A stretch of 64,000 nucleotides of DNA from positions 186,001 to 250,000 of IMG/VR virus record IMGVR_UViG_3300023184_000026; one strand, written 5' to 3'. Under the pieces are notes generated by a model. It saw nothing but the letters and a program-made list of their open reading frames with translations, was not told the origin of the DNA and made no database searches. The DNA comes from a virus. Of the stretch, positions 1 through 64,000 are shown one piece after another. The position numbers and the translations under genes were made by a program. How positions within the stretch are numbered: the stretch's first letter is position 1; each line of letters begins with the position of its first letter.

Positions 1-1
1 T

Positions 2-88
2 GAGCATGATGAACCTGCTGATGCATCTATTATTTCAGAAAATACATCTGATGCGCCAGCAACTGGCAGCATTGAATATAGCAAGTAA
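2..88 (+). CDS. 3' end of an unidentified gene (partial)
   Basis: The last 28 codons of a gene entering from the left are open in frame 2 and end with TAA at 86-88. The tail is acidic and Ser/Ala-rich (SDAPATGSIEYSK) with no recognisable motif. A perfect 16-bp terminator hairpin follows 37 nt later, so this is the end of a transcription unit. No function can be proposed from the fragment. Confidence 0.6.
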   Translation, partial: EHDEPADASIISENTSDAPATGSIEYSK

Positions 89-125
89 AATATATAATAT
101 TTAAAATTTAGGTAGCCAGTATAAT

Positions 126-171
126 AGCATAAATTATGATAGCGTTTTATATCATAATTTATGCTTTTTTT
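126..171 (+). terminator. Rho-independent terminator
   Basis: AGCATAAATTATGATA (126-141) pairs perfectly with TATCATAATTTATGCT (150-165) across an 8-nt loop, followed by a T7 run. It ends the partial gene at the left edge. Confidence 0.9.
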
Positions 172-192
172 GTGCTCAAAACATACTAGGAT

Positions 193-303
193 AATTTAGG
201 TACCCCCACCTAGCATATATACAGATATGCTATATACAACAGCAACAAAACAAAGTAATATTTAACAGTAATACAAAGTAAAATATTTAGGTACCCCCCC
301 CCC
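193..303. repeat. Duplicated ATTTAGGTACCCCC leader element
   Basis: ATTTAGGTACCCCC occurs at about 194 and again at about 286, the second time extended to ten Cs. Both copies lie between the upstream terminator and the ssb promoter. GCATATATAC and GCTATATAC, the core of the repeat array at 843-991, also occur at 213-237. The role is unknown. Confidence 0.5.
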
Positions 304-316
304 ACTTCTTATATGC

Positions 317-345
317 TTGACAAACAGCATATAGTGTATATAACT
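317..345 (+). promoter_or_regulatory. Promoter for the ssb-like gene
   Basis: TTGACA at 317-322 and TATAAC/ATAACT ending at 344-345, spacing 16-17. The leader is about 45 nt and has no Shine-Dalgarno sequence; it ends in a CA-rich stretch (AGTCAAACAAC) shared with two other genes (16221, 17423). Confidence 0.7.
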
Positions 346-395
346 GATAGCGACAAACCAAATATAGGCTAGTCAAACAACTAAACAAAAACAAT

Positions 396-794
396 ATGCT
401 AAACGTAGTAACAATGGTAGGTAATGTGGTGGCTGATCCATCCAACAGAAGCACAGGAACAGGTAAAAGTGTCAGTACACTTCGCCTTGCGGTTAATAAC
501 CCACTCAATGATAAAGAAGTACTATTTATCAATGTAGATACATGGGAAAAACAAGCTGAATTCGTTAGTAAGTTTGTGAAGAAAGGCAGCATGGTAAGTG
601 TTGTTGGACGACTCAAACAAGATGATTGGGAGAAAGATGGTGTTAAGCGTACATCATATGCCATTGTGGCTGAACGAGTCAACTTCATTGGCGGCAAAAA
701 GAAAGATGATGCTGTTAAAGTTGCTGTTGTAAGTGATCAAAGTGAAGATTTTGATGATGCTGCATTTGCATCTGCGGCTGGTATAAAGAGTTGA
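396..794 (+). CDS. ssb: Single-stranded DNA-binding protein (SSB, OB fold)
   Basis: Binds and protects single-stranded DNA during phage replication and recombination. The 132-residue product has the bacterial-type SSB OB-fold pattern: MLNVVTMVGNVVADP at the N-terminus, a STLRLAVNN strand near residue 28, FINVDTWEKQAEFVSKFVKKG at 47-67, then SVVGRLKQDDWEKDG and SYAIVAERVNFIGG. The length is short for a bacterial SSB (about 170), with only a brief acidic tail (SEDFDDAAF) and no DDIPF tip, so contacts with host SSB partners may be lost. It has its own promoter and terminator and sits beside the ~21-bp repeat array, a placement that suits a replication region. The identification is by fold pattern; the single-gene transcription unit is visible. 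Confidence 0.85.
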   Translation: MLNVVTMVGNVVADPSNRSTGTGKSVSTLRLAVNNPLNDKEVLFINVDTWEKQAEFVSKFVKKGSMVSVVGRLKQDDWEKDGVKRTSYAIVAERVNFIGGKKKDDAVKVAVVSDQSEDFDDAAFASAAGIKS

Positions 795-809
795 TTATCA
801 AAATGTTAC

Positions 810-836
810 AAAACCCCGATTTTTTCGGGGTTTTTT
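810..836 (+). terminator. Rho-independent terminator after ssb
   Basis: CCCCGA (814-819) pairs with TCGGGG (825-830), flanked by A and T runs. It sits 15 nt after the ssb stop. Confidence 0.9.
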
Positions 837-842
837 CTTTAT

Positions 843-1000
843 AGCTATATACAGTTTTATACAAGCTATATACAAAATATTATAGCTTATATACTTTTTG
901 TTATACGCTATATACACTTTTATACAAGCTATATACTTTTTGTTATAGCGTATATACAAAACATTATAGCGTATATACAATATTATATAGCAAAAATTCG
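843..1000. repeat. Array of eight ~21-bp AT-rich repeats (iteron-like)
   Basis: Units with core AGC(N)TATATAC begin at 843, 864, 884, 906, 927, 947, 968 and 989. Spacings are 21, 20, 22, 21, 20, 21 and 21, which is two helical turns, so a protein would meet every unit on the same DNA face. Related cores occur upstream of ssb (213-237) and at about 1052. This could be a replication origin with iterons or a multi-site operator. The flank 1001-1158 is AT-rich with no gene seen. Confidence 0.75.
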
Positions 1001-1159
1001 TTATATAATATGCACTATATAGAGAATATATGTTGTATCAAGAACAATATAGCATATATGGTTTTGTCAAAAAAACCTATATAACAGGGCACCAATTCAA
1101 TTATATATGAAATTTAAAAAATGTCAAACACATAAAAATTTATATCAAAAATTATTTGC

Positions 1160-1188
1160 TCGACTTTTTATAAAAAATAGTTTATAAT
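1160..1188 (+). promoter_or_regulatory. Early-type promoter, no clear gene
   Basis: TCGACT-N17-TATAAT with the TTTTTATAAAAA spacer. An ATG follows after 5 nt but opens only a 7-codon ORF (1194-1217). Confidence 0.65.
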
Positions 1189-1193
1189 AACGT

Positions 1194-1345
1194 ATGGGGA
1201 GGAACCCAAAATTTTAAAAAAATTGGAATGAATATTCACGCAATTTGAGCAGCCTCCGGTCCCCCACCCATCGGCCACCCTTTCGGGACTCACCGTAGTT
1301 CGGCTTTTCGGAATCGCTCTCCTACTTCCACCGTGCTTTAATAAT
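1194..1345. ncRNA. Candidate noncoding RNA region between convergent promoters
   Basis: This GC-richer 150-bp segment lies between a plus promoter (1160-1188) and a minus promoter (1341-1368). Read on the minus strand it contains CCCGAAAGGG (a GNRA-capped hairpin) and CCGAACTACGG, and it ends near a palindrome (TGAATATTCA) followed by AATTTTTTT. A minus ORF (1168-1374) spans it, but its ATG lies upstream of the minus promoter. No RNA family was recognised. The minus-strand transcript looks the more likely product. Confidence 0.4.
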
Positions 1346-1368
1346 GACAGAAATTTATAAAAAGTCGA
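1341..1368 (-). promoter_or_regulatory. Early-type promoter on the minus strand
   Basis: On the minus strand: TCGACT (1363-1368), N16 including TTTTTATAAA, then CATTAT (1341-1346). It is the only clear minus-strand member of the family and fires into the GC-rich segment at 1194-1340. Confidence 0.6.
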
Positions 1369-1421
1369 GAACAATCAGCCATGTGTGTGCCAACCAACAT
1401 CACTTTTTTCAACGATTGTTC

Positions 1422-1450
1422 TCGCTTTTTCTATAAAAAGTAGTCAGTGT
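1422..1450 (+). promoter_or_regulatory. Early promoter for 1458
   Basis: TCGCTT-N17-CAGTGT, 7 nt before ATG 1458. Part of the left half (GATTGTTCTCG at about 1414) is an inverted copy of 1363-1377. Confidence 0.75.
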
Positions 1451-1457
1451 TGGCAGC

Positions 1458-2051
1458 ATGAATTCACGAGAAACCGCCATGCTGCACTTTGCGCAGGTCT
1501 ACACCGGACAGCCGTTCACTGGCACGCAGGTTGAACGTGAGCTTATCATGATGATGCTCACCAACAGCCAAGGCAGCGTTGGGCTTGAAGAGGCACTTTG
1601 TGGCATCTTGAACCTCCAGCAAACGGTATCAAAGCATGGGTTTGACGCCATTGACACCGCGACCAACGTGCGATATGAACTCAAGCCAACCATGCAGCAC
1701 AAGCCCACGGCACGCTACAATGACGTGACGCCAAAGAAGATTCATGAGATGAATCAATGTGAGAACATTGTGGTGTTTGAAGCTCATTGTGACGGAAGAA
1801 TGATTTTTCTTGCCAAAGTGAATGGAAAGCATGTTGCAACATTGCTGCAAGAAAAATTCATTGCTCGCCAGAAATCAATTGAAGCTAACAAAAACAAAGG
1901 CACTCGCCAAAGCCACGGCATTTATTTGAACGAGATTGTTGAACGATTTGGAAAAAATTCTGTTGATGTTGTTTACTATTTTCCAAATAACAAGTTTCAC
2001 AGAAAAACCAAGCAATTACTTGAATTGAAAGATGCAATAAACAATCTTTGA
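1458..2051 (+). CDS. Putative PD-(D/E)XK-type nuclease
   Basis: A 197-residue protein of uncertain function. Residues 61-78 read GFDAIDTATNVRYELKPT: an aspartate (D63 or D66) followed by E74-L75-K76 has the spacing and composition of a PD-(D/E)XK nuclease core, and the following strands (ENIVVFEAH, MIFLAKVNG) fit that alpha/beta fold. The N-terminus is helical and the C-terminus basic (KFHRKTKQLLELK). The start is fixed by the promoter, whose -10 box ends 7 nt before this ATG. It is the first coding gene of the early array. No restriction partner or methylase is adjacent. The nuclease call rests only on the E-x-K pattern; a DNA-binding protein of another class is possible. Confidence 0.5.
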   Translation: MNSRETAMLHFAQVYTGQPFTGTQVERELIMMMLTNSQGSVGLEEALCGILNLQQTVSKHGFDAIDTATNVRYELKPTMQHKPTARYNDVTPKKIHEMNQCENIVVFEAHCDGRMIFLAKVNGKHVATLLQEKFIARQKSIEANKNKGTRQSHGIYLNEIVERFGKNSVDVVYYFPNNKFHRKTKQLLELKDAINNL

Positions 2052-2054
2052 GCA

Positions 2055-2083
2055 TTGACATTTTATAAAAAATCAATCAAGCT
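2055..2083 (+). promoter_or_regulatory. Early promoter for 2093
   Basis: TTGACA-N17-CAAGCT with the TTTTATAAAAAA spacer, 9 nt before ATG 2093. Confidence 0.65.
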
Positions 2084-2092
2084 TTAGCCAAC

Positions 2093-2365
2093 ATGAAGAC
2101 CACATACAGCACCGTGATATTTTGTTCATCTAGTTTCAAATGGGCAGACAATTCATCTGGCACTTGTAAAAAAAGTGAGTTGATTACAACTGGCTTCCCT
2201 CTTGGCAATAAGCATATGGCTGGTGAATACAAGGGCGTGTTTATCAAAAGCATCAAGACTGGTGTTGTGAAATACTTTGAACCAGTTCACGATGAAGATG
2301 GTTATGACGGTGAATTTATGATCTATAAAAATGAAGATATTTTTATCAGTATTTGGAATTATTGA
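2093..2365 (+). CDS. Hypothetical early protein, 90 aa
   Basis: Not recognised. The protein is mixed alpha/beta with aromatic residues (FKWADNSS, YFEPVHDEDGYDGEFM) and ends ISIWNY. It lacks a signal peptide or membrane segment. The gene has its own promoter and lies between two similar single-gene units. The start is the only ATG close to the promoter. Confidence 0.65.
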   Translation: MKTTYSTVIFCSSSFKWADNSSGTCKKSELITTGFPLGNKHMAGEYKGVFIKSIKTGVVKYFEPVHDEDGYDGEFMIYKNEDIFISIWNY

Positions 2366-2366
2366 C

Positions 2367-2395
2367 TGGACATTCTATAAAAAGTAAAATACTCT
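2367..2395 (+). promoter_or_regulatory. Early promoter for 2405
   Basis: TGGACA-N17-TACTCT, 9 nt before ATG 2405. It overlaps the end of the preceding gene. Confidence 0.65.
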
Positions 2396-2404
2396 GTTTT
2401 AATT

Positions 2405-2680
2405 ATGAAATATGTAGCCAAAGACATCTATGCATTGGAGCGTGCTGACATTGAATTGTCTTACAATGGCAAGAAAATGGACACTGAACCAACTGACGGT
2501 TATACCAGTACAATGGACTGCATACTGAGTATGCAAAGGCTTGTTAAAATGCTGGACATTGATTGCGAAAAAATTACTGCCGTTTTGATCATCAATCGTG
2601 AAACTACGTTTGTAACCAATCTGAAAGAACTAAGTGCAGTTGTTGACAATTGGCTTCCAAATGATCCTTATTGTTCGTGA
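2405..2680 (+). CDS. Hypothetical early protein, 91 aa
   Basis: Not recognised. Predicted helix-strand mix with a central MQRLVKMLDIDCEKITAVLI segment, resembling a small alpha/beta protein. No catalytic motif is visible. It is transcribed from its own promoter and is followed at once by an orphan promoter and the minus-strand homing endonuclease. Confidence 0.65.
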   Translation: MKYVAKDIYALERADIELSYNGKKMDTEPTDGYTSTMDCILSMQRLVKMLDIDCEKITAVLIINRETTFVTNLKELSAVVDNWLPNDPYCS

Positions 2681-2694
2681 AACTGATTTTGTGC

Positions 2695-2723
2695 TGGACA
2701 TTCTATAAAAAGTAAACCATACT
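2695..2723 (+). promoter_or_regulatory. Orphan early promoter
   Basis: TGGACA-N17-CATACT is intact, but no plus-strand ATG or ORF follows. The next bases are the stop codon and 3' end of the minus-strand GIY-YIG gene. The cognate gene seems to have been displaced by that insertion. Confidence 0.7.
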
Positions 2724-3425
2724 CATTTCACAAACCTGCCATCTTTTCCACGGGGACATTTACTGGTTAGTCCTCTCCACCATCCAGTCGGAATTTCTTT
2801 TGATTTTTCGTATTTTTTATTAGAAATTCCATCTGTTATCCAACAGCTTCCTAATAGCCACGTGCGAGTTTTTTCTATACTTTCAGCCGACATTGTTTTA
2901 CCCAAATGCATTTTTCTATGATGTTCCTTACGTTCTTCGCTCCATATGGTGCCAGATGCATACGTGTTACCAATCAGTGAATTGGATATTTTATTTCTTG
3001 ATTTGATTGTATGATATCGCCCCTCCATCGGGCCGTTGGCTGGAATTGCTATGTTATACCCTCTCACTATTGAATTGTAAAATTCAACCCAGTGAATTTC
3101 TTTTGAAGTTAAAAGTTCTTTTATTGGCTCACACTCTTCCAAAATTACTTTATCAAAATTATCATATCCATACTTCTTCAAAGCATTATATAATTTTGTC
3201 TGTGCCTTGCACTCATGACGTTTGTATCTTCCCCATCTTGTATAAATATTATCGGCACTTTGTCCGATATACCATTTTCCGTTAGTTTTGTTTCTTAGAC
3301 CGTAGATACCGCAACATTTGGCGTTTGAGGATTTTTTCTTTATTTCGTTCGTAGTATCGTTTTGATTTTGTTCGGTTGTTTGCATCAATTTCTTCTTTCG
3401 TAGTGTATATTTTTTTTCTTCCCAT
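2723..3425 (-). CDS. GIY-YIG homing endonuclease, needs +1 frameshift
   Basis: Probable DNA endonuclease promoting its own spread. Two overlapping frames on the minus strand make one protein. ORF1 (3425-3282) starts MGRKKIYTTKEEIDANN and continues RYYERNKEKILKRQ, a basic N-terminal module. The GIY-YIG domain (CCGIYGLRN, then GKWYIGQS, a DNFDKVILEECE segment and KEIHWVEFYNS) lies in the +1 frame and runs to 2723, followed by NUMOD-like DNA-binding repeats (SEERKEHHRKMHLGK, then WITDGISNKKYEK). A run of six As lies just before the GIY motif, where a one-base skip joins the frames. A TATATTTATTGATATG motif covers the start. The endonuclease at 21959-22703 has the same layout. It lies behind an orphan early promoter. 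A sequencing indel or translation from an internal ATG are alternatives. Confidence 0.75.
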
Positions 3426-3438
3426 ATCAATAAATATA
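3422..3438 (-). promoter_or_regulatory. Late-type motif at the endonuclease start
   Basis: Minus strand TATATTTATTGATATG, ending in the start codon. The same TATT(T)ATTGATATGG(G) string covers the starts at 10843 and 22703. Confidence 0.5.
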
Positions 3439-3489
3439 GAGGTGAGAGAATAAAAGTGAGAGAAATCGTCATTATTTTTCGTTTTTTTC

Positions 3490-3517
3490 TGGACTTTTTA
3501 TAAAAACCGTTCATAGT
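3490..3517 (+). promoter_or_regulatory. Early promoter for the helicase
   Basis: TGGACT-N16-CATAGT, 7 nt before ATG 3525. Confidence 0.75.
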
Positions 3518-3524
3518 TCTATTC

Positions 3525-4931
3525 ATGACCATTGATACCACGCAATTGATCGGCCCGCAGCCCGACCATGTAAAACGCCTCGTTGATTCTATTTACATCA
3601 ACGGGTTCGCTCTTGACATGAGCGAGACTGGGACTGGTAAGAGTTATTGTGCGGCGGCAGTTGCGAGGGAACTGGGTTGCGATGCCACTCGTCCGCTGGT
3701 GCTCATTGCACCAAAACCGATTTTACCACAATGGGCCAAGATCTTGTCCAGCTTCAATCTCAAGCCATATGTTGCCATCAACTATGAAAAGCTTGGGCGT
3801 GGCAACACCAAATATATGAAGTGGAAGAAACAGAAGTGCATATTGAAGCCATGGGTTGAAAATGCCGTCATGGATGCTCCGGAATTCAATTTGCCCAAGG
3901 ATGCATTGGTCATTCTGGACGAAGGACACAAATGCAAAGGCAATCATAGCACGAATTCATGGATGATGATCATGCTCAAGGAACAGGGCTATAAGGTGCT
4001 TGTGGCGTCTGCTACGCTTGCCACTACGCCAATGGAACTCAAGGCTGCTGGCTATTTGGCAGATCTGCACAGTCTGCATAACTTTGACCACTTTCTGCGT
4101 CAGCATGGTGCGGAGTGGGTTGGTCGGTTTGGTGCCATGTCGTGGGATGCTGCGTCTGTTGCTGCCAAACACAGCATGATGTTGCTCAATGAATATTTCT
4201 TTGACACTCGCAGATGCGCATCGCGTTTGACTGTGGACGACTTTGGTACATTGTTTCCAGAGTCTCATATTGTGGCAGAAGCTTATGACCTTGGAACTGC
4301 CACTGGTAAAATCAATGATATCTATGATGACATGGAAGCTGAAATTGCCAAGTTGGATGAACGTGCTGGCAATTATAGCGAACATATCTTTGCTATCATG
4401 ATGGAAGCTCGTCGTCGTTCTGAACTGTTGAAGGTTCCTTTCTTTGTTGATACCATGGAGGATCTTTATGATGAAGGCAAGAGTGTAGTATTGTTTGTGA
4501 ACTTTCAAGACACTGTTGATGCTATTGTAAAGCGTCTGGAGAAGATGAAGAAGTTCAAGGACACTATTGGATATATTGTTGGCGGGCAACATCATAAAAC
4601 TCGTCAGAAAGATATTGAAGACTTCAATGCTGACAAAAAACGCATCATGGTTGTGAACATCAAGGCTGGAGGCGTAGGCATCAGTCTGCATGACCTCAAC
4701 GGCAATCACGCACGTGCCAGCATCATCAGCCCCAACTTCAGTGCGTTTGAGCTGGTGCAGGCTTTGGGGCGTGTATGGCGTCAGGGTGGCAAGACCAAGT
4801 CGTTTCAGAATATTGTGTATGCAGCTGGCACAATTGAAGAAAAAGCTTGTCATCGCGTTCAGTTTAGAATGAACAACTTGAGCACGCTCAATGATGCTGA
4901 TTTGCGAGAAGGCATCAAAATGTTTGGTTAA
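3525..4931 (+). CDS. SF2 (DEAD/SNF2-like) DNA helicase
   Basis: ATP-dependent DNA translocase/helicase of superfamily 2, likely acting in phage replication, recombination or repair. The 468 residues show the full set: Walker A SETGTGKS at 33-40, LVLIAPKPILPQW (motif Ia) near 58-70, the DEGH box at 132-135, SAT at 162-164, and in the second RecA domain the motif IV/V region (VVLFVNFQDT; VNIKAGGVGISL) and motif VI QALGRVWRQGG near 412-422. It is the largest gene of the early arm and richer in GC than its neighbours. It resembles the compact phage helicases in the UvsW/Hef range rather than a full SNF2 protein. The start follows from the promoter spacing. A terminator at 4940 closes this unit. 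Confidence 0.9.
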   Translation: MTIDTTQLIGPQPDHVKRLVDSIYINGFALDMSETGTGKSYCAAAVARELGCDATRPLVLIAPKPILPQWAKILSSFNLKPYVAINYEKLGRGNTKYMKWKKQKCILKPWVENAVMDAPEFNLPKDALVILDEGHKCKGNHSTNSWMMIMLKEQGYKVLVASATLATTPMELKAAGYLADLHSLHNFDHFLRQHGAEWVGRFGAMSWDAASVAAKHSMMLLNEYFFDTRRCASRLTVDDFGTLFPESHIVAEAYDLGTATGKINDIYDDMEAEIAKLDERAGNYSEHIFAIMMEARRRSELLKVPFFVDTMEDLYDEGKSVVLFVNFQDTVDAIVKRLEKMKKFKDTIGYIVGGQHHKTRQKDIEDFNADKKRIMVVNIKAGGVGISLHDLNGNHARASIISPNFSAFELVQALGRVWRQGGKTKSFQNIVYAAGTIEEKACHRVQFRMNNLSTLNDADLREGIKMFG

Positions 4932-4939
4932 GTGAAATT

Positions 4940-4976
4940 GAGTCGGGTTGAGTGGTATCAACCCGACTCTTTTTTT
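4940..4976 (+). terminator. Rho-independent terminator after the helicase
   Basis: GAGTCGGGTTG (4940-4950) pairs with CAACCCGACTC (4959-4969), followed by T7. Confidence 0.9.
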
Positions 4977-4987
4977 ATTCTTTCTGC

Positions 4988-5015
4988 TCGACTTTTTATA
5001 AACTGCTGTCATTGT
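4988..5015 (+). promoter_or_regulatory. Early promoter for 5023
   Basis: TCGACT-N16-CATTGT. The first ATG (5017) is 1 nt downstream and the second (5023) is 7 nt downstream; the standard 7-nt gap selects the second. Confidence 0.75.
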
Positions 5016-5022
5016 TATGAGC

Positions 5023-5241
5023 ATGACGCTACAACAAATCAAAGACGCGGTTGAGGCTGGTAAGACGGTGCATTGGGCAACCACGGCATACACGGTCCTC
5101 AAAGACCCGCTGCGTGACGGTACGTTTCAATGGCTCATCGGCTGTGACCACGGACGATACAACCCGAGCTATATCGGGCTGACTTGGATGGACGGCGTGA
5201 CCGTGAATGGTCGCCCCGAAGAATTCTTCATCGGCAAGTGA
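5023..5241 (+). CDS. Small phage protein, 72 aa
   Basis: A conserved-looking phage early protein of unknown function: MTLQQIKDAVEAGKTVHW, a central YTVLKDPL strand, then YIGLTWMDGVTVNGRPEEFFIG. From memory, proteins with this N-terminus and an IGLTW-DGVTLNG ending recur in many phages and begin with MTL. That, plus the 7-nt promoter rule, is why ATG 5023 was chosen over ATG 5017 (which would add Met-Ser). No catalytic residues stand out. Confidence 0.75.
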   Translation: MTLQQIKDAVEAGKTVHWATTAYTVLKDPLRDGTFQWLIGCDHGRYNPSYIGLTWMDGVTVNGRPEEFFIGK

Positions 5242-5249
5242 GTTTGATC

Positions 5250-5278
5250 TCGACTTTTTATATTTTATAAACCATAAT
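5250..5278 (+). promoter_or_regulatory. Early promoter for 5288
   Basis: TCGACT-N17-CATAAT with a variant spacer (TTTTTATATTTTATAAA), 9 nt before ATG 5288. Confidence 0.65.
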
Positions 5279-5287
5279 ATCAGCACG

Positions 5288-5458
5288 ATGAAAAACTACA
5301 AAATCAACGTCACGGTTCAACTGACAGTCGCCGCTGATAATGAGGATGCTCTCAACCAGCTGCTGCATGAGATGGATTACACGTTCACCAGCATTTTGCC
5401 GCGGCGCAAGATCGTGGACGCTAAGTTCACTGATATGCTAGTTGTATCGGAATATTAA
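5288..5458 (+). CDS. Small DpnD/PcfM-like protein, 56 aa
   Basis: A small beta-alpha protein, MKNYKINVTVQLTVAADNEDALNQLL at the N-terminus, ending DMLVVSEY. The pattern of a beta strand with alternating hydrophobics, then VxAxxxxxA plus a helix, is shared with the products at 5887, 7034 and 9260, so they look like a family of paralogues. It resembles the DpnD/PcfM-type small proteins, whose function is unknown. The start is set by the promoter; the longer in-frame reading upstream runs through promoter sequence. Confidence 0.65.
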   Translation: MKNYKINVTVQLTVAADNEDALNQLLHEMDYTFTSILPRRKIVDAKFTDMLVVSEY

Positions 5459-5505
5459 TAGCTTACAAGATAGGGCGATATCACATAGTATCTATCATTA
5501 TTTTC

Positions 5506-5534
5506 TCGACTTTTTATATTTCATCAACCATACT
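5506..5534 (+). promoter_or_regulatory. Early promoter for 5543
   Basis: TCGACT-N17-CATACT, 8 nt before ATG 5543. The 45 nt before it (5459-5505) hold no gene. Confidence 0.65.
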
Positions 5535-5542
5535 TCTATTAT

Positions 5543-5845
5543 ATGAACGCTACATTTACCAAACACGATGATCCTTGTCATGGCTGGCTTGAAGTTCAAG
5601 AAAGTGATATCAAGGAACTTGGCGCAACTGTTAATGATTTTTCAGGATACTCTTATCGCAAAGGCAATCGACTGTTTCTTGAAGAAGATTGCGATGCTAG
5701 CAAGTTTTTTACTCTTTACAAAAACAAGCATGGTGTTTATCCAAACTATGTATCTGAACATCATGATGGTGATTTTCCAGAAGACTATGATCTTGTTTCT
5801 ATTCACCATATTCGCTTTGTGAAAATCACACCCATTGCGGTCTGA
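5543..5845 (+). CDS. Conserved phage protein of unknown function, 100 aa
   Basis: The protein begins MNATFTKHDDPCHGWLEV and contains YSYRKGNRLFLEEDCDASKFF. From memory, the combination HD-P-HGWLEV, YSY-G and LEEDCDA defines a widespread phage and plasmid family of unknown function. No signal peptide, membrane segment or nucleotide-binding motif is present. It has its own promoter. Confidence 0.7.
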   Translation: MNATFTKHDDPCHGWLEVQESDIKELGATVNDFSGYSYRKGNRLFLEEDCDASKFFTLYKNKHGVYPNYVSEHHDGDFPEDYDLVSIHHIRFVKITPIAV

Positions 5846-5851
5846 TTGTAT

Positions 5852-5879
5852 TTGACTTTTTATAAAATCTAATCATACT
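5852..5879 (+). promoter_or_regulatory. Early promoter for 5887
   Basis: TTGACT-N16-CATACT, 7 nt before ATG 5887. Confidence 0.8.
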
Positions 5880-5886
5880 CTATTTT

Positions 5887-6063
5887 ATGGCTAAATACTC
5901 TGTTACTATTCAATTTGAACGCACTCAAACTATCTTAGTCGAAGCTGACTCTAAAGACGAGGCTATTGAACTGGTGAGTTTCGGCCAGTTTGACGATGAG
6001 CAAATCACCGACACCGAAGATGAAAACGTTGAAATCCTCGGCGCAAGTCTTGACAAATCTTAA
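5887..6063 (+). CDS. Small DpnD/PcfM-like protein, 58 aa
   Basis: MAKYSVTIQFERTQTILVEA, then DSKDEAIELV and an acidic C-terminal half (DDEQITDTEDENVEIL). It is a paralogue of 5288, 7034 (MPKYSVIVQSLRTETIEI) and 9260. The closest relative in the window is 7034, which shares the (A/P)KYSV start and the REQUIRED-type strand-helix layout, although the sequences have diverged. Function unknown. It heads a short run with 6078 and 6283, which lack their own promoters. Confidence 0.75.
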   Translation: MAKYSVTIQFERTQTILVEADSKDEAIELVSFGQFDDEQITDTEDENVEILGASLDKS

Positions 6064-6077
6064 TCAATATATTATTT

Positions 6078-6272
6078 ATGACTTATAAACGACTGATTGA
6101 AAAATTGCAACTGCTTCCACCTGAGCGTCTAAATGACACTGTGACGGTTTGGAACGCTTGGAATGACGAATTCACTCCTGTCTGTGGCGTTACAGAGAAC
6201 AAAGAAGGTAGTGAAATTCTTGACACAAATGTTCTTGACTATGGACATTTTGTGCTTGAACTGAAAAACTAA
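6078..6272 (+). CDS. Small phage protein, 64 aa
   Basis: MTYKRLIEKLQLLPPERLND, then TVTVWNAWNDEFTPVCGV and an ending VLDYGHFVLEL. This resembles the common phage proteins that begin with a helix L-LPPE-L-D followed by TVTV, but the function is unknown. It lies 14 nt after 5887 without a promoter of its own and is probably co-transcribed with it. Confidence 0.7.
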   Translation: MTYKRLIEKLQLLPPERLNDTVTVWNAWNDEFTPVCGVTENKEGSEILDTNVLDYGHFVLELKN

Positions 6273-6282
6273 ATCTTGACTT

Positions 6283-6489
6283 ATGAATAACAACAATAAT
6301 AATAAACGCGAATTTTTTAGTGACAGCAAGGGCCGCTGGGTGGGCTCTGTTGTGAATGAAGGCAACGGCAAAAAGACATATTCTGATAGCAAGGGTGCTG
6401 TTGTTGGACGTGTGCATGACAACAAGACATTTGATTCAAAGGGTAGTTTCTTTGGCAAAGGAGATATGGGTCAAAGATTGTTCAAGTAG
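6283..6489 (+). CDS. Small DSKG-repeat protein, 68 aa
   Basis: After an Asn-rich start (MNNNNNNK) the protein has three imperfect repeats around DSKG: FFSDSKGRWVGSV, TYSDSKGAVVGRV and TFDSKGSFFGK. Each repeat is a hydrophobic residue, DSKG, then a glycine-containing strand, as in short beta-repeat proteins. Function unknown. No promoter directly upstream, so it is likely the third gene of the 5887 unit. Confidence 0.6.
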   Translation: MNNNNNNKREFFSDSKGRWVGSVVNEGNGKKTYSDSKGAVVGRVHDNKTFDSKGSFFGKGDMGQRLFK

Positions 6490-6492
6490 TTC

Positions 6493-6520
6493 TTGCTTTT
6501 TATAAAAACTCTGCTAGATT
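6493..6520 (+). promoter_or_regulatory. Early promoter for 6530
   Basis: TTGCTT-N16-TAGATT, 9 nt before ATG 6530. Confidence 0.7.
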
Positions 6521-6529
6521 ATATATCAC

Positions 6530-6799
6530 ATGCCAAACACTGAAATTGTAAAAATTCTGATTGTGAATACTGGAGCAACTCCAGTTTCAACTGAAAAGAC
6601 TGAGTTTAGTGCAACTGATGCAACTGCACTACAACAGTTTATTCTGGACGCTATCAATCGTACAGGTAAACAAAGTCATGCATTGCTCAAATATAAAGAT
6701 AAGTTTTGGGTTGCTGATCATACTGCACGCAAGGGTCACAGCAAAGAATACCACAAGCATGCCGTCAAATATCATCCATACATGAAGGAGTTGGCATAA
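6530..6799 (+). CDS. Hypothetical early protein, 89 aa
   Basis: Not recognised. N-terminal strand IVKILIVNTG, a helix rich in Ala/Asp (SATDATALQQFILDAI) and a basic His-rich C-terminus (ARKGHSKEYHKHAVKYHPY). Together these might form a small nucleic-acid- or metal-binding protein, but no defined motif exists. It forms a two-gene unit with 6803. Confidence 0.65.
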   Translation: MPNTEIVKILIVNTGATPVSTEKTEFSATDATALQQFILDAINRTGKQSHALLKYKDKFWVADHTARKGHSKEYHKHAVKYHPYMKELA

Positions 6800-6802
6800 A
6801 AT

Positions 6803-6997
6803 ATGTACACTATCTACGGCGAACGATACAAAAATTATGAACCTATTGTTGATGCAAAAACTAAAGAAGTGCTTGACAATGGTGAACCAAAAACAATAAA
6901 ATTGGGAACTTGGGATAATAAAAAAATTGCAGACAACATGGCAGAAAATATCAAAAACACCGTGCCACACAGAAGTTGGAAAATTTGGGTAGAATAA
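6803..6997 (+). CDS. Hypothetical early protein, 64 aa
   Basis: Not recognised. MYTIYGERYKNYEPIVDAKT, then a helix (KKIADNMAENIKN) and a closing SWKIWVE strand, the layout of a small alpha/beta fold. It starts 3 nt after the preceding stop and is co-transcribed with 6530. Confidence 0.65.
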   Translation: MYTIYGERYKNYEPIVDAKTKEVLDNGEPKTIKLGTWDNKKIADNMAENIKNTVPHRSWKIWVE

Positions 6998-6999
6998 GC

Positions 7000-7027
7000 T
7001 GGACTTTTTATAAAAACTAATCATACT
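7000..7027 (+). promoter_or_regulatory. Early promoter for 7034
   Basis: TGGACT-N16-CATACT, 6 nt before ATG 7034. Confidence 0.75.
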
Positions 7028-7033
7028 CCTTTT

Positions 7034-7231
7034 ATGCCGAAATATTCTGTTATCGTCCAATCCCTACGCACCGAAACTATTGAAATTGACGCTGAAAACA
7101 AAGCTGCGGCTGTTGCGCTTGTGAAAGAAGGTTGCGGCGAAAAACTACCTCAATCTTTGAGCGAACAAATTCACTTCGCAGAAACAGAAGGTGATTATTT
7201 TGAAATTCTTTCCGTAGTCTTGGTAAAATAA
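7034..7231 (+). CDS. Small DpnD/PcfM-like protein, 65 aa
   Basis: MPKYSVIVQSLRTETIEIDA, ENKAAAVALVKEG and a C-terminal EGDYFEILSVVLV strand. Paralogue of 5887; both begin with Lys-Tyr-Ser-Val and place (V/I)EA or IDA before the helix. Function unknown. Single-gene unit. Confidence 0.7.
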   Translation: MPKYSVIVQSLRTETIEIDAENKAAAVALVKEGCGEKLPQSLSEQIHFAETEGDYFEILSVVLVK

Positions 7232-7243
7232 ACAAAAATAAGC

Positions 7244-7271
7244 TGGACTTTTTATAAAAACTAACCATACT
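7244..7271 (+). promoter_or_regulatory. Early promoter for 7280
   Basis: TGGACT-N16-CATACT, 8 nt before ATG 7280. Confidence 0.75.
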
Positions 7272-7279
7272 AACAGACG

Positions 7280-7612
7280 ATGAATATTAAACCACTAAGC
7301 AAGAAAATCTATGACAAAGCCGTTTCTCTGGGTATCATCCAGATTATACTTAAATTCTCTGGAGGCAACGACGAAGGGTATTTGACTGTGTATGTTAATA
7401 CACAAGACGGGTTTGAGAGCAACACCGAGTTTGAACAAGAAATTGAAGGTTGGGCTTGGGAAGCGTATGGTTATAGCGGTGCTGGCGACGGCAACGACTA
7501 TGGCGACGACATTGTGTATGACCTATTGAACAAAACCGCAACGGCTAGTTCATGGTCTATGCAACGCACCGAAGGATACTCTGAGGATGCTGCGTTGGAA
7601 ATTGCTGAATAA
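7280..7612 (+). CDS. Hypothetical early protein, 110 aa
   Basis: An acidic protein (many Asp/Glu, AGDGNDYGDDIVYDLL) with an N-terminal helix and a beta segment IIQILKFSGGNDEGYLTVYV. The GGNDEG and YSGAGDGNDYGDD stretches look like loop-rich acidic surfaces, and a DNA-mimic role is conceivable but unsupported. Not recognised. It heads a two-gene unit with 7621. Confidence 0.65.
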   Translation: MNIKPLSKKIYDKAVSLGIIQIILKFSGGNDEGYLTVYVNTQDGFESNTEFEQEIEGWAWEAYGYSGAGDGNDYGDDIVYDLLNKTATASSWSMQRTEGYSEDAALEIAE

Positions 7613-7620
7613 AACTCAAA

Positions 7621-8013
7621 ATGACACCACTCAAACACGCCGAGTCCACTGCACGCAAATGGGGCGGGCATTGGCAAGACTATATTGCTATTCACGACTG
7701 GTTTGATGCGACGAAAGTATATACTGGCGATTGGACTCATAGAGCACTTCGCCATCATAGCGCGGGTATCCAGTGGGCAGTTGAAGAGTTTGGTCATGCA
7801 ATCGTCAATTCGAGTAATCAAACCATCGCCGTCAAGTTGATCGCAGAGCAGCATTTGATGGAAGATTGTGGGTTCATTCCTACGCCAAAGGACTGGTTGA
7901 AGTGTTTGGGTGCTCATCCCGAGCCGTGGATGCTCAAGGTAGGAAAGGTTTATCAGACTCAAAGTCTTTCAATCACACCAACCATCGACGGTCTGAAAGT
8001 TGCAGTGCGATAA
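7621..8013 (+). CDS. DUF6915-like protein, 130 aa
   Basis: Matches from memory a phage and plasmid family of unknown function: HAESTARKWGGHWQDYIAIHDW, FDATKVYTGDWTHRALRHHSAG and a C-terminal PTPKDWLKCL segment. The conserved cluster of histidines (IHDW, THRALRHHS) suggests metal binding, but no activity is known to me. It follows 7280 by 8 nt and is presumably co-transcribed. Confidence 0.7.
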   Translation: MTPLKHAESTARKWGGHWQDYIAIHDWFDATKVYTGDWTHRALRHHSAGIQWAVEEFGHAIVNSSNQTIAVKLIAEQHLMEDCGFIPTPKDWLKCLGAHPEPWMLKVGKVYQTQSLSITPTIDGLKVAVR

Positions 8014-8031
8014 AAAAGATTATGTTTTCTG

Positions 8032-8059
8032 TTGGCAGCAGAATATATATGTGTATAGT
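8032..8059 (+). promoter_or_regulatory. Promoter for an RNA leader
   Basis: TTGGCA-N16-TATAGT. Eight nt later comes the boxA-like GTTCTTTAACA, and no gene starts nearby. Confidence 0.55.
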
Positions 8060-8066
8060 GATGGTA

Positions 8067-8077
8067 GTTCTTTAACA
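8067..8077 (+). promoter_or_regulatory. boxA-like antitermination element
   Basis: GTTCTTTAACA closely matches the rRNA boxA core (TGCTCTTTAACA or TGTTCTTTGA). It sits just after the predicted transcription start. Confidence 0.55.
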
Positions 8078-8079
8078 AT

Positions 8080-8270
8080 AATATACAGATAAAAAAGTGG
8101 CTCCTACGATGAACCCACGGTGCGCCTTTCGCGCCGCCAGAATAATGCAAGCAACGCAAGAAGCAGCTAAGATAATGGTGGAATGATGATGAGCAGAAAA
8201 AAATGTAAAAAATAAAGCACGCTTGTGAAAATAGTGGGCTGTGAGCCGAATGGAAAATCAGCACATATGT
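8080..8270 (+). ncRNA. Transcribed gene-free segment, candidate RNA
   Basis: No plausible ORF lies here. The first part is structured: GTGG/CCAC around 8097-8118 and GGTGCG CCTTT CGCGCC near 8121, a 6-bp hairpin. The rest (8140-8270) is low in structure. It may be the leader of the tRNA-Met transcript or a separate small RNA. No family recognised. Confidence 0.35.
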
Positions 8271-8280
8271 AAGAAAGTTA

Positions 8281-8308
8281 TTGACAAAATTAATAAAATC
8301 TGTATAGT
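8281..8308 (+). promoter_or_regulatory. Promoter for tRNA-Met (8329)
   Basis: TTGACA-N16-TATAGT, about 20 nt before the tRNA. Confidence 0.7.
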
Positions 8309-8328
8309 TATTTCAAATCAATTTATAT

Positions 8329-8402
8329 TGCAGGATGGTGTAAAAGTAGCACGCCACGCTCATAATGTGGAGACAATCGCGCGATTCGGTTTCCTGCAAC
8401 CA
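8329..8402 (+). tRNA. tRNA-Met(CAT) with atypical D and T loops
   Basis: Acceptor TGCAGGA/TCCTGCA, discriminator A and encoded CCA. D stem GTGT/GCAC, anticodon stem CCACG/TGTGG with loop CTCATAA (anticodon CAT), T stem AATCG/CGGTT. The D loop (AAAAGTA) lacks the GG pair and the T loop is CGCGATT instead of TTCGATT, so the usual elbow contact is weakened on both sides. It is not initiator-like (no GGG/CCC in the anticodon stem). With CAT it could be elongator Met, or Ile2 if lysidine-modified. A terminator follows. Confidence 0.75.
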
Positions 8403-8412
8403 ATTTAAAAAG

Positions 8413-8437
8413 AGACGATCAAAAGGTCGTCTTTTTT
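8413..8437 (+). terminator. Rho-independent terminator after tRNA-Met
   Basis: AGACGATC (8413-8420) pairs with GGTCGTCT (8425-8432) across AAAA, then T6. Confidence 0.9.
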
Positions 8438-8438
8438 G

Positions 8439-8466
8439 TTGACTTTTATAAAAAGTAGTTCATACT
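8439..8466 (+). promoter_or_regulatory. Early promoter for 8474
   Basis: TTGACT-N16-CATACT, 7 nt before ATG 8474. Confidence 0.8.
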
Positions 8467-8473
8467 TTATATA

Positions 8474-8641
8474 ATGAAACGCTACACAAGTAAGAAACAA
8501 GGATATGTTATTGTGAATGGTGAATATGTGCCTGTCAAGCAAGTGAAATTTCTTGACATTGAAGAAGACATTCAAGGCATTGATGTGATGACCTTTGAAT
8601 ATAAAGGTGAAACTCGCAAGTCGTATGTTGTGATTCGCTAA
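8474..8641 (+). CDS. Hypothetical early protein, 55 aa
   Basis: MKRYTSKKQGYVIVNGEYVP, then a DIEEDIQGIDVM segment and a closing KSYVVIR strand. A short basic-then-acidic beta-rich protein. Not recognised. It is supported by the promoter at the standard distance and by a clean 56-codon frame. Confidence 0.7.
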   Translation: MKRYTSKKQGYVIVNGEYVPVKQVKFLDIEEDIQGIDVMTFEYKGETRKSYVVIR

Positions 8642-8669
8642 AACTATGAACTATTCTATTCAAAATAAC

Positions 8670-8697
8670 TTGACTTTTTATAAAATCTAATCATACT
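8670..8697 (+). promoter_or_regulatory. Early promoter for 8706
   Basis: TTGACT-N16-CATACT, 8 nt before ATG 8706. Confidence 0.75.
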
Positions 8698-8705
8698 GAT
8701 ACACG

Positions 8706-9095
8706 ATGAAACTCATTACCAAAGAAATTGATTCTAAACTGACTGCTGCTGGCGACACTGGCACCAAGGTCATCTGCAAGTTCTTTAACCCCTGTGGTGC
8801 GGGCACGTGGCTCATCACAGGTCGTGACCCAGAAGAGCCAGACATTCTGTGGGGTGCTGCTGACATTGGCTTTGGTTGCGTGGAGTTTGGCACCATCAGC
8901 CTAAGCGAACTGGAGAATGTGAAGCTCAGGTTTGGGCTCAAGATTGAGCGTGATCTGCATTGCAGCGTTGAAGGTGCAGACGTGAACACGTTTCTTGACC
9001 GCGACAGTCTGTGCGGCTTGCAGGAAACCGAAGATCGCGGTGCGCACGAGGCCGTGAACACGTTTCTTGACCGCGACAGTCTGTGCGGCGTCTAA
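8706..9095 (+). CDS. DUF2958-like protein with duplicated C-terminus, 129 aa
   Basis: The N-terminal 85 residues (MKLITKEIDSKLTAAGDT, FFNPCGAGTWLITG, DILWGAADIGFGCVEFGTIS, LSELENVKLRFGLKIERD) match the plan of the DUF2958 family: an NPxGxxTWLxT motif followed by a DLGxxExGxxSLxEL motif. Its function is unknown; it is common on plasmids and phages. The C-terminus then carries VNTFLDRDSLCG twice, from a 37-bp DNA repeat 72 bp apart in frame. It heads a run with 9097 and 9260, which lack promoters. Confidence 0.75.
   Translation: MKLITKEIDSKLTAAGDTGTKVICKFFNPCGAGTWLITGRDPEEPDILWGAADIGFGCVEFGTISLSELENVKLRFGLKIERDLHCSVEGADVNTFLDRDSLCGLQETEDRGAHEAVNTFLDRDSLCGV
8981..9089 (+). repeat. 37-bp in-frame direct repeat
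   Basis: 8981-9017 and 9053-9089 are identical over 37 bp (both begin CGTGAACACGTTTCTTG). The 72-bp offset equals 24 codons. Confidence 0.9.
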
Positions 9096-9096
9096 A

Positions 9097-9258
9097 ATGA
9101 ACGACAAAATTCATGCCGCTATTGGCAACTGTCCGAAATGCGGAAAACAGTTTTGGTTAAATGATGTTCCCCTCAAGGGGTTCTGTTGGGGCACCGAAGA
9201 AAAACCACACGTCCAAGTTGTAAAAAAAATTCCATCCAGCGTTCAACCTTACAAATAA
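9097..9258 (+). CDS. Small zinc-ribbon protein, 53 aa
   Basis: MNDKIHAAIGNCPKCGKQFW, then LKGFCWGTEEKPHV. CPKC is a zinc knuckle half; the second half is only one cysteine and one histidine (FCW..HV), so the ribbon may be incomplete. The ATG lies 1 nt after the preceding stop, suggesting translational coupling. Function unknown. Confidence 0.6.
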   Translation: MNDKIHAAIGNCPKCGKQFWLNDVPLKGFCWGTEEKPHVQVVKKIPSSVQPYK

Positions 9259-9259
9259 A

Positions 9260-9487
9260 ATGGCTAAAAAACTATATCGTATTCCTGTTGAGTGGGCTGT
9301 AACAGGCACGTTGCTTGTTGAAGCAGAAAGTCTAGAAGAAGCATTGCTTGAAGCAGAAGATGCTCCTTTGCCAGAACCCGAGGATTATATTGAAGGTACA
9401 TTTGAGATCAATCGTCAAATGATTTCGTTTGTCAACAAGAAATTGACAAAAGAAGAAAAAGATTTTTGTGAAAGAGAAATAATTTAA
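9260..9487 (+). CDS. DpnD/PcfM-like small protein, 75 aa
   Basis: MAKKLYRIPVEWAVTGTLLV, then EAESLEEALLEAEDAPLPEP and EDYIEGTFEINRQMI. The strand-(V)EAESxEEA-helix-APLPE-Y-EGSFE layout is that of the small DpnD/PcfM-like family, of unknown function. This is the most canonical member among the four paralogues here (5288, 5887, 7034). It lies 1 nt after the zinc-ribbon gene. Confidence 0.75.
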   Translation: MAKKLYRIPVEWAVTGTLLVEAESLEEALLEAEDAPLPEPEDYIEGTFEINRQMISFVNKKLTKEEKDFCEREII

Positions 9488-9515
9488 AAATCTTTAACGA
9501 TTTTTTAGTTTTGTT

Positions 9516-9543
9516 TTGACTTAATAAAAAAAGTTGCTATTTA
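9516..9543 (+). promoter_or_regulatory. Possible promoter for 9571
   Basis: TTGACT-N16-TATTTA. It overlaps the terminator hairpin, and its ATG at 9546 opens only a 29-codon frame, so the assignment is weak. Confidence 0.35.
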
Positions 9544-9567
9544 TTATGAGTAGCAACTTTATTTTTT
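9526..9567 (+). terminator. Rho-independent terminator
   Basis: AAAGTTGCTA (9530-9539) pairs with TAGCAACTTT (9551-9560), then ATTTTTT. Confidence 0.85.
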
Positions 9568-9570
9568 CCC

Positions 9571-9723
9571 ATGAAACTCTCAAATTCATCTGGGTTTTCG
9601 TTCATATACAATCACCCTGCTCTCACCGTCGTTAAATCGACTCCTGCTTACGTCAAGATAAATCCAGAAAACAAAACAAAACTTGTGTTAGAAAAAAGAG
9701 AAGAAAACAAGAAAAAGAATTGA
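9571..9723 (+). CDS. Hypothetical small protein, 50 aa
   Basis: MKLSNSSGFSFIYNHPALTV, ending in a highly charged tail (EKREENKKKN). It begins just after the terminator hairpin; if the possible promoter at 9516 is real the message would have a ~25-nt leader through the hairpin. No homologue recognised. It may be a non-gene. Confidence 0.4.
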   Translation: MKLSNSSGFSFIYNHPALTVVKSTPAYVKINPENKTKLVLEKREENKKKN

Positions 9724-9747
9724 CAATTTTATAATCGGTGACATGCT
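9720..9747 (+). promoter_or_regulatory. Early promoter of a truncated gene
   Basis: TTGACA-N16-CATGCT, 5 nt before ATG 9753. Confidence 0.6.
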
Positions 9748-9752
9748 AATAT

Positions 9753-9788
9753 ATGTTAGATAATAACATTATGGGTTTGTTCTATTGA
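9753..9788 (+). pseudogene. Gene remnant cut by an endonuclease insertion
   Basis: ATG 9753 sits at the right distance behind an early promoter but opens only 11 codons (MLDNNIMGLFY) before stopping inside the 3' end of the minus-strand endonuclease. This looks like a start region whose body was displaced by the insertion. Confidence 0.45.
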
Positions 9789-10843
9789 AATCTACCATTG
9801 GGTGCTTTATTACACCCAATTGATTCTATGGATTTTGCTCGTCTGTAACTGTTGTTGGGAACTATTATTCCCATCAGCATGCATCTCTTTTTTAATCCAA
9901 CATCACTCAACCCAAATTGAGGACCAAGTTTTGATAAAGGAGTATTATTGACCATTTCTTGCAATTGTTCTTTTTCCGGCAGTTGAATTTTTCTGGATGC
10001 ATGGTTATGAATATTGGCACATTTTTTACAACGAATTGAACGTTGTGCAATATTTTTATCACAATCTTTACACTTTTTTTGTTCTTTTTTCTTGTTTATT
10101 GGTATGTATACATCATACTGAAAATTACTTACGGGTCTATGGTGAAACTGGATATCATCTCGTGCTTCTACCGCGAAGTTCTCAATTCGAATTTGAGTAG
10201 ACCCACCACTCTTCCAAACATCATAATCAAAATCATTGAGTAGTGGTACATTGACAATTGTGTCCAGAAGCGAAGAAATATATTCGCTTTTGAAGCATAA
10301 TGAATAATGTATTTCTATTATTTTCCACCCAGCAGCAGTAATCAAATCATGTTTTTCTTGATAATATGGTTTTAATTTTCCTATAGCGTCATAGTGCTGA
10401 TTTCCATTAATTTCTAAACATACCATTTTTTCCGGAAATGCAATATCCACAGCAAATGATCTATCTATTAATGGGGTAAATTCTGGCAAAAATTTTATAT
10501 TCTTTGACAAAATAAACTCTTTTAGTTTCTCACACGGAACTGATTTAAACTTTGAATGACGTTTCCAAACGTGCTTATCTGGATTTTCTTTTAGCCACAC
10601 TTTTCTTTTGTCAGATATTATCTTCTTGGCTTCTGATGTATGCTTACGAAAACCTCCACAATCTTTACAATAGAGTGAACGTGGCTTGGCATCTTTATCG
10701 CATTTTTCACATTTTTTAACTTTTCTTCGTTTTCTGCTTGGATTTTTTTCACACCATCTAATGTGATTTGCTTTTTTGTGGGGAGATAAGTCAAATTCTA
10801 AATCACAGTGTTGACAGGTCCATTTACTCGGTGTATTTTCCAT
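9782..10843 (-). CDS. Zinc-ribbon, DUF559-like homing endonuclease
   Basis: Putative mobile endonuclease of 353 residues. It opens with a C2H2-like ribbon (MENTPSKWTCQHCDLEFD, with HIRWC after) and a CxxC pair (KCEKCDKD, LYCKDCGG). The centre carries a VSR/DUF559-type nuclease core: DRSFAVDIAFPEKMVCLEINGNQHYD, giving a D..E-x-N/NG-x-QH pattern, and GWKIIEIHYSLCF. A second ribbon (CKDCDKNIAQRSIRCKKC) and a helix-turn-helix-like tail (LGPQFGLSDVGLKKRCM) follow. Such proteins are seen as free-standing homing nucleases in phages. It runs against its neighbours, abuts an early promoter, and starts in a TATATTGATATGG motif shared with the two GIY-YIG genes. Confidence 0.75.
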   Translation of the reverse strand: MENTPSKWTCQHCDLEFDLSPHKKANHIRWCEKNPSRKRRKVKKCEKCDKDAKPRSLYCKDCGGFRKHTSEAKKIISDKRKVWLKENPDKHVWKRHSKFKSVPCEKLKEFILSKNIKFLPEFTPLIDRSFAVDIAFPEKMVCLEINGNQHYDAIGKLKPYYQEKHDLITAAGWKIIEIHYSLCFKSEYISSLLDTIVNVPLLNDFDYDVWKSGGSTQIRIENFAVEARDDIQFHHRPVSNFQYDVYIPINKKKEQKKCKDCDKNIAQRSIRCKKCANIHNHASRKIQLPEKEQLQEMVNNTPLSKLGPQFGLSDVGLKKRCMLMGIIVPNNSYRRAKSIESIGCNKAPNGRFQ

Positions 10844-10925
10844 ATCAATATATATCCGAAATCAAACCCAAAACGCAACATTATTTAAAAATTTTATTTT
10901 CATAGTTCAAGTCACCAATTTTTGT

Positions 10926-10953
10926 TTGACTTTCATAAAAACTCCGCTAGAGT
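10926..10953 (+). promoter_or_regulatory. Early promoter for tRNA-Met (10976)
   Basis: TTGACT-N16-TAGAGT, followed by boxA-like TGTTCTTT at 10962. Confidence 0.8.
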
Positions 10954-10961
10954 AAAGTGAA

Positions 10962-10969
10962 TGTTCTTT
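10962..10969 (+). promoter_or_regulatory. boxA-like element
   Basis: TGTTCTTT immediately after the predicted transcription start of the tRNA-Met unit. Confidence 0.55.
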
Positions 10970-10975
10970 TTTACT

Positions 10976-11047
10976 CCTCCTATAGCTCAACGGTAGAGCG
11001 AAGAACTCATAATTCTTGGGTTACAGGTTCGAATCCTGTTGGGAGGA
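10976..11047 (+). tRNA. tRNA-Met(CAT)
   Basis: Acceptor CCTCCTA/TGGGAGG, D stem GCTC/GAGC with AACGGTA loop, anticodon stem AAGAA/TTCTT with loop CTCATAA (CAT), T arm ACAGG TTCGAAT CCTGT, discriminator A. CCA is not encoded. Canonical throughout. It is an elongator tRNA, or tRNA-Ile2 if C34 is modified. Confidence 0.92.
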
Positions 11048-11058
11048 CTATTTTGTTC

Positions 11059-11086
11059 TTTACTTTTTATAAAAATCTGCTAGAAT
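11059..11086 (+). promoter_or_regulatory. Early promoter for 11096
   Basis: TTTACT-N16-TAGAAT, 9 nt before ATG 11096. Confidence 0.7.
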
Positions 11087-11095
11087 ATCTAAACA

Positions 11096-11311
11096 ATGAA
11101 AAATATCTCATTTCGCTCTCTTGTTATTGATTTGCTTGATTCGCCTGATGGCATTCCAGAACCTACTTATGTAAAGTTGGTTGAATTTGCTGAAACAAAC
11201 CATCCAGATACATATGCTGACATTTGGGATGCCACAGAAGGTGGTGATGGGAACAATGGTTATTGTGTGTATCTTGATGAAGATACTGCACAAGAATTGC
11301 GCAAAAAGTAA
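11096..11311 (+). CDS. Hypothetical early protein, 71 aa
   Basis: MKNISFRSLVIDLLDSPDGI, TYVKLVEFAETNHPD and an acidic ADIWDATEGGDGNNGYC loop. Not recognised. It is embedded in the tRNA cluster, and tRNA-Ile begins 10 nt after the stop, so gene and tRNA may share a transcript. Confidence 0.65.
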   Translation: MKNISFRSLVIDLLDSPDGIPEPTYVKLVEFAETNHPDTYADIWDATEGGDGNNGYCVYLDEDTAQELRKK

Positions 11312-11320
11312 TTTACACGT

Positions 11321-11394
11321 GGGAGGTTAGTTTAATGGTAAAACTGGTGCTTTATAGGCGCTTGTTGGGGGTTCGAATCCCTCACCTCCTACCA
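11321..11394 (+). tRNA. tRNA-Ile(TAT)
   Basis: Acceptor GGGAGGT/ACCTCCT, D stem GTTT/AAAC with GG loop, anticodon stem GGTGC/GCGCT with loop TTTATAG (TAT), T arm GGGGG TTCGAAT CCCTC, discriminator A and encoded CCA. It reads ATA, a codon frequent in the AT-rich late genes of the window. Confidence 0.92.
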
Positions 11395-11402
11395 CTTTTT
11401 TA

Positions 11403-11430
11403 TTGACATTTATAAAAACTCTGCTAGAGT
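11403..11430 (+). promoter_or_regulatory. Early promoter for tRNA-Lys
   Basis: TTGACA-N16-TAGAGT, followed by boxA-like GGTTCTTT at 11448. Confidence 0.8.
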
Positions 11431-11447
11431 AGATAAAGTTAAGTAGA

Positions 11448-11455
11448 GGTTCTTT
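11448..11455 (+). promoter_or_regulatory. boxA-like element
   Basis: GGTTCTTT in the leader of tRNA-Lys, 9 nt before the tRNA. Confidence 0.5.
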
Positions 11456-11463
11456 CATATTTT

Positions 11464-11538
11464 GGTCTTGTAGCTCAATGGTAGAGCAGTTGACTTTTAA
11501 TCAATTGGTTGTGGGTTCAAATCCCACCGAGACCACCA
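11464..11538 (+). tRNA. tRNA-Lys(TTT)
   Basis: Acceptor GGTCTTG/CGAGACC, D arm GCTC AATGGTA GAGC, anticodon stem GTTGA/TCAAT with loop CTTTTAA (TTT), T arm GTGGG TTCAAAT CCCAC, discriminator A and encoded CCA. Canonical. Confidence 0.93.
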
Positions 11539-11579
11539 TTTTCAAGTAGATACCCGTTTAATGAAAATAATCGCCCAAT

Positions 11580-11780
11580 ATGTCTGAGGCTGATTACTAC
11601 GGTGCGGAAATTGACAAATACACCGAACATCTACTTGATTCAATTTATCCTTACTCAAAGAAGGAGGTAACTTACTCTTTGAAGGAGGATATCAGCGATG
11701 AACCCAAAAACAAGGAGGGAGTGGGCTCGGTTCCCATAATAGTGCGTGAAAGCTCGCACCATCGCACAATTTTAGTTTGA
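11580..11780 (+). CDS. Doubtful small ORF with three SD-like tracts, 66 aa
   Basis: The ORF reads MSEADYYGAEIDKYTEHLLD and on through PYSKKEVTYSLKEDISDE. It has no promoter or Shine-Dalgarno sequence of its own and would depend on the tRNA-Lys transcript. Its second half encodes an imperfect DNA repeat (TTACTC-NNN-GAAGGAGG twice) that looks more like an RNA signal than a coding sequence. Inside it, AAGGAGG at 11681 sits 9 nt before ATG 11698, which opens a 13-codon frame (MNPKTRREWARFP). It may be a real small gene, a fragment, or part of a noncoding RNA. Confidence 0.35.
   Translation: MSEADYYGAEIDKYTEHLLDSIYPYSKKEVTYSLKEDISDEPKNKEGVGSVPIIVRESSHHRTILV
11661..11721 (+). repeat. Triple AAGGAGG (Shine-Dalgarno-like) cluster
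   Basis: AAGGAGGTAA, GAAGGAGGAT and CAAGGAGGGA occur within 61 nt, the first two inside an imperfect ~20-nt repeat. Perfect anti-SD complements are otherwise rare in this window. Confidence 0.6.
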
Positions 11781-11804
11781 CAAAATATAAAATACGTTCA
11801 TAGT
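11777..11804 (+). promoter_or_regulatory. Early promoter for the TGT tRNA
   Basis: TTGACA-N16-CATAGT, followed by boxA-like TGTTCTTT at 11811-11818. Confidence 0.75.
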
Positions 11805-11810
11805 TATGTA

Positions 11811-11818
11811 TGTTCTTT
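11811..11818 (+). promoter_or_regulatory. boxA-like element
   Basis: TGTTCTTT just after the predicted start, 6 nt before the tRNA. Confidence 0.55.
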
Positions 11819-11823
11819 TTCAG

Positions 11824-11909
11824 GCCAACTTCGCATAATCTGGCATTGCAGCACTTTTGTAAAGTGCCGTCGAAAGACATTATCGGTTCAAATCCGTTAG
11901 TTGGCTCCA
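11824..11909 (+). tRNA. Class-II tRNA with anticodon TGT (Thr codon ACA)
   Basis: Acceptor GCCAACT/AGTTGGC, discriminator T, encoded CCA. D arm GCATAATCTGGCATTGC (3-bp stem, GG present), anticodon stem GCACT/AGTGC with loop TTTGTAA (TGT), a 14-nt variable arm with stem GTC/GAC and GAAA loop, T arm ATCGG TTCAAAT CCGTT with one mismatch. A long variable arm and 3-bp D stem mark class II (Leu, Ser, Tyr), but TGT reads threonine. The charging identity is uncertain. Confidence 0.8.
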
Positions 11910-11941
11910 CTTTATTTATCTCATATCGCGATACTTATGTT

Positions 11942-11949
11942 TGTTCTTT
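11942..11949 (+). promoter_or_regulatory. boxA-like element
   Basis: TGTTCTTT between the TGT tRNA and the tRNA-like RNA at 11964. No separate promoter was seen. Confidence 0.45.
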
Positions 11950-11963
11950 TTACATTTTTATTT

Positions 11964-12074
11964 GAGGCGGCGGCGTGGAAGGACACGCAGCCTTTCGAGT
12001 CTATGACAACAAGAGACCCCGCTAAGTTGCGGTTAATTGGCGTTGTCAGTTGGTATCAATTCCAACCCGTCCTC
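11964..12074 (+). ncRNA. tRNA-like structured RNA
   Basis: GAGG (11964-11967) pairs with CCTC (12071-12074). A D-arm-like GCGTG GAAGGA CACGC is followed by GACAAC/GTTGTC (12005-12010/12042-12047) enclosing CCGC/GCGG, and a T-arm-like GTTGG/CCAAC with an 8-nt loop (TATCAATT). The anticodon region does not fold as in a tRNA, and CCA is missing. It looks like a decayed or remodelled class-II tRNA (Leu-like D arm) or a different RNA using tRNA-like ends. Confidence 0.4.
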
Positions 12075-12081
12075 TATTTTT

Positions 12082-12156
12082 GGCCCTATAGTTTATCGGT
12101 TAGAACATTCGGTTTTCATCCGGAAGGGCGGGATTCGATTTCCCGTAGGGCTACCA
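12082..12156 (+). tRNA. tRNA-Glu(TTC)
   Basis: Acceptor GGCCCTA/TAGGGCT, D stem GTTT/GAAC, anticodon stem TTCGG/CCGGA with loop TTTTCAT (TTC), T arm CGGGA TTCGATT TCCCG, discriminator A and encoded CCA. Confidence 0.92.
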
Positions 12157-12163
12157 ATTTCAG

Positions 12164-12255
12164 ACAGAGGTGCAAGTAAGTATTCTACATCCTCTGGAGT
12201 ATTGCATAAGGTGCTTGACAGCAATAAATAACAGGACTAATTATCCTGCCTCTGT
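12164..12255 (+). ncRNA. Three-way-junction RNA, unknown type
   Basis: ACAGAGG (12164-12170) pairs with CCTCTGT (12249-12255). Inside are TGCAA/TTGCA (12171-12175/12202-12206) and CAGGA/TCCTG (12232-12236/12244-12248), both stacked directly on the closing helix. No ORF is present. It begins 8 nt after tRNA-Glu, so it may be excised from the same transcript. Confidence 0.5.
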
Positions 12256-12471
12256 ATCTGATTTAATTTTTCGTAACGCTAAAAATCGGAAGCATGAGTG
12301 ATCAATCTTCAAAAGATTCGCTGTTGCTGTAAATATTTTCACAGGTCGCTCTGTTGAAACTCTAAAGGTTATGTCGAGCGCTAGTGACCCTTGCCGGTAT
12401 CACACAGGTTGACCTCTAATCTTTAGAGAATTCTTTTTACGCAGTGTTAGTGTAACTGAACTATATGAAAC
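12256..12471 (+). ncRNA. Gene-free structured segment
   Basis: No ORF. CTCTAAAG (12360-12367) can pair with CTTTAGAG (12421-12428), but CTCTAA just before the latter can instead pair locally with TTAGAG, and AATTCTTTTT follows. The two folds are mutually exclusive, like an antiterminator/terminator pair. No ligand-binding family was recognised. Confidence 0.4.
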
Positions 12472-12588
12472 AAATTGGTAGGCTGAGGCGTGCTGAACGT
12501 CGCTGGAACCAGCCAAAATGAATCATTTGCACGTTGGCTTTCCAGCCAAAAGTGGGCCGCGTGTTCGGCTCACACTGCTCCAATTTTT
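12472..12588 (+). ncRNA. Structured RNA closed by AAATTGG/CCAATTT
   Basis: AAATTGG (12472-12478) pairs with CCAATTT (12580-12586), which runs into T5. Internal hairpins are GCTG GAAC CAGC, TTGGCT TTCC AGCCAA and GTGGGCCG CGTGTT CGGCTCAC (8 bp). The T-rich 3' end would act as a terminator. No promoter is clear. Type unknown. Confidence 0.5.
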
Positions 12589-12589
12589 C

Positions 12590-12617
12590 TTGACTTTTTA
12601 TAAATTTAGTTCACTAT
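12590..12617 (+). promoter_or_regulatory. Early promoter for 12625
   Basis: TTGACT-N16-CACTAT, 7 nt before ATG 12625. Confidence 0.75.
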
Positions 12618-12624
12618 TACTGAT

Positions 12625-12810
12625 ATGAAACTTAACCCTGGCAATTGTTACATTCAAAAGTTCTTCAATTACGATTATGAAAAATGGGATGATGAGATTA
12701 TCAAGAACAATCCATCTTGCATCTTTCATCTGATCGAGGTTGTGAAGAACAACCCAGATGACGAAAACAACTTGTTACGAAAATTTAATCTTAATCCTGA
12801 CTTTTTTTAA
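12625..12810 (+). CDS. Hypothetical early protein, 61 aa
   Basis: MKLNPGNCYIQKFFNYDYEK, then KNNPSCIFHLIEVVKNNPDD and a LRKFNLNPDFF end. Mostly helical and charged. The AAAAA-rich ORF ends inside the next promoter. Not recognised. Confidence 0.65.
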   Translation: MKLNPGNCYIQKFFNYDYEKWDDEIIKNNPSCIFHLIEVVKNNPDDENNLLRKFNLNPDFF

Positions 12811-12823
12811 TTTAGTTCATTCT
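12797..12823 (+). promoter_or_regulatory. Early promoter for 12831
   Basis: CTGACT-N15-CATTCT, 7 nt before ATG 12831. It overlaps the upstream gene's last codons. Confidence 0.6.
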
Positions 12824-12830
12824 CTGAGTT

Positions 12831-13043
12831 ATGCACTTTTATTACTTTACCACTTATACGTCAACGGAATCCACGCAAACAGGTTTTGCTTGGAAAGTTA
12901 ATTCAGCTTTGGATAAACGCGAAGTTATAAATTTTATTTCTGCCAAGTATCACGACAACAAGCCGCCTTTTGTTTCAGAAATGAAACCGAGTAACTGGAA
13001 ATTTTGCGGTAAAATGCGCAAAGAATTGTTAAAACTTTCTTGA
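12831..13043 (+). CDS. Hypothetical early protein, 70 aa
   Basis: MHFYYFTTYTSTESTQTGFA, then a helix (NSALDKREVINFISAKY) and a basic C-terminus (SNWKFCGKMRKELLKL). A small alpha/beta protein with no known motif. The start is set by the promoter. Confidence 0.65.
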   Translation: MHFYYFTTYTSTESTQTGFAWKVNSALDKREVINFISAKYHDNKPPFVSEMKPSNWKFCGKMRKELLKLS

Positions 13044-13067
13044 CTTTCTATAAAAAACAATCAATCT
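13040..13067 (+). promoter_or_regulatory. Early promoter for 13075
   Basis: TTGACT-N16-CAATCT, 7 nt before ATG 13075. Confidence 0.7.
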
Positions 13068-13074
13068 ATTCTAT

Positions 13075-13674
13075 ATGGGCTACACACATTATTTTAAAAA
13101 CAAACCTGCTTTCACTGATAGTCAGTGGGCTGCATTGACTGAGGACGTAAAGAAACTGATTAAAAATTCAAATGTGCCGTTGGGTGATGCCAATGGTGAA
13201 ATTGGCAGCAAGCCAGTTTTTAATAGTCGGCACATCATGTTCAATGGTATCGGTGACCCATCGTCCGCAGTGACTCCGGCGCCGATCGCGCCGGGTGCGC
13301 CGACGGGAATTAGTGCGACCGGCGGCAACGGCAGCGCGACGGTGAGTTTTACGGCGCCAAGTGACGGCGGTTCCGCGATCACCGGCTACACGGTGACGGC
13401 GACGCCAGCGGGCGGAGGCACGCCGATTACAGCGACGGGTACGTCTTCGCCGATCACGGTGACTGGGCTGACCAACGGCACGAGCTACACCTTCACGGCC
13501 ACGGCGACCAACGCCATTGGCACGGGTACAGAAACAAATATATTTGCTGATAATAACACGGTTCTCAGAGACATTGAAACAATTTTGTTTGATAAGTATC
13601 GCTTGCGATCTGATGATGCGTCTGCTGCAAGTTTGGAAATTATAGAGATTGTTTGCAAGCATCTTTCTAAATAA
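13075..13674 (+). CDS. MGYTHY-family protein with an inserted Fn3 domain
   Basis: The first 62 residues (MGYTHYFKNKPAFTDSQWAA through RHIMFNGIGD) are those of the widespread phage MGYTHYW family, unknown function. Residues ~66-150 are instead a fibronectin-type-III/Ig-like domain: APGAPTGISATGGNGSATVS, ITGYTVTATPAGGG and LTNGTSYTFTATATNAIGTG. The protein then returns to charged sequence (DNNTVLRDIETILFDKYRLR). The Fn3 stretch (about 13265-13530) is far richer in GC than either flank, with sharp edges, as expected for a recently acquired domain that replaced the family's central part. A metagenomic assembly chimera is the alternative. Confidence 0.75.
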   Translation: MGYTHYFKNKPAFTDSQWAALTEDVKKLIKNSNVPLGDANGEIGSKPVFNSRHIMFNGIGDPSSAVTPAPIAPGAPTGISATGGNGSATVSFTAPSDGGSAITGYTVTATPAGGGTPITATGTSSPITVTGLTNGTSYTFTATATNAIGTGTETNIFADNNTVLRDIETILFDKYRLRSDDASAASLEIIEIVCKHLSK

Positions 13675-13694
13675 GTTTGATATTTATTAGTATT

Positions 13695-14300
13695 ATGATA
13701 AATAACATTTTTGAAAACATCGGCGGAAATAAATTCAAAGTTGTGAATGAAACAACACTGAGTCGTGTATGGCAACACATCACCAACAGCGAAAGTTTTG
13801 CTGTTATTTCTCCATTCAGAAATGAAAATACTTTAGAAAAGAACATGCAGTTGTTTGCACAATTAAAAGCAGATGTGCGTGCTTTGAAGCATGGATATAT
13901 TGAGCAAAAGTCTGGATATACATATGATGATGGCACTCCTGCTGAAGAAAGATCATTGTTTATTCCAGAAATTTCATTTGATGATGCAGTAAAGTTGGGT
14001 AAAAAATATGTTCAAGAAACCATCATTTATAAAGATGCACAACAGTTTGTTCTTTATAATCCAACGTCAAAACAAATTGTGATGAACTTTTCCAAAAAGG
14101 ATGCTGTTACATTCAATCCAGATGTTCTGAAATATGCTTATTCTCAATTCTTAAACAGCAGAACCAAAAACTCTATGAAGCCGTTTGCATTTGTTGCAAC
14201 AGAAGAATATCATATACCCAGTCGCACAGATTCATATGCAGCAATGAAAGAAAACAAAGGTTTGGCTGTTGGTCAATGGAAAATTTTGTTTAGTTATTGA
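13695..14300 (+). CDS. Conserved phage protein, 201 aa
   Basis: Begins MINNIFENIGGNKFKVVNET and contains FAVISPFRNENTLEKNMQLF, LKADVRALKHGYIEQKSGYT, EERSLFIPEISFDDAVKLGK and YVQETIIYKDA. From memory, this plan recurs in many phage and plasmid proteins of unknown function: a strand (F)GIISA-R, then N-----L---LR--G-GY-----GY----, E-SLFVP and LG--F-QE-(V/I)(I)Y. ATG 13695 was chosen over an upstream TTG. A TTGATATTTATTAG string just upstream resembles the late motif, unlike its neighbours. Confidence 0.65.
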   Translation: MINNIFENIGGNKFKVVNETTLSRVWQHITNSESFAVISPFRNENTLEKNMQLFAQLKADVRALKHGYIEQKSGYTYDDGTPAEERSLFIPEISFDDAVKLGKKYVQETIIYKDAQQFVLYNPTSKQIVMNFSKKDAVTFNPDVLKYAYSQFLNSRTKNSMKPFAFVATEEYHIPSRTDSYAAMKENKGLAVGQWKILFSY

Positions 14301-14324
14301 CTTTTATAAAAACATTGTTAGTGT
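14297..14324 (+). promoter_or_regulatory. Early promoter for a structured RNA
   Basis: TTGACT-N16-TAGTGT. Seven nt later comes the 5' strand of a 10-bp helix instead of an ATG. Confidence 0.8.
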
Positions 14325-14330
14325 TGGGAT

Positions 14331-14427
14331 AGTCAATCAACAGAAGCCGTAGCCTAGCGGACGCGCGGTGGGATACTGCCAGCGAAGCATTGCAGAATGA
14401 ATTAGGTCATGATGCAGTTGATTGACA
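14331..14427 (+). ncRNA. Cloverleaf-like RNA, domain 1
   Basis: GTCAATCAAC (14332-14341) pairs perfectly with GTTGATTGAC (14417-14426). Inside lie CCG..CGG, GCGGT GGGAT ACTGC and GCAT..ATGC (with ATGA/TCAT inside), making a three-arm junction. The predicted transcription start coincides with the 5' edge of the closing helix. No protein frame is present. Confidence 0.65.
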
Positions 14428-14435
14428 GGTTCTTT
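14428..14435 (+). promoter_or_regulatory. boxA-like element
   Basis: GGTTCTTT directly after RNA domain 1 and before domain 2. Confidence 0.45.
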
Positions 14436-14449
14436 ATTCAAATAATTTC

Positions 14450-14600
14450 CGAGGATTGATCTCCTTGGACTCTCATAATACCAACAGACTTCACGAACCT
14501 ATTGATGTTTTGGTTGCCGACAGGTATAAATCTTGATAATAATGAAATAGGCATTGGTCAAGACTGTGCGGCAACGTTAGGTGTTATGAGAGAAATTTTT
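14450..14600 (+). ncRNA. Structured RNA, domain 2
   Basis: CTCTCATAATACC (14470-14482) pairs with GGTGTTATGAGAG (14580-14592), 13 bp with one G-U. Nested inside are GTTGCCG/CGGCAAC (14513-14519/14569-14575) and TCTTGA/TCAAGA (14531-14536/14558-14563). AAATTTTT follows the outer helix. A small hairpin around GAGGATTGATCTCC precedes it. Type unknown; 14601-14660 holds nothing recognised. Confidence 0.6.
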
Positions 14601-14661
14601 ACCGTAGCGAGTTGGTCTCGTAAGTGGGTGGCGCATACTTTACAAACACGCCAGATTTGTC

Positions 14662-14690
14662 TCGACTTTTTATAAAATTTAGGTCTTAAT
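14662..14690 (+). promoter_or_regulatory. Early promoter for 14697
   Basis: TCGACT-N17-CTTAAT, 6 nt before ATG 14697. Confidence 0.65.
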
Positions 14691-14696
14691 ATATAT

Positions 14697-15296
14697 ATGC
14701 CTCGTAAATCAATTGCTCGCATTGTTCGACCCTCTGGTATTGAAACCAGCGGCAACGGAAAATATTTTTATTGGAAATGCATTGTTTCTGGTCAAGAAAC
14801 ATTTGCTCCAGAACCACGCTTCAAGGATGTTGTCAAGAAATATGGCACTGAAGAAAAGCTGTTCAAGAATTATGTGCTGCGACCTGTTCAGAAATATGTG
14901 GATGCTGGATGGGATTCTGACAGCATCCTAGCCATTCTGAAAGCAAATGATGGCAAGCTGCCAGCATTGGACAATAAGACTGCAAAGGCTGTTAAAAAAT
15001 CCAAAGCATCCAAGAATCTATCTGTGTGTGAGGTTGAGCTAGTCAAACAGCCAGAACAGCCCAAGGTGTTGATTTTTCCTTGGAGCGGCAATCCCGACTA
15101 CTTCAAGAGTCCGCACATGCCTCTCAATTTTGAGAATGAAACTAAAAATAGTTGCGTGTATCCCAATCGCAATCTCAATGATCGTTGCTTTGGCTGTTCT
15201 GTTTATGATGTATGCCAATCGTCTGTCAAGTATTCTCTTGACGACATGAAAAAAACAACCAGTTCAGCAAAAGTCACCAAGTTGAAGTCATTTTAA
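14697..15296 (+). CDS. Hypothetical Cys-cluster protein, 199 aa
   Basis: An N-terminal basic domain (MPRKSIARIVRPSGIETSGN), a helical middle with a Lys/Ala-rich linker (NKTAKAVKKSKASKN), and a C-terminal cysteine group CVYPNRNLNDRCFGCSVYDVC that could bind zinc or an Fe-S cluster (C-x10-C-x2-C-x5-C). Not recognised. One of the larger proteins of the early array, with its own promoter. Confidence 0.65.
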   Translation: MPRKSIARIVRPSGIETSGNGKYFYWKCIVSGQETFAPEPRFKDVVKKYGTEEKLFKNYVLRPVQKYVDAGWDSDSILAILKANDGKLPALDNKTAKAVKKSKASKNLSVCEVELVKQPEQPKVLIFPWSGNPDYFKSPHMPLNFENETKNSCVYPNRNLNDRCFGCSVYDVCQSSVKYSLDDMKKTTSSAKVTKLKSF

Positions 15297-15306
15297 AAAA
15301 TAAGTC

Positions 15307-15334
15307 TTGCTTTTTATAAAAACTCTGTCATTGT
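15307..15334 (+). promoter_or_regulatory. Early promoter for 15342
   Basis: TTGCTT-N16-CATTGT, 7 nt before ATG 15342. Confidence 0.8.
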
Positions 15335-15341
15335 TTTATTT

Positions 15342-15680
15342 ATGGATCTTTTAACTCTTCGCCAAACCGACCTTATTGTTTCAAGCATTCGCAAAGTATT
15401 TGAAACAAATGACATCAATTATTTAAGCAGCTCTGCTTACAAGTTTCTTAATTTGTCAAGCGGATTCATTGCTCACTATAATCTTTATGGATTTCGTGCT
15501 GCTTATGACAATGTGAATGATCTCAAGGCTCAATTGGCTCAAAGTTATGCAGCAAATCAATGGAGCAATTTTCGGCCAGGTGAGCGTGATTATGATTATA
15601 TGATGCAAAAGAAAGAAATTTACAATCGAATCTGCTCATTGTTTCAGAATGAAGGATACCAATTGAATAGGAGTTGGTAA
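15342..15680 (+). CDS. Hypothetical early protein, 112 aa
   Basis: Helical protein: MDLLTLRQTDLIVSSIRKVF, a central SSGFIAHYNLYGFRAAYDNV helix, then FRPGERDYDYMMQKKEIYNR. The motif H-N-G-(F)R-AY is reminiscent of phage proteins annotated only as hypothetical. No catalytic or DNA-binding motif is evident. Confidence 0.65.
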   Translation: MDLLTLRQTDLIVSSIRKVFETNDINYLSSSAYKFLNLSSGFIAHYNLYGFRAAYDNVNDLKAQLAQSYAANQWSNFRPGERDYDYMMQKKEIYNRICSLFQNEGYQLNRSW

Positions 15681-15688
15681 AAATAGAG

Positions 15689-15716
15689 TTGCTTTTTATA
15701 AAAACTCTGACACTAT
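15689..15716 (+). promoter_or_regulatory. Early promoter for 15724
   Basis: TTGCTT-N16-CACTAT, 7 nt before ATG 15724. Confidence 0.8.
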
Positions 15717-15723
15717 CTTAAAT

Positions 15724-15888
15724 ATGAATTACAACTATCCTTACCTCGCTGGTTATTTGGAAGGTGCTTTAAAAATGCTTGCAACAGATTATGATTTTCT
15801 TGCTCTCAAAGACAGTGAATCTCGTCAAAATTATGTGCACGCTCGTATCAAAGAAGCATATGAAAGTATGCTCAAAAACCCAAACTAA
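15724..15888 (+). CDS. Hypothetical early protein, 54 aa
   Basis: MNYNYPYLAGYLEGALKMLA, then a helix ending KEAYESMLKNPN. The YLAGYLEG-L segment is like that in small helical phage proteins. Supported mainly by the promoter at exact spacing and a clean frame. Confidence 0.7.
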   Translation: MNYNYPYLAGYLEGALKMLATDYDFLALKDSESRQNYVHARIKEAYESMLKNPN

Positions 15889-15898
15889 AAAATAGGTC

Positions 15899-15926
15899 TT
15901 GCTTTTTATAAAAACTCTGCTAGAGT
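15899..15926 (+). promoter_or_regulatory. Early promoter for 15936
   Basis: TTGCTT-N16-TAGAGT, 9 nt before ATG 15936. Confidence 0.75.
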
Positions 15927-15935
15927 GTATACCAC

Positions 15936-16163
15936 ATGAAAAACACCGCTGATGACACGATCTATCGCACGAAGGATGGAACCCGAGTGCGAATTGTTAA
16001 AGAAAAGGAATTTCCTCCAGATCCAAGCGACCCAGTGTGGCTTAGAGAAATTAAATCAAAACCTCCCGAAACACTCACCGTCGCGGAAGTCAAAAACGGT
16101 AAACGCTGGTATGGTTACAAACGCGAAGACTTGATATCCGAACCCGTATTTTCCAAAAAATAG
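15936..16163 (+). CDS. Hypothetical early protein, 75 aa
   Basis: Charged, Pro-rich small protein: MKNTADDTIYRTKDGTRVRI, FPPDPSDPVWLREIKSKPPE and KNGKRWYGYKREDLI. The Trp/Tyr-rich VKNGKRWYGYKREDL end resembles small SH3-like modules. Not recognised. Confidence 0.6.
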   Translation: MKNTADDTIYRTKDGTRVRIVKEKEFPPDPSDPVWLREIKSKPPETLTVAEVKNGKRWYGYKREDLISEPVFSKK

Positions 16164-16165
16164 TC

Positions 16166-16193
16166 TCGCTTTTTATAAAATCTCTGCTAGAGT
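16166..16193 (+). promoter_or_regulatory. Early promoter for 16221 (with leader)
   Basis: TCGCTT-N16-TAGAGT, but ATG 16221 is 27 nt downstream. The leader is CA-rich (AATCAACAACACCAATAAT), like those of 17423 and ssb. Confidence 0.7.
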
Positions 16194-16220
16194 ATTACAG
16201 TAATCAACAACACCAATAAT

Positions 16221-16523
16221 ATGTCCAATACAACTGTCACTGCCACTGAGTCCAAGCGCATCAAGTATAACTTCACGCTCAACTTTCCTAACAAGCCTTT
16301 CACGGTCAAGAGCCTGACCTCCACTGGCAATCATCCCAAGTATATCACTGCTTATATGCGCGTGAAGAAGGCTCTGGCGGCTGGCACCATCACGGTGGTT
16401 GGCGCAAAGACGCCTGCCAAGGCTCGGCGAGGCGCGCTTGAGGTGCTTTATGCGCGAGCTGATGCCAAGACTGCTGTGCCGCTGACATCTGCGGTTGAGG
16501 CAGTGACCTCTGACCTTTGCTGA
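16221..16523 (+). CDS. Hypothetical early protein, 100 aa
   Basis: MSNTTVTATESKRIKYNFTL, then FPNKPFTVKSLTSTGNHPKY, a helix and a basic Ala-rich stretch (GAKTPAKARRGALEVLYARA). Thr-rich and basic, possibly nucleic-acid binding. Higher GC than its neighbours. The unstructured SD-less leader differs from the usual leaderless layout. A hairpin terminator follows. Confidence 0.65.
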   Translation: MSNTTVTATESKRIKYNFTLNFPNKPFTVKSLTSTGNHPKYITAYMRVKKALAAGTITVVGAKTPAKARRGALEVLYARADAKTAVPLTSAVEAVTSDLC

Positions 16524-16529
16524 CTGAAC

Positions 16530-16565
16530 ATGGTCCACCAGAAAACGGTGGACCATTCATTTTTC
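16530..16565 (+). terminator. Rho-independent terminator
   Basis: ATGGTCCACC (16530-16539) pairs with GGTGGACCAT (16547-16556), followed by TCATTTTTC. Confidence 0.8.
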
Positions 16566-16955
16566 ATGACGCAAAAACAAATCATAAAATCACTCAATTC
16601 TGCAACATTGTTGTTTGAGAACAACATAAATGTGGCCGGATTTAAAAAAGTAAAGTCAGCATATCGCGTCATTGATGCGTATTATCATCGTGGGCTGGGC
16701 ATCGTCGTGAAGCGACCTGCGCTCATCCTAGAACCCCGAACGCCGTCGTTTCTGTGCGTTCCTACGACCAAATTACAGCGGGGGTGGGTTGTGCAGCCAA
16801 TTGTGAAGAAAACCCGCTTAAAAGAGGCTGTAGGGGTGCTGGCGAGGCAACTAGAACCATACATTGCCAAGGGTTATGATCCTGACCTGCACGCTCAAAA
16901 CGTAGGTTGGCTACGTGAGAATGGAAAAATGGTTCCCAAACTGTTTGATTGGTGA
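16566..16955 (+). CDS. Kinase-like fold protein (catalytic loop), 129 aa
   Basis: The C-terminal part reads GYDPDLHAQNVGWLRENGKM then LFDW, a match to the catalytic loop and DFG-equivalent of protein-kinase/aminoglycoside-phosphotransferase-like folds (D-x-H-xx-N-xG ... DW). Upstream, YHRGLGIVVKRP carries a lysine in a strand (IVVKRP), and LKEAVGVLARQLEPYIAKG is a helix. At 129 residues it is a minimal version with no obvious P-loop. ATG 16566 is preferred to the upstream in-frame ATG 16530, which lies inside the terminator hairpin. No separate promoter was found. Confidence 0.55.
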   Translation: MTQKQIIKSLNSATLLFENNINVAGFKKVKSAYRVIDAYYHRGLGIVVKRPALILEPRTPSFLCVPTTKLQRGWVVQPIVKKTRLKEAVGVLARQLEPYIAKGYDPDLHAQNVGWLRENGKMVPKLFDW

Positions 16956-16983
16956 TTGACTTTTATAAAAACTCTGACATAGT
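16956..16983 (+). promoter_or_regulatory. Early promoter for 16991
   Basis: TTGACT-N16-CATAGT, 7 nt before ATG 16991. Confidence 0.8.
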
Positions 16984-16990
16984 TCTAAAC

Positions 16991-17353
16991 ATGAACAAGA
17001 CCGACAATATTGATGCTCTGAAAAATGATATGCCGCTCACGGATTTTATTCGTGGCGTGAACAAGAAAATCAGTGATTATTGGCAACGCAACAACTTCAC
17101 GCACAATGATGCTCCCGTGGTCATGGTTGACAGCGTGGGCAAGCGTTATGCCAAACTTGCTAAGTGTGAGCGCGTGCCGCATCGCACTGGTCCGCTCAAA
17201 GCCACTGGCGTTTATTGCTTCTATGACGTAGCCACTGGCGATTTGCTCAAAGGCACTTGGAAGGCTCCTGTTGCCAAAGGCGTGCGCGGCAACGTCAAAG
17301 ATGCCAACGTGCTGACCAAGTTCACTGAACATGGTCCTGCGTATCTTCGCTAA
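16991..17353 (+). CDS. Hypothetical early protein, 120 aa
   Basis: MNKTDNIDALKNDMPLTDFI, then APVVMVDSVGKRYAKLAKCE, TGVYCFYDVATGDLLKGTWK and a Lys-rich segment. The strand-turn-strand YCFYDVATGDLLKGTW with a basic C-terminus suggests a small beta-barrel. The family is common in phage genomes but unnamed to me. Confidence 0.65.
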   Translation: MNKTDNIDALKNDMPLTDFIRGVNKKISDYWQRNNFTHNDAPVVMVDSVGKRYAKLAKCERVPHRTGPLKATGVYCFYDVATGDLLKGTWKAPVAKGVRGNVKDANVLTKFTEHGPAYLR

Positions 17354-17361
17354 AAATAGAG

Positions 17362-17390
17362 TTGCTTTTTTATAAAAAATCATACATTAT
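17362..17390 (+). promoter_or_regulatory. Early promoter for 17423 (with leader)
   Basis: TTGCTT-N17-CATTAT, with ATG 17423 at 32 nt. The leader (AGTCAAACAACAACACAATA) is CA-rich and SD-less. Confidence 0.7.
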
Positions 17391-17422
17391 TATTATTTCA
17401 GTCAAACAACAACACAATACAT

Positions 17423-17719
17423 ATGATGGCCAATCCTCCCAACAACACTATCTTTCAGTATGTTCGCAACCGGCGACGGCAAAAAGTCGGCGTGGTTGTA
17501 GCTGTGAAGCGGCACGACAATACAATTGGCTTTGGTTACAGCCTGTGCGCTGTTAATCTTGGCGACAAGTTCAACCCAGAACTGGCGTTGAACATTGCAC
17601 TTGGTCGTGCCGAAGCGTTTCCGCACTTTGCTGATGAAATTCCAAGCAGCGTAGAAAATGATTGGAGTGAAATTCTGCATCGTTCTGAGCGTTATTTCAA
17701 GGACGTTGAGATTGTGTAA
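17423..17719 (+). CDS. Hypothetical early protein, 98 aa
   Basis: MMANPPNNTIFQYVRNRRRQ, then KVGVVVAVKRHDNTIGFGYS, LCAVNLGDKFNPELALNIAL and a helix with HFADEIPSSV. The strand pattern VGVVVAV..IGFGYSLC with LGDKFNPELAL resembles phage proteins from mixed contexts; function unknown. Confidence 0.65.
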   Translation: MMANPPNNTIFQYVRNRRRQKVGVVVAVKRHDNTIGFGYSLCAVNLGDKFNPELALNIALGRAEAFPHFADEIPSSVENDWSEILHRSERYFKDVEIV

Positions 17720-17777
17720 ATAAATTTCAATGATGGGGTGCGCATATCAACTCACGCACACTTATTTTATTTTCATC

Positions 17778-17805
17778 TTGACTTTTATAAAAACTCTGTC
17801 ATTGT
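17778..17805 (+). promoter_or_regulatory. Early promoter for 17813
   Basis: TTGACT-N16-CATTGT, 7 nt before ATG 17813. Confidence 0.8.
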
Positions 17806-17812
17806 TCATATC

Positions 17813-18058
17813 ATGAAAGCATCCATTCTTCCCAACGACATTTCTGTTGTTTACTCATATCGTCCAGATGTTGCTCGTGAATATCTAACCATTGATGTTC
17901 CAAATGGTTGGGACGATGTCAAGAAGATCAGCAAAAAAGTGTTGAGCTATGATGGTCGCAAATTTACTTTTACTGGTTGGAACAGCGACAGCAATCAATG
18001 CTATTTTGCTCGCAGCTTGCATGAAACAATTGCGCCAATCGCAACTTTTGTGAAATAA
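17813..18058 (+). CDS. Hypothetical early protein, 81 aa
   Basis: MKASILPNDISVVYSYRPDV, then VPNGWDDVKKISKKVLSYDG and KFTFTGWNSDSNQCYFARS. A compact alpha/beta protein. An upstream in-frame extension exists but only by reading through the promoter, so ATG 17813 is the start. Not recognised beyond small phage proteins. Confidence 0.7.
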   Translation: MKASILPNDISVVYSYRPDVAREYLTIDVPNGWDDVKKISKKVLSYDGRKFTFTGWNSDSNQCYFARSLHETIAPIATFVK

Positions 18059-18061
18059 GTG

Positions 18062-18089
18062 TTGCTTTTTATAAAAATTCTGTCACTGT
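18062..18089 (+). promoter_or_regulatory. Early promoter for 18097
   Basis: TTGCTT-N16-CACTGT, 7 nt before ATG 18097. Confidence 0.8.
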
Positions 18090-18096
18090 TTTAAGT

Positions 18097-18406
18097 ATGA
18101 ACTCCTCCATCACCTTCACCGAAAAGGGTCTGTTTCTGCTCGCCGTCACTGCTCTGGAGCTTGACAGCACGCCCCAATACAGTGTTGATTATGACAATAT
18201 GACAATCAACACCGATGATGTTGATTATCTCGTGGATCTGCTGCATGAGCAGGGTGTTTTTGAGTTTATCTGTATATCGCGGCGATGCTGATGGCGATCA
18301 TGACCAGTTTCGCACGGATGCTGAGGCTGATGCCGACGCTCTTGCGTCTGCGGGTATGGGAGATGACGAAAGCTATGGTTATTACGGCGGCGGGGAGGAC
18401 GAGTAA
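18097..18406 (+). CDS. Early protein split by a +1 frameshift
   Basis: Frame 1 gives MNSSITFTEKGLFLLAVTAL through VDLLHEQGVFEFICISRRC and stops at 18289-18291. The +1 frame is open across 18215-18406 and gives a coherent acidic tail (GDADGDHDQFRTDAEADADA, ending GYYGGGEDE). Joining them near the T5 run at 18259-18263 or up to ~18285 yields one ~100-residue protein with a helical head and acidic C-terminus. Similar phage proteins with an LLALGE-type head are familiar, but I cannot name the family. A homopolymer sequencing error, a decayed gene, or programmed slippage would each explain it. Confidence 0.5.
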
Positions 18407-18407
18407 C

Positions 18408-18599
18408 ATGTATCTTGTAGGCGACAGATTATCATTTCCTCATAACTGTGCAACAAGCACAGGCACTGTTGCAGTTATTCATGAAAATCAAAATATGTCA
18501 TTGACATATTGGATTGATGAAGACAATGGTGAAAATGTGCTGCTTTTTGATGATGCTATAAATGTGTCACTCATTGAGCCAGAATTTCTTGACTTTTGA
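18408..18599 (+). CDS. Hypothetical early protein, 63 aa
   Basis: MYLVGDRLSFPHNCATSTGT, then VAVIHENQNMSLTYWIDEDN and LLFDDAINVSLIEPEFLDF. Beta-rich with a YW pair, like a small SH3-type barrel. The ATG follows the previous stop by 1 nt and has a rare SD-like GGGGAGG 10 nt upstream, so it is probably translated by coupling rather than from a leaderless start. Confidence 0.65.
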   Translation: MYLVGDRLSFPHNCATSTGTVAVIHENQNMSLTYWIDEDNGENVLLFDDAINVSLIEPEFLDF

Positions 18600-18620
18600 T
18601 TTTTCGTTGGGTTCATAAGA

Positions 18621-18650
18621 AAAGAGGAGGCATAAAAAACCTCCCCTTTT
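18621..18650 (+). terminator. Rho-independent terminator
   Basis: GGAGG (18626-18630) pairs with CCTCC (18640-18644), flanked by AAAAG and CTTTT. Confidence 0.7.
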
Positions 18651-18653
18651 AGC

Positions 18654-18681
18654 TTGCTTTTTATAAAAACTCTGTCATTGT
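18654..18681 (+). promoter_or_regulatory. Early promoter for 18689
   Basis: TTGCTT-N16-CATTGT, 7 nt before ATG 18689. Confidence 0.8.
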
Positions 18682-18688
18682 TTTAAGT

Positions 18689-18913
18689 ATGAACTTCAAC
18701 ACCGCATATCTCCTCGCCAACCAAGTTGCCCGAAAAGAAAAAGTGTCAATGATAGTTGTGCTGGAAGGCATTCATCGCGACGAACGCGCGCCAGAAGACA
18801 GCCACGGCTTTTGCCCAGCAAGCGCAGTTTCTATGCTGTATCGCTTCGGCAAGGTTGTTGCTATGATTCCGGCAGGAGGCACGCGGGTATCCGCCGCCAA
18901 ACTAAATAAATAA
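18689..18913 (+). CDS. Hypothetical early protein, 74 aa
   Basis: MNFNTAYLLANQVARKEKVS, then MIVVLEGIHRDERAPEDSHG and a basic tail. A small alpha/beta protein with an IVVLEG strand. Not recognised. Higher GC than the flanks. Confidence 0.65.
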   Translation: MNFNTAYLLANQVARKEKVSMIVVLEGIHRDERAPEDSHGFCPASAVSMLYRFGKVVAMIPAGGTRVSAAKLNK

Positions 18914-18921
18914 AATAAGAG

Positions 18922-18949
18922 TTGCTTTTTATAAAAATTCTGATATTGT
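18922..18949 (+). promoter_or_regulatory. Early promoter for 18957
   Basis: TTGCTT-N16-TATTGT, 7 nt before ATG 18957. Confidence 0.8.
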
Positions 18950-18956
18950 TTTAAGT

Positions 18957-19190
18957 ATGAACTTCAGCACTCACCAAATAGAAATCCTCAACGCTGCTGG
19001 CTACAACTTTCGTTGGAACAAATACACATCGGAATTTGTTTGCAACAAAAACGCAGAGGTTGGAATTTACAGTCACACTAGCGACAGTTTTGTTGCCAGA
19101 ATTCTTGACTGGGATCGTGAGACTGGCAACGAATTTTTTGTTTATCATTATTTCAAGACGTTTCAAGAAATGAAATCATTTCTGACATAA
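18957..19190 (+). CDS. Hypothetical early protein, 77 aa
   Basis: MNFSTHQIEILNAAGYNFRW, then KYTSEFVCNKNAEVGIYSHT, SFVARILDWDRETGNEFFVY and a final helix. The alpha-beta-beta layout with IEIL-AAGY-F resembles small phage modules. The gene forms a pair with 19195. Confidence 0.65.
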   Translation: MNFSTHQIEILNAAGYNFRWNKYTSEFVCNKNAEVGIYSHTSDSFVARILDWDRETGNEFFVYHYFKTFQEMKSFLT

Positions 19191-19194
19191 TTTT

Positions 19195-19413
19195 ATGAAT
19201 AATAATTTTACACGAATTTATTCAGCATCTGGCAAAGAAATTTTTCCCAGAGCTGGTCTTTGTTTGAACGCTGGAACCATTGTTCAAAAAAATAGTGGTT
19301 TTGTTACATTGGTCAAGTCTGCCACAATTCAAGCAAATAAAGTTACTGTGCTTGGAGATGGTCAGGGCAGAGACAAAAAAGAAATCTCTTTCTCACTGGT
19401 TGAATCAGTTTGA
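19195..19413 (+). CDS. Hypothetical early protein, 72 aa
   Basis: MNNNFTRIYSASGKEIFPRA, then GLCLNAGTIVQKNSGFVTLV and VTVLGDGQGRDKKEIS. Beta-rich, no motif. It lies 4 nt after 18957 with no promoter and is likely co-transcribed. Confidence 0.6.
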   Translation: MNNNFTRIYSASGKEIFPRAGLCLNAGTIVQKNSGFVTLVKSATIQANKVTVLGDGQGRDKKEISFSLVESV

Positions 19414-19437
19414 CTTTTATAAAAAGTCCGATATTGT
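19410..19437 (+). promoter_or_regulatory. Early promoter for 19445
   Basis: TTGACT-N16-TATTGT, 7 nt before ATG 19445. Its 35 nt are almost identical to the promoter at 19630. Confidence 0.8.
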
Positions 19438-19444
19438 TTTAAGC

Positions 19445-19627
19445 ATGATATCACCAAAAGTTGATGTAAAACCAATTGACTTCCACGGGGAAGCATATTA
19501 CACCGTCTTCATTGACGGCGAAGAGATGACCGGAGCCTATTGTGGTCTCCTGCCCGTCAAGCATCGTAACGATGCTTGGGAGGTTTCCGAAGAAATTCTG
19601 AGCGACATGAACGTTGTTGATGATTGA
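19445..19627 (+). CDS. Hypothetical early protein, 60 aa
   Basis: MISPKVDVKPIDFHGEAYYT, then VFIDGEEMTGAYCGLLPVKH and an acidic end. Beta-rich and acidic. The longer upstream reading passes through promoter DNA, so ATG 19445 is the start. Not recognised. Confidence 0.7.
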   Translation: MISPKVDVKPIDFHGEAYYTVFIDGEEMTGAYCGLLPVKHRNDAWEVSEEILSDMNVVDD

Positions 19628-19629
19628 GT

Positions 19630-19657
19630 TTGACTTTTATAAAAAGTCCGATATTGT
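19630..19657 (+). promoter_or_regulatory. Early promoter for 19665
   Basis: TTGACT-N16-TATTGT, 7 nt before ATG 19665. Confidence 0.8.
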
Positions 19658-19664
19658 TTTAAGT

Positions 19665-19928
19665 ATGAACCTCACCAAAGCAGATTTTCAAAACGACTTG
19701 AACAAAGCAACTGCTATGGGTGCAGCCGCTTTTAAACGTGGCATCTTGTGTGCTTGTGCATCTGATGTTGAGTTTAGTTATTTCATCAAGAAATACAGCA
19801 CAGCTGATTGGAAATTTACCAAGCAACTGTTGAAGCTCATGGATGCTTGGCAGCGTGGTTATACGGTTGAATTCAATTCAATTATTGCCACTTGGGAAGC
19901 TGAACTATCATCTAAAAATTTAAAATAA
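19665..19928 (+). CDS. Hypothetical early protein, 87 aa (paralogue of 19967)
   Basis: MNLTKADFQNDLNKATAMGA, then FKRGILCACASDVEFSYFIK and a C-terminal helix IIATWEAELSSKNLK. The last 15 residues closely match the end of the next gene (VVAAWKAQLSSKK), suggesting duplication. All-helical, function unknown. Confidence 0.65.
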   Translation: MNLTKADFQNDLNKATAMGAAAFKRGILCACASDVEFSYFIKKYSTADWKFTKQLLKLMDAWQRGYTVEFNSIIATWEAELSSKNLK

Positions 19929-19931
19929 GTC

Positions 19932-19959
19932 TCGCTTTTTATAAAAATTCTGTCACTAT
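19932..19959 (+). promoter_or_regulatory. Early promoter for 19967
   Basis: TCGCTT-N16-CACTAT, 7 nt before ATG 19967. Confidence 0.8.
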
Positions 19960-19966
19960 CTTATTT

Positions 19967-20125
19967 ATGAACTCTAAATCAATTATCACTGGCGTTGAAA
20001 TCGGCAACATTGTGTTTGAGCTGGACGAAGCTTGTGCTGCTACGAGACTAACCGAAGACGAGCATAAGTTCGCAGTTGATGCAGTTGTTGCTGCTTGGAA
20101 AGCTCAACTATCATCCAAAAAATAA
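19967..20125 (+). CDS. Hypothetical early protein, 52 aa (paralogue of 19665)
   Basis: MNSKSIITGVEIGNIVFELD, then ACAATRLTEDEHKFAVDAVV and AAWKAQLSSKK. Shorter relative of the preceding gene, sharing the C-terminal helix. Too short for automatic calling, but the promoter spacing supports it. Confidence 0.65.
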   Translation: MNSKSIITGVEIGNIVFELDEACAATRLTEDEHKFAVDAVVAAWKAQLSSKK

Positions 20126-20134
20126 AAATAAGTC

Positions 20135-20162
20135 TCGACATTCATAAAAACTCTGGCATTAT
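20135..20162 (+). promoter_or_regulatory. Early promoter for 20170
   Basis: TCGACA-N16-CATTAT, 7 nt before ATG 20170. Confidence 0.75.
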
Positions 20163-20169
20163 CTATAAT

Positions 20170-20391
20170 ATGAACTCTTGGAAAACTGAAGTTTGCACAA
20201 TGTATCAAGGCAGCGAATCTTGGGCGACCAATTCTTTGCGATTTGCTTCAAAGATTGAAGCTGAAAAAGCTGGGCATGAATTGCTTTCTCGTTGGTATGT
20301 TCCAATCAAAAGTCGTGCTGCACAATCAGAAGATGCAGTGAATTATGTTTTTGATGACGCCACTGGCCGTCCAGCACCAATATCTGTTTGA
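20170..20391 (+). CDS. Hypothetical early protein, 73 aa
   Basis: MNSWKTEVCTMYQGSESWAT, then LRFASKIEAEKAGHELLSRW and an end VFDDATGRPAPISV. The layout strand - W-SN-LRFA(S/T)-EAE--G-EL--RW - (V/I)P is a common small phage and plasmid protein of unknown function. ATG 20170 is fixed by the promoter. Confidence 0.7.
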   Translation: MNSWKTEVCTMYQGSESWATNSLRFASKIEAEKAGHELLSRWYVPIKSRAAQSEDAVNYVFDDATGRPAPISV

Positions 20392-20415
20392 CATTTATAA
20401 AACAATTAATATAAT
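20388..20415 (+). promoter_or_regulatory. Early promoter for 20419
   Basis: TTGACA-N16-TATAAT, the best -10 of the set, but only 3 nt before ATG 20419. It overlaps the previous stop codon. Confidence 0.65.
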
Positions 20416-20418
20416 CTT

Positions 20419-20616
20419 ATGTCATATATATCTTTAATCACCGCATTTTTTATTATCTGGAGTTTGTTTGGACTGTGTGTGCTATTCAATCTTGAAGCTG
20501 GCAGCAAACCGTCACTTCGTTTGGCTATTGTGATTGGTCCAATCATCATGATTTTTGGACTTGTTATTATTGGCTGTTTGTTGCTGATTGAAAAAACAAC
20601 AGAATGGACAAAATAG
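20419..20616 (+). CDS. Small membrane protein, 65 aa
   Basis: Two hydrophobic helices: residues 3-24 (ISLITAFFIIWSLFGLCVLF) and 35-57 (LAIVIGPIIMIFGLVIIGCL), joined by a short polar turn (NLEAGSKPS), with a charged end EKTTEWTK. A two-pass inner-membrane protein; could be a superinfection or lysis accessory, but nothing identifies it. The promoter lies unusually close to the ATG. Confidence 0.7.
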   Translation: MSYISLITAFFIIWSLFGLCVLFNLEAGSKPSLRLAIVIGPIIMIFGLVIIGCLLLIEKTTEWTK

Positions 20617-20618
20617 TC

Positions 20619-20646
20619 TTGATTTTTATAAAAACTCTGGCATAGT
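20619..20646 (+). promoter_or_regulatory. Early promoter for 20654
   Basis: TTGATT-N16-CATAGT, 7 nt before ATG 20654. Confidence 0.75.
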
Positions 20647-20653
20647 TAGTGTC

Positions 20654-20785
20654 ATGAAGATCAACAACACAATCAAACTTCGCAGCGTGTTCAGCTCTGG
20701 CATGAATCTGGGCAATCAGATTCACAAGACCCGCAAGGGCAAAGGCAGTTATTCTCGCAAAAATCGCAACAACAAGTGGCAGTAA
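20654..20785 (+). CDS. Small basic protein, 43 aa
   Basis: MKINNTIKLRSVFSSGMNLG, then a strongly basic tail with KTRKGKGSYSRKNRNNKW. Likely nucleic-acid binding or unfolded. ATG 20654 is set by the promoter; upstream sequence in frame is promoter. Confidence 0.65.
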   Translation: MKINNTIKLRSVFSSGMNLGNQIHKTRKGKGSYSRKNRNNKWQ

Positions 20786-20793
20786 AAATAGAG

Positions 20794-20821
20794 TTGCTTT
20801 TTATAAAAAAATAGTCAGTAT
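20794..20821 (+). promoter_or_regulatory. Early promoter for 20829
   Basis: TTGCTT-N16-CAGTAT, 7 nt before ATG 20829. Confidence 0.8.
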
Positions 20822-20828
20822 CTATAAT

Positions 20829-21116
20829 ATGAAAACCGTAGATGATCGCAATGAATCTCAGAAAATCACCCACAAGTGGGCAATCGTTGCCAAGGACAAG
20901 TATATGAGCGGCTGGGGTGGAGCAACAGGTGGAGCCAGCCGTGTGGCGTGGGCTGTGGAATCATATGCTAGTGTTGACAAGCTATTGAGCTGGGTCAAGT
21001 CGCGAAATGAAATGAAATATGTTAATGTCGTAAATTTGAATGATTATCGTGCTCCACGCAGCACAGCACACTTTCATGTTTATGTTGCAAATGCCAGTCA
21101 TCCTGCGTTTGACTAA
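20829..21116 (+). CDS. Conserved small phage protein, 95 aa
   Basis: MKTVDDRNESQKITHKWAIV, then KDKYMSGWGGATGGASRVAW, VDKLLSWVKSRNEMKYVNVV and a HFHVYVA strand. The pattern (D)-(F)MSGWG-A-GG-S-AAW(A), then LWVRSRSDM-RV---, marks a widespread family in phages and plasmids without known function. Confidence 0.75.
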   Translation: MKTVDDRNESQKITHKWAIVAKDKYMSGWGGATGGASRVAWAVESYASVDKLLSWVKSRNEMKYVNVVNLNDYRAPRSTAHFHVYVANASHPAFD

Positions 21117-21125
21117 AAAATAGAG

Positions 21126-21153
21126 TTGCTTTTTATAAAAACTCTGTCAGTAT
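21126..21153 (+). promoter_or_regulatory. Early promoter for 21161
   Basis: TTGCTT-N16-CAGTAT, 7 nt before ATG 21161. Confidence 0.8.
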
Positions 21154-21160
21154 TCTAAAC

Positions 21161-21577
21161 ATGAAGATCACCAAGCACACCACAATTGCTCTGACAATCA
21201 GCGAGATCAAGCAAAGTCTGTCTGACTATCAATCCGAGATCATGCATGAAATGCTGCTTGAGTATTTCAATCTTCCATATAATTCTGACAAATTTTGTGG
21301 ATTGTCATATGACGAAAAACAAAAACTTATGGAATGGTCCAATTTGCTTGTGAAAGGCACTCATAGTGAGGAGTTTAATAAACTCAGCAATGGTCGTTGG
21401 ATTCATACGCCATCATTTAACAGCGGATTTGTTGAATTGGTTGAATCTTTTCCACATATGTTCTTGACAGTGGATTTGTTTGATGGTCTAGATGCCAAGG
21501 ATTTTAGCGTTAAAATTGTGCATAACAATGGCGATGAGACATTCGTCAACAGTGAAAATATTCTCAGCAACATTTGA
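21161..21577 (+). CDS. Hypothetical early protein, 138 aa
   Basis: MKITKHTTIALTISEIKQSL, then EIMHEMLLEYFNLPYNSDKF and LVKGTHSEEFNKLSNGRWIH. Helical and acidic, ending with IVHNNGDETFVNSENILSN. No motif recognised. Single-gene unit. Confidence 0.65.
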   Translation: MKITKHTTIALTISEIKQSLSDYQSEIMHEMLLEYFNLPYNSDKFCGLSYDEKQKLMEWSNLLVKGTHSEEFNKLSNGRWIHTPSFNSGFVELVESFPHMFLTVDLFDGLDAKDFSVKIVHNNGDETFVNSENILSNI

Positions 21578-21585
21578 TTATTATC

Positions 21586-21613
21586 TCGACTTTTTATAAA
21601 AACCAGTCATAGT
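21586..21613 (+). promoter_or_regulatory. Early promoter for 21621
   Basis: TCGACT-N16-CATAGT, 7 nt before ATG 21621. Confidence 0.8.
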
Positions 21614-21620
21614 TTACAAC

Positions 21621-21974
21621 ATGAACTCTATCTTTTCTCCTGATCTGGTAAACAAGCCCACGGTGGTATATGGTCCACAGGTTGGCGACATATTGGTCAG
21701 CATATCTGGCTATGAGGCCAGCATTGCTAGTTGGGCCAAGGTTGTGGGTGTGACTGGCAAGAGCGTCAAGATTGTGCGCTTGCCCGCCGACAACAAATAC
21801 ACTGGCGGCGGTGGCATGGAATGGATCAGCACGCCTGCCACGGACCGCATCAAGGGCGAGACCGAAACGAAACGTTTTACTGCTGATGGCGACGGCTATA
21901 GGGTCAAGAACAACAGCTACAGCAACTATTATGTTTGGAGTGGCAAGCCAATTGAGTGCTACAACTGGCATTGA
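21621..21974 (+). CDS. Conserved small phage protein, 117 aa
   Basis: VVYGPQVGDILVSISGYEAS then ASWAKVVGVTGKSVKIVRLP, and near the end SYSNYYVWSGKPIECYNWH. The layout (V-VGD--VS-WGY-----WYKVV--T--SV-V-----, ending SYS--(W)WDGKP----NWH) is a frequent phage/plasmid family of unknown function. The 3' end overlaps the minus-strand endonuclease by 16 nt, so the insertion left the protein intact. Confidence 0.75.
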   Translation: MNSIFSPDLVNKPTVVYGPQVGDILVSISGYEASIASWAKVVGVTGKSVKIVRLPADNKYTGGGGMEWISTPATDRIKGETETKRFTADGDGYRVKNNSYSNYYVWSGKPIECYNWH

Positions 21975-22703
21975 TCTTTCAAGAAATGGCGTTTCATTGC
22001 CTCTGAGAGAGCAACCCTGTTGCTCTCATCAGAGTAATGTTTGAACAGTGCGTCGGATATTTTCTTGTTGCGTTCCTTACTGAATGTGCGACCTTTCATC
22101 CTTTCTGACATTTTTAGTCTTTCTTCTTCGGCAATGACCCTTCCACATTTTTTATTCTGCTCAGGGGTTCTTCGCTTCCGTGCATCGCTTAGTGCTTTTC
22201 TGTGAGCATCACTAAATTTTTTTCCTTTTTTTGCCGCACTTATATTTTTTCGATGTTCCGGACTGTTAGTGGCTCCTGATCTAAGGTCTCCACCATAACC
22301 GCCATCCGTTAGATTATATCCATTGTTCTTTGAGTCATAATACTTTATCCACACTATTTCTTTATTGCTGAGTTCATCTTTGTCGCATTCTTCCAGTATT
22401 ACTTTGTTGAAATTGTTTATTCCATATTTTTTGAGGGCTCGATAGATTTTAGGCTGAGTTTTACAACTTACATTATCGTATGCAGTTTTCCACCTATCGT
22501 GGATATCAACACTCAGTCCGATATACCATTTATGTGGTTTGAGTTTGTTCTGTAGTCCGTATATTCCTATCTTTTTTGACATGGTATCGGTTACGAGCAT
22601 TTTCTCTTTCTCTGTTGACATTTTTCCAGTAACTTCGCATTCTGTAAATTCTGTTGAGTTCATCGAGGTGTTCCTTTGTTCGGTTTAGTTTTTTTCTTCC
22701 CAT
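21959..22703 (-). CDS. GIY-YIG homing endonuclease, needs +1 frameshift
   Basis: Second GIY-YIG gene with the same two-frame layout as 2723-3425. ORF1 (22703-22530) starts MGRKKLNRTKEHLDELNRIY and reaches RYHVKKDR. The GIY-YIG domain (KIGIYGLQN, HKWYIGLS, FNKVILEECDKDELSNKEIV, WIKYYDSKNNGYNL) is in the +1 frame to 21959, with NUMOD3-type repeats after it (SPEHRKNISAAKKGKKFS, SDAHRKALSDARKRR). Six As (GTCAAAAAAGATAGG) precede the GIY motif, where a one-base skip would fuse RYHVKK to IGIYG. Without a frameshift, translation could start at ATG 22663 inside the GIY frame. The stop overlaps the 3' end of 21621. Confidence 0.75.
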
Positions 22704-22775
22704 ATCAATAAATAGTATTTACTTACAAAAAACCTTACAAAATTAGTTTTTATTTTAGGTTGAGTGTTCATAGTT

Positions 22776-22810
22776 GAGGGAGCAGCGTGGTGGCTGCTCC
22801 CTCTTTTTTT
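22776..22810 (+). terminator. Rho-independent terminator
   Basis: GAGGGAGCAGC (22776-22786) pairs with GCTGCTCCCTC (22793-22803), then T7. Confidence 0.85.
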
Positions 22811-22820
22811 ACTTTGCCGC

Positions 22821-22848
22821 TTGACTTTTATAATAAATAAATCATTAT
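22821..22848 (+). promoter_or_regulatory. Early promoter for 22856
   Basis: TTGACT-N16-CATTAT, 7 nt before ATG 22856. The spacer is TTTATAATAAA, a variant also used at 23071 and 23860. Confidence 0.8.
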
Positions 22849-22855
22849 CTTAAAT

Positions 22856-23074
22856 ATGAAATTTGTTATCTTCTGCAATGCCGCCAATTTGAAAACCTAC
22901 AACAACACTTGGATTGTTGTAGCTGCCAACACATCATATAAAGTGTTGAACATTCAATTTGATGAATATGGCATCATACGTTCAATTGTTTTTTCTGTGA
23001 GCAATGACATTGTTGCTTTTGAACGCAGCAATATTACTGGAAAATTTGGCAGCAATTTTGCTTTGAGTGCTTGA
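22856..23074 (+). CDS. Hypothetical early protein, 72 aa
   Basis: MKFVIFCNAANLKTYNNTWI, VVAANTSYKVLNIQFDEYGI and IVFSVSNDIVAFERSN. Beta-rich with alternating hydrophobics, possibly a small barrel. Not recognised. Confidence 0.65.
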   Translation: MKFVIFCNAANLKTYNNTWIVVAANTSYKVLNIQFDEYGIIRSIVFSVSNDIVAFERSNITGKFGSNFALSA

Positions 23075-23099
23075 CATTTTATAATAAGTAAGTCAGTAT
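23071..23099 (+). promoter_or_regulatory. Early promoter for 23107
   Basis: TTGACA-N17-CAGTAT, 7 nt before ATG 23107. Confidence 0.75.
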
Positions 23100-23106
23100 T
23101 TATAAC

Positions 23107-23322
23107 ATGAAATCCAAGAAACTTACCAAGACATACTTTGAACTCTACACGATTGGTGCCACAAGTGGTTGGGGAGAATATGACGATGAAACCTTGGACA
23201 CCACACTCAAAACACTCAAATCTGCTATGAAAGAAGCAAAAATTCTGGCAGATGAAGGTCAAACTGTCAAGATCAAGCAGGTCAAAGAATTGCTGTTTAT
23301 CAAAGGTGAAAAGGCTGCTTGA
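23107..23322 (+). CDS. Hypothetical early protein, 71 aa
   Basis: MKSKKLTKTYFELYTIGATS, then WGEYDDETLDTTLKTLKSAM and a helix plus strand (KIKQVKELLFIKGEK). Alternates charged and hydrophobic residues as in a ferredoxin-like fold. Function unknown. Confidence 0.65.
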   Translation: MKSKKLTKTYFELYTIGATSGWGEYDDETLDTTLKTLKSAMKEAKILADEGQTVKIKQVKELLFIKGEKAA

Positions 23323-23346
23323 CTTTTATAAAAACTCTGACACTAT
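23319..23346 (+). promoter_or_regulatory. Early promoter for 23354
   Basis: TTGACT-N16-CACTAT, 7 nt before ATG 23354. Overlaps the upstream stop. Confidence 0.8.
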
Positions 23347-23353
23347 CTATAAC

Positions 23354-23677
23354 ATGAACCTCGTTAATAACAAAGAAATCAAGTTCAAGAACGGTCTGGT
23401 TATTCCTGTTGGCACAAACCTAAATGTAAATTTTAAGATTGGTGGCACTGTGTGCGAACTGTCTGGTGGCAGTGCTGGCGGCGTTCCTGTGACCATGAAG
23501 CTGCGTTGCTCTAGTCTGCCACGCTACTTCACCAAGTTCAAGGCTCCTTCGCTCAAGACCATGGAAAAGTGGAGCAACGATGGTGTTGCCAAGTCAATGC
23601 TTGGTCAGGTAGTTGAGCCAGACGGCTATGACAGCGAAGGCAGTCCAAGTTGGATGCTGGTCGCGGGCATTATCTAA
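23354..23677 (+). CDS. Hypothetical early protein, 107 aa
   Basis: MNLVNNKEIKFKNGLVIPVG, then FKIGGTVCELSGGSAGGVPV, a MKLRCSSLPRYFTKFKAPSL segment and KSMLGQVVEPDGYDSEGSPS. The strand-rich head followed by a PS-TLKTMEKWSNDGVAKS helix resembles phage proteins whose relatives end in VEPDG---DGSPSWLLA(L)G. Function unknown. ATG 23354 is set by the promoter. Confidence 0.7.
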   Translation: MNLVNNKEIKFKNGLVIPVGTNLNVNFKIGGTVCELSGGSAGGVPVTMKLRCSSLPRYFTKFKAPSLKTMEKWSNDGVAKSMLGQVVEPDGYDSEGSPSWMLVAGII

Positions 23678-23686
23678 ATAAAAAAC

Positions 23687-23827
23687 ATGAAAATCACCTA
23701 CACTTACAGAGGCTGGTATGTATTTTACTATAACAGCAAATATGTTGCACAACATGCATATGCAACATCATATGAAGCAGACACACAAGAACAGTTGCTG
23801 AACACCATCGACGAGTTCATGAAATAA
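23687..23827 (+). CDS. Hypothetical small protein, 46 aa
   Basis: MKITYTYRGWYVFYYNSKYV, then QHAYATSYEADTQEQLLNTI. A compact beta-beta-alpha unit. It follows 23354 by 9 nt and shares its transcript; a terminator is 3 nt after the stop. Confidence 0.6.
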   Translation: MKITYTYRGWYVFYYNSKYVAQHAYATSYEADTQEQLLNTIDEFMK

Positions 23828-23830
23828 AAC

Positions 23831-23858
23831 AAAAGGAGGAAATAACCTCCTTTTTTTT
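23831..23858 (+). terminator. Rho-independent terminator
   Basis: AAAAGGAGG (23831-23839) pairs with CCTCCTTTT (23846-23854), then TTTT. Confidence 0.85.
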
Positions 23859-23859
23859 A

Positions 23860-23887
23860 TTGCAATTTATAATAAATGTGCTAGAGT
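23860..23887 (+). promoter_or_regulatory. Early promoter for 23894
   Basis: TTGCAA-N16-TAGAGT, 6 nt before ATG 23894. Confidence 0.65.
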
Positions 23888-23893
23888 ATCTGA

Positions 23894-24166
23894 ATGATGA
23901 ACACCACTGCCTCGTTCGCCGCTCGTGTCGCCGCCTTTCACGCCGCCAATGCGGTCGCAGCCGCCAATGCCAAGTACGCCGACTATCGTGTGTACCGCAC
24001 AGAGGGCGACCGCCGTGTCCTCACGGTTGAGGTGTCGTTTCCCAACGACGTTCGCAATGCCAACTTCGGCGACGTATGCTTCTACGACGCTGCCACCGAC
24101 ACCTTTCGTGACAGCACGGAGGTTGATGTGGCTGGTACCACGTTCTATGTTGAGCGGGTGGCGTGA
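23894..24166 (+). CDS. Hypothetical early protein, 90 aa, GC-rich
   Basis: An Ala-rich helix (MMNTTASFAARVAAFHAANA) followed by RVYRTEGDRRVLTVEVSFPN and DVCFYDAATDTFRDSTEV. The base composition is far higher in GC than in adjacent genes, suggesting recent transfer. It is the last gene of the early array. Function unknown. Confidence 0.65.
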   Translation: MMNTTASFAARVAAFHAANAVAAANAKYADYRVYRTEGDRRVLTVEVSFPNDVRNANFGDVCFYDAATDTFRDSTEVDVAGTTFYVERVA

Positions 24167-24167
24167 T

Positions 24168-24292
24168 CCACGCCACCCCCGCACGGGTGGCGGGGGGGGG
24201 GGGACGGTGGCTTTAACCCCCCACCCCTCCCCCCTATAGGTGGGGGGTTTGGTGCCTTCTAGGTGGGGTAACCCCCCCCCCCCCACGGGGGT
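24168..24292. repeat. G/C-homopolymer hairpin cluster
   Basis: CGCCACCC/GGGTGGCG forms a perfect hairpin, followed by a run of about ten Gs, then CCCCCC/GGGGGG pairs and a run of ~13 Cs with CACGGGGGTCC. It lies between the last early gene and the AT-rich late leader and recalls the C10 tract at 294-303. It could form strong RNA or G-quadruplex structures and act as a transcription barrier. Confidence 0.6.
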
Positions 24293-24619
24293 CCATATTC
24301 ATTCTCTATTTGGTCTCAATTTTTCTTATATACTTTTCATATATACAAAAAGCATATGTTGTGCATATATTTATCATATAGTTAAAATATCATATATCCT
24401 ATACACACTTTTATGATATTATACTCTAATTTTTGAATTTAGAATTTTTCCAATTTTTTTATATATACTTTTCATATATATCAAAAGTACCTTTTTCCAT
24501 ACCTACTTTTTCACATCATGCCCTTTGTTTTTTGAAAAAAACACGGGGCAATTTTTCATACCCAACTTTTTGTATATATCATGCATTGTTTATGTTTATA
24601 TGTACATAAATGTTTTGAG
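24293..24619. other. AT-rich gene-free junction with direct repeats
   Basis: No ORF with support. Imperfect direct repeats occur: TATACTTTTCATATATA at about 24329 and 24465, and CATACC(T/C)A(C/A)CTTTTT-type units near 24500 and 24560. It divides the early and late arms. Confidence 0.5.
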
Positions 24620-24637
24620 CATATACTTATTGATATA
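24620..24637 (+). promoter_or_regulatory. Late-type motif for 24639
   Basis: CATATACTTATTGATATA, an exact 18-nt match to 62344-62361. Confidence 0.6.
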
Positions 24638-24638
24638 T

Positions 24639-24833
24639 ATGAAACCTAATATCTCTGAAATTGGAAAAATTGTAAAAGACATGACCAAAGATGTCACATC
24701 TGCACCAAACTATAATGCTGCTGCTGCTGAAATTGTTAAACAAGGTATTGTTGACAAAACCAATGCTCGCATGGGTTATCAAACAATTTTGACCAAGCCA
24801 CTTGCTAGAGTAACACCACCAAAGACTATATAA
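24639..24833 (+). CDS. Hypothetical late protein, 64 aa
   Basis: MKPNISEIGKIVKDMTKDVT, then APNYNAAAAEIVKQGIVDKT and ILTKPLARVTPPKTI. Helical with a basic end. First gene of the late arm. ATG 24639 directly follows the late-type motif; the longer upstream reading is not needed. Confidence 0.65.
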   Translation: MKPNISEIGKIVKDMTKDVTSAPNYNAAAAEIVKQGIVDKTNARMGYQTILTKPLARVTPPKTI

Positions 24834-24847
24834 TGTCAATAGTTTCG

Positions 24848-24861
24848 TATATTTATATACA
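24848..24861 (+). promoter_or_regulatory. Late-type motif for 24870
   Basis: GTATATTTATATAC, ending 8 nt before ATG 24870. Confidence 0.6.
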
Positions 24862-24869
24862 TAAAATAT

Positions 24870-26603
24870 ATGAAAAAGCCTAGATTGCCATTTGATATAG
24901 AATTTTTGTTGGAAAGTATATTATATGAATCTCCTGACAGAATTGATTTGTCGGGAGATTCAAATCGTGCAAAAGAATCTGATGCAGCAAGACTAAACAG
25001 TCTTGGCGCAGCTGTACCAAAAACTGGTGCAACATTCAGATATTTATCTGATGATGCTTATGCGTTTTTCTTTGATGTTGAAACTGGCATAATAATGTAT
25101 TCTGAAAAAAACACTCATGGTAGCATGGAACAAATGTTGCAAACAGCTTCACATAAAGCCACCTTATATGCCGCCACGTTCAAAAACATGTATAACATCA
25201 AGCGTGATATGTTTGGTAATATATCTGCATATTCATACGCAGAAAAAGAAGATGATATTTATGGTGCCGCAACTGTGGGTTTTATTGGATTAAAGCAACA
25301 AGGTGATGATGTTGAAACAATCAGAAATTATTTACACAACAACAGAATACGTTTTCGTCAATTAGATATTAGAGGAAACGCGGATAGTTCAGCCACTGTT
25401 CCGGCTGGTAGAATTTGGGTCAAAAAAAATGCAATTAGTTTTTGGAACAGCAAAGATGAAATTGTAAATGAAAATTTTCAACTTGTTGAAAAGTTGATGA
25501 GTGCAATGAAACTTGATAAAACAAAGTTTGCTTATGAATTTATAGACACTCTAGGATTGTTTGCATATTCAGAACTTGTGGGCAATTCAAACAAAGAAAA
25601 ATTGAGTCCTGAAGAAATAAAAAAACTATTGGCGGCTCAACATCTGGATTCAAAAGCAAAGAAAAAATTGGCCGGATCAACTTATAAAGCAGATCGCTTG
25701 AAAAAAGCTGCCAAAGGATTTGATTATGCTGCTAGAGCAGATGCTGCCATTCCTGCACTTGAAGGTCATATAAAACTAAAAGATTTGATAAATGAAGATC
25801 CTGACGCTGTGGTTGGTTTGTCGGGAAAAGAAATTTCTGACTGGACAGATGCAGATGCTGTTGCTTTTATTATCACACAAAAATGCGGCATATCATATGC
25901 AGGCGGAGTTCACGGTGACATCATGGATGCAATGGAAACTTTGTATAAATATTTACGGGACAGCCCTGATGCCAGAAATTTGCAAAGAAGACTTGAACAG
26001 CATGGCATGGCTACCGATAACATAGTTGCGTTAAGAGAACTGTTGACGCAACCAAGTGCATTTCATGATTTTTTAGAAAATGGTGGCATGCGCGGAAGCA
26101 TAAATAAAAATATTAATTTTAGAAACATACAAGGAACAATTTTTGGTCGTTTGTGGAACAGAAAGAAACTAATAAGTTTTTGGAATAATACACAAAAAGT
26201 TGTGAAAAATTGGAATTGGGTAAAGAACTTTTTCAACAACATGCAAAAATTAACTGGCGACTTGAATGATTATGAAGTTGATTGGTTGGAAAGAAGTCGT
26301 AATAGATCAATGACACCATTGACCAAAGCAAGTGATGTTGATGCCAACACCGGCAAGCCAGATGCAAATCAACAAGATTTTATTTCTACACTGTTTGGTG
26401 ATGTGAAAAAAATCAAATCATTGTCACCAGAAGAAATTGAAAAATTAAATAAAAAAATTCATCTATTACCACCAGCAAAAAAGCGTGAAGCATTGTTGGC
26501 AATGGGATACAAAAATATAAAAGCAATTGAAATTGCAGATGCACTTGGCATGACTGTGGCAGAGTTTAATAACATCATGAATGTGAATGAGTCTGGTCAA
26601 TAA
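24870..26603 (+). CDS. Large hypothetical late protein, 577 aa
   Basis: Not recognised. It starts MKKPRLPFDIEFLLESILYE, then an alpha/beta region around AFFFDVETGIIMYSEKNTHG (residues ~63-83), a central charged helical region with Lys-Ala repeats, and a C-terminal ALLAMGYKNIKAIEIADALG helix resembling a UBA-like or helix-turn-helix end. The N-terminal LLESIL-E segment is of the type found in late T4-like structural or internal proteins. It has no signal peptide. Large size, late-type promoter and position suggest a virion or injected internal protein (inference). Confidence 0.6.
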   Translation: MKKPRLPFDIEFLLESILYESPDRIDLSGDSNRAKESDAARLNSLGAAVPKTGATFRYLSDDAYAFFFDVETGIIMYSEKNTHGSMEQMLQTASHKATLYAATFKNMYNIKRDMFGNISAYSYAEKEDDIYGAATVGFIGLKQQGDDVETIRNYLHNNRIRFRQLDIRGNADSSATVPAGRIWVKKNAISFWNSKDEIVNENFQLVEKLMSAMKLDKTKFAYEFIDTLGLFAYSELVGNSNKEKLSPEEIKKLLAAQHLDSKAKKKLAGSTYKADRLKKAAKGFDYAARADAAIPALEGHIKLKDLINEDPDAVVGLSGKEISDWTDADAVAFIITQKCGISYAGGVHGDIMDAMETLYKYLRDSPDARNLQRRLEQHGMATDNIVALRELLTQPSAFHDFLENGGMRGSINKNINFRNIQGTIFGRLWNRKKLISFWNNTQKVVKNWNWVKNFFNNMQKLTGDLNDYEVDWLERSRNRSMTPLTKASDVDANTGKPDANQQDFISTLFGDVKKIKSLSPEEIEKLNKKIHLLPPAKKREALLAMGYKNIKAIEIADALGMTVAEFNNIMNVNESGQ

Positions 26604-26626
26604 TTTATAGTAAATAATGTACGGCA

Positions 26627-26660
26627 TAATCCTTTGATATAAAACATAGGATTTCTCTTT
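26627..26660 (+). terminator. Weak terminator-like hairpin
   Basis: AATCCT pairs with AGGATT across a 15-nt loop, then TCTCTTT. Weak. The rest of 26661-26780 is AT-rich with no gene seen. Confidence 0.35.
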
Positions 26661-26782
26661 AAATATATACATTTTATTATGCACAAACAATGCATACCAG
26701 CATGCCTCATTCTATCAAAAAATGTGTATATGCTATTTTTCATGAGGGGTTATTATAAATAGTATATTTACGAAAAAAGTGG

Positions 26783-26811
26783 TTGACTTTTATTAAATGT
26801 GCAGCCAGTAT
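26783..26811 (+). promoter_or_regulatory. Early promoter for 26819
   Basis: TTGACT-N17-CAGTAT, 7 nt before ATG 26819: an early-type promoter within the late arm. Confidence 0.7.
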
Positions 26812-26818
26812 ATACAAG

Positions 26819-27007
26819 ATGAATAAAACATCCAATACAACTAAACAAACTCGCGGCGTCGGTCGTCCCAAGAACAGTGTTTCTGTGGACACACAACAGC
26901 CTGTTAAGATGGTTGGGCTACCAGCCATGATTGAGCCCACAATTCATGACATCACAGACGAACTGTCTATGCTCGACAGTTATGCCTATTCTCAGTATAA
27001 CGAATAA
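26819..27007 (+). CDS. Hypothetical protein with AT-hook-like motif, 62 aa
   Basis: MNKTSNTTKQTRGVGRPKNS contains GRPK, the core of an AT-hook, followed by an acidic half (PTIHDITDELSMLDSYAYSQ). The layout fits a small DNA-binding regulator, though AT-hook matches this short are weak evidence. It heads an early-type unit with 27021 and 27219. Confidence 0.6.
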   Translation: MNKTSNTTKQTRGVGRPKNSVSVDTQQPVKMVGLPAMIEPTIHDITDELSMLDSYAYSQYNE

Positions 27008-27020
27008 AAAAACAAAAAGT

Positions 27021-27215
27021 ATGCAAAATAACACAGTTGACAATCAAACTGAAACTGCAATGTATGCCATTTTTCGGAACGGCATCCGCGTAAGCGATTC
27101 GGAGTATGACTCCAAGCTAGATGCCCAAAGGGAGTATGAGTATTGGGCGGGTATTATCAAGCGCAATCCAGATGGTAGCAAGCTTGATATTCGTCAACTC
27201 AACTATCGTCGTTAA
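27021..27215 (+). CDS. Hypothetical small protein, 64 aa
   Basis: MQNNTVDNQTETAMYAIFRN, then RVSDSEYDSKLDAQREYEYW and IKRNPDGSKLDIRQL. The strand YAIFRNG-RVS--(E)-, then a helix KLDAQREYEYW, is a common small phage layout. Co-transcribed with 26819. Confidence 0.65.
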   Translation: MQNNTVDNQTETAMYAIFRNGIRVSDSEYDSKLDAQREYEYWAGIIKRNPDGSKLDIRQLNYRR

Positions 27216-27218
27216 TTT

Positions 27219-27422
27219 ATGAATGGACTAAAGCAAAAAATCCTGCTGGCAACCTCCGAGGACGAGGTAAAAAGTCTGCTGGCAGAAGGTAAAACATACG
27301 AGTTTGCCAGTCGCAAGACACGCAACTCGTGGGTAAATGCAGCACGCAGAAAGTCTGCTGGTGAGAAGTATGTTGCCACCAAGACCGAGAGGCCCAAGAA
27401 AAAGGCTCGCCGTAGCCGATAA
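27219..27422 (+). CDS. Basic small protein, 67 aa
   Basis: Helical head (MNGLKQKILLATSEDEVKSL) then a basic tail ending TERPKKKARRSR. Relatives with KL--A-S-DEV--LL-EGK-YEFAS-KT---W-----R- occur in phages. Nucleic-acid binding is plausible. A palindromic terminator follows. Confidence 0.65.
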   Translation: MNGLKQKILLATSEDEVKSLLAEGKTYEFASRKTRNSWVNAARRKSAGEKYVATKTERPKKKARRSR

Positions 27423-27428
27423 AATATA

Positions 27429-27452
27429 GGGGAGCATATGCTCCCCTTTTTT
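27429..27452 (+). terminator. Rho-independent terminator
   Basis: GGGGAGCATATGCTCCCC is a perfect palindrome (27429-27446), followed by T6. Confidence 0.85.
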
Positions 27453-27456
27453 ATTT

Positions 27457-27915
27457 ATGAAAAAATTGAACAAGAAAGATTTTGGTTGGTTGTCAATGCA
27501 ACTTTTGCGCGTAAATCCATTGTTTGATGGTATGTGGAGAACATTTGAACATATGGTATTTAACAAAGATGCTGAAAGTGTTGAGTTAGAAATACACAAC
27601 AATAATTTTAGAATTGTTGCCAATCCAAATTTTTGGAAAAAATGCGATGATACAAAAAAAGTATTTATTATCTGCCATGAAATGTGTCATGTGATGTTTG
27701 GTCATTGGCTAATCAATCCAAAGCATGACAGAGAATGGGCAAACATAGCACAAGATATTGTGGTGAATGAATATCTGTCAACTATGTTTGATACAGAAAA
27801 AATTGGAGACGATTTTGTTACTATAAAAAGCGTGTTTAAACATAAATCCGACATCATTGAACGCAGAATGGATTATACTTATTATTATAAACTGTTGCAA
27901 AAATGTCTGAGGTAA
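27457..27915 (+). CDS. HExxH metallopeptidase-like protein, 152 aa
   Basis: Contains FIICHEMCHVMFGHWL near residues 68-83, a zinc HExxH site with a further histidine, as in the DUF2201 putative metallopeptidase domain that usually precedes a VWA domain. Here the VWA part is missing; the product is only 152 residues and ends YYYKLLQKCLR. In the full-length family FDGMW-------------N--Y---NP-FW is common, and the same pieces are present (NPLFDGMWRTFEHM, VANPNFWKKC). Likely a truncated or minimal enzyme; substrate unknown. The end overlaps 27903. Confidence 0.65.
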   Translation: MKKLNKKDFGWLSMQLLRVNPLFDGMWRTFEHMVFNKDAESVELEIHNNNFRIVANPNFWKKCDDTKKVFIICHEMCHVMFGHWLINPKHDREWANIAQDIVVNEYLSTMFDTEKIGDDFVTIKSVFKHKSDIIERRMDYTYYYKLLQKCLR

Positions 27916-28112
27916 TAATCATAACCAAACAAGAGCTTGATATATTGAAGAGTAATGGCTCAGTTTATGTATGCCAGTCATGTCGAGACTTTAAAAATAA
28001 AATAGTATTGTTGGCATATAAGCCAAACAAGATACACCAAATATTTGATGGATTTTGCGACGAATGCTCCGCCACATTGAAAAAATGCAGTAAATGCAAA
28101 TTTAATAATTAG
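27903..28112 (+). CDS. Small zinc-ribbon protein, 69 aa
   Basis: Two CxxC pairs: VCQSCRDF near residue 25 and FCDECSAT near 53, plus CSKCKFNN at the end. Possibly two zinc sites. The start overlaps the preceding gene by 13 nt, so it is translationally coupled. It meets the minus-strand gene 28102 tail to tail. Confidence 0.65.
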   Translation: MSEVIIITKQELDILKSNGSVYVCQSCRDFKNKIVLLAYKPNKIHQIFDGFCDECSATLKKCSKCKFNN

Positions 28113-28458
28113 AACCCGTCGGCTGGCTTCTTGTCACCACCAAGGATGGTTTTTTTTCTAAATAAATTGAATTTCCTTGTGGATCGGTAGAAGTTATTGA
28201 ATTCCATTTTGGAGTTGGTAGTGGGCATGATGCGCTCGGAATATATAATTTTGCTGCCGAACATCCGCATATATTGCATTTTCCCATATATCCAAATGCT
28301 TCTTTATCCCAATGTTCACAAGAATTACATATATTTTTCCTAAATTCAAGTAGTTGTGGCGAAACTCTGTGAAGTCCATCTTTTGCTGCCCAATTATATA
28401 CAGCAGTTCCTAAACTTCTTGCTTTATCAACTAAATTAGGTTCTTTTCTATTTTCCAT
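28102..28458 (-). CDS. Zinc-ribbon phage protein, 118 aa
   Basis: The C-terminal half holds RKNICNSCEHWDKEAFGYMG, then KCNICGCSAAKLYIPSASCP: C-xx-C ... C-xx-C-x-C ... C. This is the cysteine layout of a frequent T4-like phage protein (DUF6171-like; CxxC, CxxCGC, K, CPLxxW). Function unknown. The start MENRKEPNLVDKARSLG (28458) is preferred over an upstream in-frame ATG. It runs against its neighbours and is divergent from 28473, with an ATACTTATATG motif between. Confidence 0.7.
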   Translation of the reverse strand: MENRKEPNLVDKARSLGTAVYNWAAKDGLHRVSPQLLEFRKNICNSCEHWDKEAFGYMGKCNICGCSAAKLYIPSASCPLPTPKWNSITSTDPQGNSIYLEKKPSLVVTRSQPTGSNY

Positions 28459-28472
28459 GATACTTATATGTA

Positions 28473-28850
28473 GTGCTGAATCCAAATAAAAAAATCAATA
28501 TTCCGAAAGAATTTACACTACTTGGTCACAAATATACAGTTGTTATAAAAAAAGATTTGTTTGAAACCGAGGATTGTTATGGAAACGCGGACGAAGATTT
28601 GAAGTTGATTCAAATTCAAGATTTGGGAGAAGTAACAAAACGATATAAAGAAGACGGAAAAATGGTGGAACGAAAGTTGATCATTACAGAAGAAACAATG
28701 ATAGAAACATTCTTTCATGAAGTTGTACATATTATATTAGATTCTACAGGAGAACTAAAACTTTCTCAGAACGAAAAATTTGTGAATATGATGGGTAAAG
28801 CATGGCTAGAGATATATTTGTCTTCAGTATATGAAAAAGACTCCGCGTAA
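28473..28850 (+). CDS. HExxH protein, 125 aa, GTG start
   Basis: Small protein with ETFFHEVVHIILDSTGELKL near residues 75-94; the HEVVH site and helices match small ImmA/IrrE- or SprT-like zinc proteases. The N-terminus (INIPKEFTLLGHKYTVVIKK) is a strand pair typical of phage relatives that begin IPK-F-L-G---(T)(V). No ATG lies upstream in frame; GTG 28473 is the best start. It overlaps 28831 by 20 nt. Substrate unknown. Confidence 0.65.
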   Translation: MLNPNKKINIPKEFTLLGHKYTVVIKKDLFETEDCYGNADEDLKLIQIQDLGEVTKRYKEDGKMVERKLIITEETMIETFFHEVVHIILDSTGELKLSQNEKFVNMMGKAWLEIYLSSVYEKDSA

Positions 28851-29202
28851 GAAGAAGTCTAATAAAGTTTTAAATTCAGAATATGAAGTTGTTGAACTTC
28901 CCAGCGACAATTCCGATATGGAAAAGTATGTGCAGGAAAACAGAAAAGAAATAAACAACAAGATTGTAAATACAATAGAGTATGCAATAACCAACAAACT
29001 TGGCGGAATAGAATTATTCTGTTTTAAAAATTCAAGTTTTGTGGTGGTCTTGCAAAGAAAAGATTTCAAGGAAAGTTTAGAAACTGTCTTTGAGTTCAGT
29101 ATGGACCATCAACAGTTTCAAATTTGTGCAAGAATTAAAAAAATTATAAGTAAATTGGATAAATTGAGTACTATATTCACATACAAAAAAATAAAAAAAT
29201 AA
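28831..29202 (+). CDS. Hypothetical protein, 123 aa
   Basis: Basic head (MKKTPRKKKSNKVLNSEYEV), an acidic stretch, then an alpha/beta domain (NKLGGIELFCFKNSSFVVVL, KDFKESLETVFEFSMDHQQF). Not recognised. It overlaps 28473 by 20 nt and precedes PhoH by 1 nt, so all three are one translationally coupled unit. Confidence 0.6.
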   Translation: MKKTPRKKKSNKVLNSEYEVVELPSDNSDMEKYVQENRKEINNKIVNTIEYAITNKLGGIELFCFKNSSFVVVLQRKDFKESLETVFEFSMDHQQFQICARIKKIISKLDKLSTIFTYKKIKK

Positions 29203-29203
29203 T

Positions 29204-29986
29204 ATGTCAAAACAAAAACGACTGAACAACAACAAGAAAAAAAATAATGCACCAAGCCAAACATTATCTTTGTCTCAACAAACTACCAAAGATAAAAGTC
29301 CGGTTGTTCATCAAAGAAATAAAATAGATCATTATTTAACCATATTGCATAGAGAACTAACTCCGAAGCAGAAAGCTTTCATTGAGTTGGCAATGGATCG
29401 TAAAGTAAAACTGTTGCTCATATCTGGTCCGGCAGGTTCTACAAAAACATATTTGTCTGTACTAGCATCATTGATGCTCATGAATGAGAAAAAGGTCAGT
29501 GACATACTTTATGTACGAAGCATTGTTGAAAGTGCGGATGTTAAAATGGGCACATTACCCGGTGAAGCCGAAGACAAATTATCTCCATTCAAACGACCAC
29601 TGATAGACAAAATGGATGAACTTCTGCCAAAAGAAGATATTCAATATTTGATAAAAGAAAACAGAGTAGAAGGATTGCCAATTGGATATTTGAGAGGATT
29701 GAACTGGAATGCAAAAGCTGTGGTTGGAGATGAATTGCAGAATTGCACACAGAAAGAATTGATCACCATGATGACAAGAACCGGAGAATTTTGTAAAGTA
29801 TTTATGTGCGGAGATCCACAGCAATCTGACATTGGAACACGATCTGGTTTCAGAGATATATTCAATTTATTCAATGATGATGACAGCAAAGAAAATGGCA
29901 TATATACATTTGAATTTACAGATGATGACATTCTTCGCAGTGCATTGACCAAGTTTATTGTAAAAAAGATAAAAAGACTTGGGTAA
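29204..29986 (+). CDS. phoH: PhoH-like P-loop ATPase
   Basis: Predicted ATPase of the PhoH family; the cellular role is unsettled (RNA-linked ATPase), and the gene is a common marker in marine and freshwater phages. The 260 residues have a Lys/Asn-rich head, the LTPKQKAFIELAMD lead-in, Walker A GPAGSTKT at 75-82, a KMGTLPGEAEDKL motif near 124-136, Walker B AVVGDELQN near 167-175, and MCGDPQQSDIGTRSG near 203-217. All conserved blocks are present. It starts 1 nt after the preceding stop. Confidence 0.93.
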   Translation: MSKQKRLNNNKKKNNAPSQTLSLSQQTTKDKSPVVHQRNKIDHYLTILHRELTPKQKAFIELAMDRKVKLLLISGPAGSTKTYLSVLASLMLMNEKKVSDILYVRSIVESADVKMGTLPGEAEDKLSPFKRPLIDKMDELLPKEDIQYLIKENRVEGLPIGYLRGLNWNAKAVVGDELQNCTQKELITMMTRTGEFCKVFMCGDPQQSDIGTRSGFRDIFNLFNDDDSKENGIYTFEFTDDDILRSALTKFIVKKIKRLG

Positions 29987-30031
29987 TATAATAACTCTCA
30001 TTGAAAAAATGATATATATTTTGGTTGGTTA

Positions 30032-30046
30032 TTGATATTTATAATC
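30032..30046 (+). promoter_or_regulatory. Late-type motif for 30063
   Basis: TTGATATTTATAATC, 16 nt before ATG 30063. Confidence 0.6.
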
Positions 30047-30062
30047 AAAAGATATCATTTTT

Positions 30063-32525
30063 ATGTCAAATCAGAAGACAACTGAATTACGCACGATTAG
30101 CGCAACCGATGTATCCAGAGGAGACTGGATTCCAATTGTGGATGTTAGTGAACTGACGAGTCCGACCGGAGAAACAAAAAAAATCTCAGCATCGGATTTG
30201 TCTGAGTATATTGTGTCCGGTGGCTTTGTAAATTACACCGTTCCGCAACATGGATATCAAAATTCAAATGGATTGTCTTTTGCACCGAATTTTGCTCCGT
30301 TGGATGAATTAAATATGCACTGTTATGGAAATGCTAATAATCTTGGAAACAATTTCTCTATCAACGTTCGTGCATTTATTCCATCCGATTCGTTGTTGAA
30401 TGATACTGGAAGTAGAGTATTATTCGGCGTAGGTTCGCAGGTTATAGGAATGGCAGATTATGGCACTCGTGCATATATCGGAGTTCAATCCAGCAGTTTG
30501 ATTGGATATGTGCACGATGGTGTGGTTGAAAAAATAATCGAATATCCGGATTTTATCAGAAAGTTTCCAAACAGGGCATTTGATGCAACTATAACAAAAG
30601 ATTATATTGGCAATTTCAAATTTTATGTAAATGCGGAATTGGTTGGAACATTGACCGGCATACCAAATGCCATAAATAGCTCGTATATAACAATGGGCAA
30701 TGGTCAGTCCGGAAGTCATTGGAATATCAACTGTGTAATTTATGAAGCTCATGTTTTTAATTCTGGATTGACAGGGGCGCAAGTTGCACAAAATTATTAT
30801 GGCGGAACAAGAAACAACGAAGCAACTCTTGTTTCATCATATCGTCCAGAGAATTTAAATCCCGGTCCAACGCAATGGTTGGATTCCGTGGGTGACAACC
30901 ACTTGCTTTTACCAAGAGCCGGTGCGGAGGCAACAAGTCCAAACAAGCAATTTGGATTGATATTTTTCAGCGACGGTACTTCCGGATATCTCGGAAATGG
31001 AACTCAACGAGATGTACTGCCAGACAATTATGTATTAACAGACTGCTTTGTGTATTCACCCGGTGCTCCACTGTTGTCGATAGGATCTACCGACGATGTT
31101 GCCTATGAAAATGCAAGTGGAATAGATTCATTCAATAACAACAGAGTTCCATTAGTAAGCGCGTCATACAGCAGAAATGTATTGCCGTTACTTGAACTTG
31201 GAGTTGTTCATAAGGACAAGAGCTTATATGTATTTTATAGTGCAAGTGCGGCACCATGCACTTTTAGTTTTCAAGGATACACGTCCAAATATGGAGCAAT
31301 CAATTACATTCCACCATCTCCGACGCCTACTCCTACTCCTACAATTACAATTACACCGTCGCCAATGCCGCCTACGCCGACGCCTACTATGACGGGCACG
31401 CCGACACCAACACCTCCACTTCCACCAGGAATATACTTAAGTGCAAACAGTTTCAGACTGGACGATGGTCCGTTCGTGTTTACCACGAATACAGCAATTA
31501 CATCACTCACTCGTTGGAAATTGAGAGCAAAGGTGGTCGAGTTGATTGGTGTAGATCCGCACTTGGCAAGAGAGCACATAGCAACCCGAACAGATGCTGG
31601 ATTTAATCAAAATTATTCTCCACTGAGTGTTCCACCGGTCGGAATATACAACACAGAACTATATTATGTGGAGTATGGAAATACACCAGATATATACGGA
31701 AATTATCCCGGTATTTCGGTAAACGGAGGCGCTCCATTTACACTTGTTACTATGAGTGTCGCAACTGCATCAACGTTTGTTGCTCCACTTTTTCCAGGAA
31801 CAAGTAATGTGTATTTGTCCGCATTAACATACTCACTCAACAATCCTCCATATGTTTACACGGGAAACACTTCTGTATTAAGTTATAATAGATACAAACT
31901 TCGTTGCAAAATTTCAGGCCAAAGTGGAGATGGTCTTTATTCTATCGCGAGCCCGGCGGCTGTTCACAGAACTGTTGCGTATAATAATAACTATTCCCAA
32001 ATAATACCACCCGCAGTTGGCGTCGTACCCGCTGAATTGTATTGGATCACATACGACAATGCTGGTAACGGAGCGGCACAGACATCGTCATGGAATTTTG
32101 TAACAATGTCATGCACAACGGCGTCTGGATTTTTGCCGGTTGCTCCACCGGCATATACTTCATCGGGACATCCCAATGTATATTTAAGTTATACAACGGG
32201 TAGTACAACAACGTTTAAAGGAAATAATCCTCCTTATATTTATACCACCGACCCAACTGTTCTTGCAGCATCCGCTACAGGATCTTACAGATTGCGATGC
32301 AAGATTTGGAAATGGCTTCCGGCAACTTCCGAATGGTCTCACTCCGGAGATCACTCAGCCGTTGCATGGAATAATCAATACGAGACAATACATCCACCAC
32401 TCGATTCCAGTTATGCATACAGATTTGAATTGTATTGGATAAAGTATTCAGATGGATTGTTTGGAAGCGCGGCCACAGTTTACAGCGGAACTCCATATTA
32501 TGTGTATCCAACAATCACTCCATAA
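30063..32525 (+). CDS. Tail adhesin: LamG domain, Thr-Pro stalk, three repeats
   Basis: An 820-residue virion adhesin candidate. Residues 1-55 form an attachment-type head (TTELRTISATDVSRGDWIPI, VDVSELTSPTGETKKISASD) seen in phage structural proteins. Residues ~65-240 form a LamG/concanavalin-like fold that could bind glycans (VGTLTGIPNAINSSYITMGN, CVIYEAHVFNSGLTGAQVAQ). A Thr-Pro stalk spans ~418-453, followed by three related domains (~455, ~580 and ~715) each with PPYVYT, (Y)RLRCKI and (E)LYWI-Y. It heads a three-gene adhesin set with 32531 and 32876 and is followed by sugar-modifying genes. Receptor unknown. Confidence 0.75.
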   Translation: MSNQKTTELRTISATDVSRGDWIPIVDVSELTSPTGETKKISASDLSEYIVSGGFVNYTVPQHGYQNSNGLSFAPNFAPLDELNMHCYGNANNLGNNFSINVRAFIPSDSLLNDTGSRVLFGVGSQVIGMADYGTRAYIGVQSSSLIGYVHDGVVEKIIEYPDFIRKFPNRAFDATITKDYIGNFKFYVNAELVGTLTGIPNAINSSYITMGNGQSGSHWNINCVIYEAHVFNSGLTGAQVAQNYYGGTRNNEATLVSSYRPENLNPGPTQWLDSVGDNHLLLPRAGAEATSPNKQFGLIFFSDGTSGYLGNGTQRDVLPDNYVLTDCFVYSPGAPLLSIGSTDDVAYENASGIDSFNNNRVPLVSASYSRNVLPLLELGVVHKDKSLYVFYSASAAPCTFSFQGYTSKYGAINYIPPSPTPTPTPTITITPSPMPPTPTPTMTGTPTPTPPLPPGIYLSANSFRLDDGPFVFTTNTAITSLTRWKLRAKVVELIGVDPHLAREHIATRTDAGFNQNYSPLSVPPVGIYNTELYYVEYGNTPDIYGNYPGISVNGGAPFTLVTMSVATASTFVAPLFPGTSNVYLSALTYSLNNPPYVYTGNTSVLSYNRYKLRCKISGQSGDGLYSIASPAAVHRTVAYNNNYSQIIPPAVGVVPAELYWITYDNAGNGAAQTSSWNFVTMSCTTASGFLPVAPPAYTSSGHPNVYLSYTTGSTTTFKGNNPPYIYTTDPTVLAASATGSYRLRCKIWKWLPATSEWSHSGDHSAVAWNNQYETIHPPLDSSYAYRFELYWIKYSDGLFGSAATVYSGTPYYVYPTITP
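31318..31420 (+). repeat. Thr-Pro coding repeat
   Basis: Repeating CC(A/G)AC(A/G)CC-type units encode PTPTPTPTITITPSPMPP. Similar tracts occur at 32689, 33017 and 41784. Confidence 0.8.
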
Positions 32526-32530
32526 AGTGT

Positions 32531-32872
32531 ATGAAACGGCACATACATCCAAGAGGAAATCCAGAAAATTCCGTATTTGGAGTAGTTGGTAAATTTCTCG
32601 GGTCGGATAATGGTAATTATTATTCGAAAAGACGAGAGGACACTCGCAACAGTGGTTGGGATTTGTATGGAGACGACAATTCAACACAGACGCCCACTCC
32701 AACGCCAACACCAACACCAACACCGTCATATACACCACCCGTGACCAGAACTCCGACGTTGACTCCAACCACAACTACCACCAGAACTTTTACCCCGACG
32801 CTAACAGTGACGAGAACAAAAACTCCAACTCCAACCGCAACTCCAACCAAAACTATACCTTACTCTGTATAA
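32531..32872 (+). CDS. Thr-Pro-rich short virion protein, 113 aa
   Basis: Head MKRHIHPRGNPENSVFGVVG (residues 1-20) with YYSKRREDTRNSGWDLYGDD, then a long Thr-Pro tail (PTPTPTPTPTPSYTPPVTRT onward). The head is paralogous to that of 32876 (HGNPEKSVFGLIG, NTGWKEI). ATG 32531 was chosen; an upstream in-frame start would overlap the adhesin. Likely a fibre or decoration protein of which only the stalk remains. Confidence 0.65.
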   Translation: MKRHIHPRGNPENSVFGVVGKFLGSDNGNYYSKRREDTRNSGWDLYGDDNSTQTPTPTPTPTPTPSYTPPVTRTPTLTPTTTTTRTFTPTLTVTRTKTPTPTATPTKTIPYSV

Positions 32873-32875
32873 TTT

Positions 32876-33652
32876 ATGAACGAGAAATTGACAGTACATG
32901 GAAATCCCGAAAAATCAGTATTTGGACTGATTGGGTTGGATATTATTACGGACGAGGAAAAGCTCTATATAAAAGTTGAGAATGATAGTAAAAACACGGG
33001 TTGGAAAGAAATTCCACCAACACCATCACCCACACCAACCGTAACAGTAACTCCCACTAAAACTCCGATTGTTACAAAGTCGGTGCAAACTCCAACACCA
33101 ACCCCAACTATAACGAGGACACCCACGCAGACTCCTTCTGTGAGCCAAACTAGTCCACTAACGTCGCCGTCGCCTAGCAGTACCAGCAATAAAACATATT
33201 ACAATTATAATATAGTATCAAGTGGAGGCGGACAGGCAAACAGAATAGATGGACCAAATAGTGGCACGGTAAATGTTGGGTCGGGTTCAATGCAATTGAA
33301 GGCTGAAACCGATACTGGGTTTATATTCAGTGTGTGGACTGCTCCCGAAGGTGTAGTATTGTCAGATCCTTATTCGTTGAACCCGATTGCATATGGCTTT
33401 TATGTTTCCAGCAATTTTACAATCACTGCCAATTTTATATCAGACACTCCATCGCTTCCAACGTATAATATATACGCAACTGCCAATTGGCAGGGATATT
33501 TAGCCTATGAATATGTTGATAGTTTTGGCTCAGTACAGCAATCTTTCCAATATGGTTTTAGTCCCGGTCAAGTGATATCAAATGCTGGCTGTGCTAATCA
33601 AATAACAAGTGTGACATATGGTAGTGCGGAATTAACTGACCAATCGTGTTAA
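32876..33652 (+). CDS. Adhesin-like protein, Thr-Pro stalk plus beta domain
   Basis: Head MNEKLTVHGNPEKSVFGLIG, paralogous to the head of 32531. A Thr/Pro stalk (~45-105) follows, then a 150-residue beta domain: GPNSGTVNVGSGSMQLKAET, FIFSVWTAPEGVVLSDPYSL and NFTITANFISDTPSLPTYNI. The last part resembles small bacterial surface repeat domains (Cys near the end, VISNAGCANQ, QSC). Probably a virion surface protein. Confidence 0.65.
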   Translation: MNEKLTVHGNPEKSVFGLIGLDIITDEEKLYIKVENDSKNTGWKEIPPTPSPTPTVTVTPTKTPIVTKSVQTPTPTPTITRTPTQTPSVSQTSPLTSPSPSSTSNKTYYNYNIVSSGGGQANRIDGPNSGTVNVGSGSMQLKAETDTGFIFSVWTAPEGVVLSDPYSLNPIAYGFYVSSNFTITANFISDTPSLPTYNIYATANWQGYLAYEYVDSFGSVQQSFQYGFSPGQVISNAGCANQITSVTYGSAELTDQSC

Positions 33653-33705
33653 AATTATTTATTATAGCTTGTATATATACAAGAACGTAGTAAACTAAAT
33701 GTTAT

Positions 33706-35010
33706 ATGAATTTTAATAAAAAAATATTTATTCAAATCGCGTCATATCGCGATCCGCAACTGGTGCCAACTATAAAGGATTGTATCGCAAATGCAAAATG
33801 GCCAGAAAATCTTGTGTTTTGCATTGCATGGCAACACTCACACGATGAAAAAATAGATGATATTAAAGATTTACCCAATGTAAAAATAATTGATATTCCA
33901 TACATGCAAAGCAAGGGAGCGTGTTGGGCGAGAAATCAAATTCAACAACAATATGATGGTGAAGAATATACTCTACAACTTGATTCACATCACAGGTTTG
34001 TAAAAGATTGGGATGAGGTCGTAATTGGCATGTATAAACAGCTTAAAAATATGGGCTACAATAAGCCATTGCTTACTGGATACATTCCGTCGTTTGATCC
34101 GGACAACGACCCAGATTCCAGAATACAAACTCCGTGGAGAATGGACTTTGATAGATTTATTCCAGAGGGTGCTGTTTTTTTTCTACCAGCGTCAATTGAC
34201 AATTGGAAGGATCTGTCGTCGCCCACACCCGCCAGATTTTACTCCGCACATTTTTGTTTCACGGGTGGAAAATTCTGCAAGGAAGTTCAGCACGATCCCG
34301 AATATTATTTTCACGGAGAAGAAATCAGCATTGCAGTTCGCGCATTTACTCATGGGTATGATCTTTTTCATCCACACCGTCTTGTGGCTTGGCATGAATA
34401 TACTCGCAAAGGTCGCGCCAAACATTGGGACGATCACTCGGCTTCTAATACAAGCAAAATTCCGGACAAAAAAGATTGGGGTGAAAGAAACCACCTATGC
34501 CATCGACGCAATCGCATATTGTTTTCAATGGATGGTGAAAAGCATGAAACAATTAATTGGGGAGTATATGGATTTGGAACTGAGAGAACGCTGCAAGATT
34601 ATGAAAAATACTCCGGTCTACATTTTGGAAAGCGTGCTGTTCAACAAGAAACTCTAGACAAGGCGTATCCACCAAATAAGAGTAGCAAATACAAAACCGA
34701 TGCTGAATGGGAGGATTCATTTCTTAAAATTTTTAAACATTGCATAGACCTTCCCATCAATCAATTTAAATTAAATGACTATGATTTTTGGTGCGTTGCA
34801 TTTGAGCGAGAAGATAACACAGTATTGTATCGGCAGGATGCTGATAAAGCAGAAATACAACGGTTGCTGGCGGAAGCCAGAGATCCATCTGGCGACAAGT
34901 ACATTAAACTTTGGAGAACATTCAATGCACCCGAGCAACCGCATCATTGGGTTGCATGGTCACACAGCGAATCAACTGGCTGGGGAGATAGAATTGTAGG
35001 AAATTTATGA
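33706..35010 (+). CDS. GlcNAc-type glycosyltransferase (PF11397-like)
   Basis: GT-A-like transferase. It begins NKKIFIQIASYRDPQLVPTI, the hallmark of the GlcNAc glycosyltransferase family, with an acceptor-side LQLDSHHRFVKDWD (DSHH replaces the DXD metal site) near residues 91-104 and a HFCFTGGKFCKEV plus EYYFHGEEISIAVRAFTHGY block near 180-220. About 434 residues, the usual length. The substrate cannot be read from the sequence. Its stop overlaps the next start (ATGA), the first of three tight junctions. It lies right after the Thr-Pro adhesins. Confidence 0.85.
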   Translation: MNFNKKIFIQIASYRDPQLVPTIKDCIANAKWPENLVFCIAWQHSHDEKIDDIKDLPNVKIIDIPYMQSKGACWARNQIQQQYDGEEYTLQLDSHHRFVKDWDEVVIGMYKQLKNMGYNKPLLTGYIPSFDPDNDPDSRIQTPWRMDFDRFIPEGAVFFLPASIDNWKDLSSPTPARFYSAHFCFTGGKFCKEVQHDPEYYFHGEEISIAVRAFTHGYDLFHPHRLVAWHEYTRKGRAKHWDDHSASNTSKIPDKKDWGERNHLCHRRNRILFSMDGEKHETINWGVYGFGTERTLQDYEKYSGLHFGKRAVQQETLDKAYPPNKSSKYKTDAEWEDSFLKIFKHCIDLPINQFKLNDYDFWCVAFEREDNTVLYRQDADKAEIQRLLAEARDPSGDKYIKLWRTFNAPEQPHHWVAWSHSESTGWGDRIVGNL

Positions 35011-35681
35011 TTGCGTTTTATAACAGAAAAGTCGCAGATGGGGGATTTTATATCAACATGGATCACCGAACTGATCGTAAAAAGCAGTGCGAAGACCAAT
35101 TTGCCAAGTTTGATATTTCTGGTATGGAAAGAATGGCTGGAATTGTTAAGGGGGAATACGCCGGTTGTGGAGAAGCACATAAAGAGATTATCAGGATTGC
35201 AATATCGCGCGGATGGAAATCTGTTCTAATTTGCGAAGATGATTTTTATGTGATGGACCCTCCGTCAACTGGGATTGGAGATTATTCATTACCATATAAA
35301 GAAACGATGTTCAAGTTTCTCGACCAAGCCGATAAGATAAATTGGGATGCTATGTTTTTTGGAACAATACTGCATTCTCCGTTAGTTAAGCTGGATGATA
35401 ATGTTGGAAAAATTCAATCTGCAAAATCCGCACATGCACTTGTTGTAAAAGAAAGTATGTATCAGGATATTCTTGATTGGTCATATGAAAAATATGATCA
35501 GCTTGATCATTATTATTATACAACTCTCCAGAAAACTCGCAACTTTATATCATCATATCCTATTCTAATCAATCACGGTTGGCCGCAGGAAGATATGTCG
35601 GATTTATTGAAACGTAAAACAACATATCATTATTATACTACGTCAACATACGCGGAATTTGCTGGAGAATTTAGAAAATGA
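35007..35681 (+). CDS. Glycosyltransferase family 25 (LPS type)
   Basis: GT25-like transferase: GGFYINMDHRTDRKKQCEDQ at residues ~11-30 and WKSVLICEDDFYVMDP near 71-86 (the E-D-D metal motif), with a KSAHALVVKESMYQDILDW helix. About 224 residues, typical. GT25 enzymes add galactose or related sugars to LPS or to hydroxylysine-like acceptors. Overlaps both neighbours by 4 nt, implying coupled translation. Confidence 0.85.
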   Translation: MIAFYNRKVADGGFYINMDHRTDRKKQCEDQFAKFDISGMERMAGIVKGEYAGCGEAHKEIIRIAISRGWKSVLICEDDFYVMDPPSTGIGDYSLPYKETMFKFLDQADKINWDAMFFGTILHSPLVKLDDNVGKIQSAKSAHALVVKESMYQDILDWSYEKYDQLDHYYYTTLQKTRNFISSYPILINHGWPQEDMSDLLKRKTTYHYYTTSTYAEFAGEFRK

Positions 35682-37279
35682 ACATTATTTCAATGCACGG
35701 TTCGCACAATGGATCTGTTGCATTTAATGTTGGTGACAAAATATATGTAGTTGAAATGGAACGCTTCAATGGCTATAAGAATTCCGGTATAAGCCAATAC
35801 AAGTCTATTCCAAACGCAGATATTCAACTTAAGAATATCTGTGAAATGATAAAACGCAGATATGGTATAGATAAATTTGATGTATGTGTTACCAGCTATT
35901 CGCACTCAATAAATATCATCAATGGCGAAAGCATATATGTGAAATATGAAGATAATATTCCACACGCAACGCCGCTGCATGATTTGACGCACCAATATCT
36001 TCATGCAATAGGTGCATATTATCAGTCTCCATATGAAAAGATGCTAATAATTTCTTTTGATGGTGGTGGGAATGATGGATTTTTCAATGGTTATGTTTGT
36101 GAAAGCAAGAAAGAAGCTCCAAAGCTGCTGTTCTCGGCGAAATATGATATGGGTGCATATATGACGTTTGGTCATTATTTAAAACCAATAATGCAAGAAA
36201 GTGGATTTGATGATGGCAATCTTGTATATAGTGGCAAGCTGATGGGGCTGTGTGGATACGGAAATGTGCGAGAAGAATGGTTGGAAGCATTTCGCCAATT
36301 TTACAGAACTGAAGTTTATAGTAAGAATATTCAAGAAAAACTTGCAGAACTGGGTCCAAAGGTTGGATTAAAGTTTAATTCAAATGATAGATTTGATGGT
36401 GACATTGCATATGACATCGCAGCAACTTCTCAAAAGGCATTTGAGGATGTATTCTTTGAAGTTACAGACCAGTATTTTGATAAGTATAAAGATTATGCTA
36501 TAGGCATGACCGGTGGATGTGCATTGAATGTATTGTTGAATACAGAAATCAAAAAAAGATATAACCGTCCAATGTTTGTTCCACCAAATCCAAGTGATTG
36601 TGGATTGGCGGTTGGAGGATTGTTGCATGTAATGAAGCCGGAAAAACCAATTGAAGTTATGTATTCCGGTATGCCATTATTGGACATTGACTCGGTTGGA
36701 TATTACATCTATGAGCATTCATATAATTGCGATATCAAACACAATACGCCGGTCGATGAACTGGCGAGATATATTTGTAATGGTAAGATAGTCGGCGTTG
36801 CTCGTGGAAATGCCGAGCACGGTCCAAGAGCACTTGGCAACAGAAGCATTTTTTGCGATCCAAGTTTTCCACATATGAAAGATGTGCTCAATGCTAAAGT
36901 AAAAAATAGAGAATGGTACAGACCATTTGCACCGGTTGTAAGAATTGAGGACGCCGTTAAATATTTCGAGGCATGTCAGGAATCTCCATATATGAGCTTT
37001 GCTTTCAAGGTTCTCCAAGAATATGCAGAAAAGTTGAAATCAATAACACACATTGATGGCACGGCGAGAGTACAAACATTGAAGAGAGAAATAAATCCTT
37101 GGCTATATGATCTGATAGGAGAGGTTGAAAAGATAAATGGTATAGGCGTATTGTTAAATACCAGCTTTAATGTGAATGGCAAGCCGATACTATCTACGGT
37201 CAAAGAAGCATTTAATGTATTTGATAATACACAGATGGACGGGCTGATAATCGAAGACACTTTTATTAAAAAACGTTGA
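35678..37279 (+). CDS. Carbamoyltransferase (NodU/CmcH family)
   Basis: Transfers a carbamoyl group from carbamoyl phosphate to a sugar hydroxyl. Both halves are present: the N-terminal ASKHA-like domain (MNIISMHGSHNGSVAFNVGD, VVEMERFNGYK, LHDLTHQYLHAIGAYYQSPY, LIISFDGGGNDGFFNG and IGMTGGCALNVLLNT) and the C-terminal domain (ARGNAEHGPRALGNRSIFCD, then NREWYRPFAPVV and TSFNVNGKPILSTVKEAFNV). 533 residues, full length. Phage homologues are known and assumed to modify sugars made by neighbouring transferases. Operon partner of the flanking glycosyltransferases. Confidence 0.92.
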   Translation: MNIISMHGSHNGSVAFNVGDKIYVVEMERFNGYKNSGISQYKSIPNADIQLKNICEMIKRRYGIDKFDVCVTSYSHSINIINGESIYVKYEDNIPHATPLHDLTHQYLHAIGAYYQSPYEKMLIISFDGGGNDGFFNGYVCESKKEAPKLLFSAKYDMGAYMTFGHYLKPIMQESGFDDGNLVYSGKLMGLCGYGNVREEWLEAFRQFYRTEVYSKNIQEKLAELGPKVGLKFNSNDRFDGDIAYDIAATSQKAFEDVFFEVTDQYFDKYKDYAIGMTGGCALNVLLNTEIKKRYNRPMFVPPNPSDCGLAVGGLLHVMKPEKPIEVMYSGMPLLDIDSVGYYIYEHSYNCDIKHNTPVDELARYICNGKIVGVARGNAEHGPRALGNRSIFCDPSFPHMKDVLNAKVKNREWYRPFAPVVRIEDAVKYFEACQESPYMSFAFKVLQEYAEKLKSITHIDGTARVQTLKREINPWLYDLIGEVEKINGIGVLLNTSFNVNGKPILSTVKEAFNVFDNTQMDGLIIEDTFIKKR

Positions 37280-37280
37280 T

Positions 37281-38978
37281 ATGAACTTTAATACAACACT
37301 AGTTACTGGATTATTTGATTTAAAGCGAGGTGAATTGGATACTGGATTTAAGCGTCCATTTAGCCAATACCTACAGCATTTTGATAAGTTGCTCAGGGCA
37401 TGTAAAAATGTTCCAATGGTAGTTTATGTAGATCCTGCACATGTAGATTTTATAAATATCGCCAGACAAGGATCTGTTGGTACAGATATAAGAACAAAAA
37501 GTGCCGATGATTTTCGTAAATGGTTTTCATTTTATGAAAAAGTAAATACTATAAGACAAGATCCAAATTGGTATAATCAGGTTGGATGGCTCGCCGAATC
37601 AACTCAAGCAAAACTAGATTTATACAATCCTTTAGTCATGAGCAAAATGTTCATGCTCAATGACGCGGCTATATTTAACCCATTTGATTCAGAAAACTAT
37701 TGCTGGATAGATGCCGGACTTACACAAACCGTGCATCCCGGTTATTTCAGTCACGATAATGTAATAGAAAAAATTGAACCATTGCTCAATAAATTTTTGT
37801 ATGTATGTTTTCCATATGAAACCGAGACAGAAGTTCATGGCTTTAAAATTGATGGTATGAATAAATATGCTAACGCCAAAGTCAATCGAGTTGCTAGAGG
37901 AGGATTTTTTGGAGGCAACAAGAAAATTTTGAGTCAAATGAACGGAATATATTACAATCTTCTGAATGATTCTTTGAGTGACGGATATATGGGAACTGAA
38001 GAAAGTATATTTACACTCATCACATATACAAATCCGGAATTGGTAAATGTTGAAATGATCAATAATGATGGACTCATGTCTACATTTTTTGAAAAAGTAA
38101 AAAAACTTCCAATTCCCAAACGCGAAGTTAGTATATCAACCGTTGATGTTCCAGAAGGAGTTGAATATTTTCAAAGCGAAAAAGAAGTTGATATGAACAA
38201 GTCTGGAAAGGGGACCAATCTTTATATCACTTGCTTCAATATTCCACAGCAGCTTCAATTGCTATTGGACAGTATTGAAAAATATAATCCAGAACTATTA
38301 ACATCTACAAACAAGTATCTGATTGATAATAGCATTGACGAAAGTACTAGACCCGCGTTTAATGAAATTGTAAAAAAATATAAATTTGAATTAATACGCA
38401 AGGGAAATATGGGTGTGTGTGGTGCAAGACAGTGGGCAGCTCAACATTTTCATGATAGCAAAGCTAAATATATCGTGTGGTTTGAAGATGATATGCTCAT
38501 GGAAAACAAAAATATTCTTTGTAAAAATGGATTGAATATGCATTGTGACAACTGGCTCGACAAATGTATCAAAATAATTGAAGAAGAAAAATTAGACTTT
38601 ATTAAGATTTCGTTTAGTGAATTTTTTGGAGATCATCACAAGCAATGGGCTTGGCATAATGTTCCACAAAACATTAAGAATAGATATTTTCCAGATGGCA
38701 CACATAAAATGACATGGAAAAATTCTGGCTGTATTGATGGATTAAGTTATTTAATTGGAGATGTTTACTATAGCAATTGGCCAAGCGTTATGACAAAAGC
38801 TGGTAATTATAAGATATTTTTGGAAACTGTGTATGCTTCGCCTTTTGAGCAGACAATAATGTCGCAAGCATATCAGATAATGAAGAAAGGAAGATTGAGA
38901 AGTGCAGTGTTGATGGCAAGTTTGGTGAACCACAACAGAGTTCATCATTATGCAAAAGATATAAGAAAAGAAGTTTGA
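37281..38978 (+). CDS. Two-domain glycosyltransferase (HtrL/YibB-like + GT2)
   Basis: A 565-residue fusion. Residues 1-290 resemble the HtrL/YibB (WlaTC) family: NTTLVTGLFDLKRGELDTGF, NVPMVVYVDPAHVDFI, YCWIDAGLTQTVHPGYF, then RGGFFGGNKKILSQMNGIYY and TEESIFTLITY. Residues ~310-565 form a GT2-like A-fold: TNLYITCFNIPQQLQLLLDS, KYLIDNSIDEST and YIVWFEDDMLMENKNI (the EDD metal site). It starts 1 nt after the carbamoyltransferase, the last gene of the sugar cassette. Confidence 0.8.
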   Translation: MNFNTTLVTGLFDLKRGELDTGFKRPFSQYLQHFDKLLRACKNVPMVVYVDPAHVDFINIARQGSVGTDIRTKSADDFRKWFSFYEKVNTIRQDPNWYNQVGWLAESTQAKLDLYNPLVMSKMFMLNDAAIFNPFDSENYCWIDAGLTQTVHPGYFSHDNVIEKIEPLLNKFLYVCFPYETETEVHGFKIDGMNKYANAKVNRVARGGFFGGNKKILSQMNGIYYNLLNDSLSDGYMGTEESIFTLITYTNPELVNVEMINNDGLMSTFFEKVKKLPIPKREVSISTVDVPEGVEYFQSEKEVDMNKSGKGTNLYITCFNIPQQLQLLLDSIEKYNPELLTSTNKYLIDNSIDESTRPAFNEIVKKYKFELIRKGNMGVCGARQWAAQHFHDSKAKYIVWFEDDMLMENKNILCKNGLNMHCDNWLDKCIKIIEEEKLDFIKISFSEFFGDHHKQWAWHNVPQNIKNRYFPDGTHKMTWKNSGCIDGLSYLIGDVYYSNWPSVMTKAGNYKIFLETVYASPFEQTIMSQAYQIMKKGRLRSAVLMASLVNHNRVHHYAKDIRKEV

Positions 38979-39116
38979 TACATATAGTCTCATGTGTGTG
39001 ACAAAATGATACACATAAAATATGTATTTTTTATTAATTACGAGGTAAACGGTGTGACACAATATTTGGCACGAAACATGATAATGTGTATATGTCGGTG
39101 TTCATAATGAAGCCGA

Positions 39117-39124
39117 TATAAATA
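39117..39124 (+). promoter_or_regulatory. T4-type late promoter box for hsp20
   Basis: TATAAATA, identical to the T4 late consensus, 15 nt before ATG 39140. A sigma70-like TTGGCA-N17-TATATG is also present at about 39067-39095. Confidence 0.65.
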
Positions 39125-39139
39125 AAGGATACAATAAAT

Positions 39140-39586
39140 ATGTCACTAACTAAATACACACGGGATGAGTTTCTCACCCCTTTTAATAGATTGTTTGATG
39201 AAGTTTTCAATAACTTCGGAGTAACACCATATATAGGTTCATATACAAAAACCAGTTTTCCAAAAGTGGATGTGGTTGAGTATATAGATAAACTTGTGCT
39301 AGAAGCAGATGTTGCTGGACTAGACAAAGAAGATGTGAGTGTTGAACTAGAAGGCGATACTCTAACCATTCGTGGTGGAAAGAAGCCAGCATCAACTGAA
39401 ACAGACAATAATGCTCGTTATGTTTATAGAGAAATAAAGCGTTCAAGTTTTGTTCGCTCTTTTGCTGTTGGCGAAGGTATTGATAAAAGTAAAATAAAGG
39501 TTGATTATCAAAATGGAGCAATCAAGATTATATTGCCCAGAATTAAAATTGAAGAACAAAAGCCACAAAAAGTCAAATTGCTATAA
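39140..39586 (+). CDS. Small heat shock protein Hsp20 (alpha-crystallin)
   Basis: ATP-independent chaperone holding unfolding proteins. Residues ~40-140 form the alpha-crystallin domain: FPKVDVVEYIDKLVLEADVA, GLDKEDVSVELEGDTLTIRG, then YVYREIKRSSFVRSFAVGEG and YQNGAIKIILPRI. The C-terminal IKI motif after the domain matches the I-x-I anchor. Hsp20 genes are typical of cyanophages and relatives. A 70-bp leader has both a T4 late box and a sigma70-like promoter. Confidence 0.9.
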   Translation: MSLTKYTRDEFLTPFNRLFDEVFNNFGVTPYIGSYTKTSFPKVDVVEYIDKLVLEADVAGLDKEDVSVELEGDTLTIRGGKKPASTETDNNARYVYREIKRSSFVRSFAVGEGIDKSKIKVDYQNGAIKIILPRIKIEEQKPQKVKLL

Positions 39587-39594
39587 GATAAGTG

Positions 39595-39623
39595 TTGACA
39601 ATTGATAAAATTTTATACATTAT
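39595..39623 (+). promoter_or_regulatory. Promoter for a ~105-nt RNA
   Basis: TTGACA-N17-CATTAT (the -10 of the early family) shortly after hsp20. Confidence 0.6.
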
Positions 39624-39629
39624 ATCATT

Positions 39630-39735
39630 TGTAAAGGTTATATAAAGTTCCAGTTCTTATGATAATTGGATGGTGGAGGGTGATATTGAGTTCAATCGCC
39701 CCTAATTAAGCCCCACAGAAATGTGGGGTTTTTTT
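39630..39735 (+). ncRNA. Candidate small RNA with its own promoter and terminator
   Basis: Between the promoter at 39595 and the terminator at 39707 lie ~100 nt with only a 16-codon frame (39659, MIIGWWRVILSSIAPN). A small RNA or a tiny peptide gene. No RNA family recognised. Confidence 0.5.
39707..39735 (+). terminator. Rho-independent terminator
   Basis: CCCCACA (39711-39717) pairs with TGTGGGG (39722-39728), then T7. Confidence 0.9.
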
Positions 39736-39750
39736 GTCGTTTTTTGTGAG

Positions 39751-39766
39751 TTGTATATATTTATTG
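39751..39766 (+). promoter_or_regulatory. Late-type motif for 39789
   Basis: TTGTATATATTTATTG, about 23 nt before the ATT/AAA start region. Confidence 0.55.
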
Positions 39767-39788
39767 TTGTAACTTTATACAAAAATAT

Positions 39789-40397
39789 ATTAAAAAATCG
39801 GAATTAAAGCAGTTGATTAGAGAAGTTGTGCAAGAAGTATATTCTCAACAAGACGAAGGTATTATGGACTTTATAAAAAACCCGTTTGGAAAAAATACCG
39901 GCTCAACCGGCAAGAGATCTGACCCAAAAAATATTAAAGAAATTTACGAAAATAATTCCAAAGCAATTAAGGACATTGTAGCGGCCTTAGACCGCAAACG
40001 TCACGAAATTAAAAATCAATTGTATAAATTAGAGGCAAATGGTATCGATTGGTATGCAAATCGAACCAGCGACGGTGGATACGAGCAGAACAGCGGCGCT
40101 AACCAACGTATTTGGAATCCCGACAGGGCAGAACAAGGAAATGCGGCCTCTAAAACAAGATTTCAAGAAAAAACAAAACAATTAAAAGAATTGATACATT
40201 TTATAGAAGGGACGGCTGGGTTTGTGAGAGAATTTGAGCGCTTTCAAGAAGAATCTGTTATCACTAAACCCTATAGAATAAATAGTAGTGTATATGTCAA
40301 AGATCTCAATGATTATGTCGAAAAAATATCCGATAGCCTTCGTCGTTATGGTCTTGATACCGCATCGAAATTGTTAAAACAATTTCCTTCGGCATAA
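39789..40397 (+). CDS. Late protein, about 202 aa, possible ATT start
   Basis: Reading back in frame from TTG 39813 gives ATT-AAA-AAA-TCG-GAA, so the protein would begin (M/I)KKSELKQLIREVVQEV, a close parallel to MKRSELKQLIRETIEEQ at 62387. No ATG precedes it. ATT is a rare but real start (known from infC); TTG 39813 would cut the shared helix. Downstream is a helical, charged protein (KEIYENNSKAIKDIVAALDR, RFQEKTKQLKELIHFIEG). Function unknown; the shared N-terminus suggests a structural or internal virion protein. Confidence 0.6.
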   Translation: MKKSELKQLIREVVQEVYSQQDEGIMDFIKNPFGKNTGSTGKRSDPKNIKEIYENNSKAIKDIVAALDRKRHEIKNQLYKLEANGIDWYANRTSDGGYEQNSGANQRIWNPDRAEQGNAASKTRFQEKTKQLKELIHFIEGTAGFVREFERFQEESVITKPYRINSSVYVKDLNDYVEKISDSLRRYGLDTASKLLKQFPSA

Positions 40398-40442
40398 CCT
40401 GTTATCGCAGGCGTGAATAAAATATAATACATATTTTACACC

Positions 40443-40481
40443 AAAAGAACCCCAAACATAAAGTTTGGGGTTCTTTTTTTT
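40443..40481. terminator. Bidirectional terminator
   Basis: AAAAGAACCCCAAAC (40443-40457) pairs with GTTTGGGGTTCTTTT (40463-40477), then further Ts. A 15-bp stem with A and T runs on both sides. Confidence 0.9.
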
Positions 40482-40508
40482 TTATAATATATACTATACT
40501 TATATACT

Positions 40509-42077
40509 ATGAACTTTTTAGCATTTTTAGTATTATTGAGTGCAATAGCAATATCTGCGTGTGGCGCGTATTTTAGTATCGTTGGTTTAAAGTTGTTGTT
40601 TGTTGGCGGCGGCATATCAATTATAATAATGGGAAGTGCTCTTGAAATTGGTAAAATTATCACTGCCACATTTCTCAAACAAAAATGGAATGACATAAAT
40701 ATCCTCATGAAAACATATATGGTAATTGCAACCATATTTCTCATGGGTATAACATCAGTTGGTATTTACGGATATTTAAGTGCGGGATATACGGCTACAA
40801 ACATTGCAGTGCAAGGATATGAACAGCAAATAGAATCAAATAATATAAAAGTTGCGGAGATAAACAGTGAAATAGACATCATAAAGAAGTCTGATTATAA
40901 TGCGGATGAAATTGCTGCCGCTGATGTCAATAGAAAGAAGTTTATAGAACAAAAACTTCAAGTAGTTGCACAAAAAAATCAACAAATTGAAAACATACGT
41001 AAAACAGCAAATACAAACAAGGATGCGTCTTCTGACGTAATGGCAGCAAAACAGGCACTTGAGATTTCAAAATCATCATCTGACAATGACATATCCAGAG
41101 AACTTGAACAAATCAAACTGTATAATACACGTTTGGAAATATTGGACAAAGAGATGCAGAAATGGATGGAAGAAGGAACTGGTGGATTGTTTAAAAAGAA
41201 TGGGTTGGACAAGGCCAGAACGGTTAAAGATGGACAATCTAAAGAACGCTCAGACATAGATGCTCAGATTAAATCTTCACAAGATAGAATTGAAAAATTA
41301 CGTTCTCAGTACGCTTTGCAAGTCAAAGCATACAACGACAGAGTTTCTGAAATAGAAAACAGAAGCAATTCGCAAAGAGGTGAAATAGAATCAAATATCA
41401 AAAAAATTGAAAAAGAAAACGATGAAATAATGACATCAATTGATGTATACAACAAAGAATCCGACAGTAAGGTAGTATCTTTGAATTCTAAAAAAACAGA
41501 ATTGATTGAAGATGGGAAGAAAAAAATATCGGAATATAGAAAAAGTATACAGGATCTAAAAAATGAAAACACAACAATAAAAGAAAAAATTGTTCACACG
41601 GACGTTGGTACATTCAAGTTCATCGCAAACAGTTTGGGTATTCCGTTGGATAAAGCGGTAAATTATTTCATATGGTCAATCATGGCGGTTTTTGATCCGC
41701 TTGCAATAGCGTTGGTTCTGGCCTTCAACACAATGTTGAAAAATAAAGATGATATGCAACTTGCAATTGTTCCAACACTGACGCCGGAACCTACACCCAC
41801 TCCAACACCCACTCCAACACCAAGCGTCACTCCAACACAGACAATAACTCCAACCCCAACGATAACAGAAACTCCAAGTACCACCCCAATTGAAACCGCA
41901 ACTCCAACCCCAACTCCAACGAAAACATCAGAACCAACATCAGGTTCCGAAGTCACCAAGGATAATTACGAAATGGCATTGAGAAATATGGTAGAATCGG
42001 TAATAATAAATCAATCGCCACCAGTGCCGTCTCCTATATTAAGAGAATCTGAGTATTTCAGTCGCCCACAACCATAA
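40509..42077 (+). CDS. Membrane coiled-coil protein with Thr-Pro tail, 522 aa
   Basis: Hydrophobic helices at residues ~3-25, 27-52 and 74-95 (MNFLAFLVLLSAIAISACGA, LLFVGGGISIIIMGSALEIG, TYMVIATIFLMGITSVGIYG) precede a long coiled coil (~100-365), another hydrophobic helix near 385-410 (IWSIMAVFDPLAIALVLAFN), a Thr-Pro stalk (425-475) and a short C-terminus. It should sit in the host inner membrane with a large coiled coil on one side. Function unknown; roles in lysis, DNA entry or membrane anchoring are possible. The Thr-Pro stalk links it to the adhesin set at 30-33.7 kb. Confidence 0.65.
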   Translation: MNFLAFLVLLSAIAISACGAYFSIVGLKLLFVGGGISIIIMGSALEIGKIITATFLKQKWNDINILMKTYMVIATIFLMGITSVGIYGYLSAGYTATNIAVQGYEQQIESNNIKVAEINSEIDIIKKSDYNADEIAAADVNRKKFIEQKLQVVAQKNQQIENIRKTANTNKDASSDVMAAKQALEISKSSSDNDISRELEQIKLYNTRLEILDKEMQKWMEEGTGGLFKKNGLDKARTVKDGQSKERSDIDAQIKSSQDRIEKLRSQYALQVKAYNDRVSEIENRSNSQRGEIESNIKKIEKENDEIMTSIDVYNKESDSKVVSLNSKKTELIEDGKKKISEYRKSIQDLKNENTTIKEKIVHTDVGTFKFIANSLGIPLDKAVNYFIWSIMAVFDPLAIALVLAFNTMLKNKDDMQLAIVPTLTPEPTPTPTPTPTPSVTPTQTITPTPTITETPSTTPIETATPTPTPTKTSEPTSGSEVTKDNYEMALRNMVESVIINQSPPVPSPILRESEYFSRPQP

Positions 42078-42093
42078 ATTGTTTTATTATATA

Positions 42094-42121
42094 TTGACAA
42101 AATCCGATAATTAGATATATA
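42094..42121 (+). promoter_or_regulatory. Sigma70-like promoter for def
   Basis: TTGACA-N16-TATATA, 33 nt before ATG 42155. Confidence 0.6.
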
Positions 42122-42154
42122 TGTGAGTTGTATAGTAAAACTATTCACATATCA

Positions 42155-42769
42155 ATGATTTACAAAATTATTAAGGACAAAGAATTCTTACGAAAGCCAA
42201 CATCTCCAGTTAATTCTATTGAAGAGGGGCAGCAAATAGCAAATAAACTTATAGAAGCACTTGATTTCCACAAAGTGGGAATTGGATTATCCGCCAATCA
42301 AATCGGAATATCTAAAAGTGTTTCGATTGTGCGAGCAAGAAAAGATCAGCCGCCCATCATATTAATGAACCCAGTGATAACAGAGAAAAGTGATGAAAAA
42401 ATCATTTATATAGAAGGTTGTTTGAGTATTCCGGGAAAATCTGGCAGCACAATTCGAAACATGAAGGTTACAGTTAATACTCTCAACCACGCAAATTCAT
42501 TACCATTTGGACCAGATAATGAGCCAGTCACCAAAGATAGCATTTATAGTGACTATGGTGTACTGGAGAGTGTGTGTATTCAACATGAAATAGACCATTT
42601 AAACGGCAAACTTATCACAGACGATGGAGTTCGTTTTGTTAAGAATATTGAGAAAAAAATAAAACATGGAAGAAATGATAAAGTAGTAATTGAAAAAAAC
42701 GGAGAAACCCAGTATATAAAATATAAAAAAGCAATGGAATTTGTTGAACAAGGATGGAAAATACTATGA
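42155..42769 (+). CDS. def: Peptide deformylase
   Basis: Removes the formyl group from nascent proteins; phage enzymes are common in cyanophages and relatives and are thought to favour phage or photosystem protein turnover. All three motifs are present: GIGLSANQIG (residues 42-51), EGCLSIPG (87-94) and QHEIDHLNG (143-151) with the metal-binding Cys and two His. The 204-residue length is somewhat longer than the ~150-residue phage forms, with a C-terminal tail (KKAMEFVEQGWKIL). ATG 42155 was chosen over TTG 42128. The stop overlaps the next ATG. Confidence 0.93.
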   Translation: MIYKIIKDKEFLRKPTSPVNSIEEGQQIANKLIEALDFHKVGIGLSANQIGISKSVSIVRARKDQPPIILMNPVITEKSDEKIIYIEGCLSIPGKSGSTIRNMKVTVNTLNHANSLPFGPDNEPVTKDSIYSDYGVLESVCIQHEIDHLNGKLITDDGVRFVKNIEKKIKHGRNDKVVIEKNGETQYIKYKKAMEFVEQGWKIL

Positions 42770-42918
42770 ACATTAACCTAGACAATCTTGAAGAAGCAAA
42801 AGAATTGCTTGAATATGCACTGGAAAACCGCCGATGGATTGAAGTTGAAGAAGCACTCGAAATACTGAAAGAGTCTCTTGGATACGAAATCGGAGACTCG
42901 GAAGAAGAAAGTGAGTAA
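42766..42918 (+). CDS. Small acidic protein, 50 aa
   Basis: MNINLDNLEEAKELLEYALE, then RRWIEVEEALEILKESLGYE and an acidic end. Helical, highly acidic. It overlaps def by 4 nt (ATGA). Function unknown. Confidence 0.6.
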   Translation: MNINLDNLEEAKELLEYALENRRWIEVEEALEILKESLGYEIGDSEEESE

Positions 42919-42921
42919 CTT

Positions 42922-43176
42922 ATGTGGATAATAATAATATTGATGATATTATTTCTAATATCAACGTGCGCCTTATCGTATGCATGCTATAACATGATTA
43001 AGAAAATTGAAATGTATGAATCTTGGGTTTCGGAATTTAGAGACGAGGTCAACCAAATGTATAGCAGAATAAAATCGGTAGATGATAGAAATTTATTTGA
43101 AAAAGATGACGACGTGGGTGGAACTTTTTCCGATATACTAAAAATAACAAAAGAGTTCAACGATAGATTTGGTTGA
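42922..43176 (+). CDS. Small membrane protein, 84 aa
   Basis: One N-terminal membrane helix (WIIIILMILFLISTCALSYA, residues 2-23), then an amphipathic coiled-coil-like helix and an acidic tail. A single-pass protein with the C-terminus likely cytoplasmic. Similar small proteins occur near the late sigma gene in T4 relatives; function unknown. Confidence 0.65.
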   Translation: MWIIIILMILFLISTCALSYACYNMIKKIEMYESWVSEFRDEVNQMYSRIKSVDDRNLFEKDDDVGGTFSDILKITKEFNDRFG

Positions 43177-43200
43177 ACAAAAATATTTAAATAAAATAAC

Positions 43201-44085
43201 ATGAATAAAAAGAAAAATTTGAAAAAGTCGAAAACATCCAAGATAAAAAAAATGGAAAAGAAACGTGTAGAAAAACCTATACGTGTGAAAAAAATAAAAA
43301 TCAATCCAACTTTTGAAAATACATCGGAAATTTTAAAAAGATCAAGAGGCAGGCCCAAGGGTACTAAAAATAAAAAATTAGAAGAAACAGTTCCGAAGAT
43401 ATCGAATGTGTATTTCACGCCTGATACCGAAGCGGCGATTGTTGCATACAATAGTACCGACGACGCAAGAGAAAAAGATAGAATATACAACGAGCATATT
43501 CAGCATGCCTTTTTAAAAATAGCAGAAAACATTTATAATACTTTCAAATTTAGCTATGCTGATGTAAGTCCTCTTGAAATCCAAAAACAAGCCATATCAC
43601 ACATGGTGGCAAACATGAGCAAATATGAAGCTGGAAAAGGCAAGGCATTCAGCTACTTCAGTATTGTTGCTAAAAATTGGTTCATATTGGACAACAACAT
43701 GACCTATAGGAGATTTAAAAAGCACGTTGAAATTTGTGAGCAAACGGGTGAGTCTGGCGAATTTGTGGTTGAACCGGAACATCGAAAGCGAGAAAGCGAA
43801 GCTAAAGAATTTATTAAGTTGATGGTTGATTATTGGGACAAGAACGTTAACAAACTTTTCAACAAAGAGAAGGATTTAAAGATAGCATATGCTGTGGTTG
43901 AAATATTCAGAAATTCGGACAGAATAGATGTATATAATAAAAAAGCACTGTATCTATATATACGAGAAATAGCCGACTGTCCGACTCAAAAGATTACCAA
44001 AGTGATCAACAAGATGAAATCTGCTCAAAAAATTATAGCCGAGGAATATCTTAACAGAGGCACAATTGGTGGAGCAACTATCTAA
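43201..44085 (+). CDS. 55: gp55-like late sigma factor
   Basis: Late-transcription sigma of T4 type. The centre (~115-175) matches the gp55 layout: EIQKQAISHMVANMSKYEAG, then KGKAFSYFSIVAKNWFILDN, corresponding to sigma region 2 (E-...-NFDE-----P-AY-T---NAF in T4 gp55). A lysine-rich N-terminal extension with RGRPKGTKNK makes it longer (294 residues) than T4 gp55 (185). It would direct host RNA polymerase to the TATATTTATA-type boxes upstream of the baseplate genes. The clamp-binding end and a partner gp33 were not positively identified. Confidence 0.7.
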   Translation: MNKKKNLKKSKTSKIKKMEKKRVEKPIRVKKIKINPTFENTSEILKRSRGRPKGTKNKKLEETVPKISNVYFTPDTEAAIVAYNSTDDAREKDRIYNEHIQHAFLKIAENIYNTFKFSYADVSPLEIQKQAISHMVANMSKYEAGKGKAFSYFSIVAKNWFILDNNMTYRRFKKHVEICEQTGESGEFVVEPEHRKRESEAKEFIKLMVDYWDKNVNKLFNKEKDLKIAYAVVEIFRNSDRIDVYNKKALYLYIREIADCPTQKITKVINKMKSAQKIIAEEYLNRGTIGGATI

Positions 44086-44107
44086 ATATATATTATAATA
44101 TCTATTT

Positions 44108-44491
44108 ATGAACATGAATAGTGACATAGAGATATACAAAGGTAAAAATTTCTCAGACCTGTGTAAAGATATAATAAAAAATAGTGAAGAAAAAAAGAAT
44201 CAAATAGATATTTTGATCACGGATCTTCGTGAAATGATTAAAACAATCAACGATGCTACAATGATTGTTCCTCTTTTAAAAGAGTATTTCGATGTTGGTG
44301 TGCGAAACGATGAGCAACTAATCAAACTTGCTGCCATTATTCAAAGATTGATGGCTGGCAAGGTTGGTGCGGACGGTGATGGTGGAGGTATGTTGCTTAC
44401 CGACGAAGAAAGAAAACAACTTATGACAACAGTCGAAGAAACGGCAAAGCAGCTAAGTACCAAGGAAGTTTCAAATAGACAATCAAAATAG
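44108..44491 (+). CDS. Hypothetical protein after late sigma, 127 aa
   Basis: Helical: NFSDLCKDIIKNSEEKKNQI, DLREMIKTINDATMIVPLLK, YFDVGVRNDEQLIKLAAIIQ, then a Gly-rich loop (GADGDGGG) and LLTDEERKQLMTTVEETAKQ. The position directly behind the gp55-like gene makes a gp33-like co-activator conceivable, but the sequence alone does not show it; a structural role is equally likely. Confidence 0.55.
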   Translation: MNMNSDIEIYKGKNFSDLCKDIIKNSEEKKNQIDILITDLREMIKTINDATMIVPLLKEYFDVGVRNDEQLIKLAAIIQRLMAGKVGADGDGGGMLLTDEERKQLMTTVEETAKQLSTKEVSNRQSK

Positions 44492-44494
44492 TAT

Positions 44495-45916
44495 ATGGCA
44501 CATTCAATAATAGAAAGACGCGGTGAGCAGAATGTCAAGCAGAATGACATGTTGGCATCCAAGAAGTTTGTAATTGAAAGAAAACCCGACAGCATATTTT
44601 TTTACGAACTGGAAGAAGCTGTTGTATTGGACGTAATAATGGACGAGTCGCATTATATGTTTAATAAATCAACGCTCGATCCTGAACAATGGCCACCCAA
44701 TATAGATGGAAGTGCTCCAAGTGAAAAAGATCCAGACTATTCTTGGATAGGTAAAATAAAGTTTAGATTTTTTAAAAGTGACATCAATGTTGAAACTCAA
44801 CTTTTAAATTGGGCATCTCCGATTGAAAACACCGGAATTGTAGAGTATCCATTGATAAATGAAATGGTCATTGTTGGAAAGTACATGGATCAATATTTTT
44901 ATACAAGAAAGATCAATACAAGTTACAATGTAAATTCAAACGCATTAATTTATGCAGAAAGAATTTCCGGTGGTGTTGATGAAAACCTCGATGAAGATGG
45001 AGAGAAGATAAACGGTCCAGTTTCTACAATGAATTATGCCGGAGGCTCAAACTATACCGGAGTTCTTGGCTCTTATTTCAAATTTAATCCAAAGATACGA
45101 GCATTGAGATCGTTTGAAGGAGATACAATTCTTCAATCTAGGTTTGGGTCTTCGATTAGATTTGGAGCATACGATTTTACAAGAAATAATGATAATGGGC
45201 TTGGAGAATATTCCGACAAAGGAGGAAATCCAATGATTTTGATACGAAACCGACAAGCTCCGATAAAAGGTGCTGACGGTAAAACTGCCAAAGGATTGAC
45301 GCTGGAAAATATAAACAGTGATGGTTCATCCATTCATCTCACTTCGGGTAAAACCCAATCAAATTTTACACCAAACACAACTACCGGTATGGTTAATGTA
45401 ACCAAATCAATAAAATTTCCATCAAAGTTGGACGGTGAACAGATTGTATTTAACAGTGATAGATTAATATTTTCGGCCAGATCAAATGAAATGATGTTTT
45501 TTTCCAAAAAATTTATAACTATAACTACGGATCAGGTATTAAGTTTAAATTCATATGGAAATACAACCATAACTTCTGCAAATGGAATAATGACTTTGAA
45601 TGCGGCGAAGATATATTTAAATTTCAACAAAGATGCTCCAAATGAGCAACCGGTATTGAAGGGACGAGATACTGTGCTTTGGATGTATACCTTGTGCGAT
45701 TGGATGCTTTTAAGTGTAAATACTCAAATACAAATGCTATCTGCATTGATCTCACATTTTCACATAACAAAGGTTGGGCCGACCACACCGGCTCTGCCTC
45801 CAGCGGCGATCTTGTGGATTGAACAATTGCAATCACTTTTTGCATCACAGACAAGCTTGATTGCCCTTCGCTCTCAATTGAGTTCATTGATGAGCAGCCG
45901 AGTATTTATTGGATGA
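44495..45916 (+). CDS. Baseplate hub/spike protein (gp5-like OB and beta-helix)
   Basis: Central tail spike candidate, 473 residues. Residues ~85-130 hold an OB-like region (IGKIKFRFFKSDINVETQLL, then ASPIENTGIVEYPLINEMVI) as in the gp5/VgrG/gpV group. Residues ~310-400 repeat short strands (IVFNSDRLIFSARSNEMMFF, SLNSYGNTTITSANGIMTLN) like the gp5 triple-stranded beta-helix. The lysozyme domain of T4 gp5 is absent. It is first of the baseplate block. Confidence 0.7.
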   Translation: MAHSIIERRGEQNVKQNDMLASKKFVIERKPDSIFFYELEEAVVLDVIMDESHYMFNKSTLDPEQWPPNIDGSAPSEKDPDYSWIGKIKFRFFKSDINVETQLLNWASPIENTGIVEYPLINEMVIVGKYMDQYFYTRKINTSYNVNSNALIYAERISGGVDENLDEDGEKINGPVSTMNYAGGSNYTGVLGSYFKFNPKIRALRSFEGDTILQSRFGSSIRFGAYDFTRNNDNGLGEYSDKGGNPMILIRNRQAPIKGADGKTAKGLTLENINSDGSSIHLTSGKTQSNFTPNTTTGMVNVTKSIKFPSKLDGEQIVFNSDRLIFSARSNEMMFFSKKFITITTDQVLSLNSYGNTTITSANGIMTLNAAKIYLNFNKDAPNEQPVLKGRDTVLWMYTLCDWMLLSVNTQIQMLSALISHFHITKVGPTTPALPPAAILWIEQLQSLFASQTSLIALRSQLSSLMSSRVFIG

Positions 45917-45920
45917 TAAT

Positions 45921-46988
45921 ATGAGTATATTAAGCATAAGCACCGCGCCTCCAACACGAAGAACACTCAGTAATACTACTGTTAATAAACCTCGCTATAT
46001 TGCATTTTCAGTTGAAACAGCACCTGGTAATTATGCTAGATCAACTCCCGGTGGAGTTAATATATCAAATTTATTGAGTCAACAGCGTGCACCATCGCTT
46101 GGAATTCCAAGACTGAGACTGACTCCAAATTTTAATGTTTTTGGATCTTATCGTAGAGGTGGAGTCAGTACATCAACCGGTGGATTGAATTTGAGTGCGA
46201 CAATAAATGGTAGAAAAATTGGAATACCAACCAATGCTCGCGGAGTGGTTGGAGCTATTGCATCCGCATATGGAGCACCAACAACTATGGGTGGTGCAAT
46301 TGCTTTCGCAACGAGAAAATTGGATAATGCACTACCGCCGCTCAATGAGGCATTGGCAACCTTTGGCATACCAACAAATATAAGAGTCATAGTTGGCGAC
46401 CTTGGATTGGAATTTCCAAAAATTCCAGATTTTCCAGGATTGGACAAAATAGGACTATATCTTGGTGCTGGAAAAAAGTGGATAGCCGAGCAACTCGCGA
46501 AATATACTACGATATGTCCCCCGTTTATTCCAGGTTTGAAAATTAATATGGGTATGGCGTTGGCAGCACTATCCATTATCAGGGCACTTATGAAAAACAG
46601 TCCAAGCGAAATATTGAAACATCTCTTGAGCCAAATTGCAGACGATATTGTTGGTCAAGTAATGGATCAAGTAAATGATGCTGTGGATAAAACTGGAATA
46701 AATGAAAAGATAGGAGACTTAAAAGACCAAATTGGCGGGGTTCTGGGAGCCGCACAGGGGCAATTTGAATTGAACTTTAAAATATCAAACCCACCCAGAA
46801 CTGAAACTGATGAAGAAGGTAACGTGACAGAAATTGCGCCCGAAGTACCAAAATCCGGTATACCCACGTTAGGAGATGCATTTCCGTCCATAACATCTGA
46901 ACTTCAGGCAAAAGTGGAGATAAATCAATCGGAATTTATAAGTCAAAATTCTCAACAAAAGACATATACCTTTCCACCAACCGGATAA
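45921..46988 (+). CDS. Baseplate-block protein, 355 aa
   Basis: Gly/Pro-rich N-terminal half (APPTRRTLSNTTVNKPRYIA, PTNARGVVGAIASAYGAPTT) with a PDFPGLDKIGLYLGAGKKWI segment, then a helical C-terminal half with SPSEILKHLLSQIADDIVGQ. Not recognised. Position between the hub-like gene and gp25 suggests a baseplate part. ATG 45921 (overlapped region) is preferred over the upstream TTG. Confidence 0.6.
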   Translation: MSILSISTAPPTRRTLSNTTVNKPRYIAFSVETAPGNYARSTPGGVNISNLLSQQRAPSLGIPRLRLTPNFNVFGSYRRGGVSTSTGGLNLSATINGRKIGIPTNARGVVGAIASAYGAPTTMGGAIAFATRKLDNALPPLNEALATFGIPTNIRVIVGDLGLEFPKIPDFPGLDKIGLYLGAGKKWIAEQLAKYTTICPPFIPGLKINMGMALAALSIIRALMKNSPSEILKHLLSQIADDIVGQVMDQVNDAVDKTGINEKIGDLKDQIGGVLGAAQGQFELNFKISNPPRTETDEEGNVTEIAPEVPKSGIPTLGDAFPSITSELQAKVEINQSEFISQNSQQKTYTFPPTG

Positions 46989-47000
46989 TAATTAAAAATA

Positions 47001-47018
47001 TTGTATATTTATATAAGG
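47001..47018 (+). promoter_or_regulatory. Late-type motif for 47029
   Basis: TTGTATATTTATATAAGG, 10 nt before ATG 47029. Confidence 0.6.
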
Positions 47019-47028
47019 AACCATATAT

Positions 47029-47481
47029 ATGAAAAAGAACGAACTAGTAGATATTATAAGAACTATCGTAAAAGAAGAAGTTAATAATGCACTTCCACAA
47101 CTTCTGATGGAAGTATTGGCTGAAAAAATAACTCAGAATTCAGACGCCATATTAGAGTCCAAAAGGCCGATGGCTTCGATACCAACAAAAACTACAAATT
47201 TCAATGTAAAGTTTGATGGTCCGGCAAAGCAACAAACTCCACAGCCTATGAAGATGTTTGCAAAAAATCCAATCCTCAATCAGATTCTGAATGAAACTGT
47301 CGGTGGAGTTCCATATGAAGAAGAATCCGCACCATCGGCAATGGATGTCATCAAAACTCTTCCAATTGAAACATTGAATGAAAATAAAGAAATGGCGGCA
47401 GTTGCGAATGCACTGTCGCGCGATTATTCCAAATTACTAAAGGCTGTTGACGCCAAGGCAACAGCAAAACGTCAGGTATAA
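47029..47481 (+). CDS. Late protein with LxxxIR head, 150 aa
   Basis: MKKNELVDIIRTIVKEEVNN shares the K-(S/N)EL---IR--V-E pattern of 39789 and 62387. Then helical (LPQLLMEVLAEKITQNSDAI), a flexible middle, and a helical end (VANALSRDYSKLLKAVDAKA). The recurring head may be a docking or oligomerisation helix. An AAGGAA lies 13 nt upstream. It is directly upstream of gp25. Confidence 0.6.
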   Translation: MKKNELVDIIRTIVKEEVNNALPQLLMEVLAEKITQNSDAILESKRPMASIPTKTTNFNVKFDGPAKQQTPQPMKMFAKNPILNQILNETVGGVPYEEESAPSAMDVIKTLPIETLNENKEMAAVANALSRDYSKLLKAVDAKATAKRQV

Positions 47482-47483
47482 AA

Positions 47484-47894
47484 ATGGTAACTCCGTCACA
47501 GACATATGGAATATTATTGCCTATAACTCATGGGCCGCAGGGATTTTTTAATTCAAGCTATGACATTCTCGAACAGATAAAAAGCAACCTTAATGTACTT
47601 TTGAGAACGAGAAAAGGCGAGCGTAGAATGAATCCGGAATTTGGATCTGGTTTGTGGAACATCTTGTTTGAAAATTATACAGATGATATTACCCCTATGG
47701 TAAAAAATTCCATACAAAGAGATATTGCAAAATGGATGAGTTATGTAAAAATTCAAGACATTCAAATTTATACCAGTAGCGCGGAATACAAAGACAAAAA
47801 CAAAGTTGGAGTAAAAGTATTATTCACGGTACCAAGTGCGGGTATCAACAAAACACAAACCATCGAAGTTGCCGTAAATTCTGGAAATATATGA
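47484..47894 (+). CDS. 25: Baseplate wedge protein gp25
   Basis: GPW/gp25 family wedge protein, needed for tail-sheath attachment at the baseplate. 136 residues with the family signatures ILEQIKSNLNVLLRTRKGER, RMNPEFGSGLWNILFENYTD and VKNSIQRDIAKWMSYVKIQD. It overlaps gp6 by 4 nt (ATGA), the arrangement also seen in T4 relatives. Confidence 0.92.
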   Translation: MVTPSQTYGILLPITHGPQGFFNSSYDILEQIKSNLNVLLRTRKGERRMNPEFGSGLWNILFENYTDDITPMVKNSIQRDIAKWMSYVKIQDIQIYTSSAEYKDKNKVGVKVLFTVPSAGINKTQTIEVAVNSGNI

Positions 47895-49846
47895 TACTAG
47901 ATACACCAAAATCATTTCAGCCGGATAAAAAAGATGTAAAATATCTCAATAAAGATTTCACTCAGTTGAAACAATCGTTGATGGATTTTGCTAAAACATA
48001 CTATCCAAACACATACAAGGATTTTAGCGATGCTTCTGCGGGCATGATGTTTATTGAAATGGCTGCATATGTTGGAGATGTGTTGTCGTATTATATAGAT
48101 TATCAATTTAAAGAATCTATGTTGGTTAATTCGGAAGAACGTAAGAACATAATCGATGCCGCTAGATCGATGGGATATAAGATGAAGCCAATATCACCAT
48201 CAGTCACAAAGTTGGATGTATATCAACTTGTGCCATCGAAGATGAACACAGGCGGTCAAATGGTTCCCGACCTAAACTATTCTCAAATCATAAAAGCTGG
48301 TATGTCAACTACCAGTGATAGCGGAATATCATTTTTAACAAATTCTCCTGTAGATTTTACAGTGGATACAAAAAACGATCCACTGGAGGTATCCGTGTTT
48401 CAACGCAATGCAGCCGGTCAACCCGATTTTTTTGTGTTAAAAAAGACGGTTGATGCATTTTCTGGTAGAATTGTTACAAAAACGGTGTCTATTGGAAATC
48501 CGTCTCCATTCTTAAAAGTATATTTGGACGAACCAAATGTAATTGAGGTAATGGATATATACGATTCCGATGGAAATCGCTGGCATGAAACGGATTATCT
48601 CGCACAAGATCTTGTACCGGTCAACTACGAGAACATTTATAAAAACGATAATACTCTATCGGTATACAGAGATACTTCTCCGTTTTTGTTGAGATACTTG
48701 CGCACAGCAAAAAGATTCGTGACAGGAGTTGGTGCCGACAATACCACATTTTTGGAATTTGGGTCTGGCACAAGTATCAAAGAAGACGAACTCATTGTTC
48801 CAAACGCATTCACCGTTAGTAAGCCTACCACATTCAGAGCTGAAAATATTGCATATGATCCATCTAACTTTCTGTCGTCAAAGTCATTCGGCCAGGCTCC
48901 ATCAAACACCACCCTGACAATTAGATATGTTGTTGGTGGAGGAATAACTAGCAATATAAATTCCAACTCCATAAAAAATATTAGCTCGGTGGAATTTTTC
49001 GGAGATTTGACCGAGATAGGAAAGCTTGAATTGGATCTTACAAATCTCGTGCGCCGTTCCGTCAAAGTAAATAATCCCATTTCCGCGTCGGGTGGAAGAA
49101 GCGCCGAAACAAACGATGAAATAAGAAATAACGCACTTGCTTATTTCGCCGCACAAAACAGAGTTGTTACTCAGGGAGATTACGAGGTAAGAACATTTGC
49201 AATGCCATCAAAATATGGATCTATAGCAAAAGTTTATGCAGTAACTGATACGCAACTTGATATGGCAAACATACAAGCGACTCCGACGGAAACTCAATCG
49301 GGCCGTTTTTCTCCGGGCACAATTAACAAAGTCAACCCAAATAAAAATAATCAGTTCGCTATAAATCTTTATATATTATGTTATGACAACAACCAGCGGT
49401 TAATCACATCAAACGAAGCTATTCGCCAAAATTTGAAAAATTATCTAAATCAATATAGAATGTTGACAGACAGTGTAAATATGATTGATGGATATATCAT
49501 AAATATAGGAATAGATTTTACGGTAATTGTATACAAGAATTATAATAAACGAGAAGTTCTGGCAAATTGTTTAACATTGGTTCAACAATTTTTTGATATT
49601 AATAACATTAAATTCTGTCAACCTATTAATTTAAGTCGCCTTCAATTGGAAATCGCAAAAGTGGATGGAGTACAATCTGTGACATATTTGAATGTCAAGA
49701 ATTTAACCTTAAAAGATGGGGATTATTCTCCGCATGAGTATAATATAGGAAAAGCTACTGTCGATGGAGTTATATATCCATCAATTGATCCAAGTGTATT
49801 TGAAGTCCGCTTTCCATCAAAAGATATAGTGGGGCGTGTAGCGTAA
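47891..49846 (+). CDS. 6: Baseplate wedge protein gp6 (BaseplateJ)
   Basis: Wedge scaffold of the baseplate. 651 residues. The N-terminus (DVKYLNKDFTQLKQSLMDFA, FSDASAGMMFIEMAAYVGDV, LSYYIDYQFKESMLVNSEER, DAARSMGYKMKP) is a direct match to the gp6 pattern of T4-like and cyanophages, and the BaseplateJ part follows (RSAETNDEIRNNALAYFAAQ, NRVVTQGDYEVRTFAMPSKY, GSIAKVYAV). The C-terminus has the expected DINNIKFCQPINLSRLQLEI AKVDGVQSV-type stretch. ATGA overlap with gp25. Confidence 0.92.
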   Translation: MILDTPKSFQPDKKDVKYLNKDFTQLKQSLMDFAKTYYPNTYKDFSDASAGMMFIEMAAYVGDVLSYYIDYQFKESMLVNSEERKNIIDAARSMGYKMKPISPSVTKLDVYQLVPSKMNTGGQMVPDLNYSQIIKAGMSTTSDSGISFLTNSPVDFTVDTKNDPLEVSVFQRNAAGQPDFFVLKKTVDAFSGRIVTKTVSIGNPSPFLKVYLDEPNVIEVMDIYDSDGNRWHETDYLAQDLVPVNYENIYKNDNTLSVYRDTSPFLLRYLRTAKRFVTGVGADNTTFLEFGSGTSIKEDELIVPNAFTVSKPTTFRAENIAYDPSNFLSSKSFGQAPSNTTLTIRYVVGGGITSNINSNSIKNISSVEFFGDLTEIGKLELDLTNLVRRSVKVNNPISASGGRSAETNDEIRNNALAYFAAQNRVVTQGDYEVRTFAMPSKYGSIAKVYAVTDTQLDMANIQATPTETQSGRFSPGTINKVNPNKNNQFAINLYILCYDNNQRLITSNEAIRQNLKNYLNQYRMLTDSVNMIDGYIINIGIDFTVIVYKNYNKREVLANCLTLVQQFFDINNIKFCQPINLSRLQLEIAKVDGVQSVTYLNVKNLTLKDGDYSPHEYNIGKATVDGVIYPSIDPSVFEVRFPSKDIVGRVA

Positions 49847-49871
49847 ATATAGCTCAAATTTATTTGAGGCG

Positions 49872-49887
49872 GCGTATATTTATAATG
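49872..49887 (+). promoter_or_regulatory. Late-type motif for 49903
   Basis: GCGTATATTTATAATG, 15 nt before ATG 49903. Confidence 0.65.
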
Positions 49888-49902
49888 TGAATAATATAGC
49901 AC

Positions 49903-51189
49903 ATGCACTACTTTTTATATCCAACTAAAGACGCATACATAAGCAATCTTCCAGCCTATATGTATAAAAATACAGGATTGGACGAACTGCTTGAAGTGGA
50001 AAAGCGAATATCTACCAACGGATGCTCCAGCGTAGTTCAATATACGGAACTGGTCGGATACACGGCATCAAGTTGCGAATTGTTGAGTGGTTCATTTTCG
50101 GGATCATTTAATCCGGAGTCAACCAGTTCTGTTGTCATTTCCAGTTCATACGAACCAAGATACACCAACACAATGAGTTCGGTTGTTTCAAGAGCACTAC
50201 TTCGTTTTGATTTGGACGATGTTGCAACCGCAATAACAAATAACGAAATAATAAACCCTAAATTTTACCTCAATCTGAAAATATGTGAGTCCGTTGAAGT
50301 TCCAACAAAATACACATTATTTGCTTATCCAATTTCTCAATCTTGGGATATGGGCACCGGTTATAAATATGACGGATCAACCTCACCGGATGGTGTAAAT
50401 TGGAAATTCAGTAGAGCGGATCAGATTGAAAAGTGGTGGAGTACAGGATCATTCACGGATTGTGGTGGCGGCGGTGTGTGGTGGATAGACAGCAATACCA
50501 AAAAATCCGGTTCAGCCATTGACACACATATATATATTTCTGGAAGCTATAGTGCCAAACAGGACTTTGATTATCAAACAAGCGATGTTAAAATGGAAGT
50601 AACTAGCATGGTGCTTGGGTGGTTAAATGAAGAAATTCAAAATAATGGTTTAATTTTGATGCACAGCGATGAATCAAGTTCTGTTGAATATGGAACTTTG
50701 AAATTCTTCAGCAAAGAAACAAATACTATATATTCACCATATCTGGATGTTGCGTGGGATGACTCTGTTTTAAGTTGGGAGTCACCAGGATTTGATACAG
50801 GAAGTGCCAGCCCAATTCAAATTCGAGATGCCGTAGTTGGCATAAAAAACATGGCCACGGAATATAAGTTTGGATCAATCATCAGACTGGATGTTAGTCC
50901 CAGAAAAAGATATCCTCAAAAGACATTTACGAACAAACTTTCCGATTATTTATCACAGTACTATCTACCATCATCTAGTTTTTATCAAATAAAGGACGCC
51001 GAGAGCGAGGAAAATATATTGCCATATGATAATTTTACTCGTTTGAGCTTTGATTCAAATGGAAATTATTTCATGCTAGACACAACTGGTCTACCGTCAG
51101 AAAGATACTACAAGGTTCAAATAAGAACAGAGCAAAGCGGGTCTATAATGACATTTGATATCCCAACACCATTTAAGATTTCAAGATGA
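49903..51189 (+). CDS. DNRLRE-type beta protein, baseplate block, 428 aa
   Basis: MHYFLYPTKDAYISNLPAYM, SRALLRFDLDDVATAITNNE and FYLNLKICESVEVPTKYTLF, then AYPISQSWDMGTGYKYDGST. The (S)RALLRFDL-(I)--(I)---A-L-L----- plan with AYP--Q-W--GTG matches DNRLRE/CBM96-like jelly-roll domains, followed by a second region (SVLSWESPGFDTGSASPIQI) and RLSFDSNGNYFMLDTTGLPS. In a phage this suggests a baseplate or fibre-attachment protein. The stop overlaps 51186. Confidence 0.65.
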   Translation: MHYFLYPTKDAYISNLPAYMYKNTGLDELLEVEKRISTNGCSSVVQYTELVGYTASSCELLSGSFSGSFNPESTSSVVISSSYEPRYTNTMSSVVSRALLRFDLDDVATAITNNEIINPKFYLNLKICESVEVPTKYTLFAYPISQSWDMGTGYKYDGSTSPDGVNWKFSRADQIEKWWSTGSFTDCGGGGVWWIDSNTKKSGSAIDTHIYISGSYSAKQDFDYQTSDVKMEVTSMVLGWLNEEIQNNGLILMHSDESSSVEYGTLKFFSKETNTIYSPYLDVAWDDSVLSWESPGFDTGSASPIQIRDAVVGIKNMATEYKFGSIIRLDVSPRKRYPQKTFTNKLSDYLSQYYLPSSSFYQIKDAESEENILPYDNFTRLSFDSNGNYFMLDTTGLPSERYYKVQIRTEQSGSIMTFDIPTPFKISR

Positions 51190-51407
51190 ATCCAAACCCA
51201 ACTTTGCAAGGATACAATCAAACCGACATAGAAAAAATAACTCGCAGCGGTTCGATCATTCCAAATATTGATAGTAGTGGAAATTTGATAATACAGAATG
51301 CTCCTGATCAGATATATAGTTCATCTATTACAATAGAGTTGATAAATGCTGTGTATATTCCAACTAAAGTAGAAACGAAGATTGATCCTACATTTTACGA
51401 ATTATAA
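51186..51407 (+). CDS. Small baseplate-block protein, 73 aa
   Basis: MNPNPTLQGYNQTDIEKITR, then SGSIIPNIDSSGNLIIQNAP and VYIPTKVETKIDPTFYEL. Overlaps 49903 by 4 nt and precedes the giant gene by 5 nt. Not recognised. Likely a linker component of the wedge. Confidence 0.6.
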   Translation: MNPNPTLQGYNQTDIEKITRSGSIIPNIDSSGNLIIQNAPDQIYSSSITIELINAVYIPTKVETKIDPTFYEL

Positions 51408-51412
51408 GTTAT

Positions 51413-54400
51413 ATGGAAAATTTGAATAATAGTTTGCAATTCATATCATATCCCTCGAAATCTTTGGGTCATGGATCTACATTGTCTCGGTCGGACATTA
51501 TTTTTTACACAGAAAATCAAACTTCCAGTAATTTTCCGTTCGGTAAATCGGAAAAAGACATCATAAATGTTGGCGTATATGAGCTAAGTGGTGAATTTGT
51601 TGCTTCCACAACCATTTATTCCAGTGGTTCTTACACAAAACACACCGCGTCATATTATGATTCTTTTAATCAGTATAATCAATACTCATACAAGAAATAT
51701 AATAGTGATTTTTTCATTGTTGGTAGCGACCAAAAGTCACTGCTATTTGATGTAAGCAGATGCTTGAATTCTATTGGAGTGCAGGATGGAAACTACAAGC
51801 TATATGTTGAATTAAATAGAAATATTGTTGGAAATGAAAAACAAAACGGCGAGAGACTTATCATCAATACTATTTCTACCGGAAGACAAGAAATAACATT
51901 GATACCTCAAACGCTGAGAGGTACCGATTCGGAAATAAATCGAGAATATGATATATTTTCCAACAGTCGACTTCAATTGAAAGATGTTGTTGAAGAAATA
52001 TCAACGAATATTTCCAATCCCCAAATATACAACATTTATAATCTAGTGATGGAATCCAATCCAAGTGGATCGGCTGCTCTGAAGTATAATTATGGACTCA
52101 AAACGGACGTTGACGTAATAAACTTTTTGACCGACATATATTACGGAGTATCAACCGGAAATTACAAATCAAATAGACAAATTGCCAACAATAATATTCT
52201 TGGAATATATAATCAGTTCAATAATTGGATGTATCAGAATTATGAAGCTGGAGTTACATTCCAAATTATACAGGATTATTATTACAGTTTGTTTTTGTTT
52301 ATTGTTGATAGAGAACTCAACAATATCACAAACAAACGTCCAGATAGTTTTCCCCAAATTGTTGAATTTTTACAAACTATATTTTACAACGAAATATTTT
52401 ATCCCGCGATTTATGAGGCAGAACTCAAGCGAAATATAGATTTATCCGGGTATTTTAAGTATTACTTAAATTTTACAAATGGTCAAAAAATATCGATAAT
52501 CAATCAAAAATTGATTCCAACTCAAGATCCAAGGTTCTATGATTATTTAGCACTTAAAATAATAGATCCATTGCCACAAAATTTTGACTTGGGTGCAGAG
52601 GCGTGGATCACATGTGATTTTGGATTCTTGCCAATTGTACAGAATTTATTTTATTTTTCAAAGACGGAAATTAAAACAATACCGTTGAGAGGACCAAATT
52701 TTCTTGTAAAAATAGAAAATGAGGGAAATTCCACGCAAGCTTTGTCGATGGATGAGCTAATTTCTGTCACCGGAAGTGCATACAATGAATTGGCAAAGAA
52801 GATAAGTTCGCGTGAAAACCAACTGATTGATACTACGAATTACAGAAACTTTGAAAATTTTGTAAATTTTTCTTCGGCGGATATTAGACTTCAAGCATTT
52901 GGTGGTAAAAGAAAGCAAATCGATTCTTTGTATTATGAAATAGACACCGTTAACGCCAAACTTGTTTCGAATCCAAATGATGCATTTTATTTAAAAGAAA
53001 AATCCGATGCAAATTCTCAAATAGATGAGTTGGAGGCTGGAATGGATGGATATGAAAGATTTTTGTATGAAAATCCCGGTTGGTATATAAAACATGGAGA
53101 GGGAGTTGATGGATACACGTCGGCATCATTCTATGATAAAAATAATGGAGGTTCATTGATAAATAATTTGCCACAGTTCATTATAGAGGATGCAAGCAAC
53201 AATGCCGATTATATAAAGTTTGTGGCCATGGTTGGTCATTTTTTTGATAATATTTCATTGACTATAAAACAGTTAACTGAAAAAAATAATTATTCAAGTT
53301 CTCCAAATTTTGGAATATCCTTGGATATTGTTGGAGATATGCTTCGTTCACTTGGGTGGGATGCGGAAATATCAAAAGATAACCTTCCGCTTATTCTGGC
53401 GTCATTCTCAAAAAACGATTTTGACCCAGAATCTGAATTTTATTCTCAAGCCAGAAATCTTTCCGAAGAACAAAGAAACCAAATAATATGGAAAAGATTA
53501 TTGAATAGTCTTCCTTTCATATACAAAGCAAAGGGGACGGAAGCATCATTGAATGCATTAATTTCATGCTTTGGCGTTCCAAAGAATATCATTAAAATAA
53601 AAGAATATGGCGGAATATTAAATACGAGCAATCTTACCGATACTACAGAACATATCGTGGAAGAAGTAAAATACGAGCCATATTTCAGCGGAAGTTTTGA
53701 GTATTTCGTTCTTAATTGGACCGGTAGTGCAAAGACAATTGAATTCAATTTCAGATTTGATCCAGCAAAAACAAGTGAATCTGGTACGGTTTTTAGATTG
53801 GCAAATTGTTCTGATAATTGGGTGGTTGGTGCTGTTCGCGACAGAGGAAATGATTGGGGGAAATTATTTTTCAGTATAGATGATGGGTATGGAAATGTTA
53901 AGACCGCAGTTACATCACGCGCCCCAATATTTGATGGAAATTCTTACCACGCAATGGTAAAGAGAAACGATGTTGATGTTCATTTCAATGCAACTATAAA
54001 TTTGGATGAATATCCAACCAGATATGACCTACTTCTTCAAAAATCGGAAGATGATAGAATAACTTACAGTGTAACTTCCAGTATGTTCGTGAGTGGAAGT
54101 TTCAATAATTCTTTTGGTACTGGTGAGTATCTGTATATAGGAAATTACAATCAAAGTACTGCGTCTTTAAATATCGACCCAGAGGCTTTTTTTGGAAATA
54201 TTGACGATATACGAGTATGGGAAACTCCATTATCGACCGCACGTTTTGAGGCACACACACTTCATAGAAATGCATATGACCTCGAAGATCCTATGGAAAT
54301 GATTTCTGATAATTTGTATAGAATATCATTTGAGCGACCAGTCGATCTTTATAGTACCGAATCATACGCGGTGAACTTGAATAATTTATCATTTAGAAAA

Positions 54401-56143
54401 GATTTTCCAACATTTGGAGCCGCAAACTTTCCAGAATCTTTTGGTAAATTGGAGAGATTGTCATATTGCGACCCATCCGAAGGCCCGTCGTTTCCATATC
54501 AGTTTTCTCGCAAGGACGTGCGAATGATAATGAAAATTCCCGATTATGGGTCCAGTAAATTCAGAAGTAATAAAATTAATTATGTAGAACAAGAACTTTC
54601 CACAAATCTTTCTCCAGATACACGAGCGTCATATATGACGAGTGAACTGATAAGTACAGATTCAAACAAGCTCGGAATATTTTTCTCTCCGTCGGAAATG
54701 CAAAATACGGAAATCATTAAGTTCTTTGGTGAATTTCCATTGGGAGATTTGATTGGAGATCCAGCATCCGTTTACAAAAATTCTTACGATAAATTTGAAA
54801 GATTTAGACAGATATATTATGACCAAGGATTTGGAAATATTGATTTCACATTCTTCATGAATATTGTTCGATTCTATTTTGACAAGGCAATGTTCAAATA
54901 TATAAAGGGGATAATTCCGGCCAGAGCAAAATTGGTGGACGGTATATTGATTGAACCGAGCATACTGGAAAGACCAAAGTTACAATTGAAGCCGCTGGTG
55001 AAAGAGAACATAGATCAAAAAACTGGCGAAACTTATTCAAAAAGTAAAATTAGCGTTGTAAAAGATCCGGATAGAGTTGGAATATTGAGACAGGAATACA
55101 GAGGAATTGCAACATATTCGGATGTAAATCAAGTATTTTTTCCGGCGGAACAAGATCAATATGGTTTTGAAATTTATGGAAATAACGGATTGACATATTA
55201 TAATGGAAATTATTATAGGGCGGATGTAATACCATACACGAAAAAATATCAAGTGTCGCAAAAATACGTTGCTCCATATTCTCAATTGAATGAAAACCAG
55301 ATAGTGAATGATTTTTCGGGAAAAACGGAAACAATCACAAACACTTATTATAAGGTTAATATTGCAAAATTGCCGGTTGTGGACAGATATCCAATGACTG
55401 CATCGGTTTCTCCAAGAGGCCAAGCTATACCAAAAACATATTTCAGCGGAAGTTTATATTTTGATGCCGGTATGCGCGGTTGGCAAGATTATGCTACAAC
55501 CAATTCTCACAAGCTTATGGGAATAATATCCGGTTCGGTAAATGGATTGGATGTAGTGCAGTATCCTTACATAGATCCAATATACGGTGCAATTACGAAT
55601 GGTACGATTGTAAATCCAGGAATTATTATATCGGGAAGTATGTTCCAAAATGGATGTCCAGTTACATATTCTGGATATTTTGATGTTGATGGTGGTGTTC
55701 AATCGTTTGAAGGCTATATATACGGGCATTTCAGTGGAAGTTTTTTTGCTGGGAATTATTCAAGTTCAATATATGAACGAACGGTGTATAATATTCAATT
55801 TATATCAGAAGCTCCCACATCGTCGATATTTAATATATTTTCCACACATGGTTCGGGCGATTTATTTGCGCCGCTGGCTTCTGGTCTAAATTATCGCAAG
55901 ATTTACTCCATGGAATACTATCCAACAAGCTCCAAATTATTGAATGGTTACATGGAAACTCATCACAAATATAGCAAATTGCAGTTTTCTCAAAAAGAAA
56001 TTAACGCATATCAAACAAATCCAATAACCAAAGTCCAAACCAATTATAAATGGAAACGTAGTAGTCAAAATAAAAAAACTACTGTAGATCCAAAGACTGG
56101 ATTGACCGACAATACTGATGCGGTTATTGTGAAAACTATATAA
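51413..56143 (+). CDS. Giant baseplate/tail protein with LamG domain, 1576 aa
   Basis: The largest gene of the window. Residues 1-560 are beta-rich and coiled; ~595-760 contain SLTIKQLTEKNNYSSSPNFG, then IIWKRLLNSLPFIYKAKGTE and ASLNALISCFGVPKNIIKIK, a phage tail-protein layout related to the P2-gpI-like connectors. Residues ~765-960 form a LamG/concanavalin-like domain (TIEFNFRFDPAKTSESGTVF, YIGNYNQSTASLNIDPEAFF, GNIDDIRVWETPLSTARFEA). The rest is repetitive with many SGSLYF/SGSMF turns. Its place after gp6 corresponds to gp7 of T4, and it may combine gp7-like and glycan-binding roles (inference). Confidence 0.7.
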   Translation: MENLNNSLQFISYPSKSLGHGSTLSRSDIIFYTENQTSSNFPFGKSEKDIINVGVYELSGEFVASTTIYSSGSYTKHTASYYDSFNQYNQYSYKKYNSDFFIVGSDQKSLLFDVSRCLNSIGVQDGNYKLYVELNRNIVGNEKQNGERLIINTISTGRQEITLIPQTLRGTDSEINREYDIFSNSRLQLKDVVEEISTNISNPQIYNIYNLVMESNPSGSAALKYNYGLKTDVDVINFLTDIYYGVSTGNYKSNRQIANNNILGIYNQFNNWMYQNYEAGVTFQIIQDYYYSLFLFIVDRELNNITNKRPDSFPQIVEFLQTIFYNEIFYPAIYEAELKRNIDLSGYFKYYLNFTNGQKISIINQKLIPTQDPRFYDYLALKIIDPLPQNFDLGAEAWITCDFGFLPIVQNLFYFSKTEIKTIPLRGPNFLVKIENEGNSTQALSMDELISVTGSAYNELAKKISSRENQLIDTTNYRNFENFVNFSSADIRLQAFGGKRKQIDSLYYEIDTVNAKLVSNPNDAFYLKEKSDANSQIDELEAGMDGYERFLYENPGWYIKHGEGVDGYTSASFYDKNNGGSLINNLPQFIIEDASNNADYIKFVAMVGHFFDNISLTIKQLTEKNNYSSSPNFGISLDIVGDMLRSLGWDAEISKDNLPLILASFSKNDFDPESEFYSQARNLSEEQRNQIIWKRLLNSLPFIYKAKGTEASLNALISCFGVPKNIIKIKEYGGILNTSNLTDTTEHIVEEVKYEPYFSGSFEYFVLNWTGSAKTIEFNFRFDPAKTSESGTVFRLANCSDNWVVGAVRDRGNDWGKLFFSIDDGYGNVKTAVTSRAPIFDGNSYHAMVKRNDVDVHFNATINLDEYPTRYDLLLQKSEDDRITYSVTSSMFVSGSFNNSFGTGEYLYIGNYNQSTASLNIDPEAFFGNIDDIRVWETPLSTARFEAHTLHRNAYDLEDPMEMISDNLYRISFERPVDLYSTESYAVNLNNLSFRKDFPTFGAANFPESFGKLERLSYCDPSEGPSFPYQFSRKDVRMIMKIPDYGSSKFRSNKINYVEQELSTNLSPDTRASYMTSELISTDSNKLGIFFSPSEMQNTEIIKFFGEFPLGDLIGDPASVYKNSYDKFERFRQIYYDQGFGNIDFTFFMNIVRFYFDKAMFKYIKGIIPARAKLVDGILIEPSILERPKLQLKPLVKENIDQKTGETYSKSKISVVKDPDRVGILRQEYRGIATYSDVNQVFFPAEQDQYGFEIYGNNGLTYYNGNYYRADVIPYTKKYQVSQKYVAPYSQLNENQIVNDFSGKTETITNTYYKVNIAKLPVVDRYPMTASVSPRGQAIPKTYFSGSLYFDAGMRGWQDYATTNSHKLMGIISGSVNGLDVVQYPYIDPIYGAITNGTIVNPGIIISGSMFQNGCPVTYSGYFDVDGGVQSFEGYIYGHFSGSFFAGNYSSSIYERTVYNIQFISEAPTSSIFNIFSTHGSGDLFAPLASGLNYRKIYSMEYYPTSSKLLNGYMETHHKYSKLQFSQKEINAYQTNPITKVQTNYKWKRSSQNKKTTVDPKTGLTDNTDAVIVKTI

Positions 56144-56164
56144 AAAAATAAGAAAAAAGAGAAT

Positions 56165-56183
56165 GGCGTATATATTTATTAGG
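56165..56183 (+). promoter_or_regulatory. Late-type motif for 56197
   Basis: GGCGTATATATTTATTAGG, 13 nt before ATG 56197. Confidence 0.6.
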
Positions 56184-56196
56184 AAAGTAACACTAT

Positions 56197-56826
56197 ATGG
56201 CGTATATCAATAATCAGACAATCACTGTGGATGCGGTTCTCACAAAAAAGGGCAGAGAATTGCTGGCGGCAAAAGGCGGTCTTAATATCACATCGTATGC
56301 TCTTTCGGATGATGAAATTGATTATAGTTTGTATCAACCAAATCACCCACAGGGATCGGCATATTATGACCTCGCCGTTCGTAATACTCCGGTGTTTGAA
56401 GCATTCACAGATGAAACTCAAGCTTTAAAATATAAGCTAGTAACATTGCCTTCTGGACAGACTTCAATCCCAGTTATCAGTCTTGGTCAAAGTTCCATCA
56501 ACGTTGACAATGATTACAAAGGAGAGGTTGTTGTTGTTCCAAGCACAAATCCAGCGTACAACACCACACTTGGATACACTGCAATTTTAGCTAATAAAAC
56601 CGTTGGCACTATTGTTGGAGAGCAGCTTCAGACCGCAACAACTGCAACAATTCCAACATTCATTGGGGATGTTTCGTCCACAACTGCACAAGTAGCACTT
56701 GGATTAAGATTTAGATTTGTACCAAATATGTCATTGACCACTACAACTGGAACTACTCTAACAATCATTGGCAACGAGAGTGGTGGGTCAATTTCGATCC
56801 CAGTCACTGTTAACGTAAGAAATTAA
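56197..56826 (+). CDS. Structural protein of the T4-like marine type, 209 aa
   Basis: MAYINNQTITVDAVLTKKGR, then ELLAAKGGLNITSYALSDDE and IDYSLYQPNHPQGSAYYDLA. A T-KGRELLAA--G-F-I-(K)(F)ALSDDEIDY-L(W) head is characteristic of a virion protein shared by T4-like marine phages, followed by an Ig-like C-terminal region (ALGLRFRFVPNMSLTTTTGT). Exact place in the virion unknown. Confidence 0.75.
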   Translation: MAYINNQTITVDAVLTKKGRELLAAKGGLNITSYALSDDEIDYSLYQPNHPQGSAYYDLAVRNTPVFEAFTDETQALKYKLVTLPSGQTSIPVISLGQSSINVDNDYKGEVVVVPSTNPAYNTTLGYTAILANKTVGTIVGEQLQTATTATIPTFIGDVSSTTAQVALGLRFRFVPNMSLTTTTGTTLTIIGNESGGSISIPVTVNVRN

Positions 56827-56836
56827 TTAAAATCAT

Positions 56837-57946
56837 ATGATCTTCAAGCAATTTGATCAAACGGACATAGTGGCGGGAAGATCCCAGCCAGTGTCCACCG
56901 GAATGTGGAGCGACGGCGAAACGAACTGGTCTCAGTTTTATACCAGCAGTATTCAAACGACGCAGTCATCATCGCTGTATGAACCGTTAAATGGACTGTA
57001 TTATACCAACGTTTATGATTATCCAGTAGCGTCCGCCAGTTCCGACGTATATTTTTCGATTACGTATGGTCACTCCGCAGGATCGGGTTCTTCAACATTC
57101 GACAAAAACGCGTCACAGGGAAGTTTGATATATCCAACAAAGGCAATATACAATCAATACCGAAATTTACTGTTGGCACCCGGTGATTCTAAATTTACAT
57201 TTGTTAAATCGGATAATAACGGAAACCAGACACAGATTGATTCTGATGATATTTACGCAATTTCATTTAGAGGCACAAAATACAAAGATCGTTTAGATCC
57301 CGGCCAATTTGAATTTACACTAAGTGGGTCCAGTGGAGCAAATGGAAAAATTACACTGATAGATGATTCCAGAATTAATCCGGAAACTGGTGTGCAGACT
57401 GGTGGAAAGCGTTATAATCTTATACGAGGTTCGATTGAAAGCGGATCTTTGTCCACGACAAAAAATTACGAAGCAATTGGATCTATATACCCAGACTTGG
57501 GAATAATCATATTGAACCCGACAGTTCTTCAGTCGTTGGTTGGAAATGTTGGTGGAATATCCTTGAACGATTATACTTCAAACTATTGGGGTGATGGATT
57601 TGCACGAATGCAGAATGTTCTCTTCGCATCTATAAAACAGGGTGCGGCTGCGTTGCCAATGAAAGCGAGAGTAACTGAATATGTTCCCGCTCGTCATTAT
57701 TTTGTGAGAGTAAAGAACCAAGAGTATAATTACAGCAACAATCCAACATTTATTATATCTGACAAATCTAGTTCGGAGTATGGTAAATTGAGATTCACCG
57801 ATTTTTATACCAATCCAAAAGTATATGTAACCTCGGTTGGTCTATATAATGAAACAAACGACTTGGTTGCTGTTGCAAAACTGAGTCAGCCGTTATTAAA
57901 AGACTTTACCAACGAGTGTCTTATAAAAATTAAGATAGATGTTTAA
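56837..57946 (+). CDS. Baseplate/fibre protein sharing ends with 58077, 369 aa
   Basis: Starts MIFKQFDQTDIVAGRSQPVS and ends VYVTSVGLYNETNDLVAVAK then LSQPLLKDFTNECLIKIKID. Both ends echo the 1120-residue neighbour (MIKQFSAGDI..., FITTVGLYDGNELVAVGKLG, RPVKNL). The middle is beta-rich (IYAISFRGTKYKDRLDPGQF). These shared termini suggest the two are related structural subunits, perhaps attached to the same ring. Confidence 0.65.
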   Translation: MIFKQFDQTDIVAGRSQPVSTGMWSDGETNWSQFYTSSIQTTQSSSLYEPLNGLYYTNVYDYPVASASSDVYFSITYGHSAGSGSSTFDKNASQGSLIYPTKAIYNQYRNLLLAPGDSKFTFVKSDNNGNQTQIDSDDIYAISFRGTKYKDRLDPGQFEFTLSGSSGANGKITLIDDSRINPETGVQTGGKRYNLIRGSIESGSLSTTKNYEAIGSIYPDLGIIILNPTVLQSLVGNVGGISLNDYTSNYWGDGFARMQNVLFASIKQGAAALPMKARVTEYVPARHYFVRVKNQEYNYSNNPTFIISDKSSSEYGKLRFTDFYTNPKVYVTSVGLYNETNDLVAVAKLSQPLLKDFTNECLIKIKIDV

Positions 57947-58060
57947 CTAATAAAAGTTAAATTTTACATTGTTTAAGTAGTGTGTTTTGGGATGGGTTAT
58001 AAAGAAATGTTGTCAATTGTAAAAACTCGCTCTATCGGCAAGTGAATACTCAAACATTGA

Positions 58061-58070
58061 TTATATTTAT
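58061..58070 (+). promoter_or_regulatory. Late-type motif for 58077
   Basis: TTATATTTAT, 6 nt before ATG 58077. The rest of 57950-58058 holds no gene. Confidence 0.55.
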
Positions 58071-58076
58071 CTATAT

Positions 58077-61000
58077 ATGATAAAGCAGTTCTCCGCAGGA
58101 GATATCACAGTAAGACCATTTAAGACTTTCAAACACTGGAGCGTTCAGAGTGTACATCTTGGTCATAAGGATGCATATGGATTTAATACTTATTATGATA
58201 ATCTGTGTGAAGTTAATGAGGGAATAAAAAATACTTCCATATTTTATCCATCTGGGAGTTCATATTATACAGCGTCAGTTGAATTGATTAATCCATCTGG
58301 AAAATATGCCAGAAATATATACAGCCTCACAGACTCCATGTTTTATCGCAACAAGAAAAATTTTATGGAGTTGTTTGGTGTTGAAAGTATTGTAACGGAC
58401 ACGGCAACTGGAAAAAAGGAAGTAAGAAATATACACGATAGAGTTGTTACTTTGGCACTAAATCAAACAAATTTTGGTGAAAAAATAAGACCGGAAACCG
58501 TTGAAATAGTGGACAATTCCAATCCACATGCCACATATATCATCAAAGATGATGGATATACCAATCTTTATATCACGGGATCACATTTTTCTGAATACAC
58601 ATATTTGAGTGCAATGAGGAACATATATCCTCGACCGTATTGGAACACTTCAAGTGGGGAATTTCATTTGAATTTATTAGACGGAGAATCCAAGCATATA
58701 GATGTTGATACCGCAAAAGAATATCTTAAACTTGGCATGAATGTTTCGTATACCGGTACATCCGATTATTTATACGATTCAAGTTCGTTGGTTGATACAT
58801 TTCAATCGGATAATGAACATTTTGGAGAAGCAGTTAGCTCGTGGTATAAATATGTTGTGGCCGGTTCATCTATAGACAAATATAATTTGAATACGGGAAG
58901 TCAAGGCTATGCGGCCATATTCAAATATGATGATAATTTGGGAATTCACAGACCAATAAAGAAATTTACATCGCCGTTGAGAGACGTTGGATTCTTGCAA
59001 GACTTTGATATAGACAAGACATTTCCATACACTGTGGAGAATTTGCAAAATAGTGGTTCGTATTTTACTGACACATTTGGACAGTCTGTGTCTGTCCGTG
59101 ATAACTTTTTGGCAGTTGGGTCATCGTCCGGTTCAATATGTTTTCCAACCGGTTCATATCCAGGATATGTGTTTGTGTATGATAAATACAAAGGCGGAAC
59201 CGATAATTGGGGGTTGATAAATATTATACAAGGAAATTCAAATGGAGATAATTTTGGTAAATCGGTTTCATTGGACAGAGATACCCTCGCCATAGGCGCA
59301 CCGGGAGTCAGCGGTTCGGGTGCCGTGTATATCTTCAGACGAAAACAATACATGAGCGGTGGATGCGATGCAATTGAAACAAGTTCGTTTTGGCAAACAT
59401 TATCTCCGGAAACGGACTTGTGCGACGAAATTATATCAGAATCCGGTTCTTTGATTATATACAGCGAAAGACCAATTCCTTGGACATACTCGTCGATGGC
59501 ATATACAAGTTCAAGCATCGAACTTTTAAGCGGATCAATGTCGGCATCTTATGATCCAAATTCTACGGATACAAGAAGAGTATCAAGTTCATATTATCGA
59601 GTCGAAAATGGCGCTTGGTCTGGAAGTTATAGTTGGGAATATGAAGCCATCCTCACTTCCAGTGTTTTATCACTGGGAGACAACTTTGGATGGTGCGTTG
59701 CACTTGATTCTGGCAGCTTGTTTGTTGGAACAAACAAGACCGGAAATGGATATGCAACATTGTTTACATGCTCTTATTACTCATCTTCCGTCGGCGATTG
59801 TCCAACGGCTTCTTGGGGAGAAGCAAAAACATTCAGAAGAGATGGTACATATGGTGACTTGGATATGTCTTCTCAATTCTATTCAATTGACGTGACGGGT
59901 GTATCAATATCGGACGATGGATTTGGTACGTCGGTTGCGATTGGTGGAAAAAACCTTGTAATTGGATGTCTTCGCGACAAGGCATTTATTCCATATGCGT
60001 CATATACAGGATCACCGACCAGTCTGGGTTCTGCGTATTTTTATAGAAATGACTATCGCTGCGGTTCTCTGGGATATTGGCAAGTGTTGAAAACATTTGG
60101 CGATAGAAAATATCAGTATAATAATAATTTTGGGAAATCCGTGTCTCTGGGAGGATTATATAGCGCGATCACTTCTTGGTCCGACAAAGTTGGAAGAAAT
60201 GTTGATTACTTCAATGGTGAATATATCATAGACGATTTATTATACCAAGCAAGTTCATCGGATGATCCAAATGGAGTGCTGGGTAGAGTTGCCATATACA
60301 AATACAGTGATGTAAATGAAACATGGCAATTGACAGAAACCATACGACGCAACAAAGAAGCAAATAAGCCATCAAATATTTATGGATATTCAGTTTGCTT
60401 ATGCTCAGATTTCATGGTTGTGGGTGCGCCGGTTGTTCATTTTGCAACTGCGAGTGCCACGGCTTCGGTGTACGATCCAAACAACCTTGTTGATTTTCCG
60501 GCAAATTGCTCCGGTTCTGTGTATGTTTACAACGTCACAAATCTTGAGGACAATCCGCTTATAGGAAATGTATTTTACAAAAATGGATATTTTGCACTTA
60601 CTCACACGGGATCAAATTATCGCGATATATTTACAAAAACCGGATCGGGTGGGTTTGACCTAACGTATCAAGGATCACATACAATCTATGAACACGAATA
60701 TCTGACATCTATTCGACCGGGCGAATTTAATTATAGTACAAATCCAACATCATTGGTAAAAACTCCATTAATGTTTGACGTAAACCAAGATGGTGTGTTT
60801 GATTTTCTTGACGTTGATTTGATAATGAGATTTTTTCAAAAAAGAAAATTCTTTGAAGAATTTATTTTCGACGATAATGGTGTAGTACTTGAACAAAGTT
60901 CAAACGCTGATAATAGTTGGTGGGGAGATGATATTCTACAACTTGAATCCGAAGACGTACTGCTTCAGGAACAAACAGGCAGTGCAGCTTATATTGCAAG

Positions 61001-61439
61001 TTCTTCATTCAATGCTTTCACAAAAACTGCATATGACTATATTCAGAGCAATCTTATTGACACGGAATTGCTTGATATAGATGGTGACGGTAAAATCAAC
61101 ATGAATGATGCGAACATACTTGCATTATATTATTTAGAACGACTTGTTCCACAAAATCTGATACCTTTATTATCACCGGCCTCAACAAGAAAATATGTAA
61201 GGGATATAAATGATTATCTCAATCCATATTGCCATACTGATATTCACAAGGTCAATCCACATTTCTTGGAATATGAATATAGTTCATCATATGATCCCAC
61301 CGGTTCATATCTGGCACCATTTATAACAACTGTTGGATTATATGATGGAAATGAGCTTGTGGCGGTTGGAAAATTGGGCAGACCTGTTAAAAATTTAATA
61401 GATTGGCCCGTTAATATCATTGTTCGTTTTGATACATGA
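58077..61439 (+). CDS. FG-GAP propeller protein with dockerin-like EF hands, 1120 aa
   Basis: N-terminal domain as in 56837, then at least seven FG-GAP-like blades, for example FGEAVSSWYKYVVAGSSI, FGQSVSVRDNFLAVGSSS, FGKSVSLDRDTLAIGAPG, FGWCVALDSGSLFVGTNK, FGTSVAIGGKNLVIGC, FGKSVSLGGLYSAIT and YGYSVCLCSDFMVVGAP (about residues 250-800), as in integrin-like beta propellers. Near residue 901 DVNQDGVFDFLDVDLIMRFF and near 1001 DIDGDGKINMNDANILALYY are two dockerin-type calcium loops separated by ~100 residues. The C-terminus matches 56837. Probably a calcium-stabilised baseplate or receptor-binding protein. Confidence 0.8.
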   Translation: MIKQFSAGDITVRPFKTFKHWSVQSVHLGHKDAYGFNTYYDNLCEVNEGIKNTSIFYPSGSSYYTASVELINPSGKYARNIYSLTDSMFYRNKKNFMELFGVESIVTDTATGKKEVRNIHDRVVTLALNQTNFGEKIRPETVEIVDNSNPHATYIIKDDGYTNLYITGSHFSEYTYLSAMRNIYPRPYWNTSSGEFHLNLLDGESKHIDVDTAKEYLKLGMNVSYTGTSDYLYDSSSLVDTFQSDNEHFGEAVSSWYKYVVAGSSIDKYNLNTGSQGYAAIFKYDDNLGIHRPIKKFTSPLRDVGFLQDFDIDKTFPYTVENLQNSGSYFTDTFGQSVSVRDNFLAVGSSSGSICFPTGSYPGYVFVYDKYKGGTDNWGLINIIQGNSNGDNFGKSVSLDRDTLAIGAPGVSGSGAVYIFRRKQYMSGGCDAIETSSFWQTLSPETDLCDEIISESGSLIIYSERPIPWTYSSMAYTSSSIELLSGSMSASYDPNSTDTRRVSSSYYRVENGAWSGSYSWEYEAILTSSVLSLGDNFGWCVALDSGSLFVGTNKTGNGYATLFTCSYYSSSVGDCPTASWGEAKTFRRDGTYGDLDMSSQFYSIDVTGVSISDDGFGTSVAIGGKNLVIGCLRDKAFIPYASYTGSPTSLGSAYFYRNDYRCGSLGYWQVLKTFGDRKYQYNNNFGKSVSLGGLYSAITSWSDKVGRNVDYFNGEYIIDDLLYQASSSDDPNGVLGRVAIYKYSDVNETWQLTETIRRNKEANKPSNIYGYSVCLCSDFMVVGAPVVHFATASATASVYDPNNLVDFPANCSGSVYVYNVTNLEDNPLIGNVFYKNGYFALTHTGSNYRDIFTKTGSGGFDLTYQGSHTIYEHEYLTSIRPGEFNYSTNPTSLVKTPLMFDVNQDGVFDFLDVDLIMRFFQKRKFFEEFIFDDNGVVLEQSSNADNSWWGDDILQLESEDVLLQEQTGSAAYIASSSFNAFTKTAYDYIQSNLIDTELLDIDGDGKINMNDANILALYYLERLVPQNLIPLLSPASTRKYVRDINDYLNPYCHTDIHKVNPHFLEYEYSSSYDPTGSYLAPFITTVGLYDGNELVAVGKLGRPVKNLIDWPVNIIVRFDT

Positions 61440-61441
61440 CA

Positions 61442-61458
61442 TTATATTTATAATAAAC
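61442..61458 (+). promoter_or_regulatory. Late-type motif for 61477
   Basis: TTATATTTATAATAAAC; an AGGAGAA lies 9 nt before ATG 61477, one of few SD-like signals. Confidence 0.6.
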
Positions 61459-61476
61459 AAATAGGAGAATATCATT

Positions 61477-61803
61477 ATGCCAGAAATACTAGGACCAACG
61501 CCAAGACCATCATCAACAGAATCGCTGCTTGATCTATATAAAAATATTCGCACCAGTCAACCATTTGGTATACGCTCACATCTTACACGAAATACTATAA
61601 ACAGTATGGCTTGGGGTCTGGGCAAACAGGCAGGTGCTCCAAATTATATGACAACACGTCGTAATGCAGATACGCAGTATGAACGCACATTCCAGCCAAG
61701 TCAATTTTTAGTATATGCTCCACTAAGAGTCACATCATTCAATGGATATTCACTGAAATATGCTCAAAATGCATACAATCACGATAATCGTAATTATTAT
61801 TAA
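61477..61803 (+). CDS. Hypothetical late protein, 108 aa
   Basis: MPEILGPTPRPSSTESLLDL, then SHLTRNTINSMAWGLGKQAG and YERTFQPSQFLVYAPLRVTS. A tail or head component by position and by its strong SD-like start, the best in the late arm. Not recognised. Confidence 0.65.
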   Translation: MPEILGPTPRPSSTESLLDLYKNIRTSQPFGIRSHLTRNTINSMAWGLGKQAGAPNYMTTRRNADTQYERTFQPSQFLVYAPLRVTSFNGYSLKYAQNAYNHDNRNYY

Positions 61804-61823
61804 TTAAAATAAAAAAAGGTTAT

Positions 61824-62315
61824 ATGAAAGTATTGGGATTGGATTTATCCACCACAACTTGTGGTTGGGCTGTAGCAGAAAATAAGATTATTATTGGTGC
61901 TGGATTTGTTGATATTTCTGATGTGATTGAGTATGCTGCCAAAGCAGAACTTATTATAACTGCTTTAAAAGGTCAAACTTTTGAGAAAATAATGATTGAA
62001 GAAAGCTTGTTTGGATTTGCTGGCGGAGGCACTTCGCAGCAAGTTATAATCAAACTTGTGAAAAACAAGGCAGTTGTTGGTTATATCTTAGAAAACCATT
62101 ATAAATTGAAAGTAGAAAGCATACATGCTCAAACAGCACGAAAGAAAGCATTTGGAATTGCAAGAATCAAAGGAATAAAGTCAAAAGTGTTTGTAAAAGA
62201 GCAAGTTGAGAAACTATATGACATGAAGCCTTGGACTATTCTTAATAAAAAGGGCAATGAAGAAAAAAGAATGGAGGACGTAAGAGACGCTATAGTATTA
62301 AGTTTAGCGGGTTGA
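61824..62315 (+). CDS. RuvC-like Holliday-junction resolvase
   Basis: RNase H-fold nuclease cleaving four-way junctions during late recombination and packaging. MKVLGLDLSTTTCGWAVAEN (D7 in GLDLS), IMIEESLFG (second acidic), AQTARKKAFGIARIKGIKSK and the closing MEDVRDAIVLSLAG (DxRDA acidic pair) give the RuvC catalytic set. 163 residues, the usual phage length. It may replace T4 gp49 in this phage (inference). Confidence 0.82.
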   Translation: MKVLGLDLSTTTCGWAVAENKIIIGAGFVDISDVIEYAAKAELIITALKGQTFEKIMIEESLFGFAGGGTSQQVIIKLVKNKAVVGYILENHYKLKVESIHAQTARKKAFGIARIKGIKSKVFVKEQVEKLYDMKPWTILNKKGNEEKRMEDVRDAIVLSLAG

Positions 62316-62343
62316 TATATATTTCGTTTTTTTTTGATATTAT

Positions 62344-62361
62344 CATATACTTATTGATATA
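62344..62361 (+). promoter_or_regulatory. Late-type motif for 62387
   Basis: CATATACTTATTGATATA, identical over 18 nt to 24620-24637. Confidence 0.6.
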
Positions 62362-62386
62362 AGATTTAACAGATAAACATAATATT

Positions 62387-62953
62387 ATGAAAAGAAGCGA
62401 ACTAAAACAATTGATCAGAGAAACGATTGAAGAGCAAATGATCCAAGAATCAGAAGCCGTTGACAACTTGATAAAACATATCCAAGCATTGTCAAAAGAA
62501 GAACAGGGAATTCTTCAAAATAAATTGACCAACTTGTTCAAAACATCAAAGTCTGGTTCCTTGCAGGACGCATATAATGAGCTTGCAAAAAATGGTAAGA
62601 TAGTTATCATGCGCAGCGAAAAAAATAGAAATCAATTGATGGGATTTTTACAGTATAAAGATCAATTTTTGAACGACGAAAAATGCATAACCAGTAAAGA
62701 ATACGTAAAATATAATGCAAACGCATTTGCAGAAGAATATCCAAACCTTGCGTTTGCGTTTAAAAATAATCCAGAATTGATGATTCCGTCGGTAGGTCTT
62801 GATGACGAAAGAGTTCCCAGCCCGCTCAGAGGACATGGCACTTCTATGAAAGACCAAATAAGGGGTATCACGGGGTCTTGGAAAAAAAGACTTGGTGGGG
62901 CAGACATAAAAGTGGAACTTGATAAAAATCTTGAGCGCGACATGCCGAAGTAA
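62387..62953 (+). CDS. Late protein with LxQLIRE head, 188 aa
   Basis: Begins MKRSELKQLIRETIEEQMIQ, matching the heads of 39789 and 47029. The rest is helical (AVDNLIKHIQALSKEEQGIL, NKLTNLFKTSKSGSLQDAYN) with a basic-hydrophobic middle and ends DKNLERDMPK. Not recognised. The shared head suggests a common partner or particle, such as prohead core or baseplate. Confidence 0.6.
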   Translation: MKRSELKQLIRETIEEQMIQESEAVDNLIKHIQALSKEEQGILQNKLTNLFKTSKSGSLQDAYNELAKNGKIVIMRSEKNRNQLMGFLQYKDQFLNDEKCITSKEYVKYNANAFAEEYPNLAFAFKNNPELMIPSVGLDDERVPSPLRGHGTSMKDQIRGITGSWKKRLGGADIKVELDKNLERDMPK

Positions 62954-62995
62954 AAGCGCCGATATTATAACTTCTTAACAGCATTATCGGTTCAT

Positions 62996-63024
62996 AAACC
63001 CGCCAAAATACGGCGGGTTTTTTA
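62996..63024 (+). terminator. Rho-independent terminator
   Basis: AAACCCGCC (62996-63004) pairs with GGCGGGTTT (63012-63020), then T-rich. Confidence 0.85.
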
Positions 63025-63028
63025 TTGG

Positions 63029-63056
63029 TTGACTGATTGAATGTTTTGTGTATAGT
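63029..63056 (+). promoter_or_regulatory. Promoter for the primase
   Basis: TTGACT-N16-TATAGT, 10 nt before ATG 63067, with the early-type hexamers but no TTTTTATAAAAA spacer. Confidence 0.7.
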
Positions 63057-63066
63057 GACTATGTAA

Positions 63067-64000
63067 ATGTCGTCGCTAAAAACATCAGAACTCACAATTT
63101 TAGTAAATAATGTTCTAAAAGACACAGGACGACTGCGTAAAGGAAATAATTTACAATATCATTGTCCAAAATGTCATCATCGCAAGCGAAAATTGGAAGT
63201 GTGTCTTGATGCTCCAAATGCTTGGCATTGTTGGACATGTAATATAAAAGGCAGAGGATTATATTGGTTGTTGAAACTTGCACAAGCCACGCAAGAACAG
63301 TTCAACAAGTTGGAATCTCTTGTAGGAGCACATGTTTCTAAAAATAGTTTATCAGAGTTTGATAAAAAAATTGCGTCACTAACTTCAAATAAAGTATATG
63401 AAGATTATAGTGAAATATTATGTTTGCCAGATGAGTTTAAAAGTTTGGCGGAAAATGATGCTAGTATAGAATATCGCATTGCATTGAACTATGCAAAAAA
63501 ACGCAAACTATCATTTTGTGATATTATAAAATACAACATTGGATATTGCAGCAAAGGACCATTTGCCAATCGTATTGTATTTCCGTCATATGATAAAAAC
63601 AATAACTTAAACTTTTATAGTTGTCGCAGTTATTATGATGATGGTTACAAATACAAAAACAGCGAGTTTAGTAAAAATATTGTAGGATTTGAAAACCTTG
63701 TTGATTTTGATTTTCCAATTTATTTATGCGAGGGTGCTTTGGATGCCATCTCAATAAAAAGAAATGCAATTCCACTTTTTGGAAAAACTTTGAGCGCAAA
63801 ACTAAAAGCAACAATTGTACAAAGCAAATGTCCAGAAGTGAATATTGTGTTGGATGATGATGCATTGAATAATGCAATTCGCATCGCAGAATATATAAAC
63901 TCTATTGGTAAAGTATCCAAGTTGATACAACTGCAAGGCAAAGATCCAAATGTTTTGGGTTTTGCTGCAACAATGGAAAAGATTAGAAAAACAGATGTGC
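63067..64000 (+). CDS. DNA primase (DnaG type), 3' end beyond the window
   Basis: Makes RNA primers for DNA replication. The frame is open from ATG 63067 to the window edge (311 codons seen). The N-terminus holds a zinc-binding domain (YHCPKCHHRKRKLEVC with C33/C36 and WHCWTC with C55/C58), followed by RLxxR-type helical sequence (IKYNIGYCSKGPFANRIVFP) and a Toprim domain: YLCEGALDAISIKRN near 220-234 and VNIVLDDDALNNAIRIAEYI near 258-277. The zinc finger plus Toprim order is that of bacterial and phage primases. It has its own promoter after the terminator at 62996. Confidence 0.88.
   Translation, partial: MSSLKTSELTILVNNVLKDTGRLRKGNNLQYHCPKCHHRKRKLEVCLDAPNAWHCWTCNIKGRGLYWLLKLAQATQEQFNKLESLVGAHVSKNSLSEFDKKIASLTSNKVYEDYSEILCLPDEFKSLAENDASIEYRIALNYAKKRKLSFCDIIKYNIGYCSKGPFANRIVFPSYDKNNNLNFYSCRSYYDDGYKYKNSEFSKNIVGFENLVDFDFPIYLCEGALDAISIKRNAIPLFGKTLSAKLKATIVQSKCPEVNIVLDDDALNNAIRIAEYINSIGKVSKLIQLQGKDPNVLGFAATMEKIRKTDV

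Follow-up and report, generated by a model that had tools for sequence, protein, structure and literature searches.

Leaderless phage mRNAs are already known. The classic one is the lambda cI message, which starts at the AUG (PMC9031893). Leaderless middle and late mRNAs occur in the Thermus phage phiYS40, where host IF2 is raised and IF3 lowered, according to a review (PMC3594737). Its messages are the only phage-wide leaderless class found in the literature searched. Bacterial leaderless genes feature a TANNNT element some 10-12 bp before the start codon (PMC3160421; for Deinococcus-Thermus, PMC12340547). Kasugamycin blocks canonical translation and leaves that of leaderless messages uninhibited (PMC5230787). 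In Cluster O mycobacteriophages (Corndog) transcription from the SigA-like promoters PL1 and PR2 is predicted to begin with the first nucleotide of the start codon, and 17-bp repeats are present; the Start-Associated Sequences of Cluster K mycobacteriophages, short conserved sequences found near many start codons, are named in the same source (PMC4351075).

The window analysed here is a stretch of 64,000 nucleotides, part of the 297-kb contig of a jumbo phage related to T4, as shown by its capsid and portal proteins. One 26-kb arm may be described as a run of small genes, most of which would have their own promoter of ~35 bp, often filling the entire intergenic gap. Judging from the DNA alone, these private sigma70-like promoters very probably launch leaderless mRNAs at the AUG. 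The sequence features and their conservation are direct observations; where transcription starts, that translation is leaderless, that the genes are early and that host RNA polymerase reads them are all inferences. Sites were collected by a detector built after the motif had been seen (a T-N-G-[AC]-[CT] box, a TTTATAA-like core and YANNNT, spacer 15-18), which ignores the ATG and has A2 and T6 of the -10 built in. Over positions 1-27,500 the + strand has 44 matches and the - strand 2; in 200 first-order Markov sequences of the same composition the mean was 0.8 sites and the maximum 4, with none at 7 nt. A separate pattern scan (<=1 mismatch) found 28 sites on the early + strand, none on the early - strand and none at 27.5-64 kb. 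Count, strand bias and spacing of the motif are far above chance. Weaker sites found before 1458, 11096, 11824 and 14697 are additional to the 44, and the estimate of about 50 promoters made by the sequence-only reading is a fair one. The motif is also found beyond the window, at about 100-113, 151-162 and 172-177 kb of the genome. For the 44 + strand sites, distances were measured from the end of the -10 to the first ATG opening an ORF. Sites and neighbouring features are the following (strand in brackets).

1160..1366 (no strand): two inward-facing copies (1160 +, 1366 -) flanking a GC-rich stretch without clear ORF; detector
1422..1457 (+): promoter TCGCTT, spacer 17, CAGTGT; 7 nt to ATG 1458; pattern scan
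2055..2092 (+): promoter, 9 nt to ATG 2093; detector
2367..2404 (+): promoter, 9 nt to ATG 2405; detector; distant L091 homologue likewise 9 nt
2695..2723 (+): orphan promoter; a GIY-YIG endonuclease gene lies between it and the helicase gene; detector, L107 comparison
2723-3532 (-): GIY-YIG endonuclease gene
3490..3524 (+): promoter, 7 nt to ATG 3525 (DEAD/ResIII helicase); detector; relatives mostly 6-7 nt
4988..5022 (+): promoter, 1 nt to ATG 5017, 7 nt to ATG 5023; detector
5250..5287 (+): promoter, 9 nt to ATG 5288; detector
5506..5542 (+): promoter, 8 nt to ATG 5543; detector
5852..5886 (+): promoter, 7 nt to ATG 5887; detector; homologues of both relative groups 6-7 nt
6493..6529 (+): promoter TTGCTT..TAGATT, 9 nt to ATG 6530; detector
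7000..7033 (+): promoter, 6 nt to ATG 7034; detector
7244..7279 (+): promoter, 8 nt to ATG 7280; detector
8439..8473 (+): promoter, 7 nt to ATG 8474; detector
8670..8705 (+): promoter, 8 nt to ATG 8706; detector
10926..10953 (+): promoter TTGACT..TAGAGT before tRNA gene 10976; detector, tRNA calls
11059..11095 (+): promoter TTTACT..TAGAAT, 9 nt to ATG 11096; weaker site, pattern scan
11403..11430 (+): promoter before tRNA-Lys (11464); detector, tRNA calls; conserved in L101
11777..11804 (+): promoter TTGACA..CATAGT before tRNA-Thr (11824); weaker site
12590..12624 (+): promoter, 7 nt to ATG 12625; detector
12797..12830 (+): promoter, spacer 15, 7 nt to ATG 12831; detector
13040..13074 (+): promoter, 7 nt to ATG 13075; -35 box holds the TGA stop of the preceding gene; detector
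14297..14324 (+): promoter TTGACT..TAGTGT, no ORF within 60 nt, then an uncalled tRNA-like sequence; conserved in L101, L103
15307..15341 (+): promoter, 7 nt to ATG 15342; detector
15689..15723 (+): promoter, 7 nt to ATG 15724; detector
15899..15935 (+): promoter TTGCTT..TAGAGT, 9 nt to ATG 15936; detector
16166..16220 (+): exception, A/C-rich leader lacking SD, 27 nt from -10 to ATG 16221; homologues leadered too, 24-40 nt
16956..16990 (+): promoter, 7 nt to ATG 16991; detector
17362..17422 (+): exception, CAACAACA-type leader, 32-34 nt from -10 to ATG 17423; 32 nt kept in close relatives
17778..17812 (+): promoter, 7 nt to ATG 17813; detector; distant G006, G009 homologues likewise 7 nt
18062..18096 (+): promoter, 7 nt to ATG 18097; detector
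18654..18688 (+): promoter, 7 nt to ATG 18689; detector
18922..18956 (+): promoter, 7 nt to ATG 18957; detector
19410..19444 (+): promoter, 7 nt to ATG 19445; detector
19630..19664 (+): promoter, 7 nt to ATG 19665; detector
19932..19966 (+): promoter, 7 nt to ATG 19967; detector
20135..20169 (+): promoter, 7 nt to ATG 20170; detector
20388..20418 (+): promoter TTGACA..TATAAT, 3 nt to ATG 20419; -35 holds the stop of the preceding gene; detector
20619..20653 (+): promoter, 7 nt to ATG 20654; detector
20794..20828 (+): promoter, 7 nt to ATG 20829; detector
21126..21160 (+): promoter, 7 nt to ATG 21161; detector
21586..21620 (+): promoter, 7 nt to ATG 21621; detector
22821..22855 (+): promoter, 7 nt to ATG 22856; detector
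23071..23106 (+): promoter, 7 nt to ATG 23107; -35 holds the stop of the preceding gene; detector
23319..23353 (+): promoter, 7 nt to ATG 23354; -35 holds the stop of the preceding gene; detector
23860..23893 (+): promoter TTGCAA..TAGAGT, 6 nt to ATG 23894, 9 nt to ATG 23897; detector
26783..26818 (+): last promoter of the arm, 7 nt to ATG 26819; detector; G007 homologue 8 nt

The -35 reads (C)TTGACT or TTGCTT and the -10 (C/T)ANNNT. The two are separated by 16-17 nt in nearly all sites, an arrangement of sigma70 type (TTGAC-like -35, TANNNT-like -10, spacer of 16-18 nt). In the distant relatives each position of TTGAC is 96-100% conserved. Among the 7-nt sites 89-96% open the -10 with C, where the sigma70 consensus has T, which leaves the sigma factor uncertain. 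The spacer houses a T-tract/TATA/A-tract, and the TATAAA of its core is a potential -10 itself. The palindrome noticed in the spacer does not look like a strict operator, being often broken in the sites of relatives (e.g. TTTTCATAAAA, TTTTGATAAAA); the operator hypothesis was dropped, and the core rather looks like a T-tract/TATA/A-tract. Since copies stand also ahead of tRNA genes, the motif is very probably a promoter. The counterpart of the orphan promoter 2695 is found in the relative L107 directly before the helicase ATG; here a homing-endonuclease gene stands between promoter and helicase gene, and the latter has another promoter, whose -10 ends exactly 7 nt before the ATG. The 1160 and 1366 copies were also considered as flanks of an RNA gene, an idea given up as the fold is not clearly better than shuffles and no Rfam match was found. 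A late promoter TATTTATA, occurring near some late starts, was discarded too, as it is neither enriched versus a control word nor set at a constant distance.

The -10 ends 7 nt before the ATG in 25/44 sites, or 26 if ATG 5023 is counted, and 6-9 nt before it in 35/44, in keeping with the rule that leaderless genes have a -10 whose first base lies some 10-13 bp before the start codon (PMC3160421). Other sites are found at 6 (2), 8 (3) and 9 nt (5), and one each at 1, 3, 27 and 34 nt. Five of the 44 lack an ORF; two of these precede called tRNA genes, and one an uncalled tRNA-like sequence. The 15 starts singled out at the outset are all at 7 nt, and the count of at least 27 such cases is correct, as the 25 are joined by ATG 5023 (site 4988) and 1458 (spacer 17). 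The inclusion of the promoter at 317 (SSB) must be withdrawn, because its sequence is different and its leader long and A/C-rich. Gene 5017/5023 has no homologue among the loci examined, so that the view of one of its ATGs as the conserved protein start has no comparative backing.

Starts found 6-8 nt from the -10 are ATG in 31/31, 63/63 and 127/128 cases (221/222 in all), which matches the preference of leaderless initiation for AUG (PMC9031893). Strong anti-SD pairing was detected in 0/35 early leaderless starts, and the absence of Shine-Dalgarno sites at early genes is confirmed; it does not single these genes out, because late genes lack SD too (strong pairing in 7% of late starts vs 5% in shuffled sequences, against 41% vs 13% in the Mel-JY01 control). 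In the distant group a pyrimidine is found at -1 in 92/102 leaderless starts versus 41/66 other starts. The test is usable only there, and was rejected as proof within this phage, because 83% of its own late starts also match. The first discriminator base is a purine in 29/43 of the 6-nt sites and a pyrimidine in 119/160 of the 7-nt sites (Fisher 1e-6), a shift which agrees in direction with known start-site rules (PMC5730371). Two other candidates were discarded. A phage initiator tRNA would favour leaderless initiation, but the tRNA with a CAT anticodon (10976) is not initiator-like, since its first acceptor pair is paired and its anticodon stem has no G-C run. No phage ribosomal protein S21 was detected, as the contig has no PF01165 match; six control genomes match, and the nearest isolate, Mel-JY01, has one.

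Eighty-four sites, 52 of which at 7 nt, were identified by the detector in close relatives, and 170, with 83 at 7 nt and 35 at 6 nt, in distant relatives. The helicases of the latter are 57-66% identical, and proteins across relatives often 45-66%; relatives are not independent samples. Among close homologues, 85/97 have M1 on the ATG and the motif 6-9 nt away. In distant homologues the motif is 6-8 nt away in 22/37, even where the N-terminus is shifted by codons. In the distant group information content is 0.0-0.3 bits from -7 to -2, and -1 is C71/T20. The distance of 6-7 nt from -10 to ATG is kept there although the intervening bases are nearly unconserved, which indicates that spacing is maintained apart from sequence. 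Absence of the motif before the same genes in relatives would have refuted the hypothesis; it was looked for and did not occur. The TGA stop of the upstream gene often falls within the -35 box in the distant group, and this is a new observation. Neither Mel-JY01 nor Flavobacterium phage immuto, both isolated relatives, has a copy of the motif, and their genes are dense and operon-like. Five scattered single matches, chance-like, were obtained when the motif pattern was compared to 84,980 bacterial species, and no host was identified; similarities of tRNAs, capsid and glycosyltransferase did not resolve the phage host either.

Other explanations have been weighed. The spacer TATAAA could be the true -10, with transcription starting ~22 nt before the ATG and CTCTGnCANNNT serving as a short untranslated leader and translation signal. 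TTTTATAAAA is indeed a highly conserved block with a good Pribnow box, but the matching -35 would be expected another ~17 bp upstream, in a region (-60 to -42) without conservation in the distant group (0.0-0.2 bits), and TTGAC is just 2-4 bp from TATAAA, a geometry foreign to sigma70. The 16-nt spacing between TTGAC and YANNNT is moreover retained in 37/66 sites in which the core is shifted by one base, a weak argument. As ATG-only starts, fixed spacing and the presence of the block before tRNA genes would be left unexplained, we regard this hypothesis as very improbable. It is hardly credible, too, that the promoters are real and their spacing a mere accident of descent, with recombination having lately multiplied a single ancestral cassette. 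Promoter copies are nearly identical within the window, and relatives differ in which cassettes they possess and in what order; the genes they contain are however mostly unrelated to each other, and the distant group keeps the 6-7 nt in spite of the poor conservation of the intervening bases. Copying may spread cassettes, but selection must hold the spacing.

A phage activator bound at the -35-like box, as MotA at T4 middle promoters, or a phage sigma would make the genes a middle regulon, still leaderless. The T4 kinship, the C at the first -10 position, odd for sigma70, and TTGCTT, which we take to resemble a MotA box, are in favour. The clade-wide box CTTGAC is instead a normal -35 at the normal spacing of 16-17 nt, and the contig has no match to Sigma70_r2 or MotA_activ (PF09114). 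The absence of MotA is weak evidence, because the model matched none of the control genomes either. A middle regulon is unlikely, but deserves consideration. That the genes are early is itself only inferred: the arm encodes SSB, a helicase, tRNAs and small proteins of unknown function, its boxes are of sigma70 type and a Sigma70_r2 match is missing.

The reading of the motif as a promoter for leaderless messages survives all the tests feasible without RNA (conserved spacing, ATG-only starts, pyrimidine/A junction, discriminator shift, copies at tRNA genes), and no transcript has been mapped. RNA polymerase would initiate 7-8 nt past the -10; as this ends 6-7 nt before the ATG, +1 would be the A of the AUG, and the mRNA would have no leader. 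A start exactly on this A is most likely, and some of the 8-9 nt sites may have a leader of 1-2 nt. Ribosomes would initiate at the 5'-terminal AUG without a Shine-Dalgarno site, of which the phage makes little use anywhere. The description of the arm as single-gene cassettes holds for promoters and fails for transcripts, since terminators are few and messages are expected to run on into downstream genes; each gene would nonetheless receive its own 5' end. We tentatively suggest, at somewhat less than even chances, that a clade-wide joint fuses three signals (an upstream stop in the -35 box, a promoter, and a start codon coinciding with the transcription start) into plug-in gene units devoid of Shine-Dalgarno sites. 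Each joint being self-contained and nearly identical to the others, genes could be added, lost or moved as such units, every one retaining a leaderless message of its own.

Leaderless mRNAs have mostly been studied as scattered chromosomal or single phage genes, and one phage clade appears to have made them standard for an entire gene arm. The minimal promoter-plus-start module, replicated by nature dozens of times, provides a clean test of the effects of spacing, discriminator and second codon on leaderless expression, a natural 35-bp part for the expression of many small genes, and a simple rule to call the true starts of tiny phage genes overlooked by gene finders. It also points to a host with ribosomes that depend little on Shine-Dalgarno sites.

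The arm resembles phiYS40, in which most mRNAs of one class are leaderless (PMC3594737), as they would be here. The phiYS40 messages are middle and late, whereas boxes here are of sigma70 type, the small-gene arm looks early and there is one promoter per gene; the lack of the motif (<=1 mismatch) in the larger-gene region at 27.5-64 kb argues against a late class. The similarity to Cluster K Start-Associated Sequences lies in a conserved short sequence tightly tied to many starts. These are not known to be promoters built of a -35 and a -10, and the element described here also drives tRNA genes. Corndog shares the prediction of leaderless phage transcripts and a short repeat recurring across the genome, but its leaderless promoters are few and its repeats not linked to start codons. 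Lambda cI is one gene, while dozens are found here. Bacterial TANNNT genes follow the same inference rule with nearly identical geometry; they are scattered on the chromosome, whereas the phage promoters are arranged by dozens head to tail, with a strong -35 and mostly a CANNNT -10.

A pattern scan allowing at most one mismatch retrieves 28 motif copies on the + strand of the early arm (window positions ~1-27,500), and none on its - strand or at 27.5-64 kb. A detector blind to the ATG (T-N-G-[AC]-[CT] box, TTTATAA-like core and YANNNT, spacer 15-18 nt), designed only once the motif had been seen, finds 44 sites on the early + strand and 2 on the - strand, against 0.8 expected from first-order random sequence. 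The consensus is TTGACT or TTGCTT, a T-tract/TATA/A-tract, frequently CTCTG, and then (C/T)ANNNT, with a spacer of 16 nt, or 17 at some sites. The exact 13-mer GACTTTTTATAAA is found in 13 forward and 3 reverse copies in the whole record, 13 of the 16 at 187-208 kb; its reversed control is never found. Since motif copies sit also ahead of tRNA genes, the element is predicted to be transcriptional. Extra promoter copies lie outside the window at loci L039 (genome 151-162 kb), L040 (172-177 kb) and L043 (100-113 kb), where several precede larger genes, at 6-14 nt from the start or with longer leaders. At 1160-1366 two inward-facing copies flank GC-rich sequence that holds no clear ORF and matches nothing in Rfam, possibly an RNA gene or a remnant.

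The parent IMG/VR virus record spans 297,258 bases, of which the window covers 186,001-250,000. The closest matches of the major head protein are those of Microcystis phage Mel-JY01 (58.6%), Flavobacterium phage immuto (55%) and an uncultured 484-kb phage, T4-like phages being more remote. Judged by these neighbours, and by portal and head families of T4-related tailed-phage type, the source is a T4-related jumbo phage. According to gene calls made within this analysis, the left 27 kb encode an SSB, a DEAD/ResIII helicase, GIY-YIG endonucleases, tRNAs and mainly tiny unknown genes, and are called early by inference only. The tRNA at 8329-8399 was detected by Rfam and missed by ARAGORN. The 13695-14297 protein matches DUF3293 above cut-off and S-adenosylmethionine lyase below threshold, and is a possible anti-restriction enzyme. 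Larger genes follow, glycosyltransferases included:

33706-38978: consecutive genes for a glycosyltransferase (GlcNAc family), a Nol-like carbamoyltransferase and an HtrL/YibB-like protein

The glycosyltransferase in this row is 49% identical to one from Xanthomonas phage XacN1, and the row possibly serves virion or surface decoration.

At 25 window sites, exactly 7 nt separate the end of the -10 hexamer from an ATG that opens an ORF; at 10 more the distance is 6, 8 or 9 nt. The remainder comprises two sites with long leaders, two at 1 and 3 nt, and five without an ORF, two of which precede called tRNA genes. The clustering is not built in, because the detector picks sites without the ATG, and is beyond doubt when set against a flat 0-59 spread, a crude null. 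All 15 starts listed by the sequence-only reading have the -10 end at 7 nt. Sigma70 favours T at the first -10 position, whereas 89-96% of the 7-nt sites have C there; this is unexplained, and could be the sign of a host-specific sigma or of a tuned-down promoter. TAGANT boxes associate with 9-nt, leadered or tRNA promoters, and the 9-nt ones may alternatively be read as 7-nt sites with the hexamer displaced by two. At 14297-14360 a promoter is followed by AGCCGTAGCCTAGCGGACGCGC, whose own 5' end is tRNA-like, with no tRNA called, and this is kept in the relatives L101 and L103.

Relatives were located via DNA patterns and the helicase. Close relatives (group A) share ~90% identity for most proteins; in distant ones (group B) helicase identity is 57-66%. 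Motif copies are nearly all on a single strand, and control matches are almost nil. The 7-nt distance is found at 52/84 sites in group A and at 83/170 in group B, where 35/170 are at 6 nt. Of 97 group A homologues, 85 have M1 aligned to an ATG that the motif precedes by 6-9 nt. In group B, 22/37 have the motif at 6-8 nt, and where the N-terminus is some codons longer or shorter the promoter shifts along with the ATG. Absence of the motif before the same genes in relatives, which would have refuted the sequence-only reading, is therefore not what the homologue-by-homologue comparison shows. Gene order differs among close relatives: a cassette may be there or missing, moved (cluster 15) or swapped (16/17), and each place has its promoter.

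Only a few genes are leadered:

317-396: gene with A/C-rich CAACAACA-like leader, without Shine-Dalgarno
16166-16221: same
17362-17423: same

The leader-length class of the latter two is kept in relatives. The helicase is separated from one promoter, at 2695, by an insert:

2695-3525 region, - strand: GIY-YIG homing-endonuclease-like gene

The relative L107 (8344-8430) has no insert at this place, and there the corresponding promoter sits directly against the ATG of the helicase; the window helicase has a second promoter at exactly 7 nt.

No RNA data are available, and from sequence alone leaderless transcription is the best reading. Counting towards it are the copies ahead of tRNA genes, the helicase promoters on either side of the GIY-YIG insert and the two-peaked leader lengths given below. 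In group B, positions -7 to -2 carry 0.0-0.3 bits, and the distance is nonetheless held. The base before the ATG is C/T in 92/102 group B leaderless starts vs 41/66 others, and C in 71 vs 19. Polymerase favours a purine start after a pyrimidine, 7 bp past the -10, and pyrimidine-rich discriminators move the start further downstream (PMC5730371). As these rules predict, the first discriminator base is a purine in 29/43 6-nt sites and a pyrimidine in 119/160 7-nt sites (Fisher 1e-6); in this and the other pooled statistics the sequences are related and sites not fully independent. The start codon is ATG in 221/222, a preference of leaderless initiation known in several species (PMC9031893).

Strong anti-Shine-Dalgarno pairing is found at 7% of late starts, no better than in shuffled sequence (5%), and at 41% of Mel-JY01 starts vs 13% shuffled. 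Because late starts also lack it, the absence is phage-wide, and is probably tied to the host, which is unknown. A phage S21 and a sigma70 region 2 were looked for and not found.

A point not in the sequence-only reading is that the upstream gene may stop within the -35 box. Frames of at least 44 codons end at the TGA of TTGAC at 70/129 group B, 13/68 group A and 4/35 window sites; counting only single unambiguous upstream frames, the group B stop-to-ATG gap peaks at 30-31 nt (35/62). As TTGAC holds a stop in one frame, a random upstream frame gives one third by chance, and part of the overlap is therefore passive. The arrangement shows a gene junction reduced to the promoter alone. Convincing terminator hairpins are few (~5 at 8-27.5 kb), so messages must overlap, though transcripts are yet to be seen.

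No description of a gene arm made of private leaderless promoters was found in the open-access literature, subscription papers being outside the search. The phages with many leaderless messages met there are phiYS40, where these are of middle/late class (PMC3594737), and Corndog-type mycobacteriophages, with a few predicted promoters (PMC4351075); the authors of the AR9 study hold leaderless transcripts to be common among phages (PMC5312081). Leader lengths here are two-peaked, ~0-2 nt or > ~17 nt with few intermediate, and resemble in this those of Lactococcus, in which leaders of 4-14 nt are not seen (PMC10986495).

Follow-up and report, generated by a model that had tools for sequence, protein, structure and literature searches.

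The unit at positions 14332-14592 of the window is supported as a new structured non-coding RNA, and it is probably a stand-alone RNA gene of a jumbo phage, the product of which would act in trans. The window is the whole stretch of 64,000 nucleotides that was analysed, and it comprises bases 186001-250000 of virus record IMGVR_UViG_3300023184_000026, a phage genome of 297 kb (297,258 bases in total). The unit is non-coding and consists of a first domain, a boxA-like site and a second domain, which was named gamma, and a promoter lies ahead of it. The terminase of the phage is T4-like, and the nearest named phages are Microcystis phage Mel-JY01 and Flavobacterium phage immuto, with 50-52% identity. 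The phage has its own tmRNA and about 36 tRNAs. Phage-encoded tmRNAs were seen at L012:7795-8185 (tag AKRNLAKVSFLSVRKNSGAETLVAA) and at L133:4891-5268 (tag GINNVIAAIFGQTEQHQLAA).

The original prediction had proposed a single novel-looking structured RNA that contains no open reading frame. The longest frame at the locus is a 57-aa frame starting with TTG, and in the relative L002 it is broken by small, single-base deletions, which argues against coding. The region 14331-14600 folds at -93 kcal/mol, compared with -64.7 +/- 4.8 kcal/mol for 200 dinucleotide shuffles (z = -5.9), none of which folded as low. On a fixed 270-nt grid across the whole window the best tile overlapping the locus reached only z = -3.2 and ranked 19th of 473, because the tiles cut the domains, and the fold energy alone was therefore regarded as supportive, not as decisive. 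The strongest folding z-scores on the + strand of the window were found at 811-1080 (-10.7), 24436-24705 (-9.8) and 40231-40500 (-7.1); inverted repeats are present inside the first two, and none was found when one was looked for in the third. An Rfam search, which had been proposed as a check, did not assign the locus to any family, neither at the gathering threshold nor at E <= 5, and a BLAST comparison with named phages and plasmids yielded nothing of note. Together with the covariation found in homologues of the second domain (see below), this bears out the proposal of a novel structured RNA, the transcription of which is predicted. The structured stretch is thus as had been proposed, but it is composed of two separable modules and is not one RNA.

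The promoter TTGACTTTTATAAAAACATTGTTAGTGT is located on the + strand at 14297-14324, with the -35 element at 14297-14302 and the -10 element at 14319-14324, and it reads TTGACT-16-TAGTGT. It belongs to a promoter class of the phage itself, of which it is one of 33 members on the + strand: in the whole genome the pattern matched 33 times on the + strand and twice on the - strand, while zero or one match occurred in five genome shuffles. Genome-wide, the promoter consists of TTGACTTTTATAAAAA followed by a -10 element such as CATACT or TAGAGT, for example at positions 8439, 8670, 16956 and 19410 of the window. Most sites of this class end about 7 nt ahead of an ATG, which apparently implies that many messages of the phage are leaderless; no ATG is present within 60 nt of the site at 14297. 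None of the 33 sites lies beyond about 213 kb, and the terminase, portal and capsid genes are found at about 270-282 kb, a distribution that fits an early or middle promoter class. The early timing that had been proposed for the promoter at 14297 is consistent with this class assignment.

The first domain (14332-14426, + strand) is closed by a perfect 10-bp helix (14332-14341/14417-14426), as had been claimed, and the helix encloses three hairpins, the third of which carries a GA/GA internal loop. Folded alone (14331-14427), domain 1 reached z = -3.95. It differs by one substitution in 95 nt from each of two relatives, the flanking genes of which differ by about 2-7%, and the 10-bp helix does not vary across its three known copies, so that the evidence from covariation is limited to gamma. 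A covariance model of domain 1 (R1) matched the three close copies only and no distant copy. The stretch L011:10423-10536 was considered as a homologue and was rejected, as it scored 16.5 bits (E = 0.004-0.03) and its inner pairs fit poorly. This stretch is non-coding, is part of the main tRNA cluster of the phage, and has a long closing helix and the sequence ATCAACAGAAGC in common with domain 1. ARAGORN and Rfam both called the neighbouring tRNAs and nothing at 14332-14592, and domain 1 has neither a CCA end nor a T-loop.

Between both domains, about 20 nt before gamma, the boxA-like sequence GTTCTTT is present at 14429-14435 (+ strand), where such a site had been noticed before; its function is predicted. 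In the window, the same heptamer precedes the genes for tRNA-Met, tRNA-Lys and tRNA-Thr by 13-16 nt, and it recurs in the leader of a tRNA/tmRNA-associated array on contig L134, which is described below; other parts of the genome contain boxA-like 7-mers as well. The linker that follows (14436-14448, + strand) is the insertion site of an extra domain of about 84 nt in both close relatives, which is closed by GTGGTG/CGCCAC according to the alignment and to folds of L003. In the relatives, the boxA-like site and domain 2 are thus separated by this middle domain, which is missing from the window, and its absence is read as a loss. At the other end, gamma is followed by the A/U-rich sequence AAATTTTT (14593-14600, + strand). 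The tail that had been reported is present, but it resembles the A/T-rich linkers that follow modules in L134, L121 and L003, and thus it need not mark the end of a transcript. A candidate for the transcript end is a stem-loop of the form GGCG-15-CGCC at 14630-14652 (+ strand).

Gamma starts with a hairpin at 14449-14468 (+ strand; CCGAGGA-UUGAUC-UCCUUGG), which contains the invariant core GGATTGATCTCC. The main body (14470-14592, + strand) is formed by a 13-bp helix (14470-14482/14580-14592) around two helical arms, so that the second domain with its nested helices was found as proposed. Folded alone (14449-14597), it reached z = -6.7. In two close relatives, the IMG/VR contigs L002/L004 and L003/L005, the locus is found in the same gene order and both domains are kept. 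A covariance model of gamma (R2), for which only the three close domain 2 copies were used, matched an element on the contigs L134/L133 with 82 bits (E = 5.6e-20; 486 kb searched). Gamma of L134 is 56% identical to that of the window, and when it was folded alone it adopted essentially the same shape.

A search for compensatory changes in related phages had been suggested together with the prediction, and for domain 2 such changes were found in the distant phage. In the model-fitted alignment 20 of the 54 pairs were changed on both sides, and 96% of the pair cells held standard pairs; no shuffle reached 20, and sliding of the partners left only 0-5. Because a model-fitted alignment leans towards the structure, the count was repeated with a plain, unfitted MAFFT alignment, and there 17 pairs had changed on both sides, with a covariation of 0.378 compared with 0.18 after shuffling and at most 0.144 after sliding. 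The unfitted control thus agreed with the model match in placing the distant element in the gamma family. In the 13-bp helix both partners have changed in several pairs, two further pairs that are stacked on this helix co-vary, and in the hairpin the core is the same in L134 and the outer pairs co-vary. Invariant parts include GGATTGATCTCC, CGAAC, AATCTT, ATAA.GAAA.A.GC.TTGG and AAGACTG. As the fold has been kept at 56% identity with changes on both sides of its helices, comparison of the homologues showed that the structure of gamma is under selection.

These results also bear on the view that the locus is spacer DNA or a DNA-level signal for replication or packaging and that its folding is incidental. 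Such a role would be in accordance with an intergenic, single locus per genome. However, the covariation, the use of G-U pairs in the conserved helices, which suits RNA, the strand-specific promoter and the different genomic positions in different phages all argue against it, and it is highly improbable.

Gamma is known from five records, which represent four distinct sequences and two lineages, L133 and L134 being the same phage. Only these five records were matched when the model was applied to about 50 related phage records and to four named or assembled phage genomes. A scan of IMG/VR and 84,980 prokaryote species genomes (GTDB representatives) with a hairpin-plus-loop motif returned 38 new loci, none of which was supported by the gamma model. 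Two loop-pattern matches in the same data were rejected as chance hits in coding sequence, and short matches beside the terminase of relatives were set aside as probably coding.

The contigs L133/L134 were found via a search with the invariant core of a second element of the window, named beta (12336-12432, + strand). Beta consists of a hairpin, a helix beginning with CTCTAAAGG and the core GCGCTAGTGACCCTTGCCGGTATCACACAGGTTGACCTCT, and it adjoins the gene for tRNA-Glu. A third element, alpha (11539-11645, + strand), has the closing helix CAAGTAGAT/ATCTACTTG. The original prediction had overlooked alpha and beta in the window as well as the presence of gamma as a shared module next to a tRNA/tmRNA and Pistol cluster. 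Alpha is 96% identical to L134:7460-7566, which there lies directly upstream of beta. The beta sequence (12337-12436 of the window) is 98% identical in L134 and about 84% identical in L121 (G011), where compensating changes are present, and its 40-nt core is unchanged in G011 and L134. The proteins of the L134 phage and the window phage mostly share about 45-77% identity where they match at length. Gamma differs far more between the lineages than alpha and beta do, and this contrast suggests that the latter two were exchanged at a later time or are more strongly constrained. The gamma model scored 20 bits on the G011 copy of beta (E = 8e-5 in 5 kb) but only 9 bits on the window copy, so that a common origin of beta and gamma is no more than suggested.

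On L134, the tmRNA gene is followed by a boxA-like site, alpha, beta, gamma, a Pistol ribozyme, further structure, another boxA-like site and tRNA-Met. The ribozyme (RF02679, 54.5 bits) is located at L134:7823-7889, directly downstream of gamma and within the tRNA/tmRNA cluster. The three modules are consecutive there, and in the window they are found at 11.5, 12.3 and 14.4 kb. L003 contains alpha and gamma without beta, and G011, which belongs to the window's own lineage, contains beta without gamma and has more non-coding stretches, several of which are preceded by a promoter of the class found at 14297. A/U-rich linkers separate the modules. Taken together, comparison of these genomes showed that the modules recombine and that the locus belongs to a mosaic collection of structured RNAs shared between jumbo phages. 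When the L134 array was compared with named phages and plasmids by BLAST, nothing of note was obtained.

Additional non-coding elements were observed in the same regions. A conserved element beside tRNA-Glu (12160-12270) is 92% identical to L121:2926-3027; neither this element nor beta has an Rfam match. The non-coding stretch from tRNA-Thr to tRNA-Glu (11925-12082) includes a boxA-like site and is 97% identical in L003 and 84% identical over 61 nt in G030. On L121 (G011), a row of non-coding units occupies 3350-4277, several of them behind a TTGACTTTTTTTAAAA promoter, and one is closed by about 19 bp (GGTAGTATCAAGACAGATA/TATCTGTCTTGATATTATC). A further conserved non-coding element, L121:5250-5325 and L131:4242-4301 (88% over 60 nt), forms two short hairpins and precedes either a protein gene or a tRNA.

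In the window, the RNA locus is flanked by the genes 13677-14300 and 14697-15296. The upstream gene matches DUF3293 above threshold and S-adenosylmethionine lyase below threshold, and sequence comparison gave no relative with a solved structure. S-adenosylmethionine lyases are known phage anti-restriction proteins. Further upstream, 13075-13674 encodes a protein of 199 aa with a fibronectin type III domain at residues 75-155; the relatives lack this domain and match residues 1-63 and 157-199 only, and it was probably gained recently. The downstream gene 14697-15296 (199 aa), to which no family was assigned, is on the same strand as the RNA locus and directly follows it, so that the locus might be a cis-acting leader or riboswitch that senses something and controls this gene. 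The stem-loop at 14630-14652 is also retained, as CGCG/CGCG, before the homologous gene in L131. However, L131 and G011 have homologues of the gene but no gamma, gamma of L134/G030 precedes Pistol and tRNA-Met and not this gene, and by eye the gene has its own promoter-like sequence near its start (14661-14690). A conserved association of gamma with gene 14697 was looked for and was not found. The occurrence of each without the other argues against a fixed cis leader, and such a role is very unlikely.

The preferred reading is thus an RNA gene acting in trans. The polymerase would start from the phage-class promoter at 14297, and the closing helix of the first domain would form the beginning of the transcript. 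In the linker, the boxA-like element may help the polymerase to get through strong structures, as ahead of phage tRNAs, and the chain would be trimmed at the A/U-rich linkers, yielding domain 1 and gamma as compact and stable RNAs. Early transcription, boxA antitermination, trimming and RNA stability are all predicted from sequence. Gamma is an independently folding, mobile module, which elsewhere forms part of an alpha-beta-gamma-Pistol-delta array in a tRNA/tmRNA cluster. The modules would act in trans early in infection, and their invariant loops would bind a protein or RNA of the host (or of the phage).

A tentative guess about their role is that the modules are decoys or scaffolds that blunt a host function or defence. 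It is favoured because the turnover of modules, the sharing between lineages and the apparent early promoter resemble genes for host takeover and anti-defence, and it was ranked ahead of a translation-linked role and of an assembly resembling the large phage RNAs GOLLD and ROOL. A translation-linked RNA would be an accessory associated with ribosomes or tRNAs and delivered with the tRNAs and the tmRNA, of which the phage has its own set. The position of alpha, beta and gamma between tmRNA and tRNA-Met in L134 and the tRNA-type leaders with a boxA-like element would be in line with such a role, but domain 1 is not a tRNA, in the window about 2.2 kb separate gamma from the nearest tRNA, and the proximity may reflect shared processing only, so that this role seems rather unlikely. 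With a comparably low probability, the decoy or scaffold reading might extend to a combinatorial toolkit of interchangeable RNA domains in jumbo phages, among them alpha, beta, gamma, domain 1 and the middle domain, each domain binding and disabling a different host factor; the domains would be strung behind tRNA-type leaders, released by ribozymes and by cuts at the linkers, and exchanged among phage lineages. If true, the toolkit would be an RNA counterpart of the anti-defence protein islands. In any case, gamma is a covariation-backed module that is new to Rfam, and with about 145 nt it is small enough for quick structural and pull-down work.

A literature search for structured RNAs of jumbo phages and for anti-defence RNA decoys revealed no direct precedent, and the publications found describe none of these modules. 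The RNAs C and D of phage T4 are small stable RNAs of unknown function that are made together with the phage tRNAs. The RNAs proposed here resemble them in this respect, the likeness being one of description, and to our knowledge modular exchange is not known for RNAs C and D. A role in the processing of phage tRNA transcripts has been proposed for theta ribozymes (PMC10879173), and the Pistol ribozyme beside gamma in the L134 array is consistent with ribozyme trimming of such transcripts and suggests a trimming like that proposed for theta. In contrast, gamma and domain 1 match no ribozyme model; neither Pistol nor another ribozyme was matched in the window at 11400-14750, and Pistol was found only in L134/L189 next to gamma.

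GOLLD and ROOL are extensively structured phage RNAs that occur near tRNA islands, form RNA cages and have no known function (PMC12286853). The present locus resembles GOLLD in being phage-encoded and near tRNA arrays, in its many helices and in its partly variable 5' domains, and it shares with ROOL the phage or prophage origin, the vicinity of tRNA islands and the lack of a known protein partner. Its modules might therefore be seen as domains or a fragment of such a cage RNA, dimerising by loops like UUGAUC, the invariant hairpin loop that contains the self-complementary GAUC. However, the locus is far shorter (the structured stretch has about 260 nt, compared with about 660 nt for ROOL and about 660 nt or more for RNAs of the GOLLD/ROOL type), no pseudoknots were identified in its RNA, and it matches no Rfam family. 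At E <= 5, the GOLLD model, which covers the conserved 3' half, did not match the window at 11400-14750 or L134:6500-8535, and the ROOL model, which requires about 600 nt or more, did not match either; in the tRNA clusters of relatives neither RNA was found at the gathering threshold. These results agree with the original statement that the locus belongs to no known family and that GOLLD and ROOL are longer. In addition, the separable modules occur apart and in varying combinations, which would be unexpected for a cage of fixed stoichiometry, and membership in this class is unlikely, even more so than a translation-linked role. GOLLD and ROOL turned out to be architecturally surprising, and gamma is an additional phage RNA module, the modularity of which offers a handle on function, namely by comparing the modules with the hosts or defences they are paired with and by asking whether RNA domains are traded like anti-defence genes.
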